Shown here piece after piece: positions 1 to 64,000 of a stretch of 64,000 nt of DNA (position 1 is the first letter of the stretch; each line of letters starts with the position of its first letter). Made by a program: the position numbers and the translations under genes. Below the pieces are notes generated by a model. The model worked only from the letters and a program-made list of their open reading frames with translations, did not search any database and was not told where the DNA came from. Origin of the DNA: Spinacia oleracea (lineage: Eukaryota; Streptophyta; Magnoliopsida; Caryophyllales; Amaranthaceae); contig NC_079491.1 in NCBI RefSeq assembly GCF_020520425.1, forward strand, positions 5,257,143 to 5,321,142, given 5' to 3'.

Positions 1-336
1 TAAATAACTAGTAATTGATTTTATTTCAAATTAATTTATAAAATATTAATAAAATTAACAAAAACAAAACTCTCTCATTCTCTATCCTCACACGCTCCCA
101 GCCACCTCCACTAGTCCGGAAACACGACAACTAAAAAGTAACAACGGCGTTTTACAAACATGTAAATTCATATCATAAATGGATATTGTTTTAAAACACT
201 TTTTGACACAAGCTCAATGTTGTGAAATTTACTTTTTTATAAGATTTATAACTCGGGTTGTAATTTAAAATGAGGAGTACAAATTCATAAGATTTGTATT
301 GAAATATACAACTATAGAAGTTTATTGAAAATAAAG

Positions 337-575
337 TTTTGTTCTATTCGACTTATTTTGACTAAACTTATGTTATTTGAACTTATCTGAACTTAGTTTA
401 TCTGAAGAAAAAAAAACTTATTTTGTGTGAAAAAAACTTATTTGTGTGTTGAAATATCTGAAAAAACTTATTTTTGCTGAACTTATATTATATGAACTTA
501 TCTGAACTTATTGGAACTTATCTGAACTTATTTTGTTTGAAATAAGTTAAAATAAGTCAAACATAACCAAGCTAA
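337..575. repeat. Degenerate MITE-like repeat with ACTTAT-rich core
   Basis: The two ends are imperfect inverted copies: a left arm reading roughly TTCGACTTATTTTGAC and a right arm reading AATAAGTCAAACATAACC. The core is many short variants of CTGAACTTAT. No coding capacity is visible. The family is not identified; a hAT-like MITE is possible. Confidence 0.4.
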
Positions 576-629
576 AACTCTTATACTATATAGTTCGTTG
601 TTCCGGACTTTCGCTTACATAACATCATA

Positions 630-888
630 CTTCCTCCATTCTTATTTTACACGACAATCGGAGTTTAGGCATTATTTACACATGCTGCTTTGACTTCCTT
701 TCACTATGATTTATACTTAAGAAAAAATATAGTCGTGTGCGGTCTTGTTAGATTCGTCTCAATAAATATTTTTTAAATATCAACTTTTTATAAATCTTTT
801 TATCCATAATTAAAAATATTAATGTTTGAAATCGTGCATTGACAATTTTGACTAAATAATTGTATCATTTAAATAAGAACAGATGAAG
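630..888. mobile_element. Stowaway-like MITE, degraded
   Basis: It begins CTTCCTCCATTCTTATTT after a TA and ends AAATAAGAACAGATGAAG, an imperfect inverted repeat. The interior contains the phrase CTTGTTAGATTCGTCTCAAT, shared with the MITEs at 20099-20357 and (as a variant) 27479-27733, so these belong to one family. It lies about 0.5 kb upstream of the FLA gene. Confidence 0.6.
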
Positions 889-1329
889 GTCAAGTGTCGA
901 TGTTTCATTAAACTAAATAACATGATTTCACTTATGCACGACACTTTTCGAAAAGTTAGAAGGTCAAGTGTCGATGTTTCATGACATGGCTAAAAATTCA
1001 CGTTTATATACTTCTTCTATTATTGAATTTATATTTAGAGCTTTTTTGAAATATTTTTTTAAATGATATCATATTCTGATGTTTTTGTCGGAAAATAACT
1101 CAGATTGTAATTTAATGTTAGGTATAAAGTTTAATGTTATAATTTACAAATCTGAAAGTTTTAGTTATAATTGACAAAGGTACAACTTTTTTTGGATTGC
1201 ACTTTACAAATTAGGATTTGCCGATTTGGGGAGACCTCAGCTCATTTGTACACAAAGCATTTCAGACCTGCGGATAACACACTTGCACAATATCAACTTA
1301 ACTAATTAATATTTCCTAATTAATATTCG

Positions 1330-1337
1330 TATAAATA
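1330..1337 (+). promoter_or_regulatory. Probable TATA box of the FLA gene
   Basis: TATAAATA sits about 100 bases before the start codon at 1436, which would put transcription start near 1360 and leave a 5' leader of about 70 bases. The choice rests on position and sequence only. Confidence 0.5.
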
Positions 1338-1435
1338 TCAGATTAACTGATTAATCCTCATAATCTTTCTGTTTCACTACAACTAACTGCTAAAAAACCC
1401 AGATTTTCTCCCAAGAAATCAAACCGCCTGCTTCC

Positions 1436-2278
1436 ATGGCTACTACCACCGCCGCAATAATCTTTTTCTCTCTCCTGGTCACAATTTCCGCCACCATTAC
1501 TTCCGCCATTCACCTCAATTTTACCACCTTCAACATCGCCCCAACCCCATCTCCCATCTCACAACCACCACTTCCTTCACTCTCCGACCTCCCACAACCA
1601 CCGCCGACTCACCTCCAAGATTCACCGCAGCAACAACAATTCAACTCCATTATCGACTCAATTGTCGGCGCCGGCGACTTCAGCAACTGGGCTAACCTTC
1701 TTGCTCAGGCGGACCCGTCTCTTTTCCCTCTCACCGCCACCTTGTTCGTTCCAGAAGACGGCGCTTTTCTTCCCGGAAACGCCCCTCCTCCAGCCACCTC
1801 CGGCAATTCCATCGACGCACTTCTCTTCCCTTACCACATCGTTCCTCGGAGGTTCACTTTCGCCGAACTCCGGCAGTTTCCATGTGGGGCCCGCCTCCCT
1901 ACTCTCCTCCCCGGGAAAACCCTCCTGATAACTAACACTTCTGCCAGCAACTACACCATAAACGGAGTCCTAATCGGGCACCCGGATCTCTTTCAAAGCT
2001 CCATCGTTGCCGTTCATGGAATCAAGAATGTTCTTGATTATGAGATATTCGGTGAAGATGCTGCCTCGCCGGGAAATTCTGTTGCCTTGCCGGAAAATAC
2101 GCCAGACACAATCCTCTCCTCTCCATTACCTGAGTTGAAACAGAATCCAAGAAGGCCAGAAAACGAGGTGAGCTCGGCTGCTAAGGCTCAAGGAGAGATG
2201 TATATGGATGATGTTGGTACTATTCTGGGTATTGTTTCTTGGCCTGTATTGATCTTTTTACTACTTGCAATCTTGTAG
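1436..2278 (+). CDS. Fasciclin-like arabinogalactan protein, single FAS1 domain
   Basis: This intronless 280-residue protein has a hydrophobic N-terminal signal peptide (about residues 1-25), a Pro-rich low-complexity stretch (about 35-65, PPLPSLSDLPQPPP) suited to hydroxyproline glycosylation, one FAS1 domain (about 69-205) with the box-1-like TLFVPEDGAF and the later YHIVPRRFTFAEL, two possible N-glycosylation sites (NTS, NYT) in the FAS1 domain, and a hydrophobic C-terminal tail (about 262-280). That layout is the plant FLA type found at the plasma membrane and cell wall. The tail could be a GPI-attachment signal or a plain membrane anchor. The start is preceded by a TATA box and a leader without another good ATG. 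Function inside the family (adhesion, wall assembly) is inferred. The next gene is convergent on the minus strand. Confidence 0.85.
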   Translation: MATTTAAIIFFSLLVTISATITSAIHLNFTTFNIAPTPSPISQPPLPSLSDLPQPPPTHLQDSPQQQQFNSIIDSIVGAGDFSNWANLLAQADPSLFPLTATLFVPEDGAFLPGNAPPPATSGNSIDALLFPYHIVPRRFTFAELRQFPCGARLPTLLPGKTLLITNTSASNYTINGVLIGHPDLFQSSIVAVHGIKNVLDYEIFGEDAASPGNSVALPENTPDTILSSPLPELKQNPRRPENEVSSAAKAQGEMYMDDVGTILGIVSWPVLIFLLLAIL

Positions 2279-3259
2279 TTGCTGTTTAGTGTGCATAATC
2301 TGATAAGACTGAGTAATCTTGTGTAATTGATGTCCATAATCTGGGAGATGTTAGTTGTTAAATTGATCTTGTAATAATAGACTTGATCTGAGTATATTCA
2401 ATTTTGGATGTAGAAATACTGTTAGATTGTGAATTCTATCACATACTGTGTGTATTGAGAATTTGGAAGCTGAATAAAACACTTACTTTCTTGATGAACT
2501 GTTAAATTCAGAAATTCTTGTTTCTATCTGTTAAATTCAGAATTTACTGCAAGAATTTTCATCTGTTAATTCCTGTGTAGAACTGACTAATCCATATTAC
2601 CTTTAATGAAAACATTAGAAGAGACTACAAAATAAAAACTACTTGTACATCAGTACTTCAGTAGGTAGAGATGTGACTTAAGATTGAAGCAATGGAACAC
2701 CATACAGATTATATCGAGAATTTCAGTAGGATACTCTATTTTCATTAAGAATAGTTCCAGAGAAATATGGTTTCCTTGGACTGAAATCTAGTCAGATGTT
2801 TGCAAACAGCAACATAACCAAATTGGGTTCAAAACAATATCTATATACAGCAATCAGCCAATGGATGAACCAACTGCAGTTTCCGGATAACTTCGGACAA
2901 GCAACTAACACTCGAGTAGGCAGGATCAAAATCTGTATTTGATACACTTGCACAATTAAGCTACCTCTTAATCTATAAGCTTGAAAGTTCCTTACTATGA
3001 GAAACAGAGTCGGTTATGAAACCTTACAATTTACATTCTACTGATGTGCTAGTTTACTACAGAAAATTCAGGTCCCTCAGTCACCAGCGAGGTTTACTCC
3101 GTAGTGTCTAGATAGACGGTTTGAGGTGCCATCAACTAATATGGAATCCATCATCTCGTACTTCTGATAATGCCCCTTTTAGGACCTCAGCTTGCTTCTT
3201 TGAGAATTGAGAGAGCATCTCTTCCTCTAGCTGCTTCTGTCACAGCAAATGACATCACA

Positions 3260-6200
3260 CCAATATATGAGCATAACAAACAAAGTGAGAACCTGGTTAT
3301 GATTGAAATTGAAAGCAACATGAATCAATTCTCTGGTAAACTTCTTTTGGCTCAAAATAATACCATCAGCAGCGTATCCCACTTCAATCCCCAAAAAATA
3401 ACTCAAATTTCCCAGATCTTTTATACCGAACAACTGATGCAGATTGATCTTCAATTCATCCATAGCCTGCATGTCTGTTCTAGTCAAGATAATGTCATCC
3501 ACATAGACTGCAGCAATGCAAATCAAACCATTGTTTCCTTTAATGAAAAATATGTAATCATTCTTGGACTGCTCAAAATTCATGTCAGTTAGTGACTTGA
3601 CAAGCTTCTCAAACCATTGTGTTGAAGCTTGTTTGAGTCCATATATGGATTTCTTCAACCTGCAAACCTTATTCTCCGGGTTAGGAATACTTTCTGGTAT
3701 CTTCATGTAAACTTCCTCTTTCATTTCCCCATGTAAAAAAAGCATTATTCACATCAAGCTGAAATAAGGGCCATTTCTTACTTGCGGCAATGACAAGTAA
3801 ACGTCTCACTGTGTTCATCTTTACAACGGGGCTAAAAGTCTCTTCATAGTCAACTCCATATTTCTGATTGTAACCCTTGGCTACCAATCTAGCCTTGCAC
3901 CTCACAAGTTCACCATTTGCTTTCAACTTTACTTTGAACACCCACTTACACCCTATTGCTTTCTTTCCTTTTGGCAAGTCAACAAGTTCCCAAGTTTCAT
4001 TCTGTCTGAGGGCATCGATTTCCTTGTTCATTGCTTCAATCCAAAGAGGATCTTGAGATGCTTGAGTGTAATTAAGTGGTCCATGAATATCACAAGTGTG
4101 GGCTATGAAACATTTATGCGAGTCAGGAAAATTGGCAAAAGAAAGCAGGTTACACCAATGATGTGTAAACTGGTCAGAAGTGACTGCAGTGTGGCAGTTG
4201 TAATCTTTAAGGTAAGAAAAGGAGGCTTGTGTGGTCTTGTTGATGTTCTAGTAGGAATAGGTTGAGGGTTATGGTTGTCTGAGAGACTAGGGAACAGAAG
4301 AAATAGAAAAATCAGGGAGAACAATTTCATCAGAATCGGTTTCGGACGTAAAATCATAATGTGTGGAATCTGAGTGTCATTTCAAAGAGAGGTTCAGGTG
4401 GGTTATCATGAGATGGGAAGATGGTATTTGAGGTAGAAAAGTCTGGTATCTCATGTTAAATAGGTGCAGTTGATGCAGGGAGATAAATTGCAGTTGAAAA
4501 AACTGAATTTAGGTTGTGTTTCTTATGAGCAAGATGATAAGGAAAATGTTTCTCATGAAACTTGACATTCCTTTGATCTTGTGAGTCGTAAGATCAAGTA
4601 ACTTGTAGCCTTTCTGACTGACTGAGTTTCCCAACAGAACCAAGGTGCGCCTCTATCATCCATTTTACTTCTGTTAATCTTTGATGTCAAGGCATAACAC
4701 AAACACGTGATAAGGTAACTCGTTAGTTATCACTTTCAAAGGCATTCTATTAACCAAATATGCAGCACAGAGAACACAATCACCCAAAAATCTGTCAGGA
4801 ACTCTCGATTGAACATAAAGTGCCCTAACAGTCTCCAAAATATGTCTGTGCTTCCTCTCCACAACACCATTTTGTTAAGGAGTATCACTACAACTAGTTT
4901 GATGAAATATCACATGTTTCTTCAATAAAATCTTCATATCCCCCTCACACAGTTCTTGAGCATTATCTGACCTTATGAACTTAATTTTCGAATTAAATTG
5001 AGTAGAAATCAAAGAGATAAAGTCAGTCATAATAGCAACAACTTCAGTTTTATTTCTCAACAAATGCACCCAAGTGAACCTTGACTAATCATCAACTATG
5101 GTGAGAAACCGATTACAACCTGAAGGGGTCTTGACAGAATGTCAATATGAACAAGATCAAAAGGTTTTTCTGTCTTAATACTGCTACGAGGAAAGGGTAA
5201 CCTAGTCTGCTTTGCCTTAGGACATACTTGACTATTGGTGTTTTCTAGACAAGACTTTATTTCACAACTAGGATTCACAAGTTTTAATTGACTAAAAGGT
5301 AAATGGCCCATCCTCAAATGCCATAATTTTGCATCCTCTACAACGGCTAGACACAGTTTATTATTACACAAATGTGTAGGTCTGACTTCATTATTCTCCT
5401 TCTTCTCTTGCACATTGTATAGACCTGCTCTCAAACTACCAAGAGGAATCGACTGCCCTCTCTGTGTATGAACAAAACATTTATCATGAGTGAAATGCAA
5501 TTCACACTTCAAATGTTTGCAGAGCTTATGAACAGAGATCAAATTAAATTTAAAGTCAAGAACATGCAGCACATTGTGTAGTACAATGCCATCATTCAGT
5601 TTAACCGTCCCTGTGTGTTTTACTGTTATTCTACTCCCATCAGGAATAGTGATGTAATTATCAGCACATACAGCAGGTTTATAGTTAAAGAAATGAATCA
5701 ATTCAGAGCAAATATGGTCAGTGGCACCACTATCCAGTAACCATTTAGAGTTGTGAGATGAAAGTAGGCAGAAATTACCTGCCATCATTGCACGACTCTT
5801 CGAGGTCTCTCCTGCATTTTCAGTCATCTTTTGAGCATTAAGAAGACTCATGAGTTTATTGTACTGCTCTACTGTGATTGGTTTTGTAGGATCATCATCA
5901 ACCTCCATGTCCATTGAATCATTATAGCTGACTGCTGCAACCTTTGTCTCCTTAAAGCCCTTGAAGTTAGGTGGATATAGTCGTAAATCTTGAAGCATCT
6001 GTCAACGCTATGCCCTGGAATCTCATAGTGAGTGCAGTAGTACTTGGAACCAGGTTTAGAAACTTTCTTCTCGCGAACAAAGTGCTTGAAATTACTATAA
6101 TTGTTCTGCTTCTGATAACCACCTGTTTTCTGACCTCTGCAATCCATACTCATTCCCGTATTATTGAACTTCTTCCTGTTTGCCAAGAATGCCATCAATT

Positions 6201-6770
6201 TCGTGTTTGATGTCATTTGAGAAATCTCCTTGCATTTTTCTTCTTGAGCAAACATTCTGTAAGCTTCAGTGACTTTAGGCAACGACTGCATCATTAACAT
6301 GTTGCCTCTGATTGTAGCAAACTGTTCTGACAGTTTCATCATAAATTGTATAACCATCTAAAAGAAAAACTCAAATATCATCTGATTCAGATTATCATGA
6401 TCTCAAATTCTCAATTAATGATCACAACAACAAAACTCCACTGATTTCAACTAGGAGATTTCTCTGAATAAGATGATCGCAACAACACAAATCGTTCCCT
6501 AAAATAATCCACTCAATTTTCAGTGAAAAGTTGTCAGAATAGTTCAGAATACACCTGATTCAAAGTGAATTGTTGTGTTTTTGTTGCAGATTTCAGAGAT
6601 AATCTTGTAGAATACCAGCAAAATCCGTAAATTCAAGCGAAAAATTGAGCTAAGAAGCGCATCATAGACCGATGCCATGTTGTTTTCTGGAGATTATATT
6701 CAGAGAAATGATAGCAGAGATTTTATTATTGTTCAATGAAGAATTATTTAGAAGTTTGTTATAACAGACT
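3260..6770 (-). mobile_element. Ty1/copia retrotransposon fossil inside an intron
   Basis: Reading on the minus strand the usual copia order is visible: gag end, a protease segment with the DSGATDH-type active site, integrase parts, and reverse transcriptase with the YVDDI box. A short terminal piece beginning TGTTATAAC and ending AGAAAACA at 6679-6765 may be what remains of the 5' LTR. No matching 3' LTR or RNase H part was found at the other end. The element is old and broken in many places, and lies wholly within the last intron (3237-6895) of the AIPP1-like gene, in the same orientation as that gene. Confidence 0.85.
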
Positions 6771-8400
6771 CCATGAGAGCACGAAACCCAGGAGAGTAAA
6801 ATAAGTAACTCTTTGGCATCAATAAGCTGAATCGGCACTTGACTGCAAATCCCTTTCTTCTTTTTGATAACAGTAGCAATATCTTCAATACAAACCTTTT
6901 GTAGGAAAGACTGCTCTGCGGCATGCTTCTTTAGTCGTTACCAGGTTCTTCAGCTTCCGAGCCACCTCAAATTCAGGACCTTTCCGGTCCACCCAATACA
7001 CTTGTACGGAGTATCTTCTGATCAGGCTTAGGCGGGCGATTGTCAAACATTTCCGGCTGTGCAGGACGACCCCTCACTGGTTGTGGCATTCCTGACATCA
7101 TGAATGGATAAGAAGACAGCACCTCAAGAATCGATTTTGCTTGCTTTGCATTCTCCAACTCAACAAGGAAACACTTCCCAATGTAATGCTGCTCTATGTA
7201 ATCTGGTATGAAGTGAACTTTGGTCGCGGTACCATATTGCTCAAATGCAGTCTTGATGACTGCATCAGTAACCTTCTCCATAAAACTAGCATATTCCTTC
7301 TTCCTTTCCCATAACCAAAGTACCTGAATGTACCAAATATTATGAATTGGTATATATATATGACTTCATACAACTATACAAGTATCAAATGTTGAACAAA
7401 ATGTTAATCTAATGTATATCTTACAGACAATAAGAACATTCCACATTTCCACCATCCAATTTAGAATATTAAAACAAGTGCAAAGGGAATCCTAAAGTCC
7501 TTAGGAAACCTAGGACAGTGATGTCGAGTTCTGACAATTGATATCATGAATTCTCCTTTTATGACAGGCAAATACCATCCTTAATCCAAAATCTGAAATG
7601 TTCCTAACATCGGATATATCTATGATTGAATGCAATCTTATCAATTAAAGGACACTAAATACACATTATCTCACACCATCAATTTAAGGGACTGCACTCA
7701 AATTTACAGGACTGAGGAACAGGCCAGAACGGACTAATTCATATTCTGCTGGTGTTATGGCATTTTGAACTCAATCACTCATTCACTAAACCAGCTTATT
7801 AACGTCTCTCTGAACCGGAGTCAGAAGCCCAAAAATGAGAAACGGAAAGCATGGAAATAACAGGAGTAGAGTACTCTACATAAGATTATGAAATTCGATG
7901 TAGCTTCCTTCTCCCGTCCAGCAGAAATCTAATACAAACACGACCATCTATTATAACAATTGCCTAGTAAAGCAACAAGTACCGGACTTAACGCCTAATA
8001 AAACATTTGGAAAAATAGGTCATCACTCCATTAAAATTCAAACTACAAACGGTTAACTGACCTCATGAAGAAGAAGAAGGGGGGCATGGGAACCTGTATG
8101 AGTAATTGAGTATGACTAGTTGTCTAGTTGAAGTGATCAATAGTGAGGCATGGTGAATGGAAAATTGGTAATCCAATTGTCCAGCGAAGGAACAGGCTGT
8201 GAGATTGAATGTTGCTCAGACTTGGCTAAAAGTGTCAGCCAATTAAGGGCATGTGTTCAAGTGTCTCAAACATAACCATTTTATGGAAAATTTTCTTATT
8301 GTTGGCTAGAAATGAAGTGTCTTAGTGTCAAAACAATGTCCAAGTGTTGAGTATCCGACATTGGTACTTGAGGTAAATGAAGAGTTAAAATAGTGTCTAG

Positions 8401-9897
8401 CGGTGAGAGTCTTGAAAGACAAATATTCCAAATCTAACAACTCCTTCCGAGCTATTTCTTATGGTTCTCATCTTTGGAAAGGTATGGGGAAAGTTTGGGA
8501 TACTTTCAAGGAGAACACCCAATGGGGGATAGGGGATGGTTCTAAGGTGTCTTTATGGGATGACAATTGGTGTAGTGGTGTTCCCCTTAGAAAAACTATC
8601 CAAGGTCCTCTTCAAAAAGGGGAAGACACTCTTCATGTTAGTACTCTTATTAGAAATGGTGAGTGGGATCTTTCTACACTCTCTTTCAACCTTACGACTA
8701 ATGTGTTACAGTTGTGCCTTTCTGTGCAAATCAATGATCAGGCTCCTGACTTCTTTTTCTCCTTGTTTACTTCAAATGGAAAATTCGATTTTATAAAAGC
8801 TCTGGATGTTCTGCAAAACAGCACCCCCACCCCTTCCCATTATCTTACTTGGATTTGGAAATCAAATGTTCTTCCTAAGATAAATTTTTTCTTGTGGTTG
8901 GCTTTCTTAGACAGATTACCTCATAAGAAATCCCTTCTTGTGAGGCATATCACGAATACAGACATTTGTGATTGGTGCCAAAATACACCTGAGGACACTC
9001 TCCATGTCCTTAAATTAGGGATTGCCACCAAGCAAAAGGGATCTGGGATCTTCTCCATGTTCCTGCATCCTTTTATGACCCACCCCTTCAGGAATGGATT
9101 AGCTCAAATGTGAAACACAAACCCCCTGCTGATGAACACATCATCATCCTCCCTTGGAATACCTTGTTTGCCTTTGTATCATGGAAAATCTGGTTAAAAA
9201 GAAATGAAGCATCTTCCGCCATACCACTTTAGACTCAGGTAGGTGCCTACTCGAGGCCCAAGCTTTAGCTTGGGAATTCCATACCTCAAGAAGTTGCAAC
9301 CTTCCTCACACTCAACCACAACACCCCACAAATCAGCCCGCCTGGAAACCACCACCACTATTTTGGCTCAAATTAACCTGTGACATATCGTTCACCAAAC
9401 CTGGTGAAGACGCCGGAATTTGAGGTATTTTTAGAGATAATCATGGTTGTTGGAGGCTTGGCTTTCAACAGAAATAAATCAGCCCTCATGGGAGAGAGCA
9501 AGGCCATCTACATTGGTCTCCAAGTCATATGTGAAAGGGAGTGGAGTAACATAATCATTTCATCTGATTCTAAACAGGAAGTGCACACCATCTTGCAGGA
9601 CTCTAGTGCAAAATATGATAACTATCTTATGGTAAATGCTTGCAGGGAGCTTTTGAGCAAGATGACTGACAACAACATTGAACTACATCCTGGAGCAAGA
9701 AGCACAAACAGAGCAGCAGACCTTTTGGCTAAACAATGTAGGAAAGATGTAACCTCTAATTATGCTAGAATCTTTTTAACTCAAGTCCCTGACTTTGTAG
9801 GGAATGTAATTCTGGAGGATAAGCCTCCCTGAACATGTAATCTGCACTTTGGTTGTTTTTATCTAATTTTGCTCCCTGCTTGCATCAAAAAAAATAA
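8401..9897 (+). mobile_element. 5'-truncated LINE (L1-type) with zf-RVT and RNase H parts
   Basis: The insert is flanked by a perfect 14-base target duplication AAAATAGTGTCTAG (8387-8400 and 9898-9911) and ends in an A-rich tail, the signature of target-primed reverse transcription. It is truncated at the 5' side and retains only the C-terminal part of ORF2: the zf-RVT region (ISYGSHLWKGMG, DDNWCSGVPL, KINFFLWLAF, CDWCQNTPEDTLH) at about 8403-9020, then an RNase H domain (9380-9832) with SSDSKQEV and NRAADLLAKQ. The reading frame is lost between about 9050 and 9380, so the copy is dead. It sits in the intron 7324-10023 of the AIPP1-like gene, in antisense orientation. Confidence 0.9.
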
Positions 9898-10532
9898 AAA
9901 ATAGTGTCTAGAAGCCTAAAATGGAAATCTAAAATCTGTACCAACCTATAAAAGACAGTTTGCAATGAACCACCAGATATAGATGGTCAGTCTAATATAC
10001 CAATTTTGCTGTTTTGAGCACACCTTTGCCAATTCCATAGCATACTTGACCAAATAACCTTTGTCGTATAGGTGCAGCCGTGCAGGTGATAATTCGAACA
10101 TTTCAAGACTTAATTTCACTAGTACCATCACTAAAAAATGTCATATTATGACTTAAAAATGACAAAAACAACTAGTCTTTCGGTTAATTTATGAAAGTTT
10201 CTCCTAAGCATTTCATCGAACAGTTGGTGAGCATATCAAATTACAGCTTCAACCTAAAAAAAAGTGGAGCTTTAAAGTTTCCTGGATTTACAGTCAATCC
10301 TTTGATGATTAATTTCAAAAAGCGAGCAATTCTAGGGTTTCATTTTCAATCTTTTGGCAAGATAAAACAAATTCTTCCATACTATCAACATAATATATAA
10401 AACCATTCAATGTTAACAAACAATTGACGGATTGGGGCTTTCGGGTGTCGACAATTCGATTCACAACACATGCAATTGGGCAAGATAAATTTAGAAAAAT
10501 ACAAAGGGAAAAAGGAATTGCGCAGCACTTAC

Positions 10533-10665
10533 TTGATTGCCCAGAAACGCTGATGATGAAGAATGCAGGAGGATAGCAGCTTGTAGTTGAAGTATGTGTG
10601 GAAGCGGAATTGCGAAGGTTTTCTCCTCTGCTTTGCTTTGCTTTGCTTTGCTCAATCAATGTTTT
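10533..10665 (-). other. Probable 5' untranslated exon of the AIPP1-like gene
   Basis: On the minus strand this stretch carries a (GCAAA)n-like tract, no ATG, and ends in CAATCAA followed by a consensus GTAAGT donor at 10532-10527. The next candidate acceptor (TTTTTTAG) lies just before the start codon at 10128. The 5' end is a guess. A GGCGCG-containing word about 20 bases upstream (near 10686) is a weak E2F-like match. Confidence 0.45.
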
Positions 10666-10806
10666 CTATTTTATTTTATTTTGTTGGCGCGAATATTACA
10701 ACGGAAGGAGCGAAAGTGGGATTCAAACTTATGATCGACCTATCGACTTTATTAACAAGTAGACTGGGACGGAAAGGTTTGGCGAGTGATAGGTACAAAA
10801 ATTGTA

Positions 10807-11132
10807 CTCCCTCCGTCCCATAATATAGTGCTCGTTTGACCAAAATCACGGTTATTAAGGTAAAGGATAACATTGATAATAAAAACAATAATGATTTGTA
10901 CTTTCAAGATAAAGTACATGTTAGTTGGCAAAAATGGAGAGATAAATTATAGATTAAAGGTGTGTACATAATAAATAGGCCTAAAAATGACAAAAATCAA
11001 GCACATGGGTTGAATAAAAGTCAAAAAGTACAATTTTCAAAGTAAAAATTAATGGTTTAAAATAGAAATAGGCACATCATTTAGGGACACCATTTTAGGA
11101 AAACAGGCACTATATTATGGGACGGAGGGAGT
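10807..11132. mobile_element. Stowaway MITE, perfect 25-base inverted repeats, TA target duplication
   Basis: The left end CTCCCTCCGTCCCATAATAT continues to ...AGTGC and the right end is its exact reverse complement for 25 bases; the element is flanked by TA on both sides. Length is 326 bases. The perfect termini suggest a young insertion. It lies just upstream of the inferred 5' exon of the AIPP1-like gene. Confidence 0.9.
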
Positions 11133-12084
11133 ACTCGTTATGGATTATGGGGGCGCATGTGGATTTTATTTGGACACGGATAATCTCCATTCGTCTCGCT
11201 TTGTACCCGTCAACTCTCAATCCGAGTATTTATTTGCGCATTAATTAAAAAAAAATATAAAGACGGTTTGAAGTAGTTGAACAATTTTTTTAAGTGTTTG
11301 AACTTTTTTGTTTGTGATAATATGAATTTAGGTAAGACTTTTAAGTTTGTTTATTTGGATGTTTTTGTTATGTCTATCTCATTCTTAATCATTAAGTCAA
11401 TATCTCGTTAATCGGTGTTGTAAGTTATCCAGTACCTCTTTTTAAAATCATTTATGTTGATGGATACACAAAATGTTATCCCTAATTAAACCAAACAAAT
11501 CTAACAAAAGGCCGGTATGTGAAGTGAAATTCAATTTGAGAACAAAGAAAGATAAAGAAATTGAATTACAAAGAACACTAGCTAGCTATGTGCATATTGC
11601 GTACTACGTATAACATACGCAGGTAAACTTACAAGAATGTTAGTGTAGGTGCACAAAGAATGTTAGTGTAGGTGCATACGGTTTAACCAAGCAACAATAC
11701 TCAATGCATCATTTATTCATTTATATCCCTTCAAAAACATTTGTTGACTTTCAACTCGAACAAACACTAGAAAGTAGATGAAAAACAGGAACTTAAATCA
11801 CACCGTACACGTTACACTTTCCTGTGTTGCACCAGCTGAATGTCGTACAACGGAGATCTAAGAACATTATATTTTTTCTTTTTTCCGGGTGAATCGGTGA
11901 ATACATTGCTGGGAAGAAGAGTTGGGATATGAATTGCCTGAATGTAACTAGATATATTTCCGTGAATGTAATTGAAGGGTGCCGGCGGACGAGATTATCG
12001 AGTTCATCGAATGACAACCGTCGAACAAGAATGTGGTAGCGGAGGAACTTTGGAATAATATTTGATTTATTTGTAGTTCATTTT
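11133..12084. other. Intergenic stretch with no supported gene
   Basis: AT-rich sequence with one short direct duplication (AGAATGTTAGTGTAGGTGCA, near 11636 and 11657). No domain-bearing reading frame, RNA gene or transposon end was recognised. Confidence 0.5.
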
Positions 12085-12880
12085 TTTTTGAAGGAAAACT
12101 ATTCATTAATAAATAGTTATACGACATTTATAGTAAGGGAAAATTATTCAATAAATATTCATACGACATTTATGGTAAGAATATTTTTTTGGTTCGTGGA
12201 GATTAATCTACCGTGAGAGTTTGCAGGGTTTAAGAGCAAGAGGCCCTTAACCACTCATGCAGTTATGCCAATCTCAAATATTATTATTTTTATAATTTTA
12301 TAATATTTTTTTTTAAAAGAGAGATAAATAGGGGTTTACTATTTAGTGGTTGTTTCGATTATTTTCAAATTGAACATGATCACTTGTTTTATTTTTTATT
12401 TTTGCAAACTTTTTGTTTTTATAATTCTATCGCCGGACTAGTAAACTAGCTGAAAGATTTTTATGAGACGGAGGGAGCTCATATCATAATCCTATATACC
12501 AATATGAGCAACGTGTTTGGATGAGTTATTGAACATGATCCCAAAGTATTGTTGCCCAACGGCAATATATATAGTCACTGATGGATGACCTTGAAGTTGG
12601 CCATATGTCCTAGAAACATGGAGAAACTTCTCCAACTATTCAACACTTGAAGTTGGAAGTTGGCTAAGTATGTACGTCTTGTAAAATTGTGACACATTAC
12701 ACGTCCAACAATGGGACTACATATCTTGGTTGAAAACTTGAGATGTCTTAGAAACTTCTAAAAATATCAAAATTGTCTTTTCTTTTATTTAAATTTTTTA
12801 TTTTAATTATTACTCTCTCCGTCCCAATTCATATTTTACGCTTTCCGTTTCTATTGTCCCATCTAATCTATATGGGGTTG
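12085..12880 (+). repeat. Dispersed repeat, copy 1 (inverted partner at 48430-49165)
   Basis: From the AATAAATAG/ACGACATTTATAGTAAG segment through GAACATGATCACTTG, GAGCAACGTGTTTGGATGAG, GTTGCCCAACGGCAATATAT and CACGTCCAACAATGGGA, this sequence matches the reverse complement of 48430-49165 nearly base for base with small indels. It ends in a TACTCTCTCCGTCCCAATTC MITE end that corresponds to the right end of the MITE at 48121-48494. No protein is encoded. It may be an unclassified non-coding transposon or one arm of a segmental duplication. Confidence 0.8.
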
Positions 12881-12889
12881 TACATTGCA

Positions 12890-14313
12890 AAATGTCTGTT
12901 AAAGATTGGTAGATTTTAGATATCTGTTATATGCTTCTAGAAGCAGTTTTAACTCTTCATTTCACATCAAAAAAAAAAAAACTCTTCATTTCACATCAAG
13001 TGCCGATTTTAGATACTCGACAATTGGACATTCGTTTGACAGTTAAGAAACCATCCCTCTGCAAATATTCATAACCAAAATAAAGTATACTACTATAGTT
13101 CTGGATATAATCTGTATGCTTTTCTTTTCTGTTTCCCAGGTTTGATTGTGGTACTCGCTCGTCTCCAAAGAATGCTTTATCACTTCAAATTTCACATCTC
13201 TACCTACTGATATACTTCGTAGTTTTTATTTTATAGTCTCTGTTAATGTTTTTTTTTTTTTTTTGACATAGGTTTAAATTTGCACAATAAATAAAAGTTT
13301 ATAAACTCATACTACAAACTAATAAACCACTAAGGTCTTTAAAGATAACTACACATATTACAAAGCTAACAAAATACATAGATGAAAGGATAGTTGGTTC
13401 CTCTTGTGGCAATCAATGATTGTCGACATTGCCTTGTTTGCACCACCAACGAGGTGTCATCGTGCCAAGGCTATTTGTGGCCGTGTGTTCTTTATAGAAG
13501 ATGGCGTAGAAGTTGGGTCGGTTACCGGTACTCCTTACAAAACCTGTAATACTTTGGAAGACAAGGAAAGGAACAAAGGAACAAAAGAACAACGATGACA
13601 TGGGATAGGTTAATAGACCTTGTGAATTTCACACAAGAGTCTTGAGTCACTAAACATGACTCGATTAGCGTGCTAAAAAACCCCCCAAACAATGGGAAGT
13701 AGCGTTCAAACATTGAGTTTTGAAAGCGTCAAGAACAACTCTTAACGCTAACCTAAATTGAGGATTAACAAAAGTTAACCTCCAAGACCAACGAACAAAC
13801 CAAACCCGAGGACACCCTGCCCTTCCTAATACCTACCCTCGTCAAACAACTGAAACAACAACCTCCCAAGCACACATCCAAAGGAGATGAAATCCTCTGT
13901 TGCACACGCAACTACACTGCCTCCACTACCTACTTCAGTGAAGGAGAAAACTTAGAAAGTGACCTTTCATTATAGTACTACATAAGAGTTAAAATAAAAA
14001 AAGCGACCTGTTATTTGATGATGATGGAGAAACTACCAAGAAATTAGTTGCCAAGAATCTCATTAGGTATGGATATAGGCAGTGCTTATACATTTATACT
14101 CCTTGCAATCTTTACTTTTGATCAGTCAAAAAACAATAACTGCTGCGAAAAAGAGCTGTTCATTTCAATTAATTCAATTTATATCCCGGCCCTCGTTGAT
14201 TCTTCAGCATTACATTGCACCAAGGATGTTCACTTACATAAGGAACATGCAAGCAATAGAAGGAAAGAAAAAAGGAGAAAAAATTGTAGTTTATCGAGTT
14301 AGAATAGGCAACA
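12890..14313. other. Intergenic stretch with no supported gene
   Basis: Contains a local duplication of ACTCTTCATTTCACATCA around an A-tract (12952-13000), a T-tract near 13250, and AT-rich sequence. Short open frames near 13404-13713 overlap on both strands and have no recognisable domain, so they are not called. Confidence 0.5.
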
Positions 14314-14329
14314 ACTAATGGTACACAGA

Positions 14330-14457
14330 ACCAATGATGTCTTGGCCTAGTGGTTAAGACTGAGGACTTGCGTACAAGGTTCGGTTCGAATCCCCTCAAC
14401 CCCAATTGTAATTTATATTGCTCTTATGACTCCTCCGCACCAAAAAAAAAATAAAAA
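14330..14457 (+). mobile_element. tRNA-derived SINE
   Basis: It has a Pol III A box (TGGCCTAGTGGTTAAGACT) and B box (GGTTCGAATCCC) in the correct order and spacing, no acceptor-stem closure as in a working tRNA, and an A-rich tail (CACCAAAAAAAAAATAAAAA). It is bounded by an imperfect target duplication, ACTAATGGTACACAGA on the left and ACTAATGGCGTACAGAG on the right. The right duplication contains the stop codon of the neighbouring minus-strand F-box gene. Confidence 0.8.
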
Positions 14458-17400
14458 CTAATGGCGTACAGAGCATTGAGACTGAGCTGCAACTCTTTTC
14501 TGGTCAGCCAACTTTCCTTCCACTTGATGCAGTTTACCAAGCAGCCTGTATCTCTCTACTTGAAGCTCCATCACTATATCACCCGGTTCCTTGCTTTTGT
14601 AACGAGACAAAGCCTTCTCGACAATTGGAACCAACCAATCTAATCTGAATTGCATTGATTGAAGATCAACTAGTGTGGAGGTTAGATATTCAGCCTGGGA
14701 TTCATTCAATGGAGACTTCCCCTTTCCTTTGCCCATGTTGTTTTGAAGTATAATCATCATCTTTGCCAACGATTCTAATGCCCATGTAAGAAGGCCATTA
14801 CTTCGGACTGCATGATCTTCAAAAAAATCATGCATCTTCCATATCTTCCTCAAATATGGGAAAAAATCTGACCTTACATCCACTCCTTGGAATTTCTTCA
14901 TCGAAGAGTTTTCTGAAATCTGCACAGGAATTAACATCCAGAAATTCATGTAAACAAGCAGAAGACAAGCCTGGGTAGGTGTATTATCATCAATGTTCCT
15001 TAAACTTGAATGTTTTGGACTTTCATAAGCAACACAGGTATGTTCAAGTAAAGATGGTTGTGGCCCGGGCCGGCCCGAAGCCCGACCCAACACGAAAAAA
15101 GCCAGAAGCCTAACCCAGCACGAAAAAGCCCGACTCGGCCCGAACACGAAAAAGGCACGGGCACGAAGCCGTGGGCCTTAATTTTTTGGAAAAAGCACGA
15201 CAAGGCACCGCACGACTCGACCCGGCACGACAAAGCACGCTAAATTTAGTAAATTTAGGCACGACGGCCGTCCCGATAGCATGTGGGCTTGTTCCGGGTT
15301 TGGGCCCTGTTTTGAACACTTCAGGCCGGCCCGATACAATGTGGGTCTGCCGTGGGCTCGGCCCGAAACCCGACCCAACACATGCCATCTGAACAGTTCA
15401 ACTGGCCGGTGTATTGTCTGACTCGGCTATTTTATAAAAATATCATGCTTTGGTCCAAAAGAAAGTGTCAAGTTGTACATACCTATGACACTATGCAGGA
15501 TATAATATGTATAGTTTAGGTGAAATGATGAGCAGAGTAACATAGCTAATCATACAAGCATAAGAACTTTGAGAATCAATGCTGATCAATTTACCTCAAG
15601 AGGAGCTCTAGTGGCAGGAAATAAGTCAATACAATCTTCATCGCTCTCACAAATGAACTCTGAAACAATATCGATCCAAGAAATTAGGGCAACCAACTTG
15701 ATTTTTAGGGGTTAGGGGGAAATGAATTTCAACATGAAAGGTGCAGGTAAGGTTTTTTTTACCGTCTGCTGCTATTTCCTCATCTTCCGAACTGGTTTCA
15801 GTTTGGCTAGAGGAATCAATAAGCTCATCTTCCTCTTCACTGACACCGATTTGATTAAGTTAGCTTTTGCAGTGTTCAGTGTTCTACAGTTCTACTATGT
15901 GCTCAAACAACTTTAAAAGATAGTGAATTGGAAATTCATGATTACTCCATACATCCCAAATATATCAGAAAAGCCAAATGTGTACATATTAAACAGTGAT
16001 TGACGGCTCTAACGATACATCAGTAACACATCTCAGAGGATCAGGTGAAAGTGTGTGCCTGAAGTAGAAGTTTATACAAAATTTGATAAGAGATAGATCA
16101 ATCTATCTCAAAAACCAAGAACTTTTACTTATAATTGTTAAGTTTAAACAGCAACACGTTATGTAATGGTCGATAAACGTTGTTAATTGCAATCTTATAT
16201 GACAACTCCTAAACTTCTCTTACGTGCATGCTAATTGCAAGCATTCCCTCCATAGTTCAGGACCACTACCTTGCCAGCTATTTTCTTCCAAATAGTAGTC
16301 ATCAATTCAAAAGATAAAAATAAACCTTGGTAGCATTACAAATTTACAACTATTAAAGGGTTGAATGATAGCCGTAAAGATGCAAAGAATGGGTAGAAAA
16401 TTCCTGTACATTCTTCGATATTCTTTCATGAACTTTTTTAAGTCACATCTTTCATACTCTTCCTATGTGGTCAGCTTAATTCTCAAAAGAGGGAAAGTTT
16501 TATTGCACAACTACTCACAACCATTTTTCCTCAAAAGAAAAGATGGTCAAATTCGAATATTGTTATATTAGATGGAAATTCCTTAGAATGATTAGCAGTT
16601 GGCTAAGATTCAGTCACAAGGTCCCCCAACCAAACTTAAACAGTTAACCATAAAACCAGTCAAGCATTCATTTAAAAATGACAGAATAATTACATATTAA
16701 GAGATTGAAAAGTATAAAATATTACCAGGGGTAGGGGTATGAATCAGGGCAGAGCCAAGAAGGAGGGGGCCAGAACAACTCTGAGAGGCTTGGGTATCTT
16801 ACAACGATTCTCGTCCAAGTAAAACACACCAATCGTAAAGTGACGTCTTTGTCCTTCAAAAAGTTCATAGTCAGGATCATATCCTCCAGAATACAGAGGA
16901 AAACAATTCTTAGGGAACACAATACAATTCCCTCTGCACCCTGGAAAATCTTTTGCTTCAGCAAAGAAGCAGCTGTCAAAACTGATGAATAAAATCCTAT
17001 CTCCTAAATGATTCACCTTGTTCCACCGCCTTTCATTCAACTGGTAAACCCGAAATTCCAAATGATTTCTAACAACCATGTACAGTACTCCAAATGATTC
17101 AACCAGCAGCTTACGCCGTTTCTCTGCATATAGGTAACCAAATCGCTCTGAGATAGTATCGATAATCCTCATATTATAACCATCATTAATGTCAATGAGG
17201 TAGGCTATTCCTTCAGAGTCTAACGCACAAATATATCCCTTGAATTTTATTATATCATCAAACTGATAGTTCTTCTTTGAGTTGATATGACCCTGTTGGC
17301 TAGTCTTTAAAATTAAAGAAACCAAAGAACCTCCTTGACTAACGAACAAAACGACTGGTACACAATCATAAATGGAGGTTGCAGTTTCAGAGAGCAATAT

Positions 17401-17979
17401 CACTTTGTTTGGAGCAGGATAATCTGACCAAGCCGTTGAGAACTCGTGATCATTAAAAACATCTTCATTACCATCAGAGAAACAAATTTTAAACCCGTGA
17501 CTGAGTTTTGACACCTGAAAATCAGAGATATTCAAGGATTTTGGGAAAGTTACTGGCAGATTCCTGAAAGGGAATTTACTGAGGGGATGACAGATTTGGA
17601 GCTTGCCAGTGTTCAAGTCTTCAACTGAGATCAACCAGGGTTTTGAGGACTTGGAGATTGTTTGGTTAAGGGGTCGCAGAAGATAGGTTATTCTAGCCAC
17701 AAGAAAGGTAGAGCGATCAGAGTTTTCGAACCTGAAGGAACCAGTTCGGACTTGATGAGGCAATTGAGAATATAAGAGAGGGACAGAGAGAAGGCAAGAA
17801 GAATGCCATTTCTTGCAAACTGAACGAAATCTGCAGTAATCCAAACGGGATGCTAGGCGATCAGCAATCACTTTTAGCAATTCCTTGGGGAGCTCCGACC
17901 AGTCTCTGTCTAGTTTTGAATCATCACAATTCTCTAGAACAAAATTTGACACTTCAGTAACAGAGAAGACAAATTTCAT
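14458..17979 (-). CDS. F-box/DUF295 gene A with spliced C-terminal helical tail
   Basis: Exon 1 (17979 to about 16726) encodes an F-box (about residues 27-65, DWSELPKELLKVIADRL, FRSVCKKWHSSC) and a DUF295/KIB1-4 type propeller-like region with the family's late motifs (RGNCIVFPKNCFP, IGVFYLDEN). F-box proteins are substrate receptors of SCF ubiquitin ligases. Near 16807 the frame slips: as read the protein ends at 16744 (411 residues, LAPSFLALP), while the family C-terminus (PSLSELFWPPPSW) lies in the next frame before a GTAATA donor. Downstream exons seen are an acidic Ser/Glu exon (about 15755-15860), about 15594-15660 (EFICESDEDCIDLF) and 14919-14458, a helical domain (KKFQGVDVRSDFF, LLTWALESLAKMMIILQ, FRLDWLVPIVEKAL). 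Whether the slip is real, an error, or makes a short F-box-only product is not decided by this sequence. Confidence 0.6.
15058..15385. repeat. GGCCCG/GGCACGA-rich degenerate repeat inside gene A
   Basis: A GC-rich island of short variants (CGGCCCGAAGCCCGACCC, GGCACGACAAGGCAC) interrupts otherwise AT-rich intronic sequence of gene A. It is the same style as the islands at 33655-33960, 47233-48112 and 53395-53690. It gives overlapping open frames on both strands purely from composition; none is called as a gene. Confidence 0.65.
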
Positions 17980-17999
17980 CCCAGAAACAAGAAAAATAT

Positions 18000-18670
18000 A
18001 TTAAGAAAAAAAGGATTCCCTATTGAGATTGATCATCTTTTTGGTTAGAGTAGTCCTTTTGTTGCTCATCTTCTTCAGAAACCCTAGTCAGAAAGGCATG
18101 GAACACGTTATAGTTTGTTTAAAGCACTTTCCTTGGAAGCTATTGACTATCATACATGCTCAAGCTACTTCAACTGTGTAACTTAGACCGAGTTGATTAT
18201 TCCATGCATGCCAAGTGACAAACTCATTAAAGATTGGAGCATCATATCATACCATCAATAAAAGCAATGTTCATAAATCATACTACACACTTTAATACTA
18301 TAGTGTGAATGGAGGAACATTAGCATCTCAAACAGGATTTAGGCAGAGGTTAATAGTTGAATTCATCACCAAATCATGACAACTATCAAACAAACTTAGC
18401 TCGTGAAATGATCTGCAATTTCTTGTTGTAACTTATAAGTTAGACCTCATGGACTATTCCCATGTTAACAATATCGAATCCAGAGCTAACATTGACAAAA
18501 TCCTATGACAATCCTGAAATTCAATTTGTATTAACAAATAAGTAATTCAAACAAGGTTCCAATGATTGGAATTGATCGACTAGTAGTAGTTAGCATCACA
18601 AACTCATTGAATATGAAAAATCTACACTAGTGAATTTGGAACAATCATCAGAAGGTTAAAGGCTAAGAAT
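18000..18670. other. Intergenic stretch between F-box genes A and B
   Basis: AT-rich sequence with no recognisable helical-tail exon, so gene B, unlike genes A, C, D and E, has no visible tail domain downstream. No repeat or RNA gene recognised. Confidence 0.5.
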
Positions 18671-18673
18671 CAT

Positions 18674-19904
18674 TACCATGTAAAAGAGCCTGAGTTCGGC
18701 CAAAACCATGAAGGGGGTGGCCAGAACATATCAGACAAACCCGGGTAAGATGAAACCAGTCGAGAACAATCCTCATCCAGGTAGAACACACCAACCTCAA
18801 GGTACTTGCTTGCTCCTTTGAACAATTCATCATCAGGGTGGTATCCATCACCATAATTAGGAAAACAATTTTTGGGGAAAAAAATGCAATTCCCTCTACA
18901 TCCTACAAAATCACTTGCTTCCACAAAATAGCACCCATCAAAGTCACAAATAAAATTCTATCTTCCAAACTATTTACCTCATCCCACTTTTGCTGTCTTT
19001 CATTCAACTTATAAACCCGGAACTTGTAACACTCTCTAACAATCATGTACAACTTCCCATTAGATTCCACCAATAGCTTACGCCTATCACTAGCATCACC
19101 GGCACAAACAGGCTGGGTTATGGCGGTCATCACCCTCGATTCACGGCCATCAATAACATAAACTACTCCTTTACGATCCATAGCACAAACTTTCCCCTTG
19201 AAATTTACAATGTCGTCGAAATGAACACCATTGTTATTACTCATGTAACGCCACTCTCCTAGTCTTATAACACCCAATACTCCCCCGAGATCAAGCATCA
19301 ATACCACAAATGAATAATCATAAATACCCGACAATTCACTCTCATTAAACAAAACCACTTTAGTTTTAGTGGGAAAATTACTCCAATTACGAAACCCCTG
19401 ATCAAAATGCCTGTTATCAAGAAGATCCTCATTGCCATTTGAGAAGCAAAATTTAAAACCCTTCCCAATAAGCGAAACACGAAAATGCAACGAGTTCAAC
19501 GATTTGGGAATTTCCTTTGGAAGATTTTCAATAGGGGTTTTAGTAAGAGGGTGACGAAATTTTAACAAACCTGGGTTTAATTCTTCAAGACAAACAACCC
19601 AGAATTTTGGGGGATTTTCGGGTATTTGATTGAGAGGTTGAATTAGATAAACAACGCTGCCAACCAAGAACTTAAGACGATTTTCACAACCCAATAATGA
19701 TCTGGACCGGTAATCACAAGTTGGGATTTGAAGAGGGAGAGTGGGAAATAAGAGGTGGGATGTAATGCGGCAAGAAGAACGCCAACTCCTGCACACTGAT
19801 CGGAATTTGCAGAGGTTTAATTGGCAGTCGATGTGATCCACGATTTCGGCAAGTAGTTCTTCGTCTTCGGCGAGATGCGACCAATTTTCCATCCGCCACC
19901 GCAT
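18674..19904 (-). pseudogene. F-box/DUF295 gene B, one frameshift, no tail domain
   Basis: The first 320 or so residues read openly from MRWRMENWSHL (19904): F-box (about residues 12-50, FRSVCRSWRSSC) and DUF295 region (VIDGRESRVM, SDRRKLLVESNGKLYMIV). At about 18935 a single base appears missing in ACTTT-GATGGG: the frame runs into ILWKQVIL and stops at 18903, while the continuation CRGNCIFFPKNCFP to PPPSWFWPNSGSFTW is open in the next frame to a TAA at 18674. A second candidate start is MENWSHL. It is the tandem neighbour of gene A and closely similar in plan. One indel could be a sequencing error; if real the product loses the last quarter of the DUF295 region. Confidence 0.7.
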
Positions 19905-20042
19905 TTTTCTCTCCTACTGGGAAGATTAGGGTGGGAAATCAAAGGTTTTTGAGCTTTTTCTAGGGTTTTGGCTAATTTTTTCGATTTCGGAAATGAAGAA
20001 GGTTCATCTACTGTAGACTGTAGTAAACTAGTAAACCGTCAC

Positions 20043-20052
20043 TTTTGCCGCC
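20043..20052 (-). promoter_or_regulatory. E2F-like site upstream of F-box gene B
   Basis: TTTTGCCGCC fits the plant E2F consensus TTTSSCGC and lies about 140 bases upstream of the start of gene B. Related sites sit at a like distance before genes C, D and E. Confidence 0.4.
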
Positions 20053-20098
20053 ATCTGACCTTATTTTGATTCGATCAGAGAAAAAATCTAATCTAATA

Positions 20099-20357
20099 CT
20101 TCCTCCATCTTTTAATACCCGTAACGTTTGAACTTTTGCCACTATTCATATAATCTACTTAGACTATCTGTAGTGTTTTTTATATAAGATAAAACATAGT
20201 CATGTGAGATCTTGTTAGATTCGTCTCAATGTGTATTTTCAAAATATCAACTTTTTATATTTTTTGCATAAAGAGAATTTAAGATATAAATGATCAAAGT
20301 TGTGCATTGGCATGCGTGAAACTAACAAACGTTGCGAGTATTAAAAGACGAATGAAG
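20099..20357. mobile_element. Stowaway-like MITE with TA duplication
   Basis: Left end CTTCCTCCATCTTTTAATAC and right end GTATTAAAAGACGAATGAAG are inverted copies flanked by TA. The interior shares GATCTTGTTAGATTCGTCTC with the MITEs at 630-888 and 27479-27733. Confidence 0.8.
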
Positions 20358-20367
20358 TATCTATCTA

Positions 20368-20686
20368 CTTCCTCCGTATTTATTTAAGAGATACACTTGC
20401 CTTTTCCGGCCGTATTTATTTAAGAGATACACTTACTATTTTTAGTAACTTATCAACCATACCATCTAATTAAATAATACATTTAATTTACCCTATGACC
20501 CACCATCCTATTAAACAATTAATTTCATAAACCCACCTCCCACCCACCAAAATGACATGGTCCCCACTTGTTTAATTATTAAAATATCTACCCAATCCCA
20601 CTTGCTTTATTAATTTATTTCATTTAATCCCTCTTCTTAATACCCGTGCCCGGCCAAGTGTATCTCTTAAATAAATACGGAGGGAG
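20368..20686. mobile_element. MITE with ATTTATTTAAGAGATACACT inverted repeats
   Basis: The left arm CTTCCTCCGTATTTATTTAA continues AGAGATACACTTG, is locally repeated, and is matched by AAGTGTATCTCTTAAATAAA followed by TACGGAGGGAG on the right. A TA precedes the left end. It stands 10 bases from the previous MITE, so the two form a tandem cluster. Confidence 0.75.
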
Positions 20687-20904
20687 CGAGTATTACTATA
20701 TACTAAAACATACACCAGGAATGACACGTGTCAATTCCTGGTGCGATTTTTTCCCGCCAAAAGACACTTTCCTAAAAAAAATATCTGTTTTATTTTATTT
20801 TTATTCTCTACCTTTTTTTTTTTAAAACTATTTATGTATGAAAACAAAATTTAGTTTATAAATAAAAGACAATAATAGATACAACATAATAATAATTACC
20901 CAAA

Positions 20905-21705
20905 TTCTTATATGAGACTGTCCTCACCATCAACTGATGGTGAGACCAGTTCACACTTGCGAATTTAGGTATGTTACTTCTATAGTTTAGACATGTTACT
21001 TTTTTTTTAATAATTTTAGAGGAGATACTTTTTTTAGTTTAGGTATGTTACTTCTATAGTTTATACATGTTACTTTTTTTATACGGAGTAGTTTTAGGGG
21101 AGATACCTTCTTAGTTTAGGTATGTTACTTCTATAGTTTGGACATGTTACTTTTTTTTATATAATTTTAGACGAAGTACTTTTTTTAGTTTAGGTATGTT
21201 ACTTCTATAGTTTATACATGTTACTTTTTTTATACGGAGTAGTTTTAGGGGAGATACCTTCTTAGTTTAGGTATGTTACTTCTATAGTTTAGACATGTTA
21301 CTTTTTTTTAATAATTTTAGAGGAGGTTTTTTTTTAGTTTAGGTATGTTACTTCTATAGTTTAGACATGTTACTTTTTTTATAATTTTAGATGAGGTACT
21401 CTTTTAGTTTAGGTATGTTACTTCTATAGTTTAGACATGTTACTTTTTTTTAATACGGAATAGTTTTAGGGGAGGTACATTTTTAGTTTAGGTATGTTAC
21501 TTCTATAGTTTAGACATGTTACTTTTTTTTTTTTTTTTTTAATAATTTTAGAGGAGGTACTTTTTTAGTTTAGGTATGTTACTTCTATAGTTTAGATCTG
21601 TTACTTTTTTTATAGTTTTGGGGGAGGTACGCTATTGGTTTCGCGTTCGTCACACCATCAAGTTGATGGTGTGACTGGTCTCACAGGAGACGCGCTGTAA
21701 TAATT
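20905..21705. repeat. Element with hairpin ends enclosing a nine-unit minisatellite
   Basis: Both ends carry a small hairpin (CACCATCAACTGATGGTG on the left, CACCATCAAGTTGATGGTG on the right) next to GAGACCAGT or its complement ACTGGTCTC, so the whole unit is an inverted-repeat element. Between them the phrase TTAGGTATGTTACTTCTATAG recurs about nine times at intervals of about 68-77 bases (first near 20966, last near 21570), alternating with GTTTAGACATGTTACTTTTT. Two units carry TACGGAGTA (21082-21090, 21233-21241). No coding potential. Confidence 0.8.
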
Positions 21706-21861
21706 ATTCTAAATTGGTAATCTTTTAGTCAAATCTCTATATTAGTAATGGAAAGCATATCACTCAATATTTTAGTCAAATTACCACATTAGCATTTTAA
21801 ATATGCATATTAGATGAATAAATTTAAACGAGTGTGTTAAAAATGTTATAACTATGCAGTA

Positions 21862-22169
21862 CACTACAAAATTATGCATCAATTAGAGATGGATTTTGAG
21901 ACGTATACAACAAACGTCTCAAAATTGAGACATATTACTAAATTTCGTCTCTAAATTAAATTTGAGATGGAATTGTATAAGGAGTTTCAAAAATTCCGTC
22001 TCAAATTTGTAATGGATTTGCAAGAATTCCGTCTCAAATTATTTTGAGACGCTCTCTATAGAGACGCCCTACTTTCGTCTCAAATCCGTCTCTAAGCATC
22101 ATTTTGAGACGGATTTGGATTATATAGAGACAAAATTACTCGTCTCTATAAAATGATTATTTTGTAGTG
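21862..22169. mobile_element. Non-autonomous CACTA element
   Basis: It starts CACTACAAAATTA and ends ATTTTGTAGTG, with a 3-base GTA duplication on both sides, as in CACTA (En/Spm) transposons. The interior is made of several inverted variants of TTTGAGACGGATTT and CGTCTCAAAT, giving strong potential to fold. Length is 308 bases with no coding. Confidence 0.85.
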
Positions 22170-22207
22170 GTAGTTTGGGAGCTATTAAAATATTTTACAA
22201 ATGGAGA

Positions 22208-22396
22208 AACTTTTGTGTGAAACCGCCTCACAGGAAAGACCGCCTTATTGGCAGCTTTGTTGACAGCCTCGTGGCGCGCGCTGACGTCATCGTTTTTCAA
22301 TTTTTTTTCAACATTTTTTTTTAAGCTAATGTCACTAACCACGTGGCCGTGGCTTGATTACCATCAAGGCGGTCTTTCCGATAAGATCGCATTACC
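22208..22396. mobile_element. Small foldback/MITE with GGAAAGACCGCCTT arms
   Basis: GGAAAGACCGCCTT on the left is answered by AAGGCGGTCTTTCC on the right, and the flanking bases continue the imperfect complementarity (GTGAAACCGCCTCA against GATCGCATTAC). No clear target duplication was found. The class is unknown. Confidence 0.6.
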
Positions 22397-22436
22397 TAAA
22401 AGTTTGTATAACAAATGATAATCCCAAGAAAATATT

Positions 22437-24700
<2,264 letters not shown>

Positions 24701-25165
24701 TATATATATATATATAAAGTAGAGATATGTTGGTCTTTTACCGAGTATAAATTTTTGTATACAAATATTTTTCGCTATCACAACCTCATACTGAAATAAA
24801 TTAAATTAATAATATTCACCTCACATATAAAGTAGAGATATATTGGTATTTTTATGGTCAGGAATTTTGACCTCTTCTAGAATCTACAATTTGTTTATTA
24901 CATTATTACTTACCCCAACTCCTCTCACCCTTCCATCGAGTCATCGACCATCAATTCTTGGTGAGTTTCTCCCTCTAGATTTCTTCTCTTTAATTTCAAT
25001 TAATTTCACTCGGCTAATTGTAGCTTTTGGAACTGTTAATTATCACTTCAGATCTAATTAAGATTGTTTAAGATTGTTGAATAATTATCAGATGTGCTCC
25101 CATTGTTTCATGAAGTGTTGGTCTTGCCTTAATTTGCGGTTGTTGTTGATTATTACGTTGTTTAT

Positions 25166-25299
25166 AGTTTTGGATCCTCTAGAGTTTTAAAATAACTCAA
25201 GGTACGTAGAGTTTGAGCTTTATTTGTTATTTTAAAATGTAAAGTTTAAATACAACTCTACCTTGTAGAGTTTTATTAAAACTCTAGAGGATCCGGACT
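25166..25299. mobile_element. Mutator-type MITE with 10-base target duplication
   Basis: The ends AGTTTTGGATCCTCTAGAGT and ACTCTAGAGGATCCGGACT are inverted copies. CGTTGTTTAT is duplicated on both sides (25156-25165, 25300-25309). The paralogous locus near 46660-46680 lacks the insert. A 9-11 base duplication is usual for Mutator-like elements. Confidence 0.85.
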
Positions 25300-25647
25300 C
25301 GTTGTTTATCTGTTATTTGATTAGGGTTTAAAGTTTATACGAAAGAGGCAAAATCATCTATTCCACAATTTATTTAACCGTTGACATATTTATCTATTTG
25401 TAGTTGGTCAAGAAAACGTGTTACTGAAGTTATGTTACGGAAGTTAAAAGCAATTAGGAAAGTTTTTTTTTTTTTGATGGAAGCAATTAGGAAAGTCTAT
25501 TAATTCCTAGTAACTCTTAGTTTCCTAATTACACTTTTTTTGTACGATAAATATAGGATCATCAATAAGACAATAACATCAATCTCAAGCTTTTTGGAAT
25601 AACAAATAGATTTCTCAAAAAAAAAAAGTCATCTTCAAACTTCAATC

Positions 25648-27177
25648 ATGGGTTCGAATTCACGAGTAAACGACATTGATGATATTGAGGTTGTCGAGAG
25701 AGACCCGACAGGACGTTACGTAAGGTACGATGAGATCTTAGGAGAAGAAGGTGCCATTAAAACAGTTTACAAAGGGTTTGATGAAGTTAACGGTATAGAA
25801 ATTGCTTGGACTAAAATCGAGATATCAGAAAAAATATTAAAGTTACAAGAACAGTTTCAGAGTGTGTGTTCAGAAGTCGATCGTTTGAAATCTTTGAAGC
25901 ATGAAAACATCATGAGGTATTATCATTCATGGGTCGATAACGACGACGAGAAGAAGATGACCGTTAATATAGTTACTGAACTCTCAACCTCTGGGAATAT
26001 GAGTCAGTACCGCAAGAAACACAATCTTATTGATAAAAAGGCGATCAAGAATTGGGCTAGACAGATTTTAAAAGGGCTTCATTATCTTCATTCTCATAAT
26101 CCTCCAATTATTCATCGAGGTCTCAACTGTGATAGCATCTTTGTTAATGGGTATTCGGGTAAGGTTAAAATTGGAGATCTTGGACTTTCGACGATGCTTC
26201 AACAAGTCGAAACGGGTCGGGCTGTTGGTGAATCACCCGCATTCATGGCACCGGAGCTTTTTGGTGAAGATCATAATCAGTTGGTGGATATTTATTCTTT
26301 TGGGATGTGTTTGTTGCAGATGGTTACCCGGGTTTTACCGTATAGTGAATGCAGTAACCAGGGTCAGATTTATGAGAAGGTTGTGTCGGGTATTAAGCCT
26401 GATGTTCTTAGCAAAGTAACCGACCCGGTTGTGAAGGAGTTCATTGAGAAGTGTTTGGGTCCTGCTTCAACAAGACCCTCAGCAATGGAACTCTTGAATG
26501 ACCCGTTTCTTGCACCGAGTGATTCTGGATCGTCTCCAAGATCTGAATGTGTGAGTTCATTGCTTTCTAGAACATCTAGTCATGTGGCTAGCTCACCTAC
26601 ACCTGCTGCTTCTGAGGAATCATTAAAGGGGATGATTATTGAAAATAAGTTCAAGTTACAAGGGAAGATGGAGGATAGTGAGTCAATATCCATGAACTTA
26701 CGGATTAATGGTAAAAGGATTAAATTTATGTACTTTGTTAAAACAGATACAAGTGAGTCTGTTGTAGAAGAGATGGTGGATAAACTCGAGTTGACAGCAG
26801 AAGATGCAGAAGTTATTACAGTGCTAATTGAAGACTTGGTTAGGGAACTTGTACCTGTTGTTAGTAATAGTTGCAGTCTTGCAGACTCAGAAAATTCTGA
26901 CAAGATATCTTCATCATATTCACCATGGACTGATGTCAGTTCACAACACAGTATGACTGCAGAATCTGTCAGTGTTAAAAACCAGGATACCAAACTAGTA
27001 TACTCAAATGGTGGAATTAATCATACAAGTATGAATGGCTTTTCTTCTTCAACACAGCAAGAGAAGCAAGTTACAGAAGATATTAGAAGAGGTGACAGAA
27101 AATGCAGTGTAAAGGTAGCAAAGGTACCATCTAGGTCCTTGAGAAAGCTGTTGTGTTTTTGTGGGAACAGATTCTAG
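25648..27177 (+). CDS. WNK-like pseudokinase, copy 1, intronless
   Basis: This 509-residue protein has a protein kinase fold of the plant WNK type (about residues 24-288) and a C-terminal region with an OSR1/WNK autoinhibitory-type segment (about 340-410, MNLRINGKRIKFMYFV, DAEVITVLIEDLVREL). WNK features: the ATP-binding Lys in the Gly-rich strand (K38 in IKTVYKGFD), IAWTKI in strand 3, and DLG (177-179) for DFG. The catalytic loop, however, reads HRGLNCDS (156-163) where active WNKs have HRDLKCDN: the catalytic Asp, the Lys and the Mg-binding Asn are all changed, and the activation loop GTPEF is ESPAF. The protein should bind partners, perhaps nucleotide, but not phosphorylate. Plant WNK genes as known have several introns; this one has none. 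Start is MGSNSRVNDIDD, shared with copy 2. Confidence 0.9.
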   Translation: MGSNSRVNDIDDIEVVERDPTGRYVRYDEILGEEGAIKTVYKGFDEVNGIEIAWTKIEISEKILKLQEQFQSVCSEVDRLKSLKHENIMRYYHSWVDNDDEKKMTVNIVTELSTSGNMSQYRKKHNLIDKKAIKNWARQILKGLHYLHSHNPPIIHRGLNCDSIFVNGYSGKVKIGDLGLSTMLQQVETGRAVGESPAFMAPELFGEDHNQLVDIYSFGMCLLQMVTRVLPYSECSNQGQIYEKVVSGIKPDVLSKVTDPVVKEFIEKCLGPASTRPSAMELLNDPFLAPSDSGSSPRSECVSSLLSRTSSHVASSPTPAASEESLKGMIIENKFKLQGKMEDSESISMNLRINGKRIKFMYFVKTDTSESVVEEMVDKLELTAEDAEVITVLIEDLVRELVPVVSNSCSLADSENSDKISSSYSPWTDVSSQHSMTAESVSVKNQDTKLVYSNGGINHTSMNGFSSSTQQEKQVTEDIRRGDRKCSVKVAKVPSRSLRKLLCFCGNRF

Positions 27178-27478
27178 TTCTGTTTGAAACTTCAATGTAC
27201 GTTGTAGAAATTCTTGTTAGTTACAAGAACAACAGTTTTGTACAAAATTTCCAGCAATATAATTCGAAATTTATACAAATATGTTATGATGACCATAACA
27301 TGCTTCTGCCTTTCATGTAGCAATTCTTTTTCAATTTTGTCCAGAGTAGCCAAAGGTATCTCAATCGGATTAATGGAAAAACGAAATAGTTCTTCACAAA
27401 CTTTTTCGCGTGTGCATCGGAATCAAACTTAATTACCAAACTATCATCCACCTAGGATCAGATAAAAATAATTGCATA

Positions 27479-27733
27479 CTACCTCCGTTTCAGAAAGTTC
27501 TTTACGATTTGGAAAATGTGTCCAAAGTATAAAAATTTTGACCGTAAATTCTCACCATTATATATATCAAAACGTTACATGTAAGATCTTGTTAGATTGG
27601 TCTCGTGATGTATTTTCAAAATATTAAATTTTTATAATTTTTTCACATACGAAAATGAAAATATTAGTAGTTAAATATTGCATTGGAGTCCGTGCAAATA
27701 GTAACTGTAAAGATCTTTTTGAAACGGAGGTAG
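27479..27733. mobile_element. Stowaway MITE with TA duplication, absent from the paralogous locus
   Basis: CTACCTCCGTTTCAGAAAG on the left and CTTTTTGAAACGGAGGTAG on the right, flanked by TA. In the inverted WNK copy the site reads GCATATATGTTA without the insert, an intact single TA target. Confidence 0.95.
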
Positions 27734-27916
27734 TATATGTTAAGAAGAAAATTATGATAAAGTATGCCAAAAAGATGAAAGTGTTGGCAATTATGACCAC
27801 ATTGAATAATCACAAGCAAAAGCACAGCACCAGCCTAATTACTGCAGAACAATGTATGAACTTAGCTCCCTCGTAAATAAAAATGAGTCGTGTCAAAATT
27901 GCAGTGTCTACTCTTA

Positions 27917-28307
27917 GGGTATGATTGGATTGAGAGTAATGTATTAAAGGGGTAATAAAAGTCAAACTAAGGTAATTGAAGGTGATGATGAGGGGGTGAA
28001 GTGGTGGCAAAGGGAACAAGCTAGTATTGGCAAGAAGAAAATAAAAGGGAAGGGAGAACAAATACCCTCATTATGGGAGGAATAGTTATCCACCATCCCA
28101 CTAGGGTGATTATCACCCTCATTTGGGGTAATTAATTTCCCCCTTTCTCCCTTCTCCTCACAACACCACCACTACCACAACTTCTCATCACAATACCACC
28201 ACACCACCCTCCTTGCAACCACCTCAATTCACCTTCATTGTCCTTTTATTATGTTGGTTTGACTTTCATTACCCCCATAATTAATTACACCCAATCCAAG
28301 CGTGCCC
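27917..28307. mobile_element. Tourist/Harbinger-like MITE with TTA duplication, absent from the paralogous locus
   Basis: Ends GGGTATGATTGGATTG and CAATCCAAGCGTGCCC are inverted copies; TTA lies at both flanks (27914-27916 and 28308-28310), as for PIF/Harbinger elements. The inverted copy near 44160 lacks these 391 bases. Confidence 0.88.
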
Positions 28308-28432
28308 TTAGTCTTCCCTGGAAGCTCAGTACACAACAAATACAAGAACTTCAGTTCTCAGTATGTCAATATTTGCAGAAGTCACAACATTACAAAGTTG
28401 GTGCCACCTAAACTAACTGCTTCGAGAATCAA

Positions 28433-29165
28433 ATTAACCAGCGATCTATCCTCTCTCCATGAAAACCTAGTGACAATGCTTCATCACGAGTCGCTCGCAG
28501 ATATATCAATCCATTGGATTCTTAAAGGCATTAAGAAGATGGGATTACAATTCAACTATTGCACCATCCTAAAAAGTCGAGAGGGAAATTGTCAACAAAG
28601 CTCAATTGTGTGGAAGAATTTTTGTAAAAATAAATAAATACCTTCCTTGTTGCACTTAAGGATGTGTACCAAAACATACCTTGAGGTATTTGTTTGGTAG
28701 CTAAGGGTAAGTGGCTGTGTACCATAAGTCACATGTTCAAATTTCAAATTTCAAATTTCACATTTGTTATTTGTGATTTCTATACAACTAAAAACTCACC
28801 GATCTAACTTTTCTAGCTTTGTTAATTGGTTCACTTGACTTAGGATTTGATTGAATATGATATTATCTGGACATTTATTGTCTGAACTTATTTCTCTTGA
28901 ACAACTTAGTTTTCCTACTGGAAGTTGTCTTATACAATTTGATACGATAATTTAAGGTAACAACCACGGTTATCACTTGACCCATACATTAGTTATTTAT
29001 GGAATGGGGCCAATGGGCCTTTAGAATTGGCGCCAATTCAACCTATCCCACTTTAACTAGTCTCTCACTCTCTTGTACTACGTCTTTCATTTCATACCAA
29101 TTTTAGAAACCCTAGAAAGACGAAACAGAGATAGTTAGGGTTTCAGATTTCCGACTTGCCGGAAA
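28433..29165. other. Intergenic stretch upstream of F-box gene C
   Basis: Starts where homology to the other WNK locus ends. A short open frame across 28302-28637 spans the MITE end and the duplication border and has no domain, so it is not called. The last 150 bases act as the presumed promoter of gene C and include the GGCGCC site at 29026-29037. Confidence 0.5.
29026..29037 (+). promoter_or_regulatory. E2F-like palindrome upstream of F-box gene C
   Basis: ATTGGCGCCAAT is a perfect palindrome about 130 bases before the start codon of gene C, one base off the E2F consensus TTTSSCGC on each strand. Same relative place as TTTGGCGCC before genes D and E. Confidence 0.4.
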
Positions 29166-32100
29166 ATGAATCGCGAGACGTCGAGAAAGAAGCTTGCACT
29201 GGTGGATTGGTCGGAGCTCCCGAAAGAATTGCTGGAAAAAATCTCCGGCGGGCTTATCGGACTTTCCGGCCCCGATTACTTAACATTCCGAAAAGTTTGC
29301 AGAAAATGGCGTGATTCTTGCCCTCCTCCGACCAACCTCTTTTTTCCTGGTTTCCCTCTCGAAATTCCAACTTACTTAGGTCGAGAGGTAGTTCTATTTC
29401 CGAGCTTCATCTACGTTCTTAGACTCCCTCTGCACAAATGCAATCCCACCACCACTAGTTGGATTGTCCAAGTCGACGAGTTCAATCCTGGTAAGCTCCA
29501 AGTTCGCAATCCTGTTACTAATAATCGCCTCTATGTTGATAATTTCCCCGAAACCCTAAATTTCAATGATTACTCATCGCTGCCCTATGCAATTAGTTAC
29601 AATCTCCGTCTCTCTACCGGTAACGATGATGTTTTTGATTCCCGATGTTACCCTTGGCGGGATTATCCGGTAAAGACCAAATCCATTTTATTAGAATGTG
29701 GTATGGTGGTAGTGTTGTCGCTTGGTCAAGTAGGGATGTTAGGAATTTTGAAGGTTAATGGGGATTGGAAGTTCACAGATTTTGGCTATAATGGGCGCTT
29801 CGACGATATTGAGGTGTTCAAGGAGCATATTTGTGTGTTAACTCGTTTTGGGAAATCTTTCCTTATTAATGGTGCTGATGGGAAATTGATTAGCTTGATA
29901 AGTAAACCGCTTTCAAAGAGTTATGTTGGTGATAGGCGCAAACTTTTGACTGCATATGGTGACGATTTGTACATGATTGCTCGAGGGGAATGCGAATTTA
30001 AGGTGTTTAAGTTGAATGGAAAGTTGCAACAGTGGGAAAGAGTAAATAGTTTGGGAGATAAGATATTGTTTGTGTCTTATGATAAGTGTTTCTTACTTGA
30101 TGCGGATTATCTACCAGTATTTGAAAGGAATTGTATTCTGTTCCCTAAGAATTGTTTTCCTAATAATTCTGGAGATTACTCTGTTGATGGGGAATTGTTT
30201 CAAGGAGCAACTCGGCACCTGGAGATTGGTGTGTTCTTTTTGGGTCAGAAATTTTGTCAGCCAATATCATCTTACCCGCGATTGTCTAAATTGTTTTGGC
30301 CAATTCCTTCTTGGATCATGTCAGATTCGTGCTCATCATTGGGGTAAAATCTCAGTGTCGTTTATTGCGTTAAAATTGCAAACTTATCTCTGTGCATCCA
30401 TGATAATTTGCTGAGTTGCTAACTTGCTATTCATTTTCGTAGTTTAAGTTTAGTAGTTATCTTATGATTGTTACATGCCGAATTTGCTGTGAAATTTTCA
30501 CCAATTTGTATATGTCTGAGGGAGTGAGAGGCTATTAATTGTGTGAACAACAATAGTGATGGAATACATAGTAAATTATCATTTGATAACAAGTGATCTT
30601 GGCAACATAGTGGTTATTAAGTGTTGTATATTTGAACTGCTGATATATGTTCACCTTGCCACTTGCACATCTTTTTGGAGCTTCTTGTGTTTGGACTCAT
30701 ACATATATATGGAAAGTCTATTTTGTATTAAACCTTCTGTTGTTATGGTAGTATGATGAGAATTCTATTTATGTTCTTTTGTTATGCATATCATACATAT
30801 TATGTTCTGATACAAGCCATATATTCTAGCTTAAGCTATACTACTCCCTCCATTCCTAAATGATCTTCCTATTTGGTGTTTGGGGTGGAAAATAAGAAAA
30901 TAGAATCTTGTAATGATTGGGTGTAAGAGTAATGATTGGGTGTAAGAGAAAATAATAAATAAATGAAGAAAAGTAATAAAGAAATGAAGGAGAGAGAAGA
31001 TATTTTTATTAAAGTAATAAAAAATCATAAAAGTGGGGTTGGATGGGTGAATGGGGAAATGTGAATGAATTAAATAAGGGATGGTGGGGAAATTTATGGT
31101 AAAAAGGCATGTCCAAAAATAGAAACAGGAAGATCAAATAGGAACGACATTTATAGAAACAGGAAGATCAAAAAGGAATGGAGGGAGTATTATTTAATAG
31201 CTTTTGAAGCAAAAATGCTAAATCTCTTACATCTCCCGCCATTTCGAATAGCTCAGATAGGTTTTCCGAGGAGGATGAAGAAATGGAAACCTCTAGCTAT
31301 AGTGGTTCAGAATCTAGCTTAAAGGAACAAAGTTCAAATGCTGTTTCGCATCATGGAAAGAACATACACCCTTCATCCTCAGACCAAATAGACACATTTC
31401 TAGAAGGTTATGTATCGGTTTGACTCGTATACAAGAGGGTTTTGGAACTTCCTTTTTTCCTCTCTTTTTACCCCTTACTTAACATTTAAGAATATAATTT
31501 CTTTAGCTCATAATTGCTGGATTTTTTTGCAGACGTCTCAAGTGAGAATAATGGTACATCAATTCCAGCTATAGATTCTCCTCTCCAGGTACTTGAAACT
31601 TGAAAGGCATCATTATGCTGGTAGGCGGTAACTAGACTGCTTTCTCCTATGAGTACCTTGCAGGAAACTAGCATAATGTTTTCAACCTTCTCAAGCAAAC
31701 TTTCTGAAAGTAGTGCTTTGGAGAAGAATTTCCTAGAAACAAATTTCATCTTTATGCATAAAGGTATGTTCTACAAATAACAAGTAAAGTACTTAGCTCG
31801 GTTTTCTGTGCTATCATGCAGATTACTCAGGATAACTCTTTACTAGAGAAATTCCAAGGGGCAGATGTGAGCTCCAATTTAGTCCCAGTTCGCAGTAATG
31901 ACCTTCTGACGTGGGCCTTGGAATCACTTGCAAAGATGGTAATTATTCTTCAAAAAAATACCGGGGAGTCCTTGGATGACTCCCAAGCTGAGTACCTGAA
32001 GTTGTCCCTGGTTGATCTTCAAACGCTGCATTTCAGATTAGATTGGATGGTTCCCTTTGTCGAAAGGGCTTTGGCAATTCACAAAAGCAAGTGTCAGAAA

Positions 32101-32250
32101 ATTATTGTGACAGACCTTGAGAAAAGAAAGTCCAAGCTCCTTGCAGAATTACATGAACTAGAACAAATGGAAAAGACTCTGGCTGGTAGCTTAATAATAT
32201 CCACTGCACCACCAATCTTAAAGAAAGGCTTAGCTGAAGGACTTTTCTGA
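29166..32250 (+). CDS. F-box/DUF295 gene C with spliced C-terminal helical tail
   Basis: Exon 1 (29166 to about 30345) is open and whole: F-box (about residues 16-55, DWSELPKELLEKISGGL, FRKVCRKWRDSC) and DUF295 region (GDRRKLLTAYGDDLYMIARG, RNCILFPKNCFP, EIGVFFLGQ) ending SWIMSDSCSSLG at a GTAAAA donor or TAA. Downstream exons are an acidic Ser/Glu exon (about 31230-31409, FSEEDEEMETSSYSGSESS), a short one ending at CTCCAG (about 31533-31587), possibly about 31663-31763, and the helical tail 31822-32250 (LLEKFQGADVSS, LLTWALESLAKMVIILQ, FRLDWMVPFVERAL, KSKLLAELHELEQ). The tail lacks the 18 or so residues KIWDKYGNIIEGHVV present in D and E. A MITE (30844-31187) sits in intron 1. If intron 1 is retained the product is a 393-residue F-box protein. 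Confidence 0.75.
30844..31187. mobile_element. Stowaway-like MITE in intron 1 of gene C
   Basis: Left end CTCCCTCCATTCCTAAATGA, right end AAAAAGGAATGGAGGGAG, TA on both sides. The right arm GAAACAGGAAGATCAAA is locally duplicated (near 31121 and 31156). Confidence 0.85.
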
Positions 32251-32810
32251 GTTATCAGCTTTACCAGATTCATGGTACTATCATCTCTTTCTCTATGTCC
32301 TTTTAGCAATGGTCTTTCTAGCTTGGATTTCTTTGATAACATGATTTCCCCTTTTTATGTAGATTTTATGTTAATTGTGTTCATTTCTCATCGTGGCAGG
32401 GAGTTTTGCAATCTCAATAAAAAAAAAAAAATTGTTTTTTGTGTGTTTTTGCTTCTGTATGCATATTTCTGTTTTTAATGGAGAGTCTTCACCCTTTCCT
32501 TTTTATCAACTGGCTTATTTATAACTATATAGTTTCTGTTTTTGAATTTTCCCTAGGCAGCTTCACTATTTGCATCAGAAATTCAGAATCCTTAAGCAGC
32601 TCTTAGCCTCGCTAACTGTCCCGGTGTTTTTTCTTTATTCGTCATTGATACTTCATATAAGGTTCAACATTGATGTATCCTGCTATATGGTTATGGTGTC
32701 TTCTATCTGATTGTGACTTATTTGTTCTAGATTTCCTTTAATCTAAACCAACAGTATGACATGATCCTTTTGTGAGCCACATCTTGATTGATACTTGTAT
32801 GTTTATTGGT

Positions 32811-33073
32811 CAATTTGCTGGAGTGTTGATTCAAAAGACTGAAAGAGACTTAAATCTTGGATTTAATGATTATGCATTAGTTTCTTATGCCTTATACGGA
32901 GTATCATTTATATGTAAAACCATTATTTTCAATTAATGATTATGCATTAGTTTCAATTTGCTGGAGTGTTGATTCAAAAGACTGAAAGAGACTTAAAACT
33001 TGGACTTAATGATTATGCATTAGTTTCTTACTCCTTATACAGAGTATCATCAATATGTAAATCCATTATTTTT
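32811..33073 (+). repeat. Tandem duplication of about 120 bases, offset 143
   Basis: CAATTTGCTGGAGTGTTGAT at 32811 and 32954 begins two copies that run through CTGAAAGAGACTTAAA and GATTATGCATTAGTTTCTTA to CATTATTTT with few differences. The first copy carries TACGGAGTA (32895-32903); the second has TACAGAGTA at the same place. Confidence 0.85.
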
Positions 33074-33654
33074 CAGGAAAAAGCAGCAGGTCACAAGATC
33101 TGCCCTGAATCCCCTGTTATATCAGTTTAACATTTTGGAAGAATATGACAACCAGAAACATTTTGGAAGAATATATTACGAGAAACATTTTGGTTCAGAA
33201 GCTGGAATTATTATTAATATTTATTATCAGTTCTGTCTTCTGTATGTGCTTAGTGGCCGAAACACCACGTATGTTTTCAGCTGTAGGCCAGTTAAGTAGA
33301 GCCATGAAGACCCTTTTGTATTCTGTAGAAGTATATAAGTACTGTAAGACTGTAAATGGACTAAAGGACAGGTAGGTCTGATGTTCAATTATTCGTTGTA
33401 ATAGCTATTGCTATATGATTGTCTCACTCTTGAATTATTTATAGTAATCATGCCATGTAGTAATTCCTTTTCAATTTGACTTTCAGAGTAGAGATGTCTA
33501 GTTAATCAAGACATAAGTCACATAACTTCTTCTGCGTTCTGAAAACATAATTACAAAATAAAATTTGATTAACAGGAATGCTAATTAGTAATTACCAGTT
33601 CTGGCCAAAGTCAATAAAGTGTGCTCCAAGGACACTCGGAATCCATAATAGACC

Positions 33655-33960
33655 TGATCAAAATCCGGGTCGAGCTGGGTTTGGGACCAGCAGTTCAGCC
33701 CAGCATGTCGGGTTGGGCCAAACTGTTGGTTGATTTTTTTGCTCAAACCCCATGTCGGGTTGGGCCAAACTGTCGGGTTGGGCTAATATTGCGTTTTTCG
33801 AGTTAGGTCAATTTTATAATTAAAATTGCAATTTTAAGTTGCCGAAAGCCTTCCAATTTTTTTTAAAAAACAGGTCAGGTCGGTCCCATGTCCAAAAAGT
33901 GAGCCTAAAAAATCTGCCTAAATCCCGCTATTTTCCAGGCCAAGTCGGGGAAGGCGCAAA
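33655..33960. repeat. CGGGT/GGGCC-rich degenerate repeat island
   Basis: Repeated variants of ATGTCGGGTTGGGCCAAACT, of the same style as 15058-15385 and 47233-48112. No coding capacity. Confidence 0.55.
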
Positions 33961-34490
33961 ATGACCATGTTTAAACCATAATCACCCCCAATGGCGTCTA
34001 TAGTATGCGTTAAGTTTCATGTAACGGTGGATGTGTCATGTGGAATGTTGAGCATGAAACCACAATAGTGTGAATTTGGTGAATGGATCAAACTACATAG
34101 GTCTATAGGAGTGCACCATAAATTTGCATAAACTTAAATGGAGCAAACGTAGGTATATATAAAGAATTTTCATACTATGTGAACGCGTGTTGGAAATGTG
34201 AAACATCTCATTTCTTGACATAGTTTTAAAAGGTTGAAATCATGATTGGACTTTGGACTCCCAAGGTGAAGTCCAAGTCTAGCTCATTAAAAAATTTGAA
34301 CTGCAAAAATTTGAATCAAGTTGTTTTCAAAACTTGTTCAATCTAACAATAGGATTGGATTTCGGATTTTTCCAAGTCCGCTTATGCGCCTACTCGTCAA
34401 AAGTGGATGTAATAATGATCAGACGTCATATACAAAGTTCAGAGTATCACATTAGAAAGCAACAAGTAAGGGGTATTAATCTATTAGAGA

Positions 34491-34600
34491 GTGATGGATA
34501 GCTCAGTTGGTTATAGCTTCCATCCCGGTTACAGGTGACACTGAGATCGATTCTCATCCCCACTCTTTGTGGCTCATTCGCACCAAAAAGAATAAAAAAT
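34491..34600 (+). mobile_element. tRNA-derived SINE, second family
   Basis: A-box-like GATAGCTCAGTTGGTTA, B-box-like GAGATCGATTCTCATCCC, and an A-rich tail (GCACCAAAAAGAATAAAAAA). A weak target duplication AATCTATTA / CATCTATTA flanks it. It is not a functional tRNA: no paired acceptor stem. Confidence 0.65.
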
Positions 34601-35516
34601 CAATCACATCTATTATGTGTTGACATACATGTAGTTGGAGGCTTGGAGCAGGGCAGGTGCAGCAACCGCCTTAGGCCCACGAATTGGAAGCCCGAATTTA
34701 GTTAAAGGACAAAAATAGAAAATCAAATCATAAGAACATTAATTCATTTTACAATTTACAATCACCTACGTGAGATAATTTATACGAATAAGTGAAGAAC
34801 AATGTATATAGTACATTAATTTGATTTTTGCCTATTTCCCCCGAAAATCCGAGATAAAATATGTTATTATGTTGAGATTATACATTTTTGGAAGTTCAAA
34901 TTTAGCCCATTTTATGTATTGTAACAAAACGTATGTTACTCCCTATTCCCTACTCCCTAGAACATATTGATGTGAACACCTTTATTGTTGACTTTGCATA
35001 TAAAGTGCTTGTAGAAATTGTTTTATGTAAACATTTGAGTATTTGATTCGATGTTTTTATATGAAACTTGATGAAATTCTTAGATTATATTTACCATTAA
35101 AGTATGGCTCACCATTAAACTTGATGAAATTCTTATAATATATATTAGGATAAATATTGAAGTTTTGGATTCAGAGTTCCCACCAAAATGGTACATTGAA
35201 ACTACAACAATTGATTACTTACATATAGGAAAATCAACTAATGATTAATTAGAGATAGGAAATTAACTTTTTTATTTTTTATAATATGGTAACAAACATA
35301 AAATAAAATAGACCTTACTGAATCTACCACCTCTCTCATGGTCACATATAAATCTAATTTAACTTAACGCACACTTGTCAAAAAAAAATAAAAATTAACG
35401 CGTTTATTTTACCCGGTAAACACTTAAAGTTATAAAAACAATATACTCTATAAAAGAAATTAAAGTTGTTAAATTATCCGACCAAATAAAAGAAAAAAGA
35501 AAGATAAAAAGATAAT

Positions 35517-35845
35517 CAAAAGGTCTTGTGCGCACAAGGTGTACAATAAATTTATTGTACACCAAGATAACTTTAACCCTTTTTTTTGTAACTTTAACCT
35601 AGTTTTGATTAACTTTTATATTAGTAAAAAAAAATTGATAGATAAACATTTTAAAGGATTAAATGATTAATTTTATACATTATTAGTGATTTTGATGAAA
35701 TAAGTTTTACTAAAATGAAAAAAAATTATCATTGAAAAATAGATAACTTTTACATATATATGCTTAACTTTTAAGCATTTTGAGTTAACTTTTACTCCGG
35801 TGTACAATATTTATTGTACACCCATTGTAAATAAGAATTTGTGAA
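35517..35845. mobile_element. MITE-like element with GGTGTACAATA hairpin ends
   Basis: Both ends hold near-palindromes, GGTGTACAATAAATTTATTG on the left and GGTGTACAATATTTATTGTA on the right, with AT-rich non-coding sequence between. It lies just before the HAT3.1-like gene. Superfamily unknown. Confidence 0.55.
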
Positions 35846-36740
35846 AGATAATTCCAACCAACAAATTTTTATTTATTTTAGCACTCCTTTTGATTTTTGA
35901 ACCATTGCTCTTCCGGAATTCGAGTTGAAGACCTCACAGTCACAGCTCCCACCCCCCTTTTTTCCCTCTCAATTTGCGAAAAACACAAAACCTAGCTACC
36001 ACGATACTCAAATCCCCAATTTCAGCCGACACTCCCTACATCGGCGCTCCGCTTCCTCCTCCTCCGCCATTTTCCGACACCATTTTTGCTTTTGCCATTT
36101 TCAAATCTACCATTTTCTGCTGCTGCTTTACCTGATATGAAGTAATTTTCTCTCTCCTGCTCTATCTATTCATACATAATCTTCTATTTACCGACTTCTG
36201 TACAATCTTATAATTTCAGATTTTTGGTATATAATCGGTAATTTGTGAAATTTATCTGTTTTTTTCTTTGTTTTGCTGGTTGTGATACTTTTGGATTTGT
36301 TGTTTTTAGAATGTTTTTTGTTGGAAGGTTGAAATTAGGTTTTTAAATGTCGGCATTATCATCTAATCATTGTAAATTAATTAAATTTTTCTGTTTGTAA
36401 TTTGATTTTGGGTTAGTAATTGCTCAAAGACTTGCTGGGTTGTGTGAAGAATTTGGTTTTAACTAGATATTTCAATCTGGGTATTGAGTTTGCTTTAATT
36501 TATTTTCCGATAATTTTTAGGTTTCAATGTCTGTTGGAATTTTATGCGTAGAGCGTAGGTGGAGGATTCAGGCATGACAGTGGTTGATTTATTAGGGTTG
36601 CACCGTTGTTTAATTTATTGGTTCAAGCTACACAGCTGAGTTTTCCAGCTCAGGAGAGTTTGGACAAACTAAATAATTGGGGAAAACAGGTTTTCAGGTA
36701 CCAGGGTTCGGTTAAGGAGCTGATTGCAGGGGAATTGTAA

Positions 36741-39700
36741 ATGGGAAATAAAAATGATACAAATGCTAAAGAGAAGCAAGGGGTAGAATTGTCAGAGAAC
36801 GATCTTGGAAGTCTTAATCAACTAGATAAGCCAGTGCAAATGGACAATGTGGTTTCAGATGGTATTTTCTCGAAGGGAGTGGATGTTAGCTTAGGAGTTG
36901 AACATGAGTTAGAAAATCAAGGGGGAGGCGCTCATGAAAGTGTGAAAATTGAGCAATCAGGATTTAAAGGTAAGGCTGATTCTGAAGCTGAACCAGACAA
37001 TGTAAAAGTTGAGCAGAATGCAGAAAGTAAAGAAACTGCAATTGGCTCATCTCCGATGGAAGGTGTCCAGATTTCCCTGGTTGAACAAGTGGAAAATTTG
37101 AATGGTGATATGTTGAAGAATAGTGGTAAAATTGAGAAAAATGAAGGTGATGCCTGTAACACAGAGGTTGTTCCTATTGCCCAACCCACACCACCCCCTG
37201 ACAAAACAGGTGAGAAAGGGCTCGTTGTGGTATTCGCAGTTCCAGCTCCTGATGGTAGTGAGCCACCTAAACGAGGCCGAACACCTAAGGCTGCAGTAAC
37301 TTCAATGAAGAAAACCCCTCAACTAGTATCAGGAGCTAGTAACAGAGTCTTGCGCACCAAGTCAGAAGAGAACTCGGAAGATCCTGAACCAAGTGTTAAT
37401 CTGGAAACTACAAAGGGAAGCACAGGAAGAAGAGGGAGGAAAAAGGGGAAGGAAAAGGACGGAAAAATTGATGATGAATTCTTAAAAATGCGAAAGCATT
37501 TGAGATACTTACTACACAGGATTCATTATGAACAAAATTTACTCGATGCTTATTCCAGTGAAGGGTGGAGGGGACAAAGGTTTGTTTTTCTCTAACTTTT
37601 TTTATTTGTTTTAGAGTGATCCTTTCCCGTGGAACATTTGGCATGACTTATATTTTGTGGGTGGAATGTTTGATGCCGTTGCTTGTATGCACTATGCAGT
37701 TTGTACTGACTAGAATTTTTTTTGCATTGAGAATTATGTCTAGAGGACGAGTCTCAAGGGTCCTCTAGCTTGCTGGTATCATTGACCTTACTTTATGATT
37801 GTCACAAGACAATAAAGACATTGCATTGTTATTGACTGAGCTGATCCTTTGGATTTGTCCAATTGTCCACCACTGTAATCTTCCTTACCTTCCATTGCTG
37901 AGCCTTTATGTTTTCCCATGTCAAGGAAATGCAGGAAGAAGTGTTATTAGTTTCTTGCCATAGATAATCTGTAGAGGACTTCAAGTGTTGATATGATTTG
38001 GCCGTGTTGGTGGTTGTATGGAAGAGAGATGAGGATTAGTATTTTTTTTTTCTCTTTCTCCTCTATTAACAACTATGTTATGACACCCAAATATATTGTG
38101 GCCTTGTATGAAATTTATTACATCTAGAGTGTCCAGATCCTCCGATCCCTTGTTGGACACGACACCTCAACATGAGTTGAGCAACATAGATTAACGAACA
38201 TGTGAAATTTGGGTGTTTTTCTTTCCTTCTCTTGATGTCATTCCCTTTGTCCCATGTAAACCAAACGCCTCCTTCGTGTAGTCTTCCAAATTCTAATGTG
38301 GTGATCTTGGCAATAACTATATAAATCTATCACCTTTTCTGTTTGATGTCACATCATATGCTGGGTGCCTTGATTTAGTATAATCAATTCCCCAAATATT
38401 GATCAAGTAAAATTTTATCTCCTAGAAAAAAAGGAAAAAGAAAGTCTTGCAGATTTACCTTTAAAAAAATTATAAATTGAAAAGATTGAACATGTAGTGC
38501 AGTTGTGGTTTTGAGCCACTTCGTGATTATACCTGGCAAGTAGCTGTTGGCATTAGTTACCAAACTAGTCAGGTTTGATTGGAAGTTAGCTGTTCGCATA
38601 TACAAAGTATATGACAATTAACAATCAACAAACACATAAAAGGCCATGCATTCTTATTATAATTGAGAATCTCCCCTAATAATAATTTGATTTTAGTCCA
38701 TGAATTTCATAATAATTAATGACATCACAGCTATTATTATTTGTAGTAGCAGCCTAGCCGGAGGAGAAGAGGAAGTATGGGCATCAGTACTAGTCCAACT
38801 TTTAATGTTAAACATAAGAGTAAATGGCTTAATGTTAATAGTTTCTAGAAAAGGCAAGCATTTTCTATTGTTGTTGATGGTACAAATGCAAACAAAAATG
38901 CAAGGAATACGACTTTGTAATTAGCATATTGATCTTATTGTCCAAAAAGCTGAATGAGAATCCCATCCTAAAGGCTGTTTACTGCAGAATTCTTTCCGTA
39001 CCAAAAACTAATTTTTTCCAATTCCAAAATGCACGAAGTCATTTATTCTACTGTGAAATAAGCAAGTCAACCTCAGAAGTCCTATTTTGTGCATTGAGAT
39101 AGCTTAGAGGATTTGAATTATTACTTGTAAACTTTTCATAGGAATGATGTACTGTACGGTAAATGCAAACAATTAATTTTCTGTCTTCAAAGGTGGCAGA
39201 AGGATCCTCGTTAACTTACTAAGGCTTGTACGGAATGAGGTTATTAGCTTTGTCAGGAATGGATTCTGGTACCTGTTGCATATTGTAGTATTGCAGCCTG
39301 GATTGACTTTGTTGATTGTCATTATAATGTTACAGCATAGAGAAGTTAAGGCCGGAGAAGGAGCTTCAGCGTGCAAAAGCTGATATAAATCGTTCCAAGT
39401 TGAAAATTAGGGATCTATTTCAGCGACTTCATTCAATGTCTGCTGAAGGGAAATTCCCAGAAACATTATATGATTCTGAAGGTCTCATTGACAGTGAGGA
39501 TGTAAGGGATCTATTTACTCTTTAGTGTGAATATATATTTCATTTGATATTTCTTTTGTTGGAGATTTTGACTTGTTTGGAGAGTCATTCCTTAATTATT
39601 TTTCTTTATTTTCCTGTGACAGATATTCTGTGCCAAGTGCGGGGCGAAAGATTTAACTACAGGCAATGACATTATTCTCTGTGATGGTATCTGTGAACGT

Positions 39701-42700
39701 GGGTTCCACCAGTACTGTTTAAATCCACCGTTGCTAACTGAACAAAGTAAAATTTCATTGCTTCATCGATAGTACCGACTCTCAGCACTTTATTTTATTT
39801 TGAACTAATTCTCAATTTATTTTTTCATGGGTTCTCTGGTGCTACTCTGTTCAGTTCCACCTGGTGATGAGGGTTGGCTATGTCCATCTTGTGATTGCAA
39901 ACATGACTGTGTTGATTTGCTTAATGATTCTCAAGGAACAAGGCTTGCAATTGAGGACAGTTGGGAGGTATGCATCACCTTTAGTTACCCTAAACCCTAT
40001 GTGACATTTTTTTTATTTGATTTGTTCTAATAATGCTTCGTTCCTGTAGAAAGTTTTTCCTGAAGCAGTAGCAGCAACTTCTGGCAAGGAGCTGGATGAT
40101 GTTATGGGACTCCCATCAGATGATTCCGAGGATAATGAATACAACCCAGATGGGACAGATGACGATGCGAATGTTGAAGGGAATGAATCAAGCTCTTCTG
40201 AGTCTGATTCAGATAAGTCTGACCCTTCAGATGCCTCTTATGTTTCAGAAGATCTGGGGGCCACACCTGGGACTGACCAAAATCTTGGGCTTCCTTCTGA
40301 TGATTCCGAGGATGATGATTTTGATCCAGATGCTGCAAACGTTAACGAAGAGGGGGATGAACTTGAAAAATCAAGTTCAGATTTTACATCTGCTTCTGAG
40401 AATCTAGCTGAAGCAATTGGTGATGATGGCACTTCAGACATTGATGTGCCACGTCTACCTTCGGAGCCGGAGCAAGACTTTGGTGATTCTCCAGCTATTA
40501 CTAGTAAAAGATGTTTGAAGAGATTGGACTACAAGAAGCTCTACGATGTAAGTACTTCTTTCTTGAATATATATATGATGACTGTTTTCTCGTTTCTTTG
40601 TAAAATAATTGATCTAGTCTGCTTATAACGGGCAAATGAAATGCTGTCTGGTTGCCTGCCAGGAAACTAGAGCAGAGATTTGTCATGTTCTTTTTTGTGG
40701 TTGGATGTTGGTGGAGTTGGCTTTTGGAGTTACGTGACTGAAGTTTTGTAAAAGTGGATCCTTTTTACTGCAGATAAACTTCCATATCTTAATGTTTTTG
40801 TTTCGGTAGAATATTAGGGAAGTTAATATGTTTATTCATGCTATCACATACATCAACTTTCAGAATTGATTATGCTTTGTTAAATCTCGAGGGCTTTTTT
40901 ATGTTTCTATTTCATTTGAATTCGTGGAGTTCTGTAGGTTTATTTTCTCTTTTGTTTGTTTGTGCTTGTTCTAGACACATATTATTAAACCTGAACCATG
41001 TTGATCAGGCGGTAACTGTTCTTAACTTGAAATTTCCCTGAGTGTTTGCCTGTATCTAAGTCAGCTTGTCTGACAGTGAATCTGGGGGAGATACCTGTCA
41101 ACTGTATGTGAAGTTTAGGATATCTTGTGCTGTTTACAAAGACAAAGTCATATTTTCGGTGGAGTTCAAACTTGAGAAATCAAATCCTTTTATTTGTAGC
41201 AGCTAGTTATCATCTATAGTAGTTACTCTAAATTTACGATGCTCATCCTTCTTTTGGGATGTGAAATGGATGGAAATTCTATTTCTGATGTATGGTGATT
41301 GCTGATTTGCTGTGTTTTTCTTCATTAAGGAAACGTATGAAAATGCTGATTTGGATGCAAGTGATGATGATGATGAAGAATGGACAGATATGGTTGGAAC
41401 AAGGAAAAGGAAAGGCACTGCTGAGAAAACTGTTTCAGTTTCAACAAGTTTGGGTGCCTCTGCTTCTGCTGATAGTGACTGTAGCTCAGGTGCTCCTCGA
41501 AGAAGAAGTCGACCGAAGGCCAATCCTCGAGTTGCAAATGGGACACCGGCTCGGTTGCAGAAAAAAGGTTCTGGTGGCAGTAGTAAAAGGCGACCACCAT
41601 ATAACAGACTTGGAGAGGCAGTGACTCAGGTAATATGAATTTTTTATTTTTTATGCGGGGATAGAATGGTACTGTCAGTGGATATTGCAGATTTATTTTC
41701 CAAAAAAAATTGTCTATGATGAAGCTCAAATTCTCTTTCATGCTTGGTGATATGTAAGACTCTAGACTGATATTTTTCCCTTGACATGAATGGCTATCTT
41801 CGTGGAGACTCCCTTTCTCTCACCCCCCCCCCCCCCCCCTCCCGAGTGTGTGTGGACTGTGGATTAATTCCTGGAAATTCGATTCCTGGAAAATTGCCGA
41901 TCCTGTACTCTTCTAACCACGTACCAAGTATCTTGCTAGGCTATCTTTTTGGGAGATACATAAGGAACCTTTCTGCTACAGTCAGTGGGGGAACTAGGGC
42001 TGGCTGAAGGAGGCCATGGCACCCCCATGATCTGAAATATCATTTATGTGCAGTACTATTAGACTATAAATAAAAATTGGCTCAGTTGGTTTTCTTGGAA
42101 CTTGTACTCTGTGCATTTTAGGAGGTGCTAGGTTTGATACTTCTCGGAGGCCTCTTAACTTTTCTTTTTAAATTTAGCATTTTAGTCAACAATAGAGTAA
42201 ATTTGGGCCAATATATCATTTCTTTCCTCTTTTTCTTAATTGTATCTTAGATTCTTTGTCAACATACTAACACTAGTGTCATCAGGAAGTTTCGTTGCCC
42301 TTTTTTTTTTTGAGGAATTAGTCTTCGGACTTGGTTATATTTTTTCCATAAATATTTATGATGTTTTGAGAAGCATATACTCCTTCCATTTCGAAATAAT
42401 AGGGACACTTACACATTTCACAACAACTAACATAAATGACTGAAAGTAAGGAATAAGTACGGGAAAAGTGGAATGTAATAGGAAAAGAATAATGGAAATT
42501 TTGGTTGATTGGAATGGTGTAAGAAAAGAAGAATAAAAAATAGGTTATGAGTAAAAAGAGAATATAAAAATAGACTAAGTGAAATGTTGTAAGTAGAGAG
42601 GGAAAAAGAATAGTGTGAAATGGAATAAAGTAGAGTGTCCCCAATAATTTGAAGCACCTATTTATGGAAACTGTAACCATGAAGTACGGAGTACTTTTTT

Positions 42701-43790
42701 CTTTAGTGATGGATAGTTTCTCTTTTGAAATGTTAATAAAAGACAAATAAACGTTTTCAGCAATATCGTCACTTTAGACAAGATTTGGACTATAGAATTA
42801 CTCCGCCACTGGCTACAGTAAACTATATTTGTTTATGGTTATATATAAATGTATATTAGAACCACTCTCTGTCTTGTGACTCCTATCTGGTTAGGAATAA
42901 AGGACTTGTGTATTCTGGATATTAGCAATAGTGGAGTCCAAATTGGTTTCATGTTGTTGCTCTTTATTTTAGTTGTGGATATATCTGTTATTTTTGTTTT
43001 CTTACTGACTTCTAGTTGTAGAGGGACTAAGGTGTTAGAAGACAATGGGATCTGGGATTTTCATTGTGGAAGTGTGGATTACATATTGGGATTTGGGGAG
43101 TTGATTACCAGTTTTCACTTTACAGCAACTAGGAGGTTGTAAGCTTGATTATCTGGAGTCTGGACTAATCACTATTCGATTATGATCAATCAGGATGTCT
43201 TTGGCATTTGGTTATCATTTCCTGTTTTAATCCAAAATTGTGTCATGTTTTAACAGAGGCTCTATGAATCATTTAAGGAAAATCAGTATCCTGATCGTCA
43301 AACAAAAGAGAAGTTGGCAAATGAACTTGGACTCACAGCTCATCGGGTTGGTGGAATCCCTTCACTACAACTAAGTTAAAATTTCCGACAAAGTATTTTA
43401 TGTTTCTTCCTATTCTTAGAATGCTTTCTTTTGCAGGTGGACAAATGGTTTGGCAATGCTCGTTGGAGCTTCAATCACCGTCCATCACGTGCAGAAGCAA
43501 GTATGAGCCGATCTGCATCACAAAGCAGTACTCCACAACATGTTGCTTGCAATGGAGGCGGGAGTGCTTTGGCTGGTACTGATGCTGCGGTCCCTGAGAG
43601 TGGCAGTGCGGATACCAGAATGGAACGTACACCTCGCAAGTCTGGGAAGAAGAATACTGAAGGCGATCAGTCAATGCTAGAGACCTCAAAGACAGAGAAC
43701 TCAAAAGAAGGTATTCAAACTGACCTGTTTAAAACCCCAGAAGCTTCACAAGGAAAAATGTCTAGGAAAAGAAGAAAATCTGGTGCCTGA
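36741..43790 (+). CDS. HAT3.1: HAT3.1-type PHD-finger homeodomain protein
   Basis: Eight coding exons with good GT/AG borders join in frame: 36741-37579, 39336-39501, 39623-39746, 39855-39967, 40050-40547, 41330-41629, 43257-43346 and 43437-43790, total 2484 bases, 827 residues. Domains: a charged N-terminus with basic patches ([13 protein letters not shown], 225-245), a helical [16 protein letters not shown] segment, a C4HC3 PHD finger (about 336-395, [30 protein letters not shown]) split over exons 3-4, an acidic region with two GLPSDDSED repeats, and a divergent homeodomain (about 662-722) ending [14 protein letters not shown], the mark of the HAT3.1/PRHA group. It is a nuclear DNA-binding or chromatin-reading regulator. 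5' untranslated exons probably begin near 35900. Intron 6 (1.6 kb) hosts a MITE, a SINE relic and a C-tract. HAT3.1 against its sister PRHA is not settled here. Confidence 0.9.
37580..39335 (+). other. Intron 1 of the HAT3.1-like gene
   Basis: A 1.76-kb intron with AAAG/GTTTGT donor and TTACAG acceptor. No supported gene or clear transposon inside; short open frames there have no domain. Confidence 0.6.
41823..41839 (+). repeat. Poly-C tract in intron 6 of the HAT3.1-like gene
   Basis: An uninterrupted run of about seventeen C, rare in this AT-rich DNA and prone to slippage. Confidence 0.85.
42070..42175 (+). mobile_element. Probable SINE relic
   Basis: TTGGCTCAGTTGGTTTTCTTG resembles an A box and GGTTTGATACTTCT a B box, about 70 bases apart, followed by a T/A-rich tail. 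Degraded, hence low confidence. Confidence 0.35.
42382..42672. mobile_element. MITE in intron 6 of the HAT3.1-like gene
   Basis: Left TTCCATTTCGAAATAATAGG continues GACACTT; the right side complement reads GGGGACACTCTACTTTATTC preceded by CAAATTATT. Imperfect inverted ends, AT- and GA-rich interior. The word TACGGAGTA follows at 42685-42693. Confidence 0.6.
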
Positions 43791-44649
43791 ACTAATTTGA
43801 ACCCCCCCAATTCTAAAAACTGAAACTTCAATGAATCTAAGTAGTCATATTTTATGAAGATTCACCATAACTTATGAACAAGACTCTTCATTCTGGGCAT
43901 CTGGGAAATTCTACTAGTGTAGGTTATGCACAAGGGGTATGTGTCAAGTATGGTGAAGCTCGTCATCTACCAAGGCAGTATATGTTTAAGTTACCTGTTC
44001 CTTCAGATGGATGAGAATTTAGAGGCCATGATTGCAGAGTTTGATTCTCGAAGCAGTTAGTTTAGGTTGAACCAACTTTGTAATGCTGTAACTTCTGCAA
44101 ATATTGACATATACGGAGAACTGAAGTTCTTGTATTTGTTGTGTACTGAGCTTCTAGAGAAGAGTAGACACTGCAATTTTGATACGAGTCATTTTTATTT
44201 ATGGAGCTAAGTTCATACATTGTTCTGCAGCAATTATGCTGATGCAGTGGTGTTTTTTCTTGTGATTATTCAATGTGGTCAAAATTGCCAACACTTTCAT
44301 CTTCTTGGCAGACATTATCATAATTTTCTTCGTAACATATATGCAATTATTTTTCTCTGATCCTAGGTGGATGATTGTTTGGTAATTAAGTTTGATTCCG
44401 ATGCACACACGCGTAAATAAGTTTGTGAAGAACTATTGATTTGTTCTTCGTTTTTCCATTCATCGAGATACCTTTGGCTACTCTGGACAAAATTGAAAAA
44501 GAATTGCTACATGAAAGGCAGAAGCATGTTACGGTCATCATAACATATTTGTATAAATTTCGAATTATATTGCTGTAAATTTTGTACAAAACTGTTGTTC
44601 TTGTAACTAACAAGAATTTCTACAACATACAATGATTTTTCAAACAGAA

Positions 44650-46209
44650 CTAGAATCTGTTCCCACAAAAACACAACAGCTTTCTCAAGGACCTAGATGG
44701 TACCTTTGCTACCTTTACACTGCATTTTCTGTCACCTCTTCTAATATCTTCTGTAACTTGCTTCTCTTGCTGTGTTGAAGAAGAAAAGCCATTCATACTT
44801 GTATGATTACTTCCACCATTTGAGTATACTAGTTTGGTATCCTGGTTTTTAACACTGACAGATTCTGCAGTCATACTGTGTTGTGAACTGACATCAGTCC
44901 ATGATGAATATGATGAAGATATCTTGTCAGAATTTTCTGAGTCTGCAAGACTGCAACTATTACTAACAACAGGTACAAGTTCCCTAACCAAGTCTTCAAT
45001 TAGCACTGTAATAACTTCTGCATCTTCTGCTGTCAACTCGAGTTTATCCACCATCTCTTCTACAACAGACTTACTTGTATCTGTTTTAACAAAGTACATA
45101 AATTTAATCCTTTTACCATTAATCCGTAAGTTCATAGATATTGACTCACTATCCTCCATCTTCCCTTGTAACTTGAACTTATTTTCAATAATCATCCCCT
45201 TTAATGATTCCTCAGAAGCAGCAGGTGTAGGTGAGCTAGCCACATGACTAGATGTTCTAGAAAGCAATGAACTCACACATTCAGATCTTGGACTAGGAGT
45301 ACCGGATCTTGGAGACGATCCAGAATCACTCGGTGCAAGAAACGGGTCATTCAAGAGTTCCATTGCTGAGGGTCTTGTTGAAGCAGGACCCAAACACTTC
45401 TCAATGAACTCCTTCACAACCGGGTCGGTTACTTTGCTAAGAACATCAGGCTTAATACCCGACACAACCTTCTCATAAATCTGACCCGGGTTACTGCATT
45501 CACTATACGGTAAAACCCGGGTAACCATCTGCAACAAACACATCCCAAAAGAATAAATATCCACCAACTGATTATGATCTTCACCAAAAAGCTCCGGTGC
45601 CATGAATGCGGGTGATTCACCAACAGCCCGACCCGTTTCGACTTGTTGAAGCATCGTCGAAAGTCCAAGATCTCCAATTTTAACCTTGCCCGAATACCCA
45701 TTAACAAAGATGCTATCACAGTTGAGACCTCGATGAATAATTGGAGGATTATGAGAATGAAGATAATGAAGACCTTTTAAAATCTGTCTAGCCCAATTCT
45801 TGATCGCCTTTTTGTCAATAAGATTGTGTTTCTTGCGATACTGACTCATATTCCCAGAGGTTGAGAGTTCAGTAACTATATTAACGGTCATCTTCTTCTC
45901 GTCATTGTTATCGACCCATGAACAATAATACCTCATGATGTTTTCATGCTTCAAAGATTTCAAACGATCGACTTCTGAACACACACTCTGAAACTGTTCT
46001 TGTAATTTGAATATTTTTTCTGATAACTCGATTTTAGTCCAAGCAATTTCTATACCATTAACTTCATCAAACCCTTTGTAAACTGTTTTAAAGACCCTTT
46101 CTTCTTCTTCTTCTCCCAATATCTCATCGTACCTTACGTAACATCCTGTCGGATCTCTCTCGACAACCTCAATATCATCAATGTCGTTTACTTGTGAACT
46201 CGAACCCAT
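44650..46209 (-). CDS. WNK-like pseudokinase, copy 2, intronless
   Basis: 519 residues, near-identical to copy 1; the two differ by a 3-residue change in the Gly-rich loop (GEEEEERVFKTVYKG here), a 7-residue insertion after SGSSPRS (GTPSPRS) and scattered substitutions such as YYCSW. The same catalytic-loop changes are present (HRGLNCDS for HRDLKCDN; ESPAF for GTPEF), so the loss of catalysis is older than the duplication. Both copies keep a full open frame, which argues for a retained non-enzymatic role, for example titrating or scaffolding WNK partners; that is inference. It is tail-to-tail with the HAT3.1-like gene. Confidence 0.9.
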   Translation of the reverse strand: MGSSSQVNDIDDIEVVERDPTGCYVRYDEILGEEEEERVFKTVYKGFDEVNGIEIAWTKIELSEKIFKLQEQFQSVCSEVDRLKSLKHENIMRYYCSWVDNNDEKKMTVNIVTELSTSGNMSQYRKKHNLIDKKAIKNWARQILKGLHYLHSHNPPIIHRGLNCDSIFVNGYSGKVKIGDLGLSTMLQQVETGRAVGESPAFMAPELFGEDHNQLVDIYSFGMCLLQMVTRVLPYSECSNPGQIYEKVVSGIKPDVLSKVTDPVVKEFIEKCLGPASTRPSAMELLNDPFLAPSDSGSSPRSGTPSPRSECVSSLLSRTSSHVASSPTPAASEESLKGMIIENKFKLQGKMEDSESISMNLRINGKRIKFMYFVKTDTSKSVVEEMVDKLELTAEDAEVITVLIEDLVRELVPVVSNSCSLADSENSDKISSSYSSWTDVSSQHSMTAESVSVKNQDTKLVYSNGGSNHTSMNGFSSSTQQEKQVTEDIRRGDRKCSVKVAKVPSRSLRKLLCFCGNRF

Positions 46210-46369
46210 GATTATTATTGAAGATGACTTCTTTGAGAAATTTATTTGTTATGCCAAAAAGCTTGAACTTGATGTTATTTTCTTATTGATGATCCTATAT
46301 TTATCGTAAAAAAAAGAAGACTGTAATTAGGAAACTAAAGAGTAACTAGGACTCATAATATATTAATAT

Positions 46370-46530
46370 ATCATAAATACTAATGCTATTGAATAAGACT
46401 TTCCTAAATATTAATGTTATTGAATAAGACTTTCCTAAATACTAACTCATAATATATCCTAAATACGAAGTACTAATGTTATTTAATAAGACTTTCCTAA
46501 TTGTTTCCTTAAAAAAAAAAGACTTTCCTA
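46370..46530. repeat. Short tandem array upstream of WNK copy 2
   Basis: Variants of AATAAGACTTTCCTAAATAC occur four times. Copy 1 has a single corresponding GGAAAGTCTATTAATTCCTA, so the array grew in copy 2 after the duplication. Confidence 0.7.
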
Positions 46531-47232
46531 ATTATTTCTATTAACTTCCGTAACACTTTCTTGACCAACTACAAATAAATAAATAGGTCAACGGTTAAAT
46601 AAATTGTAAAATAGAGGATTTTGCCTCTAAACCTTAAACCCTAATCGAATAACAGATAAACATCTTTACAACAACAACCGCAAATTAAGGCAAGACCAAC
46701 ACCTCATCAAACAACGGGAGCACATCCGATAAATATTCAAATCTTAAACAATCTTAATTAGATCTAAAGTGATACTACCTCCGCTTCATAAAGATGAAAA
46801 TTAGGGTTTGCAAAAATAATATGCGGCTAATTAATAGCTTGGAAAAACATAAATTATGAGTAATAATATAATAATAACTACAATAATAATTGAAAAAAGC
46901 TATAAAATCCATAAAATGTATATTTTGAGTAATTAATCTCAGAATACTCAAATAATACAAATATAAATATCGCGAGGAACATTTGTTGAACACCTAATGA
47001 ACATAGAAACACTTCCATTGTACACGTACAAGTGGAATACTATACAACTATACAAGTTCTTCTTACCACTCTATAAGGCCTTTTGTTAGCGGTTCCCTTG
47101 CTATAATATGAGACACACTTACCTTTCAATAACATCTTGCTAATACGTTAACTCATTATATATAATTGAAATCATTACATCCACAAATACTCTGTAAATA
47201 TCTTGGGATGTCACACTAGTTATAACTGTAGC

Positions 47233-48112
47233 TGTTAAAATAGGTCATCGGATTGGGTTTGGGTCGGGTCATCTCGGGTCTCGGGTCATAATCGGATCGG
47301 GTCGTGTCGGGTCAATATTCTATTTGGGTTGAGTTCGGGTTCGGTCGGGTCCATTTCAGGTCGGGTCATATCGGGTTTTTTTCCTATCCTGGGTCCAGGT
47401 CGGGTTCGGGTTGGGTCACATTTCAGTCAAGTTTGATTTCGGGTTCGGGTCTTATCGGGTCGGGTTTAAGTCGGTTTGTAGCAGATAATTTCGGGTTCGG
47501 ATCTTATCGAGTCGGGTTTAAGTCGGTTTGCAACACAATTATTTTCGGGTTCAGGTCTTAGTTTGGATCGGATAATAACCAGATCAAATAGAATTCAGGT
47601 CGGGTCACTCTCAGGGACGGGTCAAACTCGGGTCTGATAATTAACCTATACATTTTAATTATTTTATATTCTAAAAATTTTTGTTTAACTTATTTTAGAG
47701 TTAAATTTTTCAATATCTAGCAATAAATAATTAAAATAGATTTATCAATGAAGTTAATATTTGGTCGTGTCATTGATAACTCGGGTAAATCGGGTAGCGG
47801 GTTGTCACAGGTCGGGTCAATAGCAGGTTTCATCGAGTTACAATCGGTTTCGGGTTGACATCGGGTCGGGTATCGAATCGGGTTCGGGTCATTGTTCGGT
47901 CGGGTCAGTTCGGTTATCGGTCATTTTCGGGTCGGGTGTCGGGTTCGGGTTCGGGGTTACACCATCGGGTTAAAATCGGTTATCGGTTTTTTCGGGTCGG
48001 GTACAGGTCGGGTTTCGGGTTACCTGTTTTACCGTAATTTCGGGTCATGATCGGTTACGGGTTCGGTCGGTTCAGGTCGGGTTTTCAGGTCGGGTCAGTT
48101 TTTGACAGCTCT
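47233..48112 (+). repeat. TCGGGT-rich degenerate tandem repeat, 0.9 kb
   Basis: Dozens of variants of GGGTCGGGTTCGGGTCAT, with an AT-rich gap near 47640-47760. Runs of GGG every 4-8 bases on the plus strand give strong G-quadruplex potential. Open frames within it (rich in G, S, R) follow from composition and are not called. Confidence 0.9.
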
Positions 48113-48120
48113 AACTACTA

Positions 48121-48494
48121 CTCGCTACGTCACTTTTTATTCTTTACGCTTGGTATCATGCATGCACGCGATTTAACAATTAGTTAAAGTTGATAAAGAT
48201 TCTTTTTTTTTATTTAAACAATGCAATTTTTTTATTTCTTTTTAATAATATTTTCAATTTTATCAAAAATATGATATTGGCCGAAAAGTGTGAGAGATTC
48301 TAATGTTTCAATGAGAAAGTGTGAAAGCCTGAAAGGTGTAGTTAATTAATTGAAATAATCACTTGTACGATTTTTAATAGAATACTAAGAACATTTATGA
48401 ATTACGATACAATATAAAAGGAAGGATTCTAAATATAAAGATTAGATATGACACTTTAAACAGAAAGTGTAAAAATAAATTGAGATGGAGAGAG
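48121..48494. mobile_element. Stowaway-like MITE at the edge of the dispersed repeat
   Basis: TA-flanked; left CTCGCTACGTCACTTTTTAT and right AAATTGAGATGGAGAGAG are imperfect inverted copies. Its right end is shared with the 12811-12880 stretch, where only that end remains. Confidence 0.65.
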
Positions 48495-49165
48495 TAGTAA
48501 TTAAAAATTAAATAAAAAGAGAAGACGTACAATGTTGATATTTTTAGAAGTTTATAAGACATCTCAACTCTCAAGTTCTCAACCAAGATATGTAGTGAGT
48601 AGTCCTATTGTTGGACGTGTAATGTGTCACAATTTTACATGACATACATACTTAGCCAACTTCAAGTGTTGAATAGTTGGATGTGATGTGTCACAATTTG
48701 AGAGGAGAAGTTTCTCCATATTTCTAGGACATATTTGGCCAACTTCAAGGTCATCCATCAGTGACTATATATATTGCCGTTGGGCAACAACACTTTGGGA
48801 TCATGTTCAATAACTCATCCAAACACGTTGCTCATATTGGTACATATGAATATATGATATGAGCTCCCTCCCTCTAATATAAATGTTCCAACTAGTTTAC
48901 TACTTCGGTGATAAAACTATAAAAATAAAAAGTTCGCAAAAATATAAAAATAAAATAGATGATCATGTTCAATTTGAAAATAACGGGACAATCACTTAAG
49001 ACTAAACCCCTATCTATCTATCTATCTATCTATAATTAATTGAGGTTGGCATAAGTGATTAAGGGCGTATTAGAACAAATAAAAAAATCTTTTATAAAAA
49101 TAAAATAAAAACCTTACTATAAATGTCGTATGACTCTTTATTAATAAATAATTTTTATCATATAC
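48430..49165 (-). repeat. Dispersed repeat, copy 2 (inverted partner of 12085-12880)
   Basis: Reverse complement of copy 1, with CATCCATCAGTGACTATATA, GCCGTTGGGCAACAACAC and CTTACTATAAATGTCGTATG as anchors. It ends in a (TCTA)n microsatellite region (49013-49032) and a stretch without known genes. No coding. Confidence 0.8.
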
Positions 49166-49579
49166 TCCTAAGGTTTCATGACATGATATTGTCGTTAAGT
49201 GACGGTTAGAAACTTTCATTTTTTCACCATATGTCAATTTGGTATAGTTAAGCAACGACTAGTTTTTCAAAAAAAACTAATTCTTAGCCAATATTTCTAT
49301 TACTTTTGAAGGTACAATTAGTGTTTTGACATTCAACGAATACTAACAATGAGGTTGATCCAACGTGGTGATCCCAGCTGATATATATTAGGTTGAGTGA
49401 CTATTTTGGGTTTAGATGTAACATGATGGGATGAAGGGGAAAGGAGGAAAAGGGGAATAAAAACTAAGGGTTTTAATAGTGCCATGAAAAGTAAAAAATC
49501 ACTCATGAATTTAATTGAGAAAGTGGTTTGATTTCCTGGTTGGCTTAGGATAATGAGAACGATTGAGAATATTAAATAG

Positions 49580-49682
49580 TTATAGAAATTAAAATTGTAC
49601 CAGATATTTTTATTTCTAATTTATAGAAATTAAAATTGTACCAGATATTTTTATTTCTAATTTATAGAAATTAAAATTGGAC
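49580..49682 (+). repeat. Three-copy 42-base tandem repeat
   Basis: ATAGAAATTAAAATTGTACC followed by AGATATTTTTATTTCTAATT recurs, the third copy truncated (ATTGGACCAG). Confidence 0.85.
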
Positions 49683-50370
49683 CAGAAACTAAATACCAAA
49701 GAAACGGGGAAGATATTTTTATTTCTTGATCTAATTGAAATTTGACTTATTTTCTATCCAATACAAAGTTATACTTGTATATGCTCTTAGCATGTTGACA
49801 CACCTGAAGATTAGACATGATTGCTAAAGACAATTTAGAATCAGATCTTTAATCCATCAACTAAACTCTGATTCTATGATTGAAAATGTTTCTTCAGCTG
49901 AAAGTAAAACAGGTTTCTCGTCGCATCCTTACATAACCCCAAATCGAGATCAGATCATGACCATTCCTCTTACTGAACCACCATCTTCGAATATGTACAT
50001 CTGCAAAATTTGTCAACGCATAATACAGATCAATTCATAAGCAAATGGGGGCTATTGAGAATATAGAGGATTACGAATAACATAAGGTTAGATTGATCTG
50101 TTCGTGAATCTTGCCACCAAATTGCTACAAATAGTTCAAAAGATTATGTTGCTATTGAAATAAATATACCATATGAAGATTTATAAAAGTATGCTGAAAG
50201 ACCTACATATTCATCAAAAATAAATCTCACAAAATTTTGTTTTATTTTGATGGAAAAAAGAATCTCAAAAGATTCAGTTCAAGGCTAAATAACCATTGCA
50301 CCTCATGCCGTAAAGAAAATAAAGACATCTGAAATAATCAGAGAGAAATAACTAAATAAGCATGATGAAT
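49683..50370. other. Intergenic stretch with no supported gene
   Basis: AT-rich sequence; no domain, RNA gene or transposon end recognised. Confidence 0.5.
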
Positions 50371-50374
50371 CCTC

Positions 50375-50497
50375 TGTATTGGCCCATTTCAGAAGGGAAT
50401 TACTATGAACTACATGCTCTTCGATTATGTTCCCATGTTTATCCAATATTTTCTGCAAAACTGGGACCAAATCGGAGCTGACATCTATTACAAACTT
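50375..50497 (-). pseudogene. Orphan fragment of the helical tail domain
   Basis: On the minus strand this reads VIDVSSDLVPVLQKILDKHG, then NIIEEHVVHSNSLLKWA, clearly the start of the tail domain seen in D and E (VSSELVPVLKKIWDKYGNII). Nothing of the rest of the domain or of an F-box is next to it. It lies 340 bases beyond the end of gene D and is most simply a leftover of a further tandem copy. Confidence 0.75.
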
Positions 50498-50838
50498 AGT
50501 ACAAGTCTTTACATAAAGGGCATGCCCAAAAACTTACTTGCCCTACCATATACATACCGCCTATTAAGACTATTTGCAAACCCAAAATAACAAAATAACC
50601 AAAAGCAGCAACTAGCTTAACACATGTAAACCTAAAATCCATCGAATGCTAGTGCGAACTAACTCCCTGCTGCTGCTACTACTCCTCATCTCCTGATATC
50701 AAACTTCCACTGTCAGAGACTCATGGATTTAAACATCAGTTTTGAAAAAGGCAACTAAAAGCATACAACAAAATATTGCTAAGAAAACAAAACAATACAA
50801 TACAAAGTAGACTCTCCATATAGTCCTTCAACCAATCA

Positions 50839-52910
50839 CTAGTCCAAGATCAGTAGAGGTGAGTCAATTTCACCATAAGCTGCAATCATGTTCTGCTCAA
50901 TCAATATTTTTTCTTCAACTTCACGCAATTCTGCTACGAGCTTGGACCTTGTTGCTTCTAGCTTCGTGATCGTATCAATCTTCTCTCTAATTTGTAGAGA
51001 TTTAGAAGCTTTAGCAACAATAGGAACAAGCCATTCAACTCTGAAATTCAAGGTCTGAAGGTCGGCTAGAGTGGACTGCAGGTTTTCAACTTGGGATGAA
51101 TTCAGGGTCTTCTGTGTGTTTTGTTGAAGAATGATGATCATCTTTGCTAGTTCCTCCAAGGCACATTTCAAAAGTACGTCACTGCGAATGGCATGCCCTT
51201 CAATTATATTCCCATATTTATCCCAAAGTTTTTGCAAAACCTGTATCAAATCAGGGCTAGTTGCTTGGAACTTCTCAACTGAAGCACCTTTCTCATTACC
51301 AATCTGCATAGTATACCAAAAAAACAAAAAAAAAGGTTGCCTTAGAAAATTTCTGCATGCAAGTATATGTAAAACTTGATGGAAGAAGTGATTACCATTG
51401 GATTTAAGTCCAAATCAATTATATTCTGACAGAAAGTGGGCGGTACCAAGTTAGACTTGATATGTGTTCCTCCAGATTTCTTTGTTGCACTGTTAAAGAT
51501 GTTAATATTTTAGTTCAAGCTAATTTAACATAGTAACATAACTCAAAGGCATTATGTCAGATGAAGATAAGTAGGTTATGCATGCCAAAAATGTAAAGGA
51601 ATTAGAACATACAAAGATAAAAGTCGATATGTAAATTATCAATAAAGTAATCCAATTTTTTACCATGTGGGGGAGGTTGAATCAGTGAAGAGCCACGAAG
51701 GAGGCGTAAACAATACAGATAAGTACGGGTAAGTTGATAAATGCTGAGAGCAATCTTGATCTAAATAGAACACACCAATCTCGAGATTCCTGCTTGCTCC
51801 TTTAAACAAATCATTATCAGCAGAAGAATAACAAGGAAAACTGTTGGTGGGGAACAGGATGCAATTCCCTTTACCTTCACATCCTGGAAACTCTTTAGCA
51901 TCAAACATAAAAGACCTGATATTGCTTATAAACAATATGGAATCTCCCAATGTTACTCTCTCCCACCTATGATTCACCTCATCCAACTCAAAAACCCGGA
52001 ATTTCTGAATTTCTCTAACAATCATGTGCAACTTGTTATCAAAACTCATCAAGAGTTTCCGGCAGTCACTAGCATAGATAAGACAAAGCGGCTTAGATAT
52101 CGTTTCAATCACCCTCGATTCAGGACCATTGATAAGGTAAGTTCTTCCTTGACGATCAATAGCACAAATATTGCCCTTAAAATACACCATGTCATCAAAC
52201 AAAATATCCGGGCCATAATCTACAAACTTCCATTCACCATTGAACTTCAAGGACCCCAATTTTCCTCCTTGATCAAGCAACAACACCATAATACCCACCC
52301 AACCGGTGTAATTCTCTGAATATTCATCAGAACTTTCCATTCCACTTCCTAAAATATCAGCCTCATCATCAACACCCAAAAAGGGGAGAACTTTAGTCTT
52401 AACAGGATGATTACTCCAAAATGAGAGACCATTGGAATTGAATACATTCTGATCACCGTTGGCGAAGCAGATGTTTGTTGAATAAAAAGGATAATCAAGT
52501 TGAAAATCGAACAAGTTAATAGAGGTGGAGATATTGTGGAAGGGAATACCGGTGATGGGATGTAGAAGGCGAAGCTTACCAGGAGTGAGCTCCTCAACAA
52601 AGACAAAGAAAGATTTGGAGGAATCGTGAAGGGGTTGAATAAGACAGAATTCTCCATACATTAGGAATACAGGGTGAGTCGAACTCTTAAAAACTGGGGA
52701 ATGCGTAGGGATTTTGAGGGGCAGATTGTAATATAAAAGGCAGTCTGGGGGATCAGAAGAAGAACGCCAGTTCTTGCAAACTGCTCGAAATCTAGAATGA
52801 TCGTACCCGTAGTCAAGGTAATAGATAATTCTTGAAAGCGCTTGTTCAGGGAGATTGGACCAATCCACCTTCCACCGCTTTATCTTAACATTTCCCTTTC
52901 TCTCTCCCAT
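50839..52910 (-). CDS. F-box/DUF295 gene D with helical tail, intact when spliced
   Basis: Three exons join in frame: 52910-51664 (GTAAAA donor after ACATG), 51489-51396 (AACAG acceptor, GTAATC donor) and 51303-50839 (TATGCAG acceptor). The sum is 1806 bases, a 601-residue protein. F-box about residues 13-55 (VDWSNLPEQALSRIIYYL, FRAVCKNWRSS); DUF295 region to about 405 (YASDCRKLLMSFDNKLHMIV, GNCILFPTNSFP, LEIGVFYLDQDC); linker ATKKSGGTHIKSNLVPP; helical tail about 450-601 (VEKFQATSPDLIQVLQKLWD, ALEELAKMIIILQQNT, FRVEWLVPIVAKA, KLVAELREVEEKI). The tail is reminiscent of the C-terminal region of plant MATH coiled-coil and PEARLI-4-like proteins, from memory. Without splicing the F-box exon ends at TAA giving 416 residues. 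It has no acidic exon as in A, C and E. An SCF substrate receptor with an oligomerising or partner-binding tail is the inferred role. Confidence 0.8.
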
Positions 52911-52992
52911 TCTGAATTTCAGTTATTACTGTAGACTGTAGAGTTTAAGAAGGTTGTACATTAACGCCTATAAATAGAACGAGGTAGTTTAC

Positions 52993-53001
52993 TTTGGCGC
53001 C
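52993..53001 (-). promoter_or_regulatory. E2F-like site upstream of F-box gene D
   Basis: TTTGGCGCC, inside CTTTGGCGCCATTTTTCA, lies 83 bases before the start codon. The same 17-base phrase TTTGGCGCCATTTTTCA stands before gene E. Confidence 0.5.
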
Positions 53002-53009
53002 ATTTTTCA

Positions 53010-54834
53010 AACGATGTTAAATGGATACAAACAGTCAATATGCAGTTAAAAAAAGCAAAAAAAGAGTAACATTTAATGGTAATAGGAACTAGTGTAATCA
53101 TAGCTCGTAATACTACAACAGTAGAACATCATTAATGTAGCTCCACTACTTCAAGTTCCTAAGCACTTAAAAACCATGAATCAAGATAATTGTTACAGTA
53201 TTTAAATAAACTCTTCGCATACCACATCATGGTGGAATTCTAAGAGTTTTTATCAGTTCCAAAAAAAATTGATTACAAATATATCAATGTCTTTTGTTTT
53301 CGTTAAAAATAACTAGGACACCGTAGTTAGCATCTTTGCATTGCTTAATGGGCTATTTGTTCTCATAAAAAGGAGTAGCAAGTTGGTGTTGGTTAGAATT
53401 GGGCTTGGACCAAGCTGACACGAGGCCATATGAGGACTGGCCCGGCCATCATGTTGCCAAATTACTTTTTAACCTTTCAACAAAAGTATTTAAAATACTA
53501 GGGTGGTTGCTAGCAAGTCACGACATAGCCCGACACAAAATGAGGGACGGGTCATAGATGAGGCTCATTTCTGGAATACACCCACGAGCCCTGAATGGCA
53601 CAACTTTTTCTTGACATGTTCCAAGAGCGGGCTGTTGGGGGCACAAGGGACGTGGGCCTGAACAGCCCATCACATGCCGGGTTCTAGTGTTGGTGTCATC
53701 GTATAAGCATGTTGGAGCTCAAAAGTCCAACCCCGAGAAATTCAAAACATTAGTAGTTATGGTTCTTTACACAGCTACCTAAAGATCCCAACATATTAGG
53801 TATGGGCCTTATGGCCCTTAATTAGGGTCACAATCCCAAAAGTAAAATTCATACTTACAAGTTACAAATACTGGTGCCCAAATTGATTCCCAACTCAAAA
53901 AGTTTTTTTGTTAGCTTTAAAACAAAACCTGGCCAACAATTAAGTAAAATTTATCATTAACGATCAGTACTGTCTATCCTTATCCCCACCCCTCATCCAA
54001 CATTCAGTCAGGGCTGTCACCACCACCGCACCAGTGTCTCCCCACCTCCACCAAAGTCCAAACCCCCCCTCTTCTGTCATCAACAGTTAATAGAAACACC
54101 GACATCGATATCCCCTAGGTATAGGTGCCAAAGTGGTGATTAAAGAGAAGGGTATTCCGGTCTTCACAATCACTTTATTTTATACCTCGACTTTAGTCTT
54201 CACTACATTTGAAAAGTTACCCTTTATAGTTGGATTATTATGAGAAGAGTAAATTTTTCCTTAAAAAATAAACTCTCAAGATTGAGATCACAAAAGACCA
54301 AGTCATAGTGTCTACTGTCTAGTGTCATATTGTTTTGTTCAGATGTATCATATTCATCACCATATAAATTAGTGCAAGTGTGCAACCTATAAGTGCAAGT
54401 ATCTTACTTATTTATATAGTGATGACTATTAATAAGTGCAAATGTGCAAATGTGCAACGTACATTGAAGCTGTAATACCAATACATACCAAAGCAAAAAC
54501 ATCTGAGACAATCAGAGACAAAAAATCATGCTCATCCAAACACCTATACAGTTAGTTTATGTCATTGCAAAACTCCCTGCCATATCAACTAACGAGACTT
54601 TAAAGAGCTTTAGACAAGCCGGTTGATATGATATAACAATTGTTGAAAGACAGAATTTAACAGGAAAGATAACTTAAGACAACATAACATTAAGTCACTG
54701 TGTTTGAAGGGAAATCAAGTTAACAACAGAAGGAATCTAAGTTTTGTCCAAAAGAAAATTGAGGAAGGGATGGAAGAAAAGTACCATGAAGCAGTTAGGT
54801 TGACAACTCAACATAGTCCTTCAGCTAAGCCCTT
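53010..54834. other. Intergenic stretch between F-box genes D and E
   Basis: Contains a GGCC-rich degenerate island (about 53395-53690, of the style at 15058) and a run of AAGTGCAA-type repeats near 54375-54460. No supported gene. Confidence 0.5.
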
Positions 54835-57645
54835 CTACGTAATTGATGGTGTGGATTTTATTAGGCTCTCAGCAACAAGCTTTTTTTGCTGAACCATTTG
54901 GTGTTGTAGTTCACTCAACTCTGCGAGGAGCTTTGATTTCTTTATCTCAAGGTCCACCATAACATCTTTCTGGCACTTGCTTTTGTGAAATGCCAAAGGC
55001 TTTTTCAACAAAAGGAACTAGCCACTCTAATCTGAAATGCATCAGTTGAAGATCAACTAAGGTGGAGTTCAGGTACTCAGCTTGGGAGTTGTTCAAGGAA
55101 TCCCCTGTAATTTTTTGAAGAATAATTATTATATTTGCAAGCGACTCCAAAGCCCATGTCAGAAGCCCATTACTACGGACTACATGACCTTCGATTATGT
55201 TCCCGTACTTATCCCATATTTTCTTCAAAACTGGGACCAATTCTGAGCTGACATCTACCCCTTGGAATTTCTCTAGTGAAGTACAATCCTGAGCTAGCTG
55301 CATAAATAACAGAGATCCTGAATCCGGTTCCTTACTAGAAAGAATTACTGTTAAAAGGATATATATCAACACTGAAAAAAAAAGAACCTGAACTGCAGAA
55401 GTGTTAGGAGGAAGTGAATCATTAACTAGCTTTGGGCTTGGGATATGTGGTACCAAATCCAAGCTGACACCAAGTCCTTGTACATACTTCTCTGTATCAC
55501 CTTTTGCAAAAGACTGTATGAGAAAATAAAAGTGTTACGCTAGTTTCCTTCAAAGCACGCATAGGAGAAAGTAGGACAACAAACGGGTCTTTCAAATATA
55601 CCTGACAGATAGAGAGTTTAGCAGGAACTGAAATATCCTTATACTCACATACGACCTCTGAGAAAATATCCAAGTTTTCAGTATGAAATAAAGCAATCAT
55701 ACCCTTAGATTAGGGAAGGGATACAAAAATGAAGTTCCAAAAGCCGCCTCTGTGAATTCAATACTTAAATATGGACAAGTCTATAACCTTCTACGGTTGT
55801 CTCCTTCTGTCCTGATGTTGAAGGAGGATTCTTGTCACCTTGTCTGTTCTCACTGTGATTTGAAAAAGTAGAGGAACAAAGCTCCTCTGAACTGGACTCT
55901 GAACCCATATCATCAGTAGAATCAATATCTTCATCTTCATCTTCCTCAGAAGAGCTAATCGAGTCAGAAAATAGTTAGCACTATTGATTCAAAAGTCGGT
56001 AAATCATATTACAGCTTATGCACTAGTTAATCAGAACAACTCAAGTTGTATATGACATGAATGCCAACAGGGAAAAAAAATAAAGAGAACTCGGCGATCA
56101 TGCTATCTGAAAAGCACAATGTTTTAAGTACGAAACCATATGTGTACCGCCAAACCCAAGTCAACAAGATTCAGTTAGCATGCAAGTTGCAAGGCGAAAA
56201 GATCAGCAGCAGAAATATAACACTCACTATGCTAACATGAATACATGATTAGTTTGTTCCTGAAAGTTAATAATCAGTATGTAATTGTGGTTCACTTGAT
56301 ATAAAACTTTCAGACCTATATAACTCATGATACTATTGTTGTGAGTCTGGAAAAGAATTACCTTGCCAACTCCTAAACTATTAACCATGTACAAATTAGT
56401 ATTGAGCAAAATTTCATGAATGTACTTAGTCAATTAGACTATCAAACTTTTTGAGAGATAACAAGATTTTACCATAAATCAGAGGTGAGCCACAGAGGAG
56501 GCGGCCAAAACATAGACGAAAACTCCCTGGAAGAGGATTCCAGCGCACAACAATCTTTATCCATATAGAACACACCAATCTCCAGATTATCTTGTGTTCC
56601 TTTAAACAAATCATCATCAACAGAATTATTTCCAACTTCAGATGGAAAACAATTCTTAGGAAACACTATGCAATTCCCATTAAAATTATCCAGAAAATAA
56701 TCAGTGGTAACAAAGAAGCACTTATCATAAGTCACAAACAATATCTTTTTCCCCAAATCATAAACTCTTTCCCACTCACGCAACTCTTCATTCATCTTAT
56801 AAACCAAAAACTTGTTACTTTTTCTCGCAATCATGTACACTCCTCATCAAATACAACCAAAAACTTGCGCCTATCACCTACAACACTCTTTGGAAGCGAT
56901 TTGCATAGCTCTTGAATCGCCATTCCATCAACCAGATTGATGAGCAAAACTTGTCCTCATGGTTAACAGAACAAATATGGTCCTTAAACCTCTCAATATC
57001 GTCAAGCTTAACACGAGGACACATTTCGGCAAACTTCCATTCCCCATTGAACCTCAGAAACCCTAAAGTCCCTCCTTGATCAAGCGACAGAACAGCCACC
57101 AACTCAGGGCTAAAAATTATGGATTTTGTCTTAACAGGGTAATTTGGCCAAGGTGTGATCGCATCAGACGAAAATACATCTTCGTCCCCATTTGCACGAT
57201 ACAGTCTAAACCCAGAATCAATAACCAGCGACCAAAAATTATGAAATAAACTTAGGGGAAAATCAAATTCCTTGGAATCAAAATGTTTATTAGTTAAAGG
57301 ATGACGAATTTTGAGCTTACCCGGGTTTAATTCTTCAACAATGACTAACCAAGGTTTATGAACAGCAGGTTTGTAAATTCGACCAATGGGATAAAGAAGA
57401 CAGGTTCCAGTTGCAATTAGAGATATAGAACGACCTGATTGCGTCGGTAATTTGCGAGGAAAACATGAAAGAAGAAAGTGGGTTGAAGGAGAAGAAGAAT
57501 TACGCCATTTTCTGCAAACTCATCGGAATCTCCGGTAATCGGCACCGTAAAATCTTAGGTCATGGGCGATTCTTCTCATTGCTTCTTCCGGCAGATTTGA
57601 CCAGTCCGCCGTCCTCCGCTGCTTTTTGCGCTCCGGCTGTTTCAT
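54835..57645 (-). pseudogene. F-box/DUF295 gene E with helical tail, broken
   Basis: The F-box exon (57645 to about 56462) starts MKQPERKKQRRTADWSNLPE. There is a TGA in the F-box where paralogues have FR-S-VCRKW (about 57525), and at least two frame slips in the DUF295 part between about 56840 and 56960. The exon's end is open (RNSVDDDLFKGTQDN-like, IGVFYMDKDC, FWPPPLW). Downstream exons remain readable: acidic (about 55790-55960, SSSEEDEDEDIDSTDD), 55388-55500 (LDLVPHIPSPKLVNDSL) and the tail 55297-54835 (SLEKFQGVDVSSELVPVL, LLTWALESLANIIIILQ, FRLEWLVPFVEKA), which carries one more extra base near 54998. Four or more lesions make a dead gene likely. It keeps the family promoter site. Confidence 0.75.
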
Positions 57646-57761
57646 TTCCGGCGCCTCTTTCTCTCTCTATCTCTGGATTTTGCTAGGGTTTATGTGTTTA
57701 TTTTGTTGATTGATTACTTGATTAGAAAATTAATTAGAAGAGTGACACAATTGTTGGTTGA

Positions 57762-57771
57762 TTTTGGCGCC
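57762..57771 (-). promoter_or_regulatory. E2F-like site upstream of F-box pseudogene E
   Basis: TTTTGGCGCC, about 120 bases before the start codon, followed by ATTTTTCA exactly as before gene D. Confidence 0.5.
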
Positions 57772-58185
57772 ATTTTTCACTCCACTAGTGTGGGTATTCC
57801 CGTACTGTTTTTATTTATTTTTCGGATATTTCATGAGATACCCCGAGGTTTAAGTTAATTCACCAGGTACCCTCGTTGTTTCGGTAATCTACCAGGTACA
57901 CCTCAGGTTTCAGTTTCTCGCATGACTTAACCCTGCCGTTAAGTGGCCGTTAGAAACTTTTTTTCACCAGGTACCCTCGTAATTTATTTCACCAGGTACC
58001 CCTGAGGTATTTTAGGTTTTCACTAGGTGCCCTTGTGTTTTATGGTAATTTCACCAGATAAAAAAAAACTAGCCGTTGGTGAGCCTTCTCTATTTAAAGG
58101 GGGAGCAGCAGCAACTCTTCACTACAAATTTCTGATCTTCTCATTAACCAGCTCATATTTTCCCTATTTCCCAACTCACTTTCAA

Positions 58186-58563
58186 ATGAGCTCATATTCT
58201 CAATCCCAATCTTCATCTACTACGTATGAATCCTCATACATTGTAGTTCCAAACAAAACATGCAACATATGTGGGGAAAAATTTGCAATAAGAAGTTCTG
58301 AAACAATGAAAAATCCTCAAAGACTATATTACAAGTGTGACTTATGTGACAACTTCAAGTGGTGCAAGGGAAGCATTGAGCAACCACTGCCAATCAGAAA
58401 CAACAGAGGCACAAAGGAAGGAGAAATTGAAGAAAACAGAAGCTTGAATGAAGAAATTCACCAAATGAAGAAGAAACTCAAGCAACAAAAGAAATTAATG
58501 CATGGAACTATCAAAATTGGCATTGTAATGTTTTTGATTCTAGTATTTGTAATGAGAAAGTGA
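58186..58563 (+). CDS. Small GRF-type zinc finger protein with coiled coil and C-terminal membrane segment
   Basis: The preferred start at 58186 (MSSYSQSQSSSTTYESS) gives 125 residues; the frame is open 53 codons further up but that part has no domain. A zf-GRF motif reads CNICGEKFAIRSS, NPQRLYYKCDLCDNFKWC; then a charged coiled coil (EENRSLNEEIHQMKKKLKQQ) and a hydrophobic tail (GIVMFLILVFVM). Proteins of this plan are frequent in plant genomes and often go with transposons. Here it lies beside a MULE transposase relic. Role unknown. Confidence 0.75.
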   Translation: MSSYSQSQSSSTTYESSYIVVPNKTCNICGEKFAIRSSETMKNPQRLYYKCDLCDNFKWCKGSIEQPLPIRNNRGTKEGEIEENRSLNEEIHQMKKKLKQQKKLMHGTIKIGIVMFLILVFVMRK

Positions 58564-58732
58564 ATGATGACATTTCATCAATAATATGATATTTCATTCC
58601 CGAATTAAGTAGCTTTACAAAAGTGTGCCCCCGACACGCAAAAACTTTAAGTGTAGCTTTACAAAAACTTGCTCCCATTGGCAAAAGATATACATGATAA
58701 GTTTAGCAAAAAGTTATGCACAAATCACAAAA

Positions 58733-58855
58733 TCAAGTACGCTTCCTTTTTCCCTTACTTGATGCATTACGTTGTTGCTGTGAACTGGAAGCACCTTGAT
58801 CTCCCCCTTGCTGTGAACCAGCTGCAGCAGAACCAGTTGCACCAGCAGAACCAGA

Positions 58856-58886
<31 letters not shown>

Positions 58887-60469
58887 CCAACAGCAGCAGC
58901 AGCAACAGCCTTCTTTTGCTTTGCAGTGGCCCCACCTCTGCATGTCCTTGCATTGTGTCCCACCTCCTTGCACTTACCACACCTCACAGTGTTGTTTCTC
59001 TTTCCCCTTTTTGGATCATGTTTACCTCTTTTTCTCAGTTTAGGGGGTCTACCTGATGCTCTCTTCATGGGTGGTGGGAGGATAATAGGAAGGTCAAAAG
59101 AAGGCCATTGGGTTGGGTCAGGCATGGGGTGTATGTGCTCTGAGTAAGTTAACTTGTACGCTTGCCCTTTGAAGTAGTGAGACACAAAATCAGTAGCCTC
59201 AAGTCTTTAGTGGTAAATAACCCTAAGGCCATGTCTGCAAGGTATACCAGATATTTGCCATACTCCACAACCACAAGTCCTTGCATCAAACTTAATAGGG
59301 TATTTGACAGCCCCCTCTTTCACTTCATATTCCCCTCCCCCAGCAACTGTTACAGAACAAAACCTAGACTGTTGACTCCTCTCTTCTAATACCCCAGCAA
59401 CATATTCAGTCAATTGGTTTGGTCCCATTTCTACAGCCTTGTCAAATCTAGACTCAATCTTCTTCATACACCAACTCCTAGCCTCTATTAGGTCCAAGCA
59501 TCCAAGCACAAACAAAATAAAGCAGCAAAACAGAAAATGTATTAAAAAAAAGAACAGGGGTGGTGTAAAACATATGCAGCCACAGTGTAAAAAGAAGTAA
59601 AGACAGAACATTTACCTTCCATCAGAGTGTACACTGGCATGTCTCTAAAAGGCTTGGTACAAGCGTTGAAAGATTCAACAAAATTGGTTGTGTTGTGATC
59701 ACAAACCACATGTGGTTCAAACTGTTTGAGGCTCTGTTTGTGGGGGTGAAAGGGGGGACTGAACATGAGATCTTTGTGGAGATGAGGGATGGGTAGGTGA
59801 TGTATGTGGTGGAGAAGAGGGATGGGTAGGTGATGTGTGTGGTGGAGAGGGGTGGGAATGATCAGTTTGTGGTGGAGATGAGGGATGGGTAGGTGGTTGT
59901 GATTCAGGTGGTGGTTGTGACATCCCACTTACCATCTCCTCAGGTTGACTATACACCCTATAATACTCAACACTCATGTCATCGCACAATATTATTGGGA
60001 CCTCAACAGCCACAGTGTACCTCAACAACTCATCCTGTTCTTGTTTTCTCAATAACTCTTCATGCTCTCTCCTCAACTCCTCCTCCCTAGCCCTCTGAAT
60101 TTCCTCCTGCCTACATCTAAGAGCTTCTTCTTCGGCTCGCTTCTCATCCTCCATTTTTTTGACAAGTTTCTTAAACATAACCCTTTGGTCTAATGTTGAT
60201 TCCTCACAGAATACCTCTATAGTATCTGTTCCCCTAAACTCATCAAACATCAACTGAACATGACCATCTTCATATAACTCGATTGACTTGCCCGATTTAG
60301 GATCCTTATAATATAATCTAAAATTCCTAGACAAGAACACACCTTGCTTAACTGAATCCAAAAAAATACTCCTAAGCATCCCCATGAAATCAGTGGCACG
60401 AACATCCTCTATCCTAACATCAAAATCTGACCCATTATAGTGACACAACAACCACAATGCTCTCCTCAT
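58733..60469 (-). pseudogene. MURA-like (MuDR family) transposase relic, internally deleted
   Basis: Start MRRALWLLCHYNGSDFDV at 60469 after an acceptor TTTAG; a 5' untranslated exon probably lies at 60733-60850. First part: the PB1-like N-terminal domain of plant MuDR proteins (FRLYYKDPKSGKSIELYE), a charged helix, and a Pro/Ser/His repeat (SPPHTSPTHPSSP). The catalytic DDE core is gone: the Pro-rich part meets, in another frame, VCDHNTTNFVESFNACTKPF, the end of the core. After a short intron come EARSWCMKKIESRFDKAVEM, a SWIM finger (CGCGVWQISGIPCRHGLRV) and, past an in-frame TAA, VSHYFKGQAYKLTYS to a zinc knuckle (CGKCKEVGHNARTC) and an Ala-rich tail. Dead as a transposase. Confidence 0.85.
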
Positions 60470-60857
60470 TCCTAAACAAACAATCGAACAATTACAGAAT
60501 ATTAACACAAGAATTAAAGTACAAATAAAACCCAATTATACAACCCATAAATCATACCAGTTAACAACCCATTAATCAACTGAACAACATCAAATTTATC
60601 AACCCATAATCAACTGAACAACATCAAATTTATCAATATAAACCCAATCACAAGAAGTAAACCCTAACCCTAAAATTTTCGCAGTTCAATCAACCAAAAC
60701 ATGCAAATAAACAAAACGAACTAAAGAGAGTACCTTTTGAAGAAGAGAAACACTCAGATCACCCTTCCTTTGATTGATTACTTCGAAACGACCTTTTTGC
60801 CGATGAACTTGAAAAACCCGAAATTCTTGGACTTTCGGCTTCCGAGAGTGTGGATTG

Positions 60858-63800
60858 TGTTAGGTTATGATTCATATGACATTACATAGATCATGCGGAA
60901 ACAACCATTAACCCAGGACAACATATTATTTACACATAATCATATAGCATAATTTAGATGCATACTCTTTGTTGCGTGCCCTCCCTAGCTGCGCCCGAAC
61001 CGAACAAGAACAAGTCTTTAGGACTCCAAGTGTCGTCCCTCCGTAGATAGTCCACAGCACGTCCGGATCCGCCTTAAGATTGACCAACTAGAATCGCCCT
61101 TAAGGTACTAGAAAATTTCGGCACTTTATGAGCAAGATGTGTGTTTTAATTTTCTCTCAAAAACTCACTTTTTGAATACTTTGAAACTTGTGTATAAATT
61201 ATGACCCCTAGGCCTTTATTTATAGAGTTATGGAAAAGGAATCGTAATCCTAGTAGGATACGAATTAATTGAAATTAGAATCCTACATGAATTCTATTTA
61301 ATTAATTTATCCAATTAGGAATAGAAATTTAATCATACACTGACTCTTGTAGATTCAGGAATCACGCATGAGCACAAACTCACACACACACGGCAGCCAC
61401 AAGGGCTGCCCATGCGCGTGCGAGCAGCAGCCTACGCAGCACGGCCCACGCATCCGTGGCCCTTGGCGCGCGCTGGGCCTGCCTTGCGGTAGGCCTGGGC
61501 GCTGCCTTGGCTGGGCTTGTGGCGCGCATGCTTGTTGGGCGATGGCCCCGGCTTCGTGCTGGGCCTTCGTCCGGCAAGCCTCGTCCGATGCTAATTCGTA
61601 CGATACGCTTCCGATTAAATTTCCAGTTCCGGAATTTATTTCCGATACGAACAATATTTAATATTTCCGATTCCGGAATTAATTTCCGTTTCGAACAAAT
61701 ATTTAATATTTCCGTTTCCGGAATTATTTTCCGATTCCGGTAATATTTCCGATTCTGACAATATTTCCGTTTCCGGCAATATTTCCGATTCTGGTAATAT
61801 TTCCATTTCCAATAATATTTTCCGATACGTACCATGTTTCCGTTTCCGGCAACATCTACGACTTGGATAATATTCATATTTCCGATACGATCCATATTTC
61901 CGTTTCCGGCAATATCATCGTTTCCGGAGTATTCATTTCTTGCCTGTGACGATCTTAGCTCCCACTGAAACCAAGATCCGTCGGTTCCGAATATTCATAG
62001 ATGGAGTATTTAATGCCATTAAATACTTGATCCGTTTACGTACTATTTGTGTGACCCTACGGGTTCAGTCAAGAGTAAGCTGTGGATTAATATCATTAAT
62101 TCCACTTGAACTGAAGCGGCCTCTAGCTAGGCATTCAGCTCACTTGATCTCACTGAATTATTAACTTGTTAATTAATACTGAACCGCATTTATTAGACTT
62201 AACATAGAATGCAGACTTGGACCAAGGGCATTATTTCCTTCAGTCTCCCACTTGTCCTTAGGGACAAGTGTGCATTTCCTAATTCCTTTGTCGCTCGATG
62301 CTTGCTCTTGAACATAAGGTAAGAGTTGTCATCCTTATTATGTCCAGAGGTGTTCCTCGGTTTCAGAGTTCAACTGATCAAATAAACAGATAATCATAGC
62401 CTATGATTCATCCGAGCACGGCCATGCATTTCACAGTTTCTAGCTCTCCGAGTGGCCTTGTACAACTTTTAAGCATCTCTTCCCGATTTATGGGAGGACA
62501 ATCCCAATCTTGCGATCTTGAGATTAGACTTCGTTTGATAGGTGATTACCTGAGCGTTGCCTTTATAGCCTCCTTTTACGGTGCGACGGTTGGTCAACGT
62601 CAAGGCAACCAGTTCTCAAACAAGTAATCTCAAATCACTCAGGTATTGAGGATTTAGTGTCTAATAATTTAATGAAATTTACTTATGACAGACTTTCATC
62701 TCTTACAGTAAAGTTTCATAGGTCTTGTCCGATACTAGTCTTCCCAAAGTAAGTATCTATGCAAATGATTATGACATTGCCATGTCCACATAGTTCAAGA
62801 AACAGAACTACTAGTCATCTTGCATTCTAATCGTCTAACGTTTTCTATGCGTCCAATTTTATAGAAAACTCCGATTAGGGACCATTTTCAACCTTTGACA
62901 TTCAAGTTCACTTGATAGACATTTCTTAGTCACAGGACTGGTCCTGACAGTCTATCTTGAATATATCGTCAAGTTGAAGGGACTCATCATTTAATAAACC
63001 ACAAATTAAATGGAAAAATGAATTTCTTTCATTTATTGTGAATGATTAATCAATAATGTTTTACAAAGATTTAAACTCTAAAACTTTAAAACATTAAACA
63101 GAGACATCAAAGCCATTCTCCAATATGCTTGATTCCCATAGCTGCAGTGTGCGAGTTGTGCTTCGCTTGCGGCAGAGGTTTAGTTAATGGATCTGATATG
63201 TTGTCATCAGTTCCAATTTTGCTTATCTCGACTTCTTTTCTTTCAACGAACTCTCGTAGAAGGTGAAATCTACGAAGTACATGCTTGACTCTCTGGTGGT
63301 GTCTAGGCTCTTTTGCCTGTGCAATAGCTCCGTTATTATCACAATACAGGGCTATTGGTCCTTTAATGGAGGGGACTACACCAAGTTCTCCTATGAACTT
63401 CCTTAGCCATATAGCTTCCTTTGCTGCTTCATGTGCAGCAATGTACTCCGCTTCAGTTGTAGAATCCGCAATGGTGCTTTGCTTAGCACTTTTCCAGCTT
63501 ACTGCTCCTCCGTTGAGGCAGAAGACAAACCCAGACTGTGATCTGAAATCATCTTTGTCGGTTTGGAAACTTGCGTCCGTATAGCCTTTAACAATTAATT
63601 CATCATCTCCACCATAGACCAGGAAGTCATCTTTGTGCCTTTTCAGGTACTTCAGAATGTTCTTGGCAGCAGTCCAATGCGCCTCTCCTGGGTCTGACTG
63701 GTATCTGCTCGTAGCACTGAGTGCGTACGCAACATCCGGGCGTGTACATATCATAGCATACATTATTGAACCAATCAATGATGCATATGGAATCCCATTC

Positions 63801-64000
63801 ATTCGTCTACGCTCATCAAGTGTTTTTGGGCAGAGTCTTGCTTAGAGTCATTCCATGAGACATGGGTAGGTAGCCTCGCTTGGAGTCCGCCATCTTGAAC
63901 CTATCAAGCACCTTATTGATATAAGTGCTTTGACTAAGTCCAATCATCTTTTTAGATCTATCTCTGTAAATCTTGATGCCCAATATGTACTGTGCTTCTC
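60858..64000 (-). mobile_element. Ty1/copia retrotransposon with long LTR, cut by window end
   Basis: A 1.39-kb LTR (60858-62242; on the minus strand it begins TGAAGGAAATAATGCCC and ends CATAACCTAACA) is followed by a purine tract (GGACAAGTGGGAGAC on the minus strand). Beyond a non-coding spacer, 63107-63900 encodes the end of reverse transcriptase and RNase H (CTRPDVAYALSATSRYQ, YTDASFQTD, STTEAEYIAAHEA). The rest, with the 5' LTR, is outside the window. The part seen looks fairly well kept, so it is younger than the copy at 3.3-6.8 kb. The GC-rich patch near 61440-61600 and the TTTCCG repeats belong to the LTR. Confidence 0.88.

Follow-up and report, generated by a model that had tools for sequence, protein, structure and literature searches.

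Plant F-box receptors are usually described as an F-box combined with one recognition module. The F-box/DUF295 proteins KIB1, SKIP23, and AMR1 are alike in carrying an F-box followed by a PF03478 propeller (the KIB1-4 propeller, formerly DUF295) within one exon, and KIB1 directs the degradation of BIN2, according to the available part of PMC9335153. Proteins of the MATH-PEARLI-4 (RTM3) class pair an N-terminal beta-rich recognition domain with a C-terminal PEARLI-4/coiled-coil region (available parts of PMC12238093, PMC3377653, and PMC3664471). As these partial texts describe it, RTM3 limits the long-distance movement of potyviruses (PMC12238093, PMC3377653) and interacts with itself, and both its MATH and coiled-coil domains are needed (PMC3377653). 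A PEARLI-4 tail on F-box/DUF295 proteins is not mentioned in the available part of PMC7583174, PMC3030570, which surveys plant F-box modules, has no occurrence of "pearli" in its main text, and the combined architecture was not found in the accessible portions of the open-access PMC literature searched. Here, we describe clustered genes that very probably each encode a fused F-box/KIB1-4/PEARLI-4 polypeptide, a gene structure that appears well supported by sequence and is new relative to that literature as far as it was available.

The window analyzed is a stretch of 64,000 nucleotides from Spinacia oleracea. Five loci in it, A to E, had been proposed in an earlier note to share an F-box/DUF295 exon, which in A, C, D, and E is followed on the same strand by a tail exon. 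Both points held. In A, C, and E, the exon list of that note omitted the acidic exon and the short exon that precede the tail. The features are as follows.

16726..17979, minus strand: A exon 1, F-box and KIB1-4 propeller; homologous phase-2 donor TG/GTAATA at 16726/16725
15763..15839, minus strand: A exon 2, acidic linker, phase 2 to 1; by eye, AG/GT confirmed
15595..15659, minus strand: A exon 3, short, phase 1 to 0; script and splice dinucleotide check
14458..14919, minus strand: A tail exon, PEARLI-4; under Pfam cut-off, E-value 0.012
18673..19904, minus strand: B exon 1, F-box and KIB1-4 propeller, frameshifted; donor TG/GTAATG retained
29166..30343, plus strand: C exon 1, F-box and KIB1-4 propeller; phase-2 donor GG/GTAAAA
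31252..31406, plus strand: C exon 2, acidic linker, phase 2 to 1; by eye and splice dinucleotide check
31533..31588, plus strand: C exon 3, short, phase 1 to 0; script and splice dinucleotide check
31822..32250, plus strand: C tail exon, PEARLI-4, ending LAEGLF; E-value 4.9e-5, under cut-off
51664..52910, minus strand: D exon 1, F-box (above Pfam cut-off) and KIB1-4 propeller; phase-2 donor TG/GTAAAA
51396..51489, minus strand: D exon 2, non-acidic, phase 2 to 0; homologue of P16 exon 2a with another donor
50839..51303, minus strand: D tail exon, PEARLI-4; E-value 1.1e-10, above Pfam cut-off
50381..50479, minus strand: second, partial tail exon 3' of D; tail profile match
56473..57645, minus strand: E exon 1, broken; donor TG/GTAAAA retained
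55788..55954, minus strand: E exon 2, acidic linker, phase 2 to 1; by eye, AG/GT confirmed
55602..55657, minus strand: E exon 3, short, phase 1 to 0; script and splice dinucleotide check
55388..55513, minus strand: E cassette exon (phase 0 to 0) with similarity to the 5' portion of the tail exon
54947..55297, minus strand: E tail exon, PEARLI-4, frameshifted near its end; E-value 6.3e-7, just below cut-off

Exon 1 matched PF03478 in all five loci, with E-values of 3.8e-28 (A), 1.1e-22 (B), 1.4e-22 (C), and 1.8e-19 (D), or 70.7 to 99.1 bits, and of 1.7e-9 (38.0 bits) in E, of which only the 3' piece was scanned; all are above the curated cut-off of 27.4 bits. In a scan of A to D, the F-box profile PF00646 (cut-off, 20.5 bits) scored 25.9 bits in D and just under the threshold in A (20.2), B (19.6), and C (19.7); the F-box of E is broken. 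No MATH domain was found by Pfam in exon 1 of A to D, where the F-box and PF03478 were found instead. By its profile matches, the tail is a PEARLI-4 domain (PF05278), which was among the names proposed earlier. At a cut-off of 29.9 bits, D lies above (42.0), and E (29.7), C (23.5), and A (15.7) lie below; among the matches listed for the array on C5 and the pair on C6, which do not comprise the tails of A and C, 22 of 25 are above it. The tail was predicted to consist of helices only, the last of them long, in a poor model (mean pLDDT, 49.9), and a comparison of the tail sequence with solved structures returned two matches only, with E-values of 0.16 and 0.86.

Only C and D are open throughout in the window. 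The four exons of C join to 605 open codons, and its tail exon is devoid of the IWDKYGNII segment; for exon 2 of this locus, an alternative acceptor of identical phase lies at 31210. In D, joining the three exons (52910-51664, 51489-51396, and 51303-50839) gives 601 open codons and a stop, as had been claimed. The added argument that such a join would hardly arise by chance is weak for D alone, and it is the family-wide evidence that makes the case. D, the strongest example of the earlier note, is atypical within the family: it has no acidic exon, its exon-2 donor is not the one used by its nearest paralogue, P16, and its tail stops eight residues short of the P16 tail end. Exon 1 of A carries a frameshift close to its 3' end, so that the reading frame stops at 16744 with the homologous donor in another frame. 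B is likewise frameshifted, and no tail belonging to it was found; A starts approximately 0.7 kb downstream. Locus E, whose F-box contains a stop and whose propeller and tail (the latter towards its end) are each frameshifted, is a pseudogene.

The five loci had been regarded as a local family. They are indeed clustered, but that description is too narrow, since the family extends over approximately 0.9 Mb on contig C5 and includes one pair on contig C6. A profile search of the contigs of the genome gave 32 tail matches on C5 and two on C6. On C5, 25 of the 32 tails have a same-strand exon 1 within 5 kb upstream (23 paired through genome-wide PF03478 matches and two from the upstream DNA), and one further exon 1/tail pair lies on C6. 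The 23 pairs compare with a mean of 2.9 and a maximum of 10 upon random placement (5,000 runs) and with a mean of 3.9 and a maximum of 11 upon circular shifting (1,988 shifts). Thus, pairing of exon 1 with the tail exceeds chance.

We consider it very unlikely that two families with separate promoters, one of intronless F-box/DUF295 genes and the other of PEARLI-4 genes downstream of them, were simply duplicated together. In favor of this scenario, six of the 12 cluster members taken as tail-less (having no nearby tail profile match) lack the donor and end in a plain stop, and no exon 1 was found upstream of the tails O3 and O4 (approximately 5 kb searched) or P15 (approximately 7.7 kb); four more tails, with upstream DNA partly covered, are orphans as well. 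The exon boundaries argue otherwise. At the homologous place in 23 tail-bearing loci, the end of exon 1 is marked by a phase-2 donor that is GT in 21 (eight of them with no stop at the site), GC in one, and unclear in one (P9); the ends of P7, P8, P9, P13, and P18 were read by eye. These 23 loci do not include the L102 pair or the pair at 4.695 Mb, which has scores identical to those of P1. In 17 of 22 loci, the tail is preceded by an acceptor of phase 0 (for C and E, from the splice dinucleotide check); it was absent among the candidates listed for P7, P11, and P18, and P12 and P13 are broken at this site. The conserved donor and acceptor likewise disfavor the tail as a stand-alone gene. Between them, 14 of 21 loci carry an acidic second exon of matching phase (2 to 1), the linker being rich in Ser, Asp, and Glu and only weakly acidic in P8, P9, and P18. 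A script ranking candidates by acidity and splice score placed a phase 2 to 1 exon first in 10 of the 21 (P19, P14, P11, P5, P4, P3, P1, P13, P8, and P18) and second in P9; the exons of C, A, and E were added by eye, those of A and E having been missed by the script. On the reverse complement, a phase 2 to 1 exon was the best candidate in none of 20 loci. The P6 candidate runs from phase 2 to 0, that of P17 is strongly acidic with its phase unsettled, and the script yielded no acidic exon for D and P16 and no clear one for P7, P10, and P12.

The stop that overlaps the donor had suggested a two-product switch, in which retention of the GTAA intron would provide a regulated second product, the F-box-only protein. 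The coincidence of donor and stop stands at the homologous site of A to E and does not extend to the whole family: an in-frame stop spans 13 of the 21 GT donors (in A, only in the frame used by its relatives), whereas eight of them and the one GC donor are retained without it. Moreover, the stop comes automatically, because a phase-2 intron that starts with GTAA or GTGA always reads NNG TAA or NNG TGA, and retained introns usually introduce a stop in any gene. We therefore regard such a switch as most improbable.

Exon 1 and the tail co-diverge beyond chance (Mantel r, 0.47; P = 0.0002; 14 genes, 91 pairs), and dN/dS by NG86 is approximately 0.5 or less in both. For D versus P16, NG86 gives a dN of 0.19 and a dS of 0.38 in exon 1 and a dN of 0.19 and a dS of 0.41 in the tail, with constraint weaker by YN00 (0.54 and 0.70, respectively). 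The tail dN/dS is 0.19 to 0.49 in 12 of 14 closest pairs and not computable in the other two; for exon 1, the ratios are rough, since 13 of the 14 closest pairs have a dS above 1. In the tail tree, all 14 tails tested group in a single clade (support, 100/99), consistent with one fusion and later duplications and losses. On the exon-1 tree, tail presence requires at least seven changes, so that the tail has often been lost or moved. The exon-1 tree comprised 15 of the 23 tail-bearing loci (leaving out E, P3, P7, P8, P12, P13, P18, and O1) and five of eight distant PF03478 loci (leaving out L003, L006, and L007), with the short L093 omitted and L102 counted as tail-less despite a weak tail match 2.7 kb away; the divergence test and the tail tree, also without O2, comprised 14. 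Repeated loss of the tail, together with orphan tails, stops or frameshifts in A, B, E, P12, and P13, and an exon 2 in D and P16 with no visible constraint (dN, 0.20; dS, 0.12; 31 codons), might mark a mostly decaying birth-and-death F-box array with few functional members, in which the fusion has little biological role. Against this, the 14 exon-1/tail sets of the divergence test are free of stops (A only before its lesion), and their tails are constrained as described; we consider this explanation unlikely. The spliced F-box/DUF295-tail structure that had been proposed at the outset is strongly supported by the genome-wide pairing, the conserved splice phases, the co-divergence, and the constraint on exon 1 and tail.

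In this fused structure, each gene would encode one polypeptide with an N-terminal F-box, a KIB1-4 propeller, often an acidic linker, and a C-terminal, predicted helical PEARLI-4 domain. Its likely role, by analogy, is that of an SCF substrate receptor. By binding SKP1, the F-box would make the protein part of an SCF ubiquitin ligase. Substrate choice may fall to the propeller, as in KIB1, also an F-box protein, and the acidic linker could act as a flexible tether. The tail may self-associate or dock a partner, as suggested for the coiled coil of RTM3, so that the receptor would become multivalent or positioned. Taken by itself, this role of the tail is plausible if tentative; given the low confidence of the tail model, oligomerization is without structural support. 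Tail-less relatives in the cluster would have lost the tail, with an ordinary F-box/DUF295 receptor remaining. RTM3 also invites the thought that the tail is a viral-defense or immune module and the array a fast-evolving cluster of defense receptors, as its membership in the MATH-PEARLI-4 class and its restriction of potyvirus movement, on the partial texts cited, might suggest. The array is large and clustered and contains broken copies. Plant F-box families in general, however, are often clustered and decaying, and we think a defense function rather doubtful. A wider conception, in which PEARLI-4 is a portable C-terminal oligomerization or docking module that was fused in plants on two or more occasions to recognition domains rich in beta structure (MATH in RTM3 and F-box/KIB1-4 in the present family), giving a new class of self-associating SCF receptors whose expansion in this lineage formed a defense array, is likewise speculative and on balance improbable.

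In conclusion, some two dozen or more receptor genes with a PEARLI-4 tail would link SCF ligases to the domain of RTM3 and raise the question of whether the tail makes the ligase multivalent or positions it. The tail would be overlooked by gene models that terminate at the TAA of exon 1, and the annotation of such clusters merits renewed attention. The tail-less members with a plain stop resemble ordinary F-box/DUF295 proteins; unlike these, the present family has a conserved exon 1 donor that leads via further exons to PEARLI-4. With six further PEARLI-4 genes of this genome (L049 to L054), the tails have the Pfam domain and a KHGDI-like motif in common; five of the six end in DGL(L/Y), and a similar (E/G/V/A)G(L/I/V)- ending occurs in 10 of 22 tails. 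Together with dispersed-repeat copies, these genes form a clade separate from the 14 tails tested (support, 100/99). With the MATH-PEARLI-4 (RTM3) class, as the partial texts portray it, the family has in common a beta-rich recognition N terminus and a PEARLI-4 C terminus, but here the recognition part consists of an F-box and a KIB1-4 propeller, with an acidic linker in many copies. Judging from this domain makeup, the family stands outside the RTM3 class and is alike in plan only.

Pfam identifies the C-terminal tail exon, which the earlier note had left to a profile search to name, as PEARLI-4 (PF05278), with 42.0 bits for locus D against a cut-off of 29.9; the tails of loci E, C, and A score under this cut-off (29.7, 23.5, and 15.7 bits, respectively). 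The constant tail core described for these four loci is borne out by an alignment in which they have 32 invariant columns in common. Likewise, the claim of an F-box/DUF295 exon at five loci of the window holds: PF03478 (the KIB1-4 propeller, formerly DUF295) is matched in A, B, C, and D at E-values of 1.8e-19 or better and, when its 3' piece is scanned with Pfam, in E at 1.7e-9. The N-terminal F-box is over the Pfam cut-off in D and slightly under it in A, B, and C. The three exons of D indeed join to 601 open codons, and the four of C to 605, open throughout. Locus A has a frameshift close to the 3' end of its first exon, B likewise carries a frameshift and yielded no tail, and E has multiple lesions. 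Amid the F-box array of the window lies an open protein kinase gene (25648-27177), presumably WNK-like, with an OSR1_C-like piece slightly under the Pfam cut-off. Elsewhere in the window, a 21-base unit is repeated about 54 times in an array (23442-24569), with a partly open frame of Cys-Ser-Lys-Phe repeats; the odd Pfam matches to this array are probably low-complexity artifacts.

Across the genome (894 Mb, 242 contigs), the D tail as query gave 34 matches, 32 on contig C5 (4.67 to 5.60 Mb), where the window occupies 5257143-5321142, and two on contig C6. Of the 32 C5 tails, 23 have a same-strand PF03478 match no more than 5 kb upstream; one of these is a partial second tail behind D, with which it has exon 1 in common. 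This test used the 39 PF03478 matches of the same C5 stretch, from a list drawn from 150 scored candidates only; random placement gave a mean of 2.9 pairs (maximum, 10 in 5,000), and circular shifts gave 3.9 (maximum, 11 in 1,988). Two C5 pairs, at 4.68 and 4.695 Mb, score identically, so a recent duplication probably contributes to this total. Fetched upstream DNA adds the pairs O1 and O2, giving 25 of 32 C5 tails, a count in which four unpaired tails (4684787, 4794551, 4907667, and 4741001) were covered incompletely; no PF03478 exon was found in the 5 to 7.7 kb upstream of the tails O3, O4, and P15. Of the two C6 matches, the one at 137.85 Mb is a paired tail, and the second, weak one is to a further PEARLI-4 gene with no PF03478 just upstream among the matches listed.

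A genome-wide PF05278 search, the control of which gave a signal, under the cut-off, in one of 14 genomes, returned 41 matches. The C5 array and the C6 pair account for 25 (22 over the cut-off), and the remaining 16 comprise ten dispersed copies, nearly identical to one another, plus six further genes. Five of these six end in DGL(L/Y), and a similar LGEGL-like C-terminal motif is present in 10 of 22 tails (C, P16, P18, P11, P9, P8, P6, P5, P4, and P1), so that in these copies the tail appears to run to the natural end of the domain. The dispersed copies (L039-L048, on C1, C2, C3, C5, and C6) form a repeat with a PEARLI-4 reading frame of 296 to 301 amino acids, open in nine of ten and interrupted by TAG in L045. 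Nine copies are 98 to 99.9% identical to L040 over 2 to 3.6 kb, and in L040 tandem repeats follow the frame. The repeat looks like a mobile element with a PEARLI-4 gene; the available text of one source places PEARLI4 on an extrachromosomal replicon of Palmer amaranth (PMC9473621).

Of 23 tail-bearing loci examined at the homologous exon-1 end, 21 have a phase-2 GT donor there; P9 gives no clear donor reading. In O2, the nearest copy to P4 (G000:C5, ~4757.6 kb), GC replaces GT in an otherwise good donor context. The coincidence of donor and stop that the earlier note attributed to exon 1 stands for 13 of the 21 GT donors (D, P16, C, E, A, P14, P13, P11, P8, P5, P4, P1, and P10, with A counted only by the frame used in its relatives), but eight (P19, P12, P17, P18, P7, P6, P3, and O1) have the donor without the stop. 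A stop follows necessarily where phase 2 meets GTAA or GTGA. It is the donor that is conserved across the family and not the stop. In 17 of 22 loci, a phase-0 pyrimidine-AG acceptor lies ahead of the tail; none was among the candidates listed for P7, P11, and P18, and the sequence of P12 and P13 is broken at this site.

Between exon 1 and the tail, 10 of 21 loci have a phase 2 to 1 exon as their top-scoring acidic candidate, compared with none of 20 for the reverse complement of the same intervals; the highest net acidity is 55 on the coding strand and 4 on the complement. Adding P9 (second-ranked) and C, A, and E (read by eye, with AG/GT checked) raises the count to 14 of 21, with weak acidity in P8, P9, and P18. 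The P6 candidate is phase 2 to 0, and the exon of P17 is strongly acidic with its phase not settled. Searching the interval revealed no acidic exon in D and P16 and no clear one in P7, P10, and P12. Candidate linker exons of P3 and P17 (G000:C5, 4.70 and 5.58 Mb) contain very long Asp or Glu codon runs, perhaps unstable in length. Both P16 (G000:C5:5329386-5331700; two or three, repeated) and E (one) contain phase-0 cassette exons that are similar to the 5' portion of the tail exon.

Comparison of D with its nearest paralogue, P16, gave similar divergence in the two parts by NG86 (dN 0.19 and dS 0.38 for exon 1, 0.19 and 0.41 for the tail), with YN00 ratios of 0.54 and 0.70; exon 2 (31 codons) revealed no constraint (dN 0.20, dS 0.12). 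Among the best 14 (closest) pairs, dN/dS is 0.29 to 0.50 for exon 1 and 0.19 to 0.49 for the tail (12 pairs; not computable in two), ratios that are rough because exon 1 dS exceeds 1 in 13 of 14. Exon 1 and tail protein identities correlate in 14 genes (91 pairs), with r 0.47 (Mantel p 0.0002) and a Spearman coefficient of 0.22 (p 0.03). The exon-1 tree separates 27 cluster rows from five distant PF03478 genes (support, 100/100), and tail presence requires at least seven changes on it, a lower number than 492 of 500 shuffles give. In the tail tree, the 14 tails tested fall into a single clade (100/99) against eight other PEARLI-4 rows, two of them dispersed-repeat copies. Among 12 cluster members fetched as tail-less, six (L091, L092, L093, L096, L098, and L100) have a plain stop, five (L095, L097, L099, L101, and L102, the last with a weak tail match 2.7 kb away) keep a donor-like end, and L094 ends early, apparently broken. 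A single fusion, followed by duplication and repeated tail loss, fits these sequence data best.

A PEARLI-4 domain joined to an F-box or DUF295 was not found in the open-access literature searched, the coverage of which was partial; predicted proteins of this plan may already be present in public annotation. A sequence search against solved structures found none like the tail, and its structure model is poor (mean pLDDT, 49.9) and no help on mechanism. From its domain content, the F-box is predicted to bind SKP1 within an SCF ligase and the propeller to form the substrate site, by analogy with KIB1, which is described as acting on BIN2 as substrate in the available text of PMC9335153. The tail would self-associate or dock a partner via the flexible acidic tether, a role that we infer from RTM3. 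In the available text of PMC3377653, RTM3 combines a MATH domain with a C-terminal coiled coil, self-interacts, and binds RTM1, with both domains reported to be involved in resistance, and that of PMC12238093 classes it as a MATH-PEARLI-4 protein.
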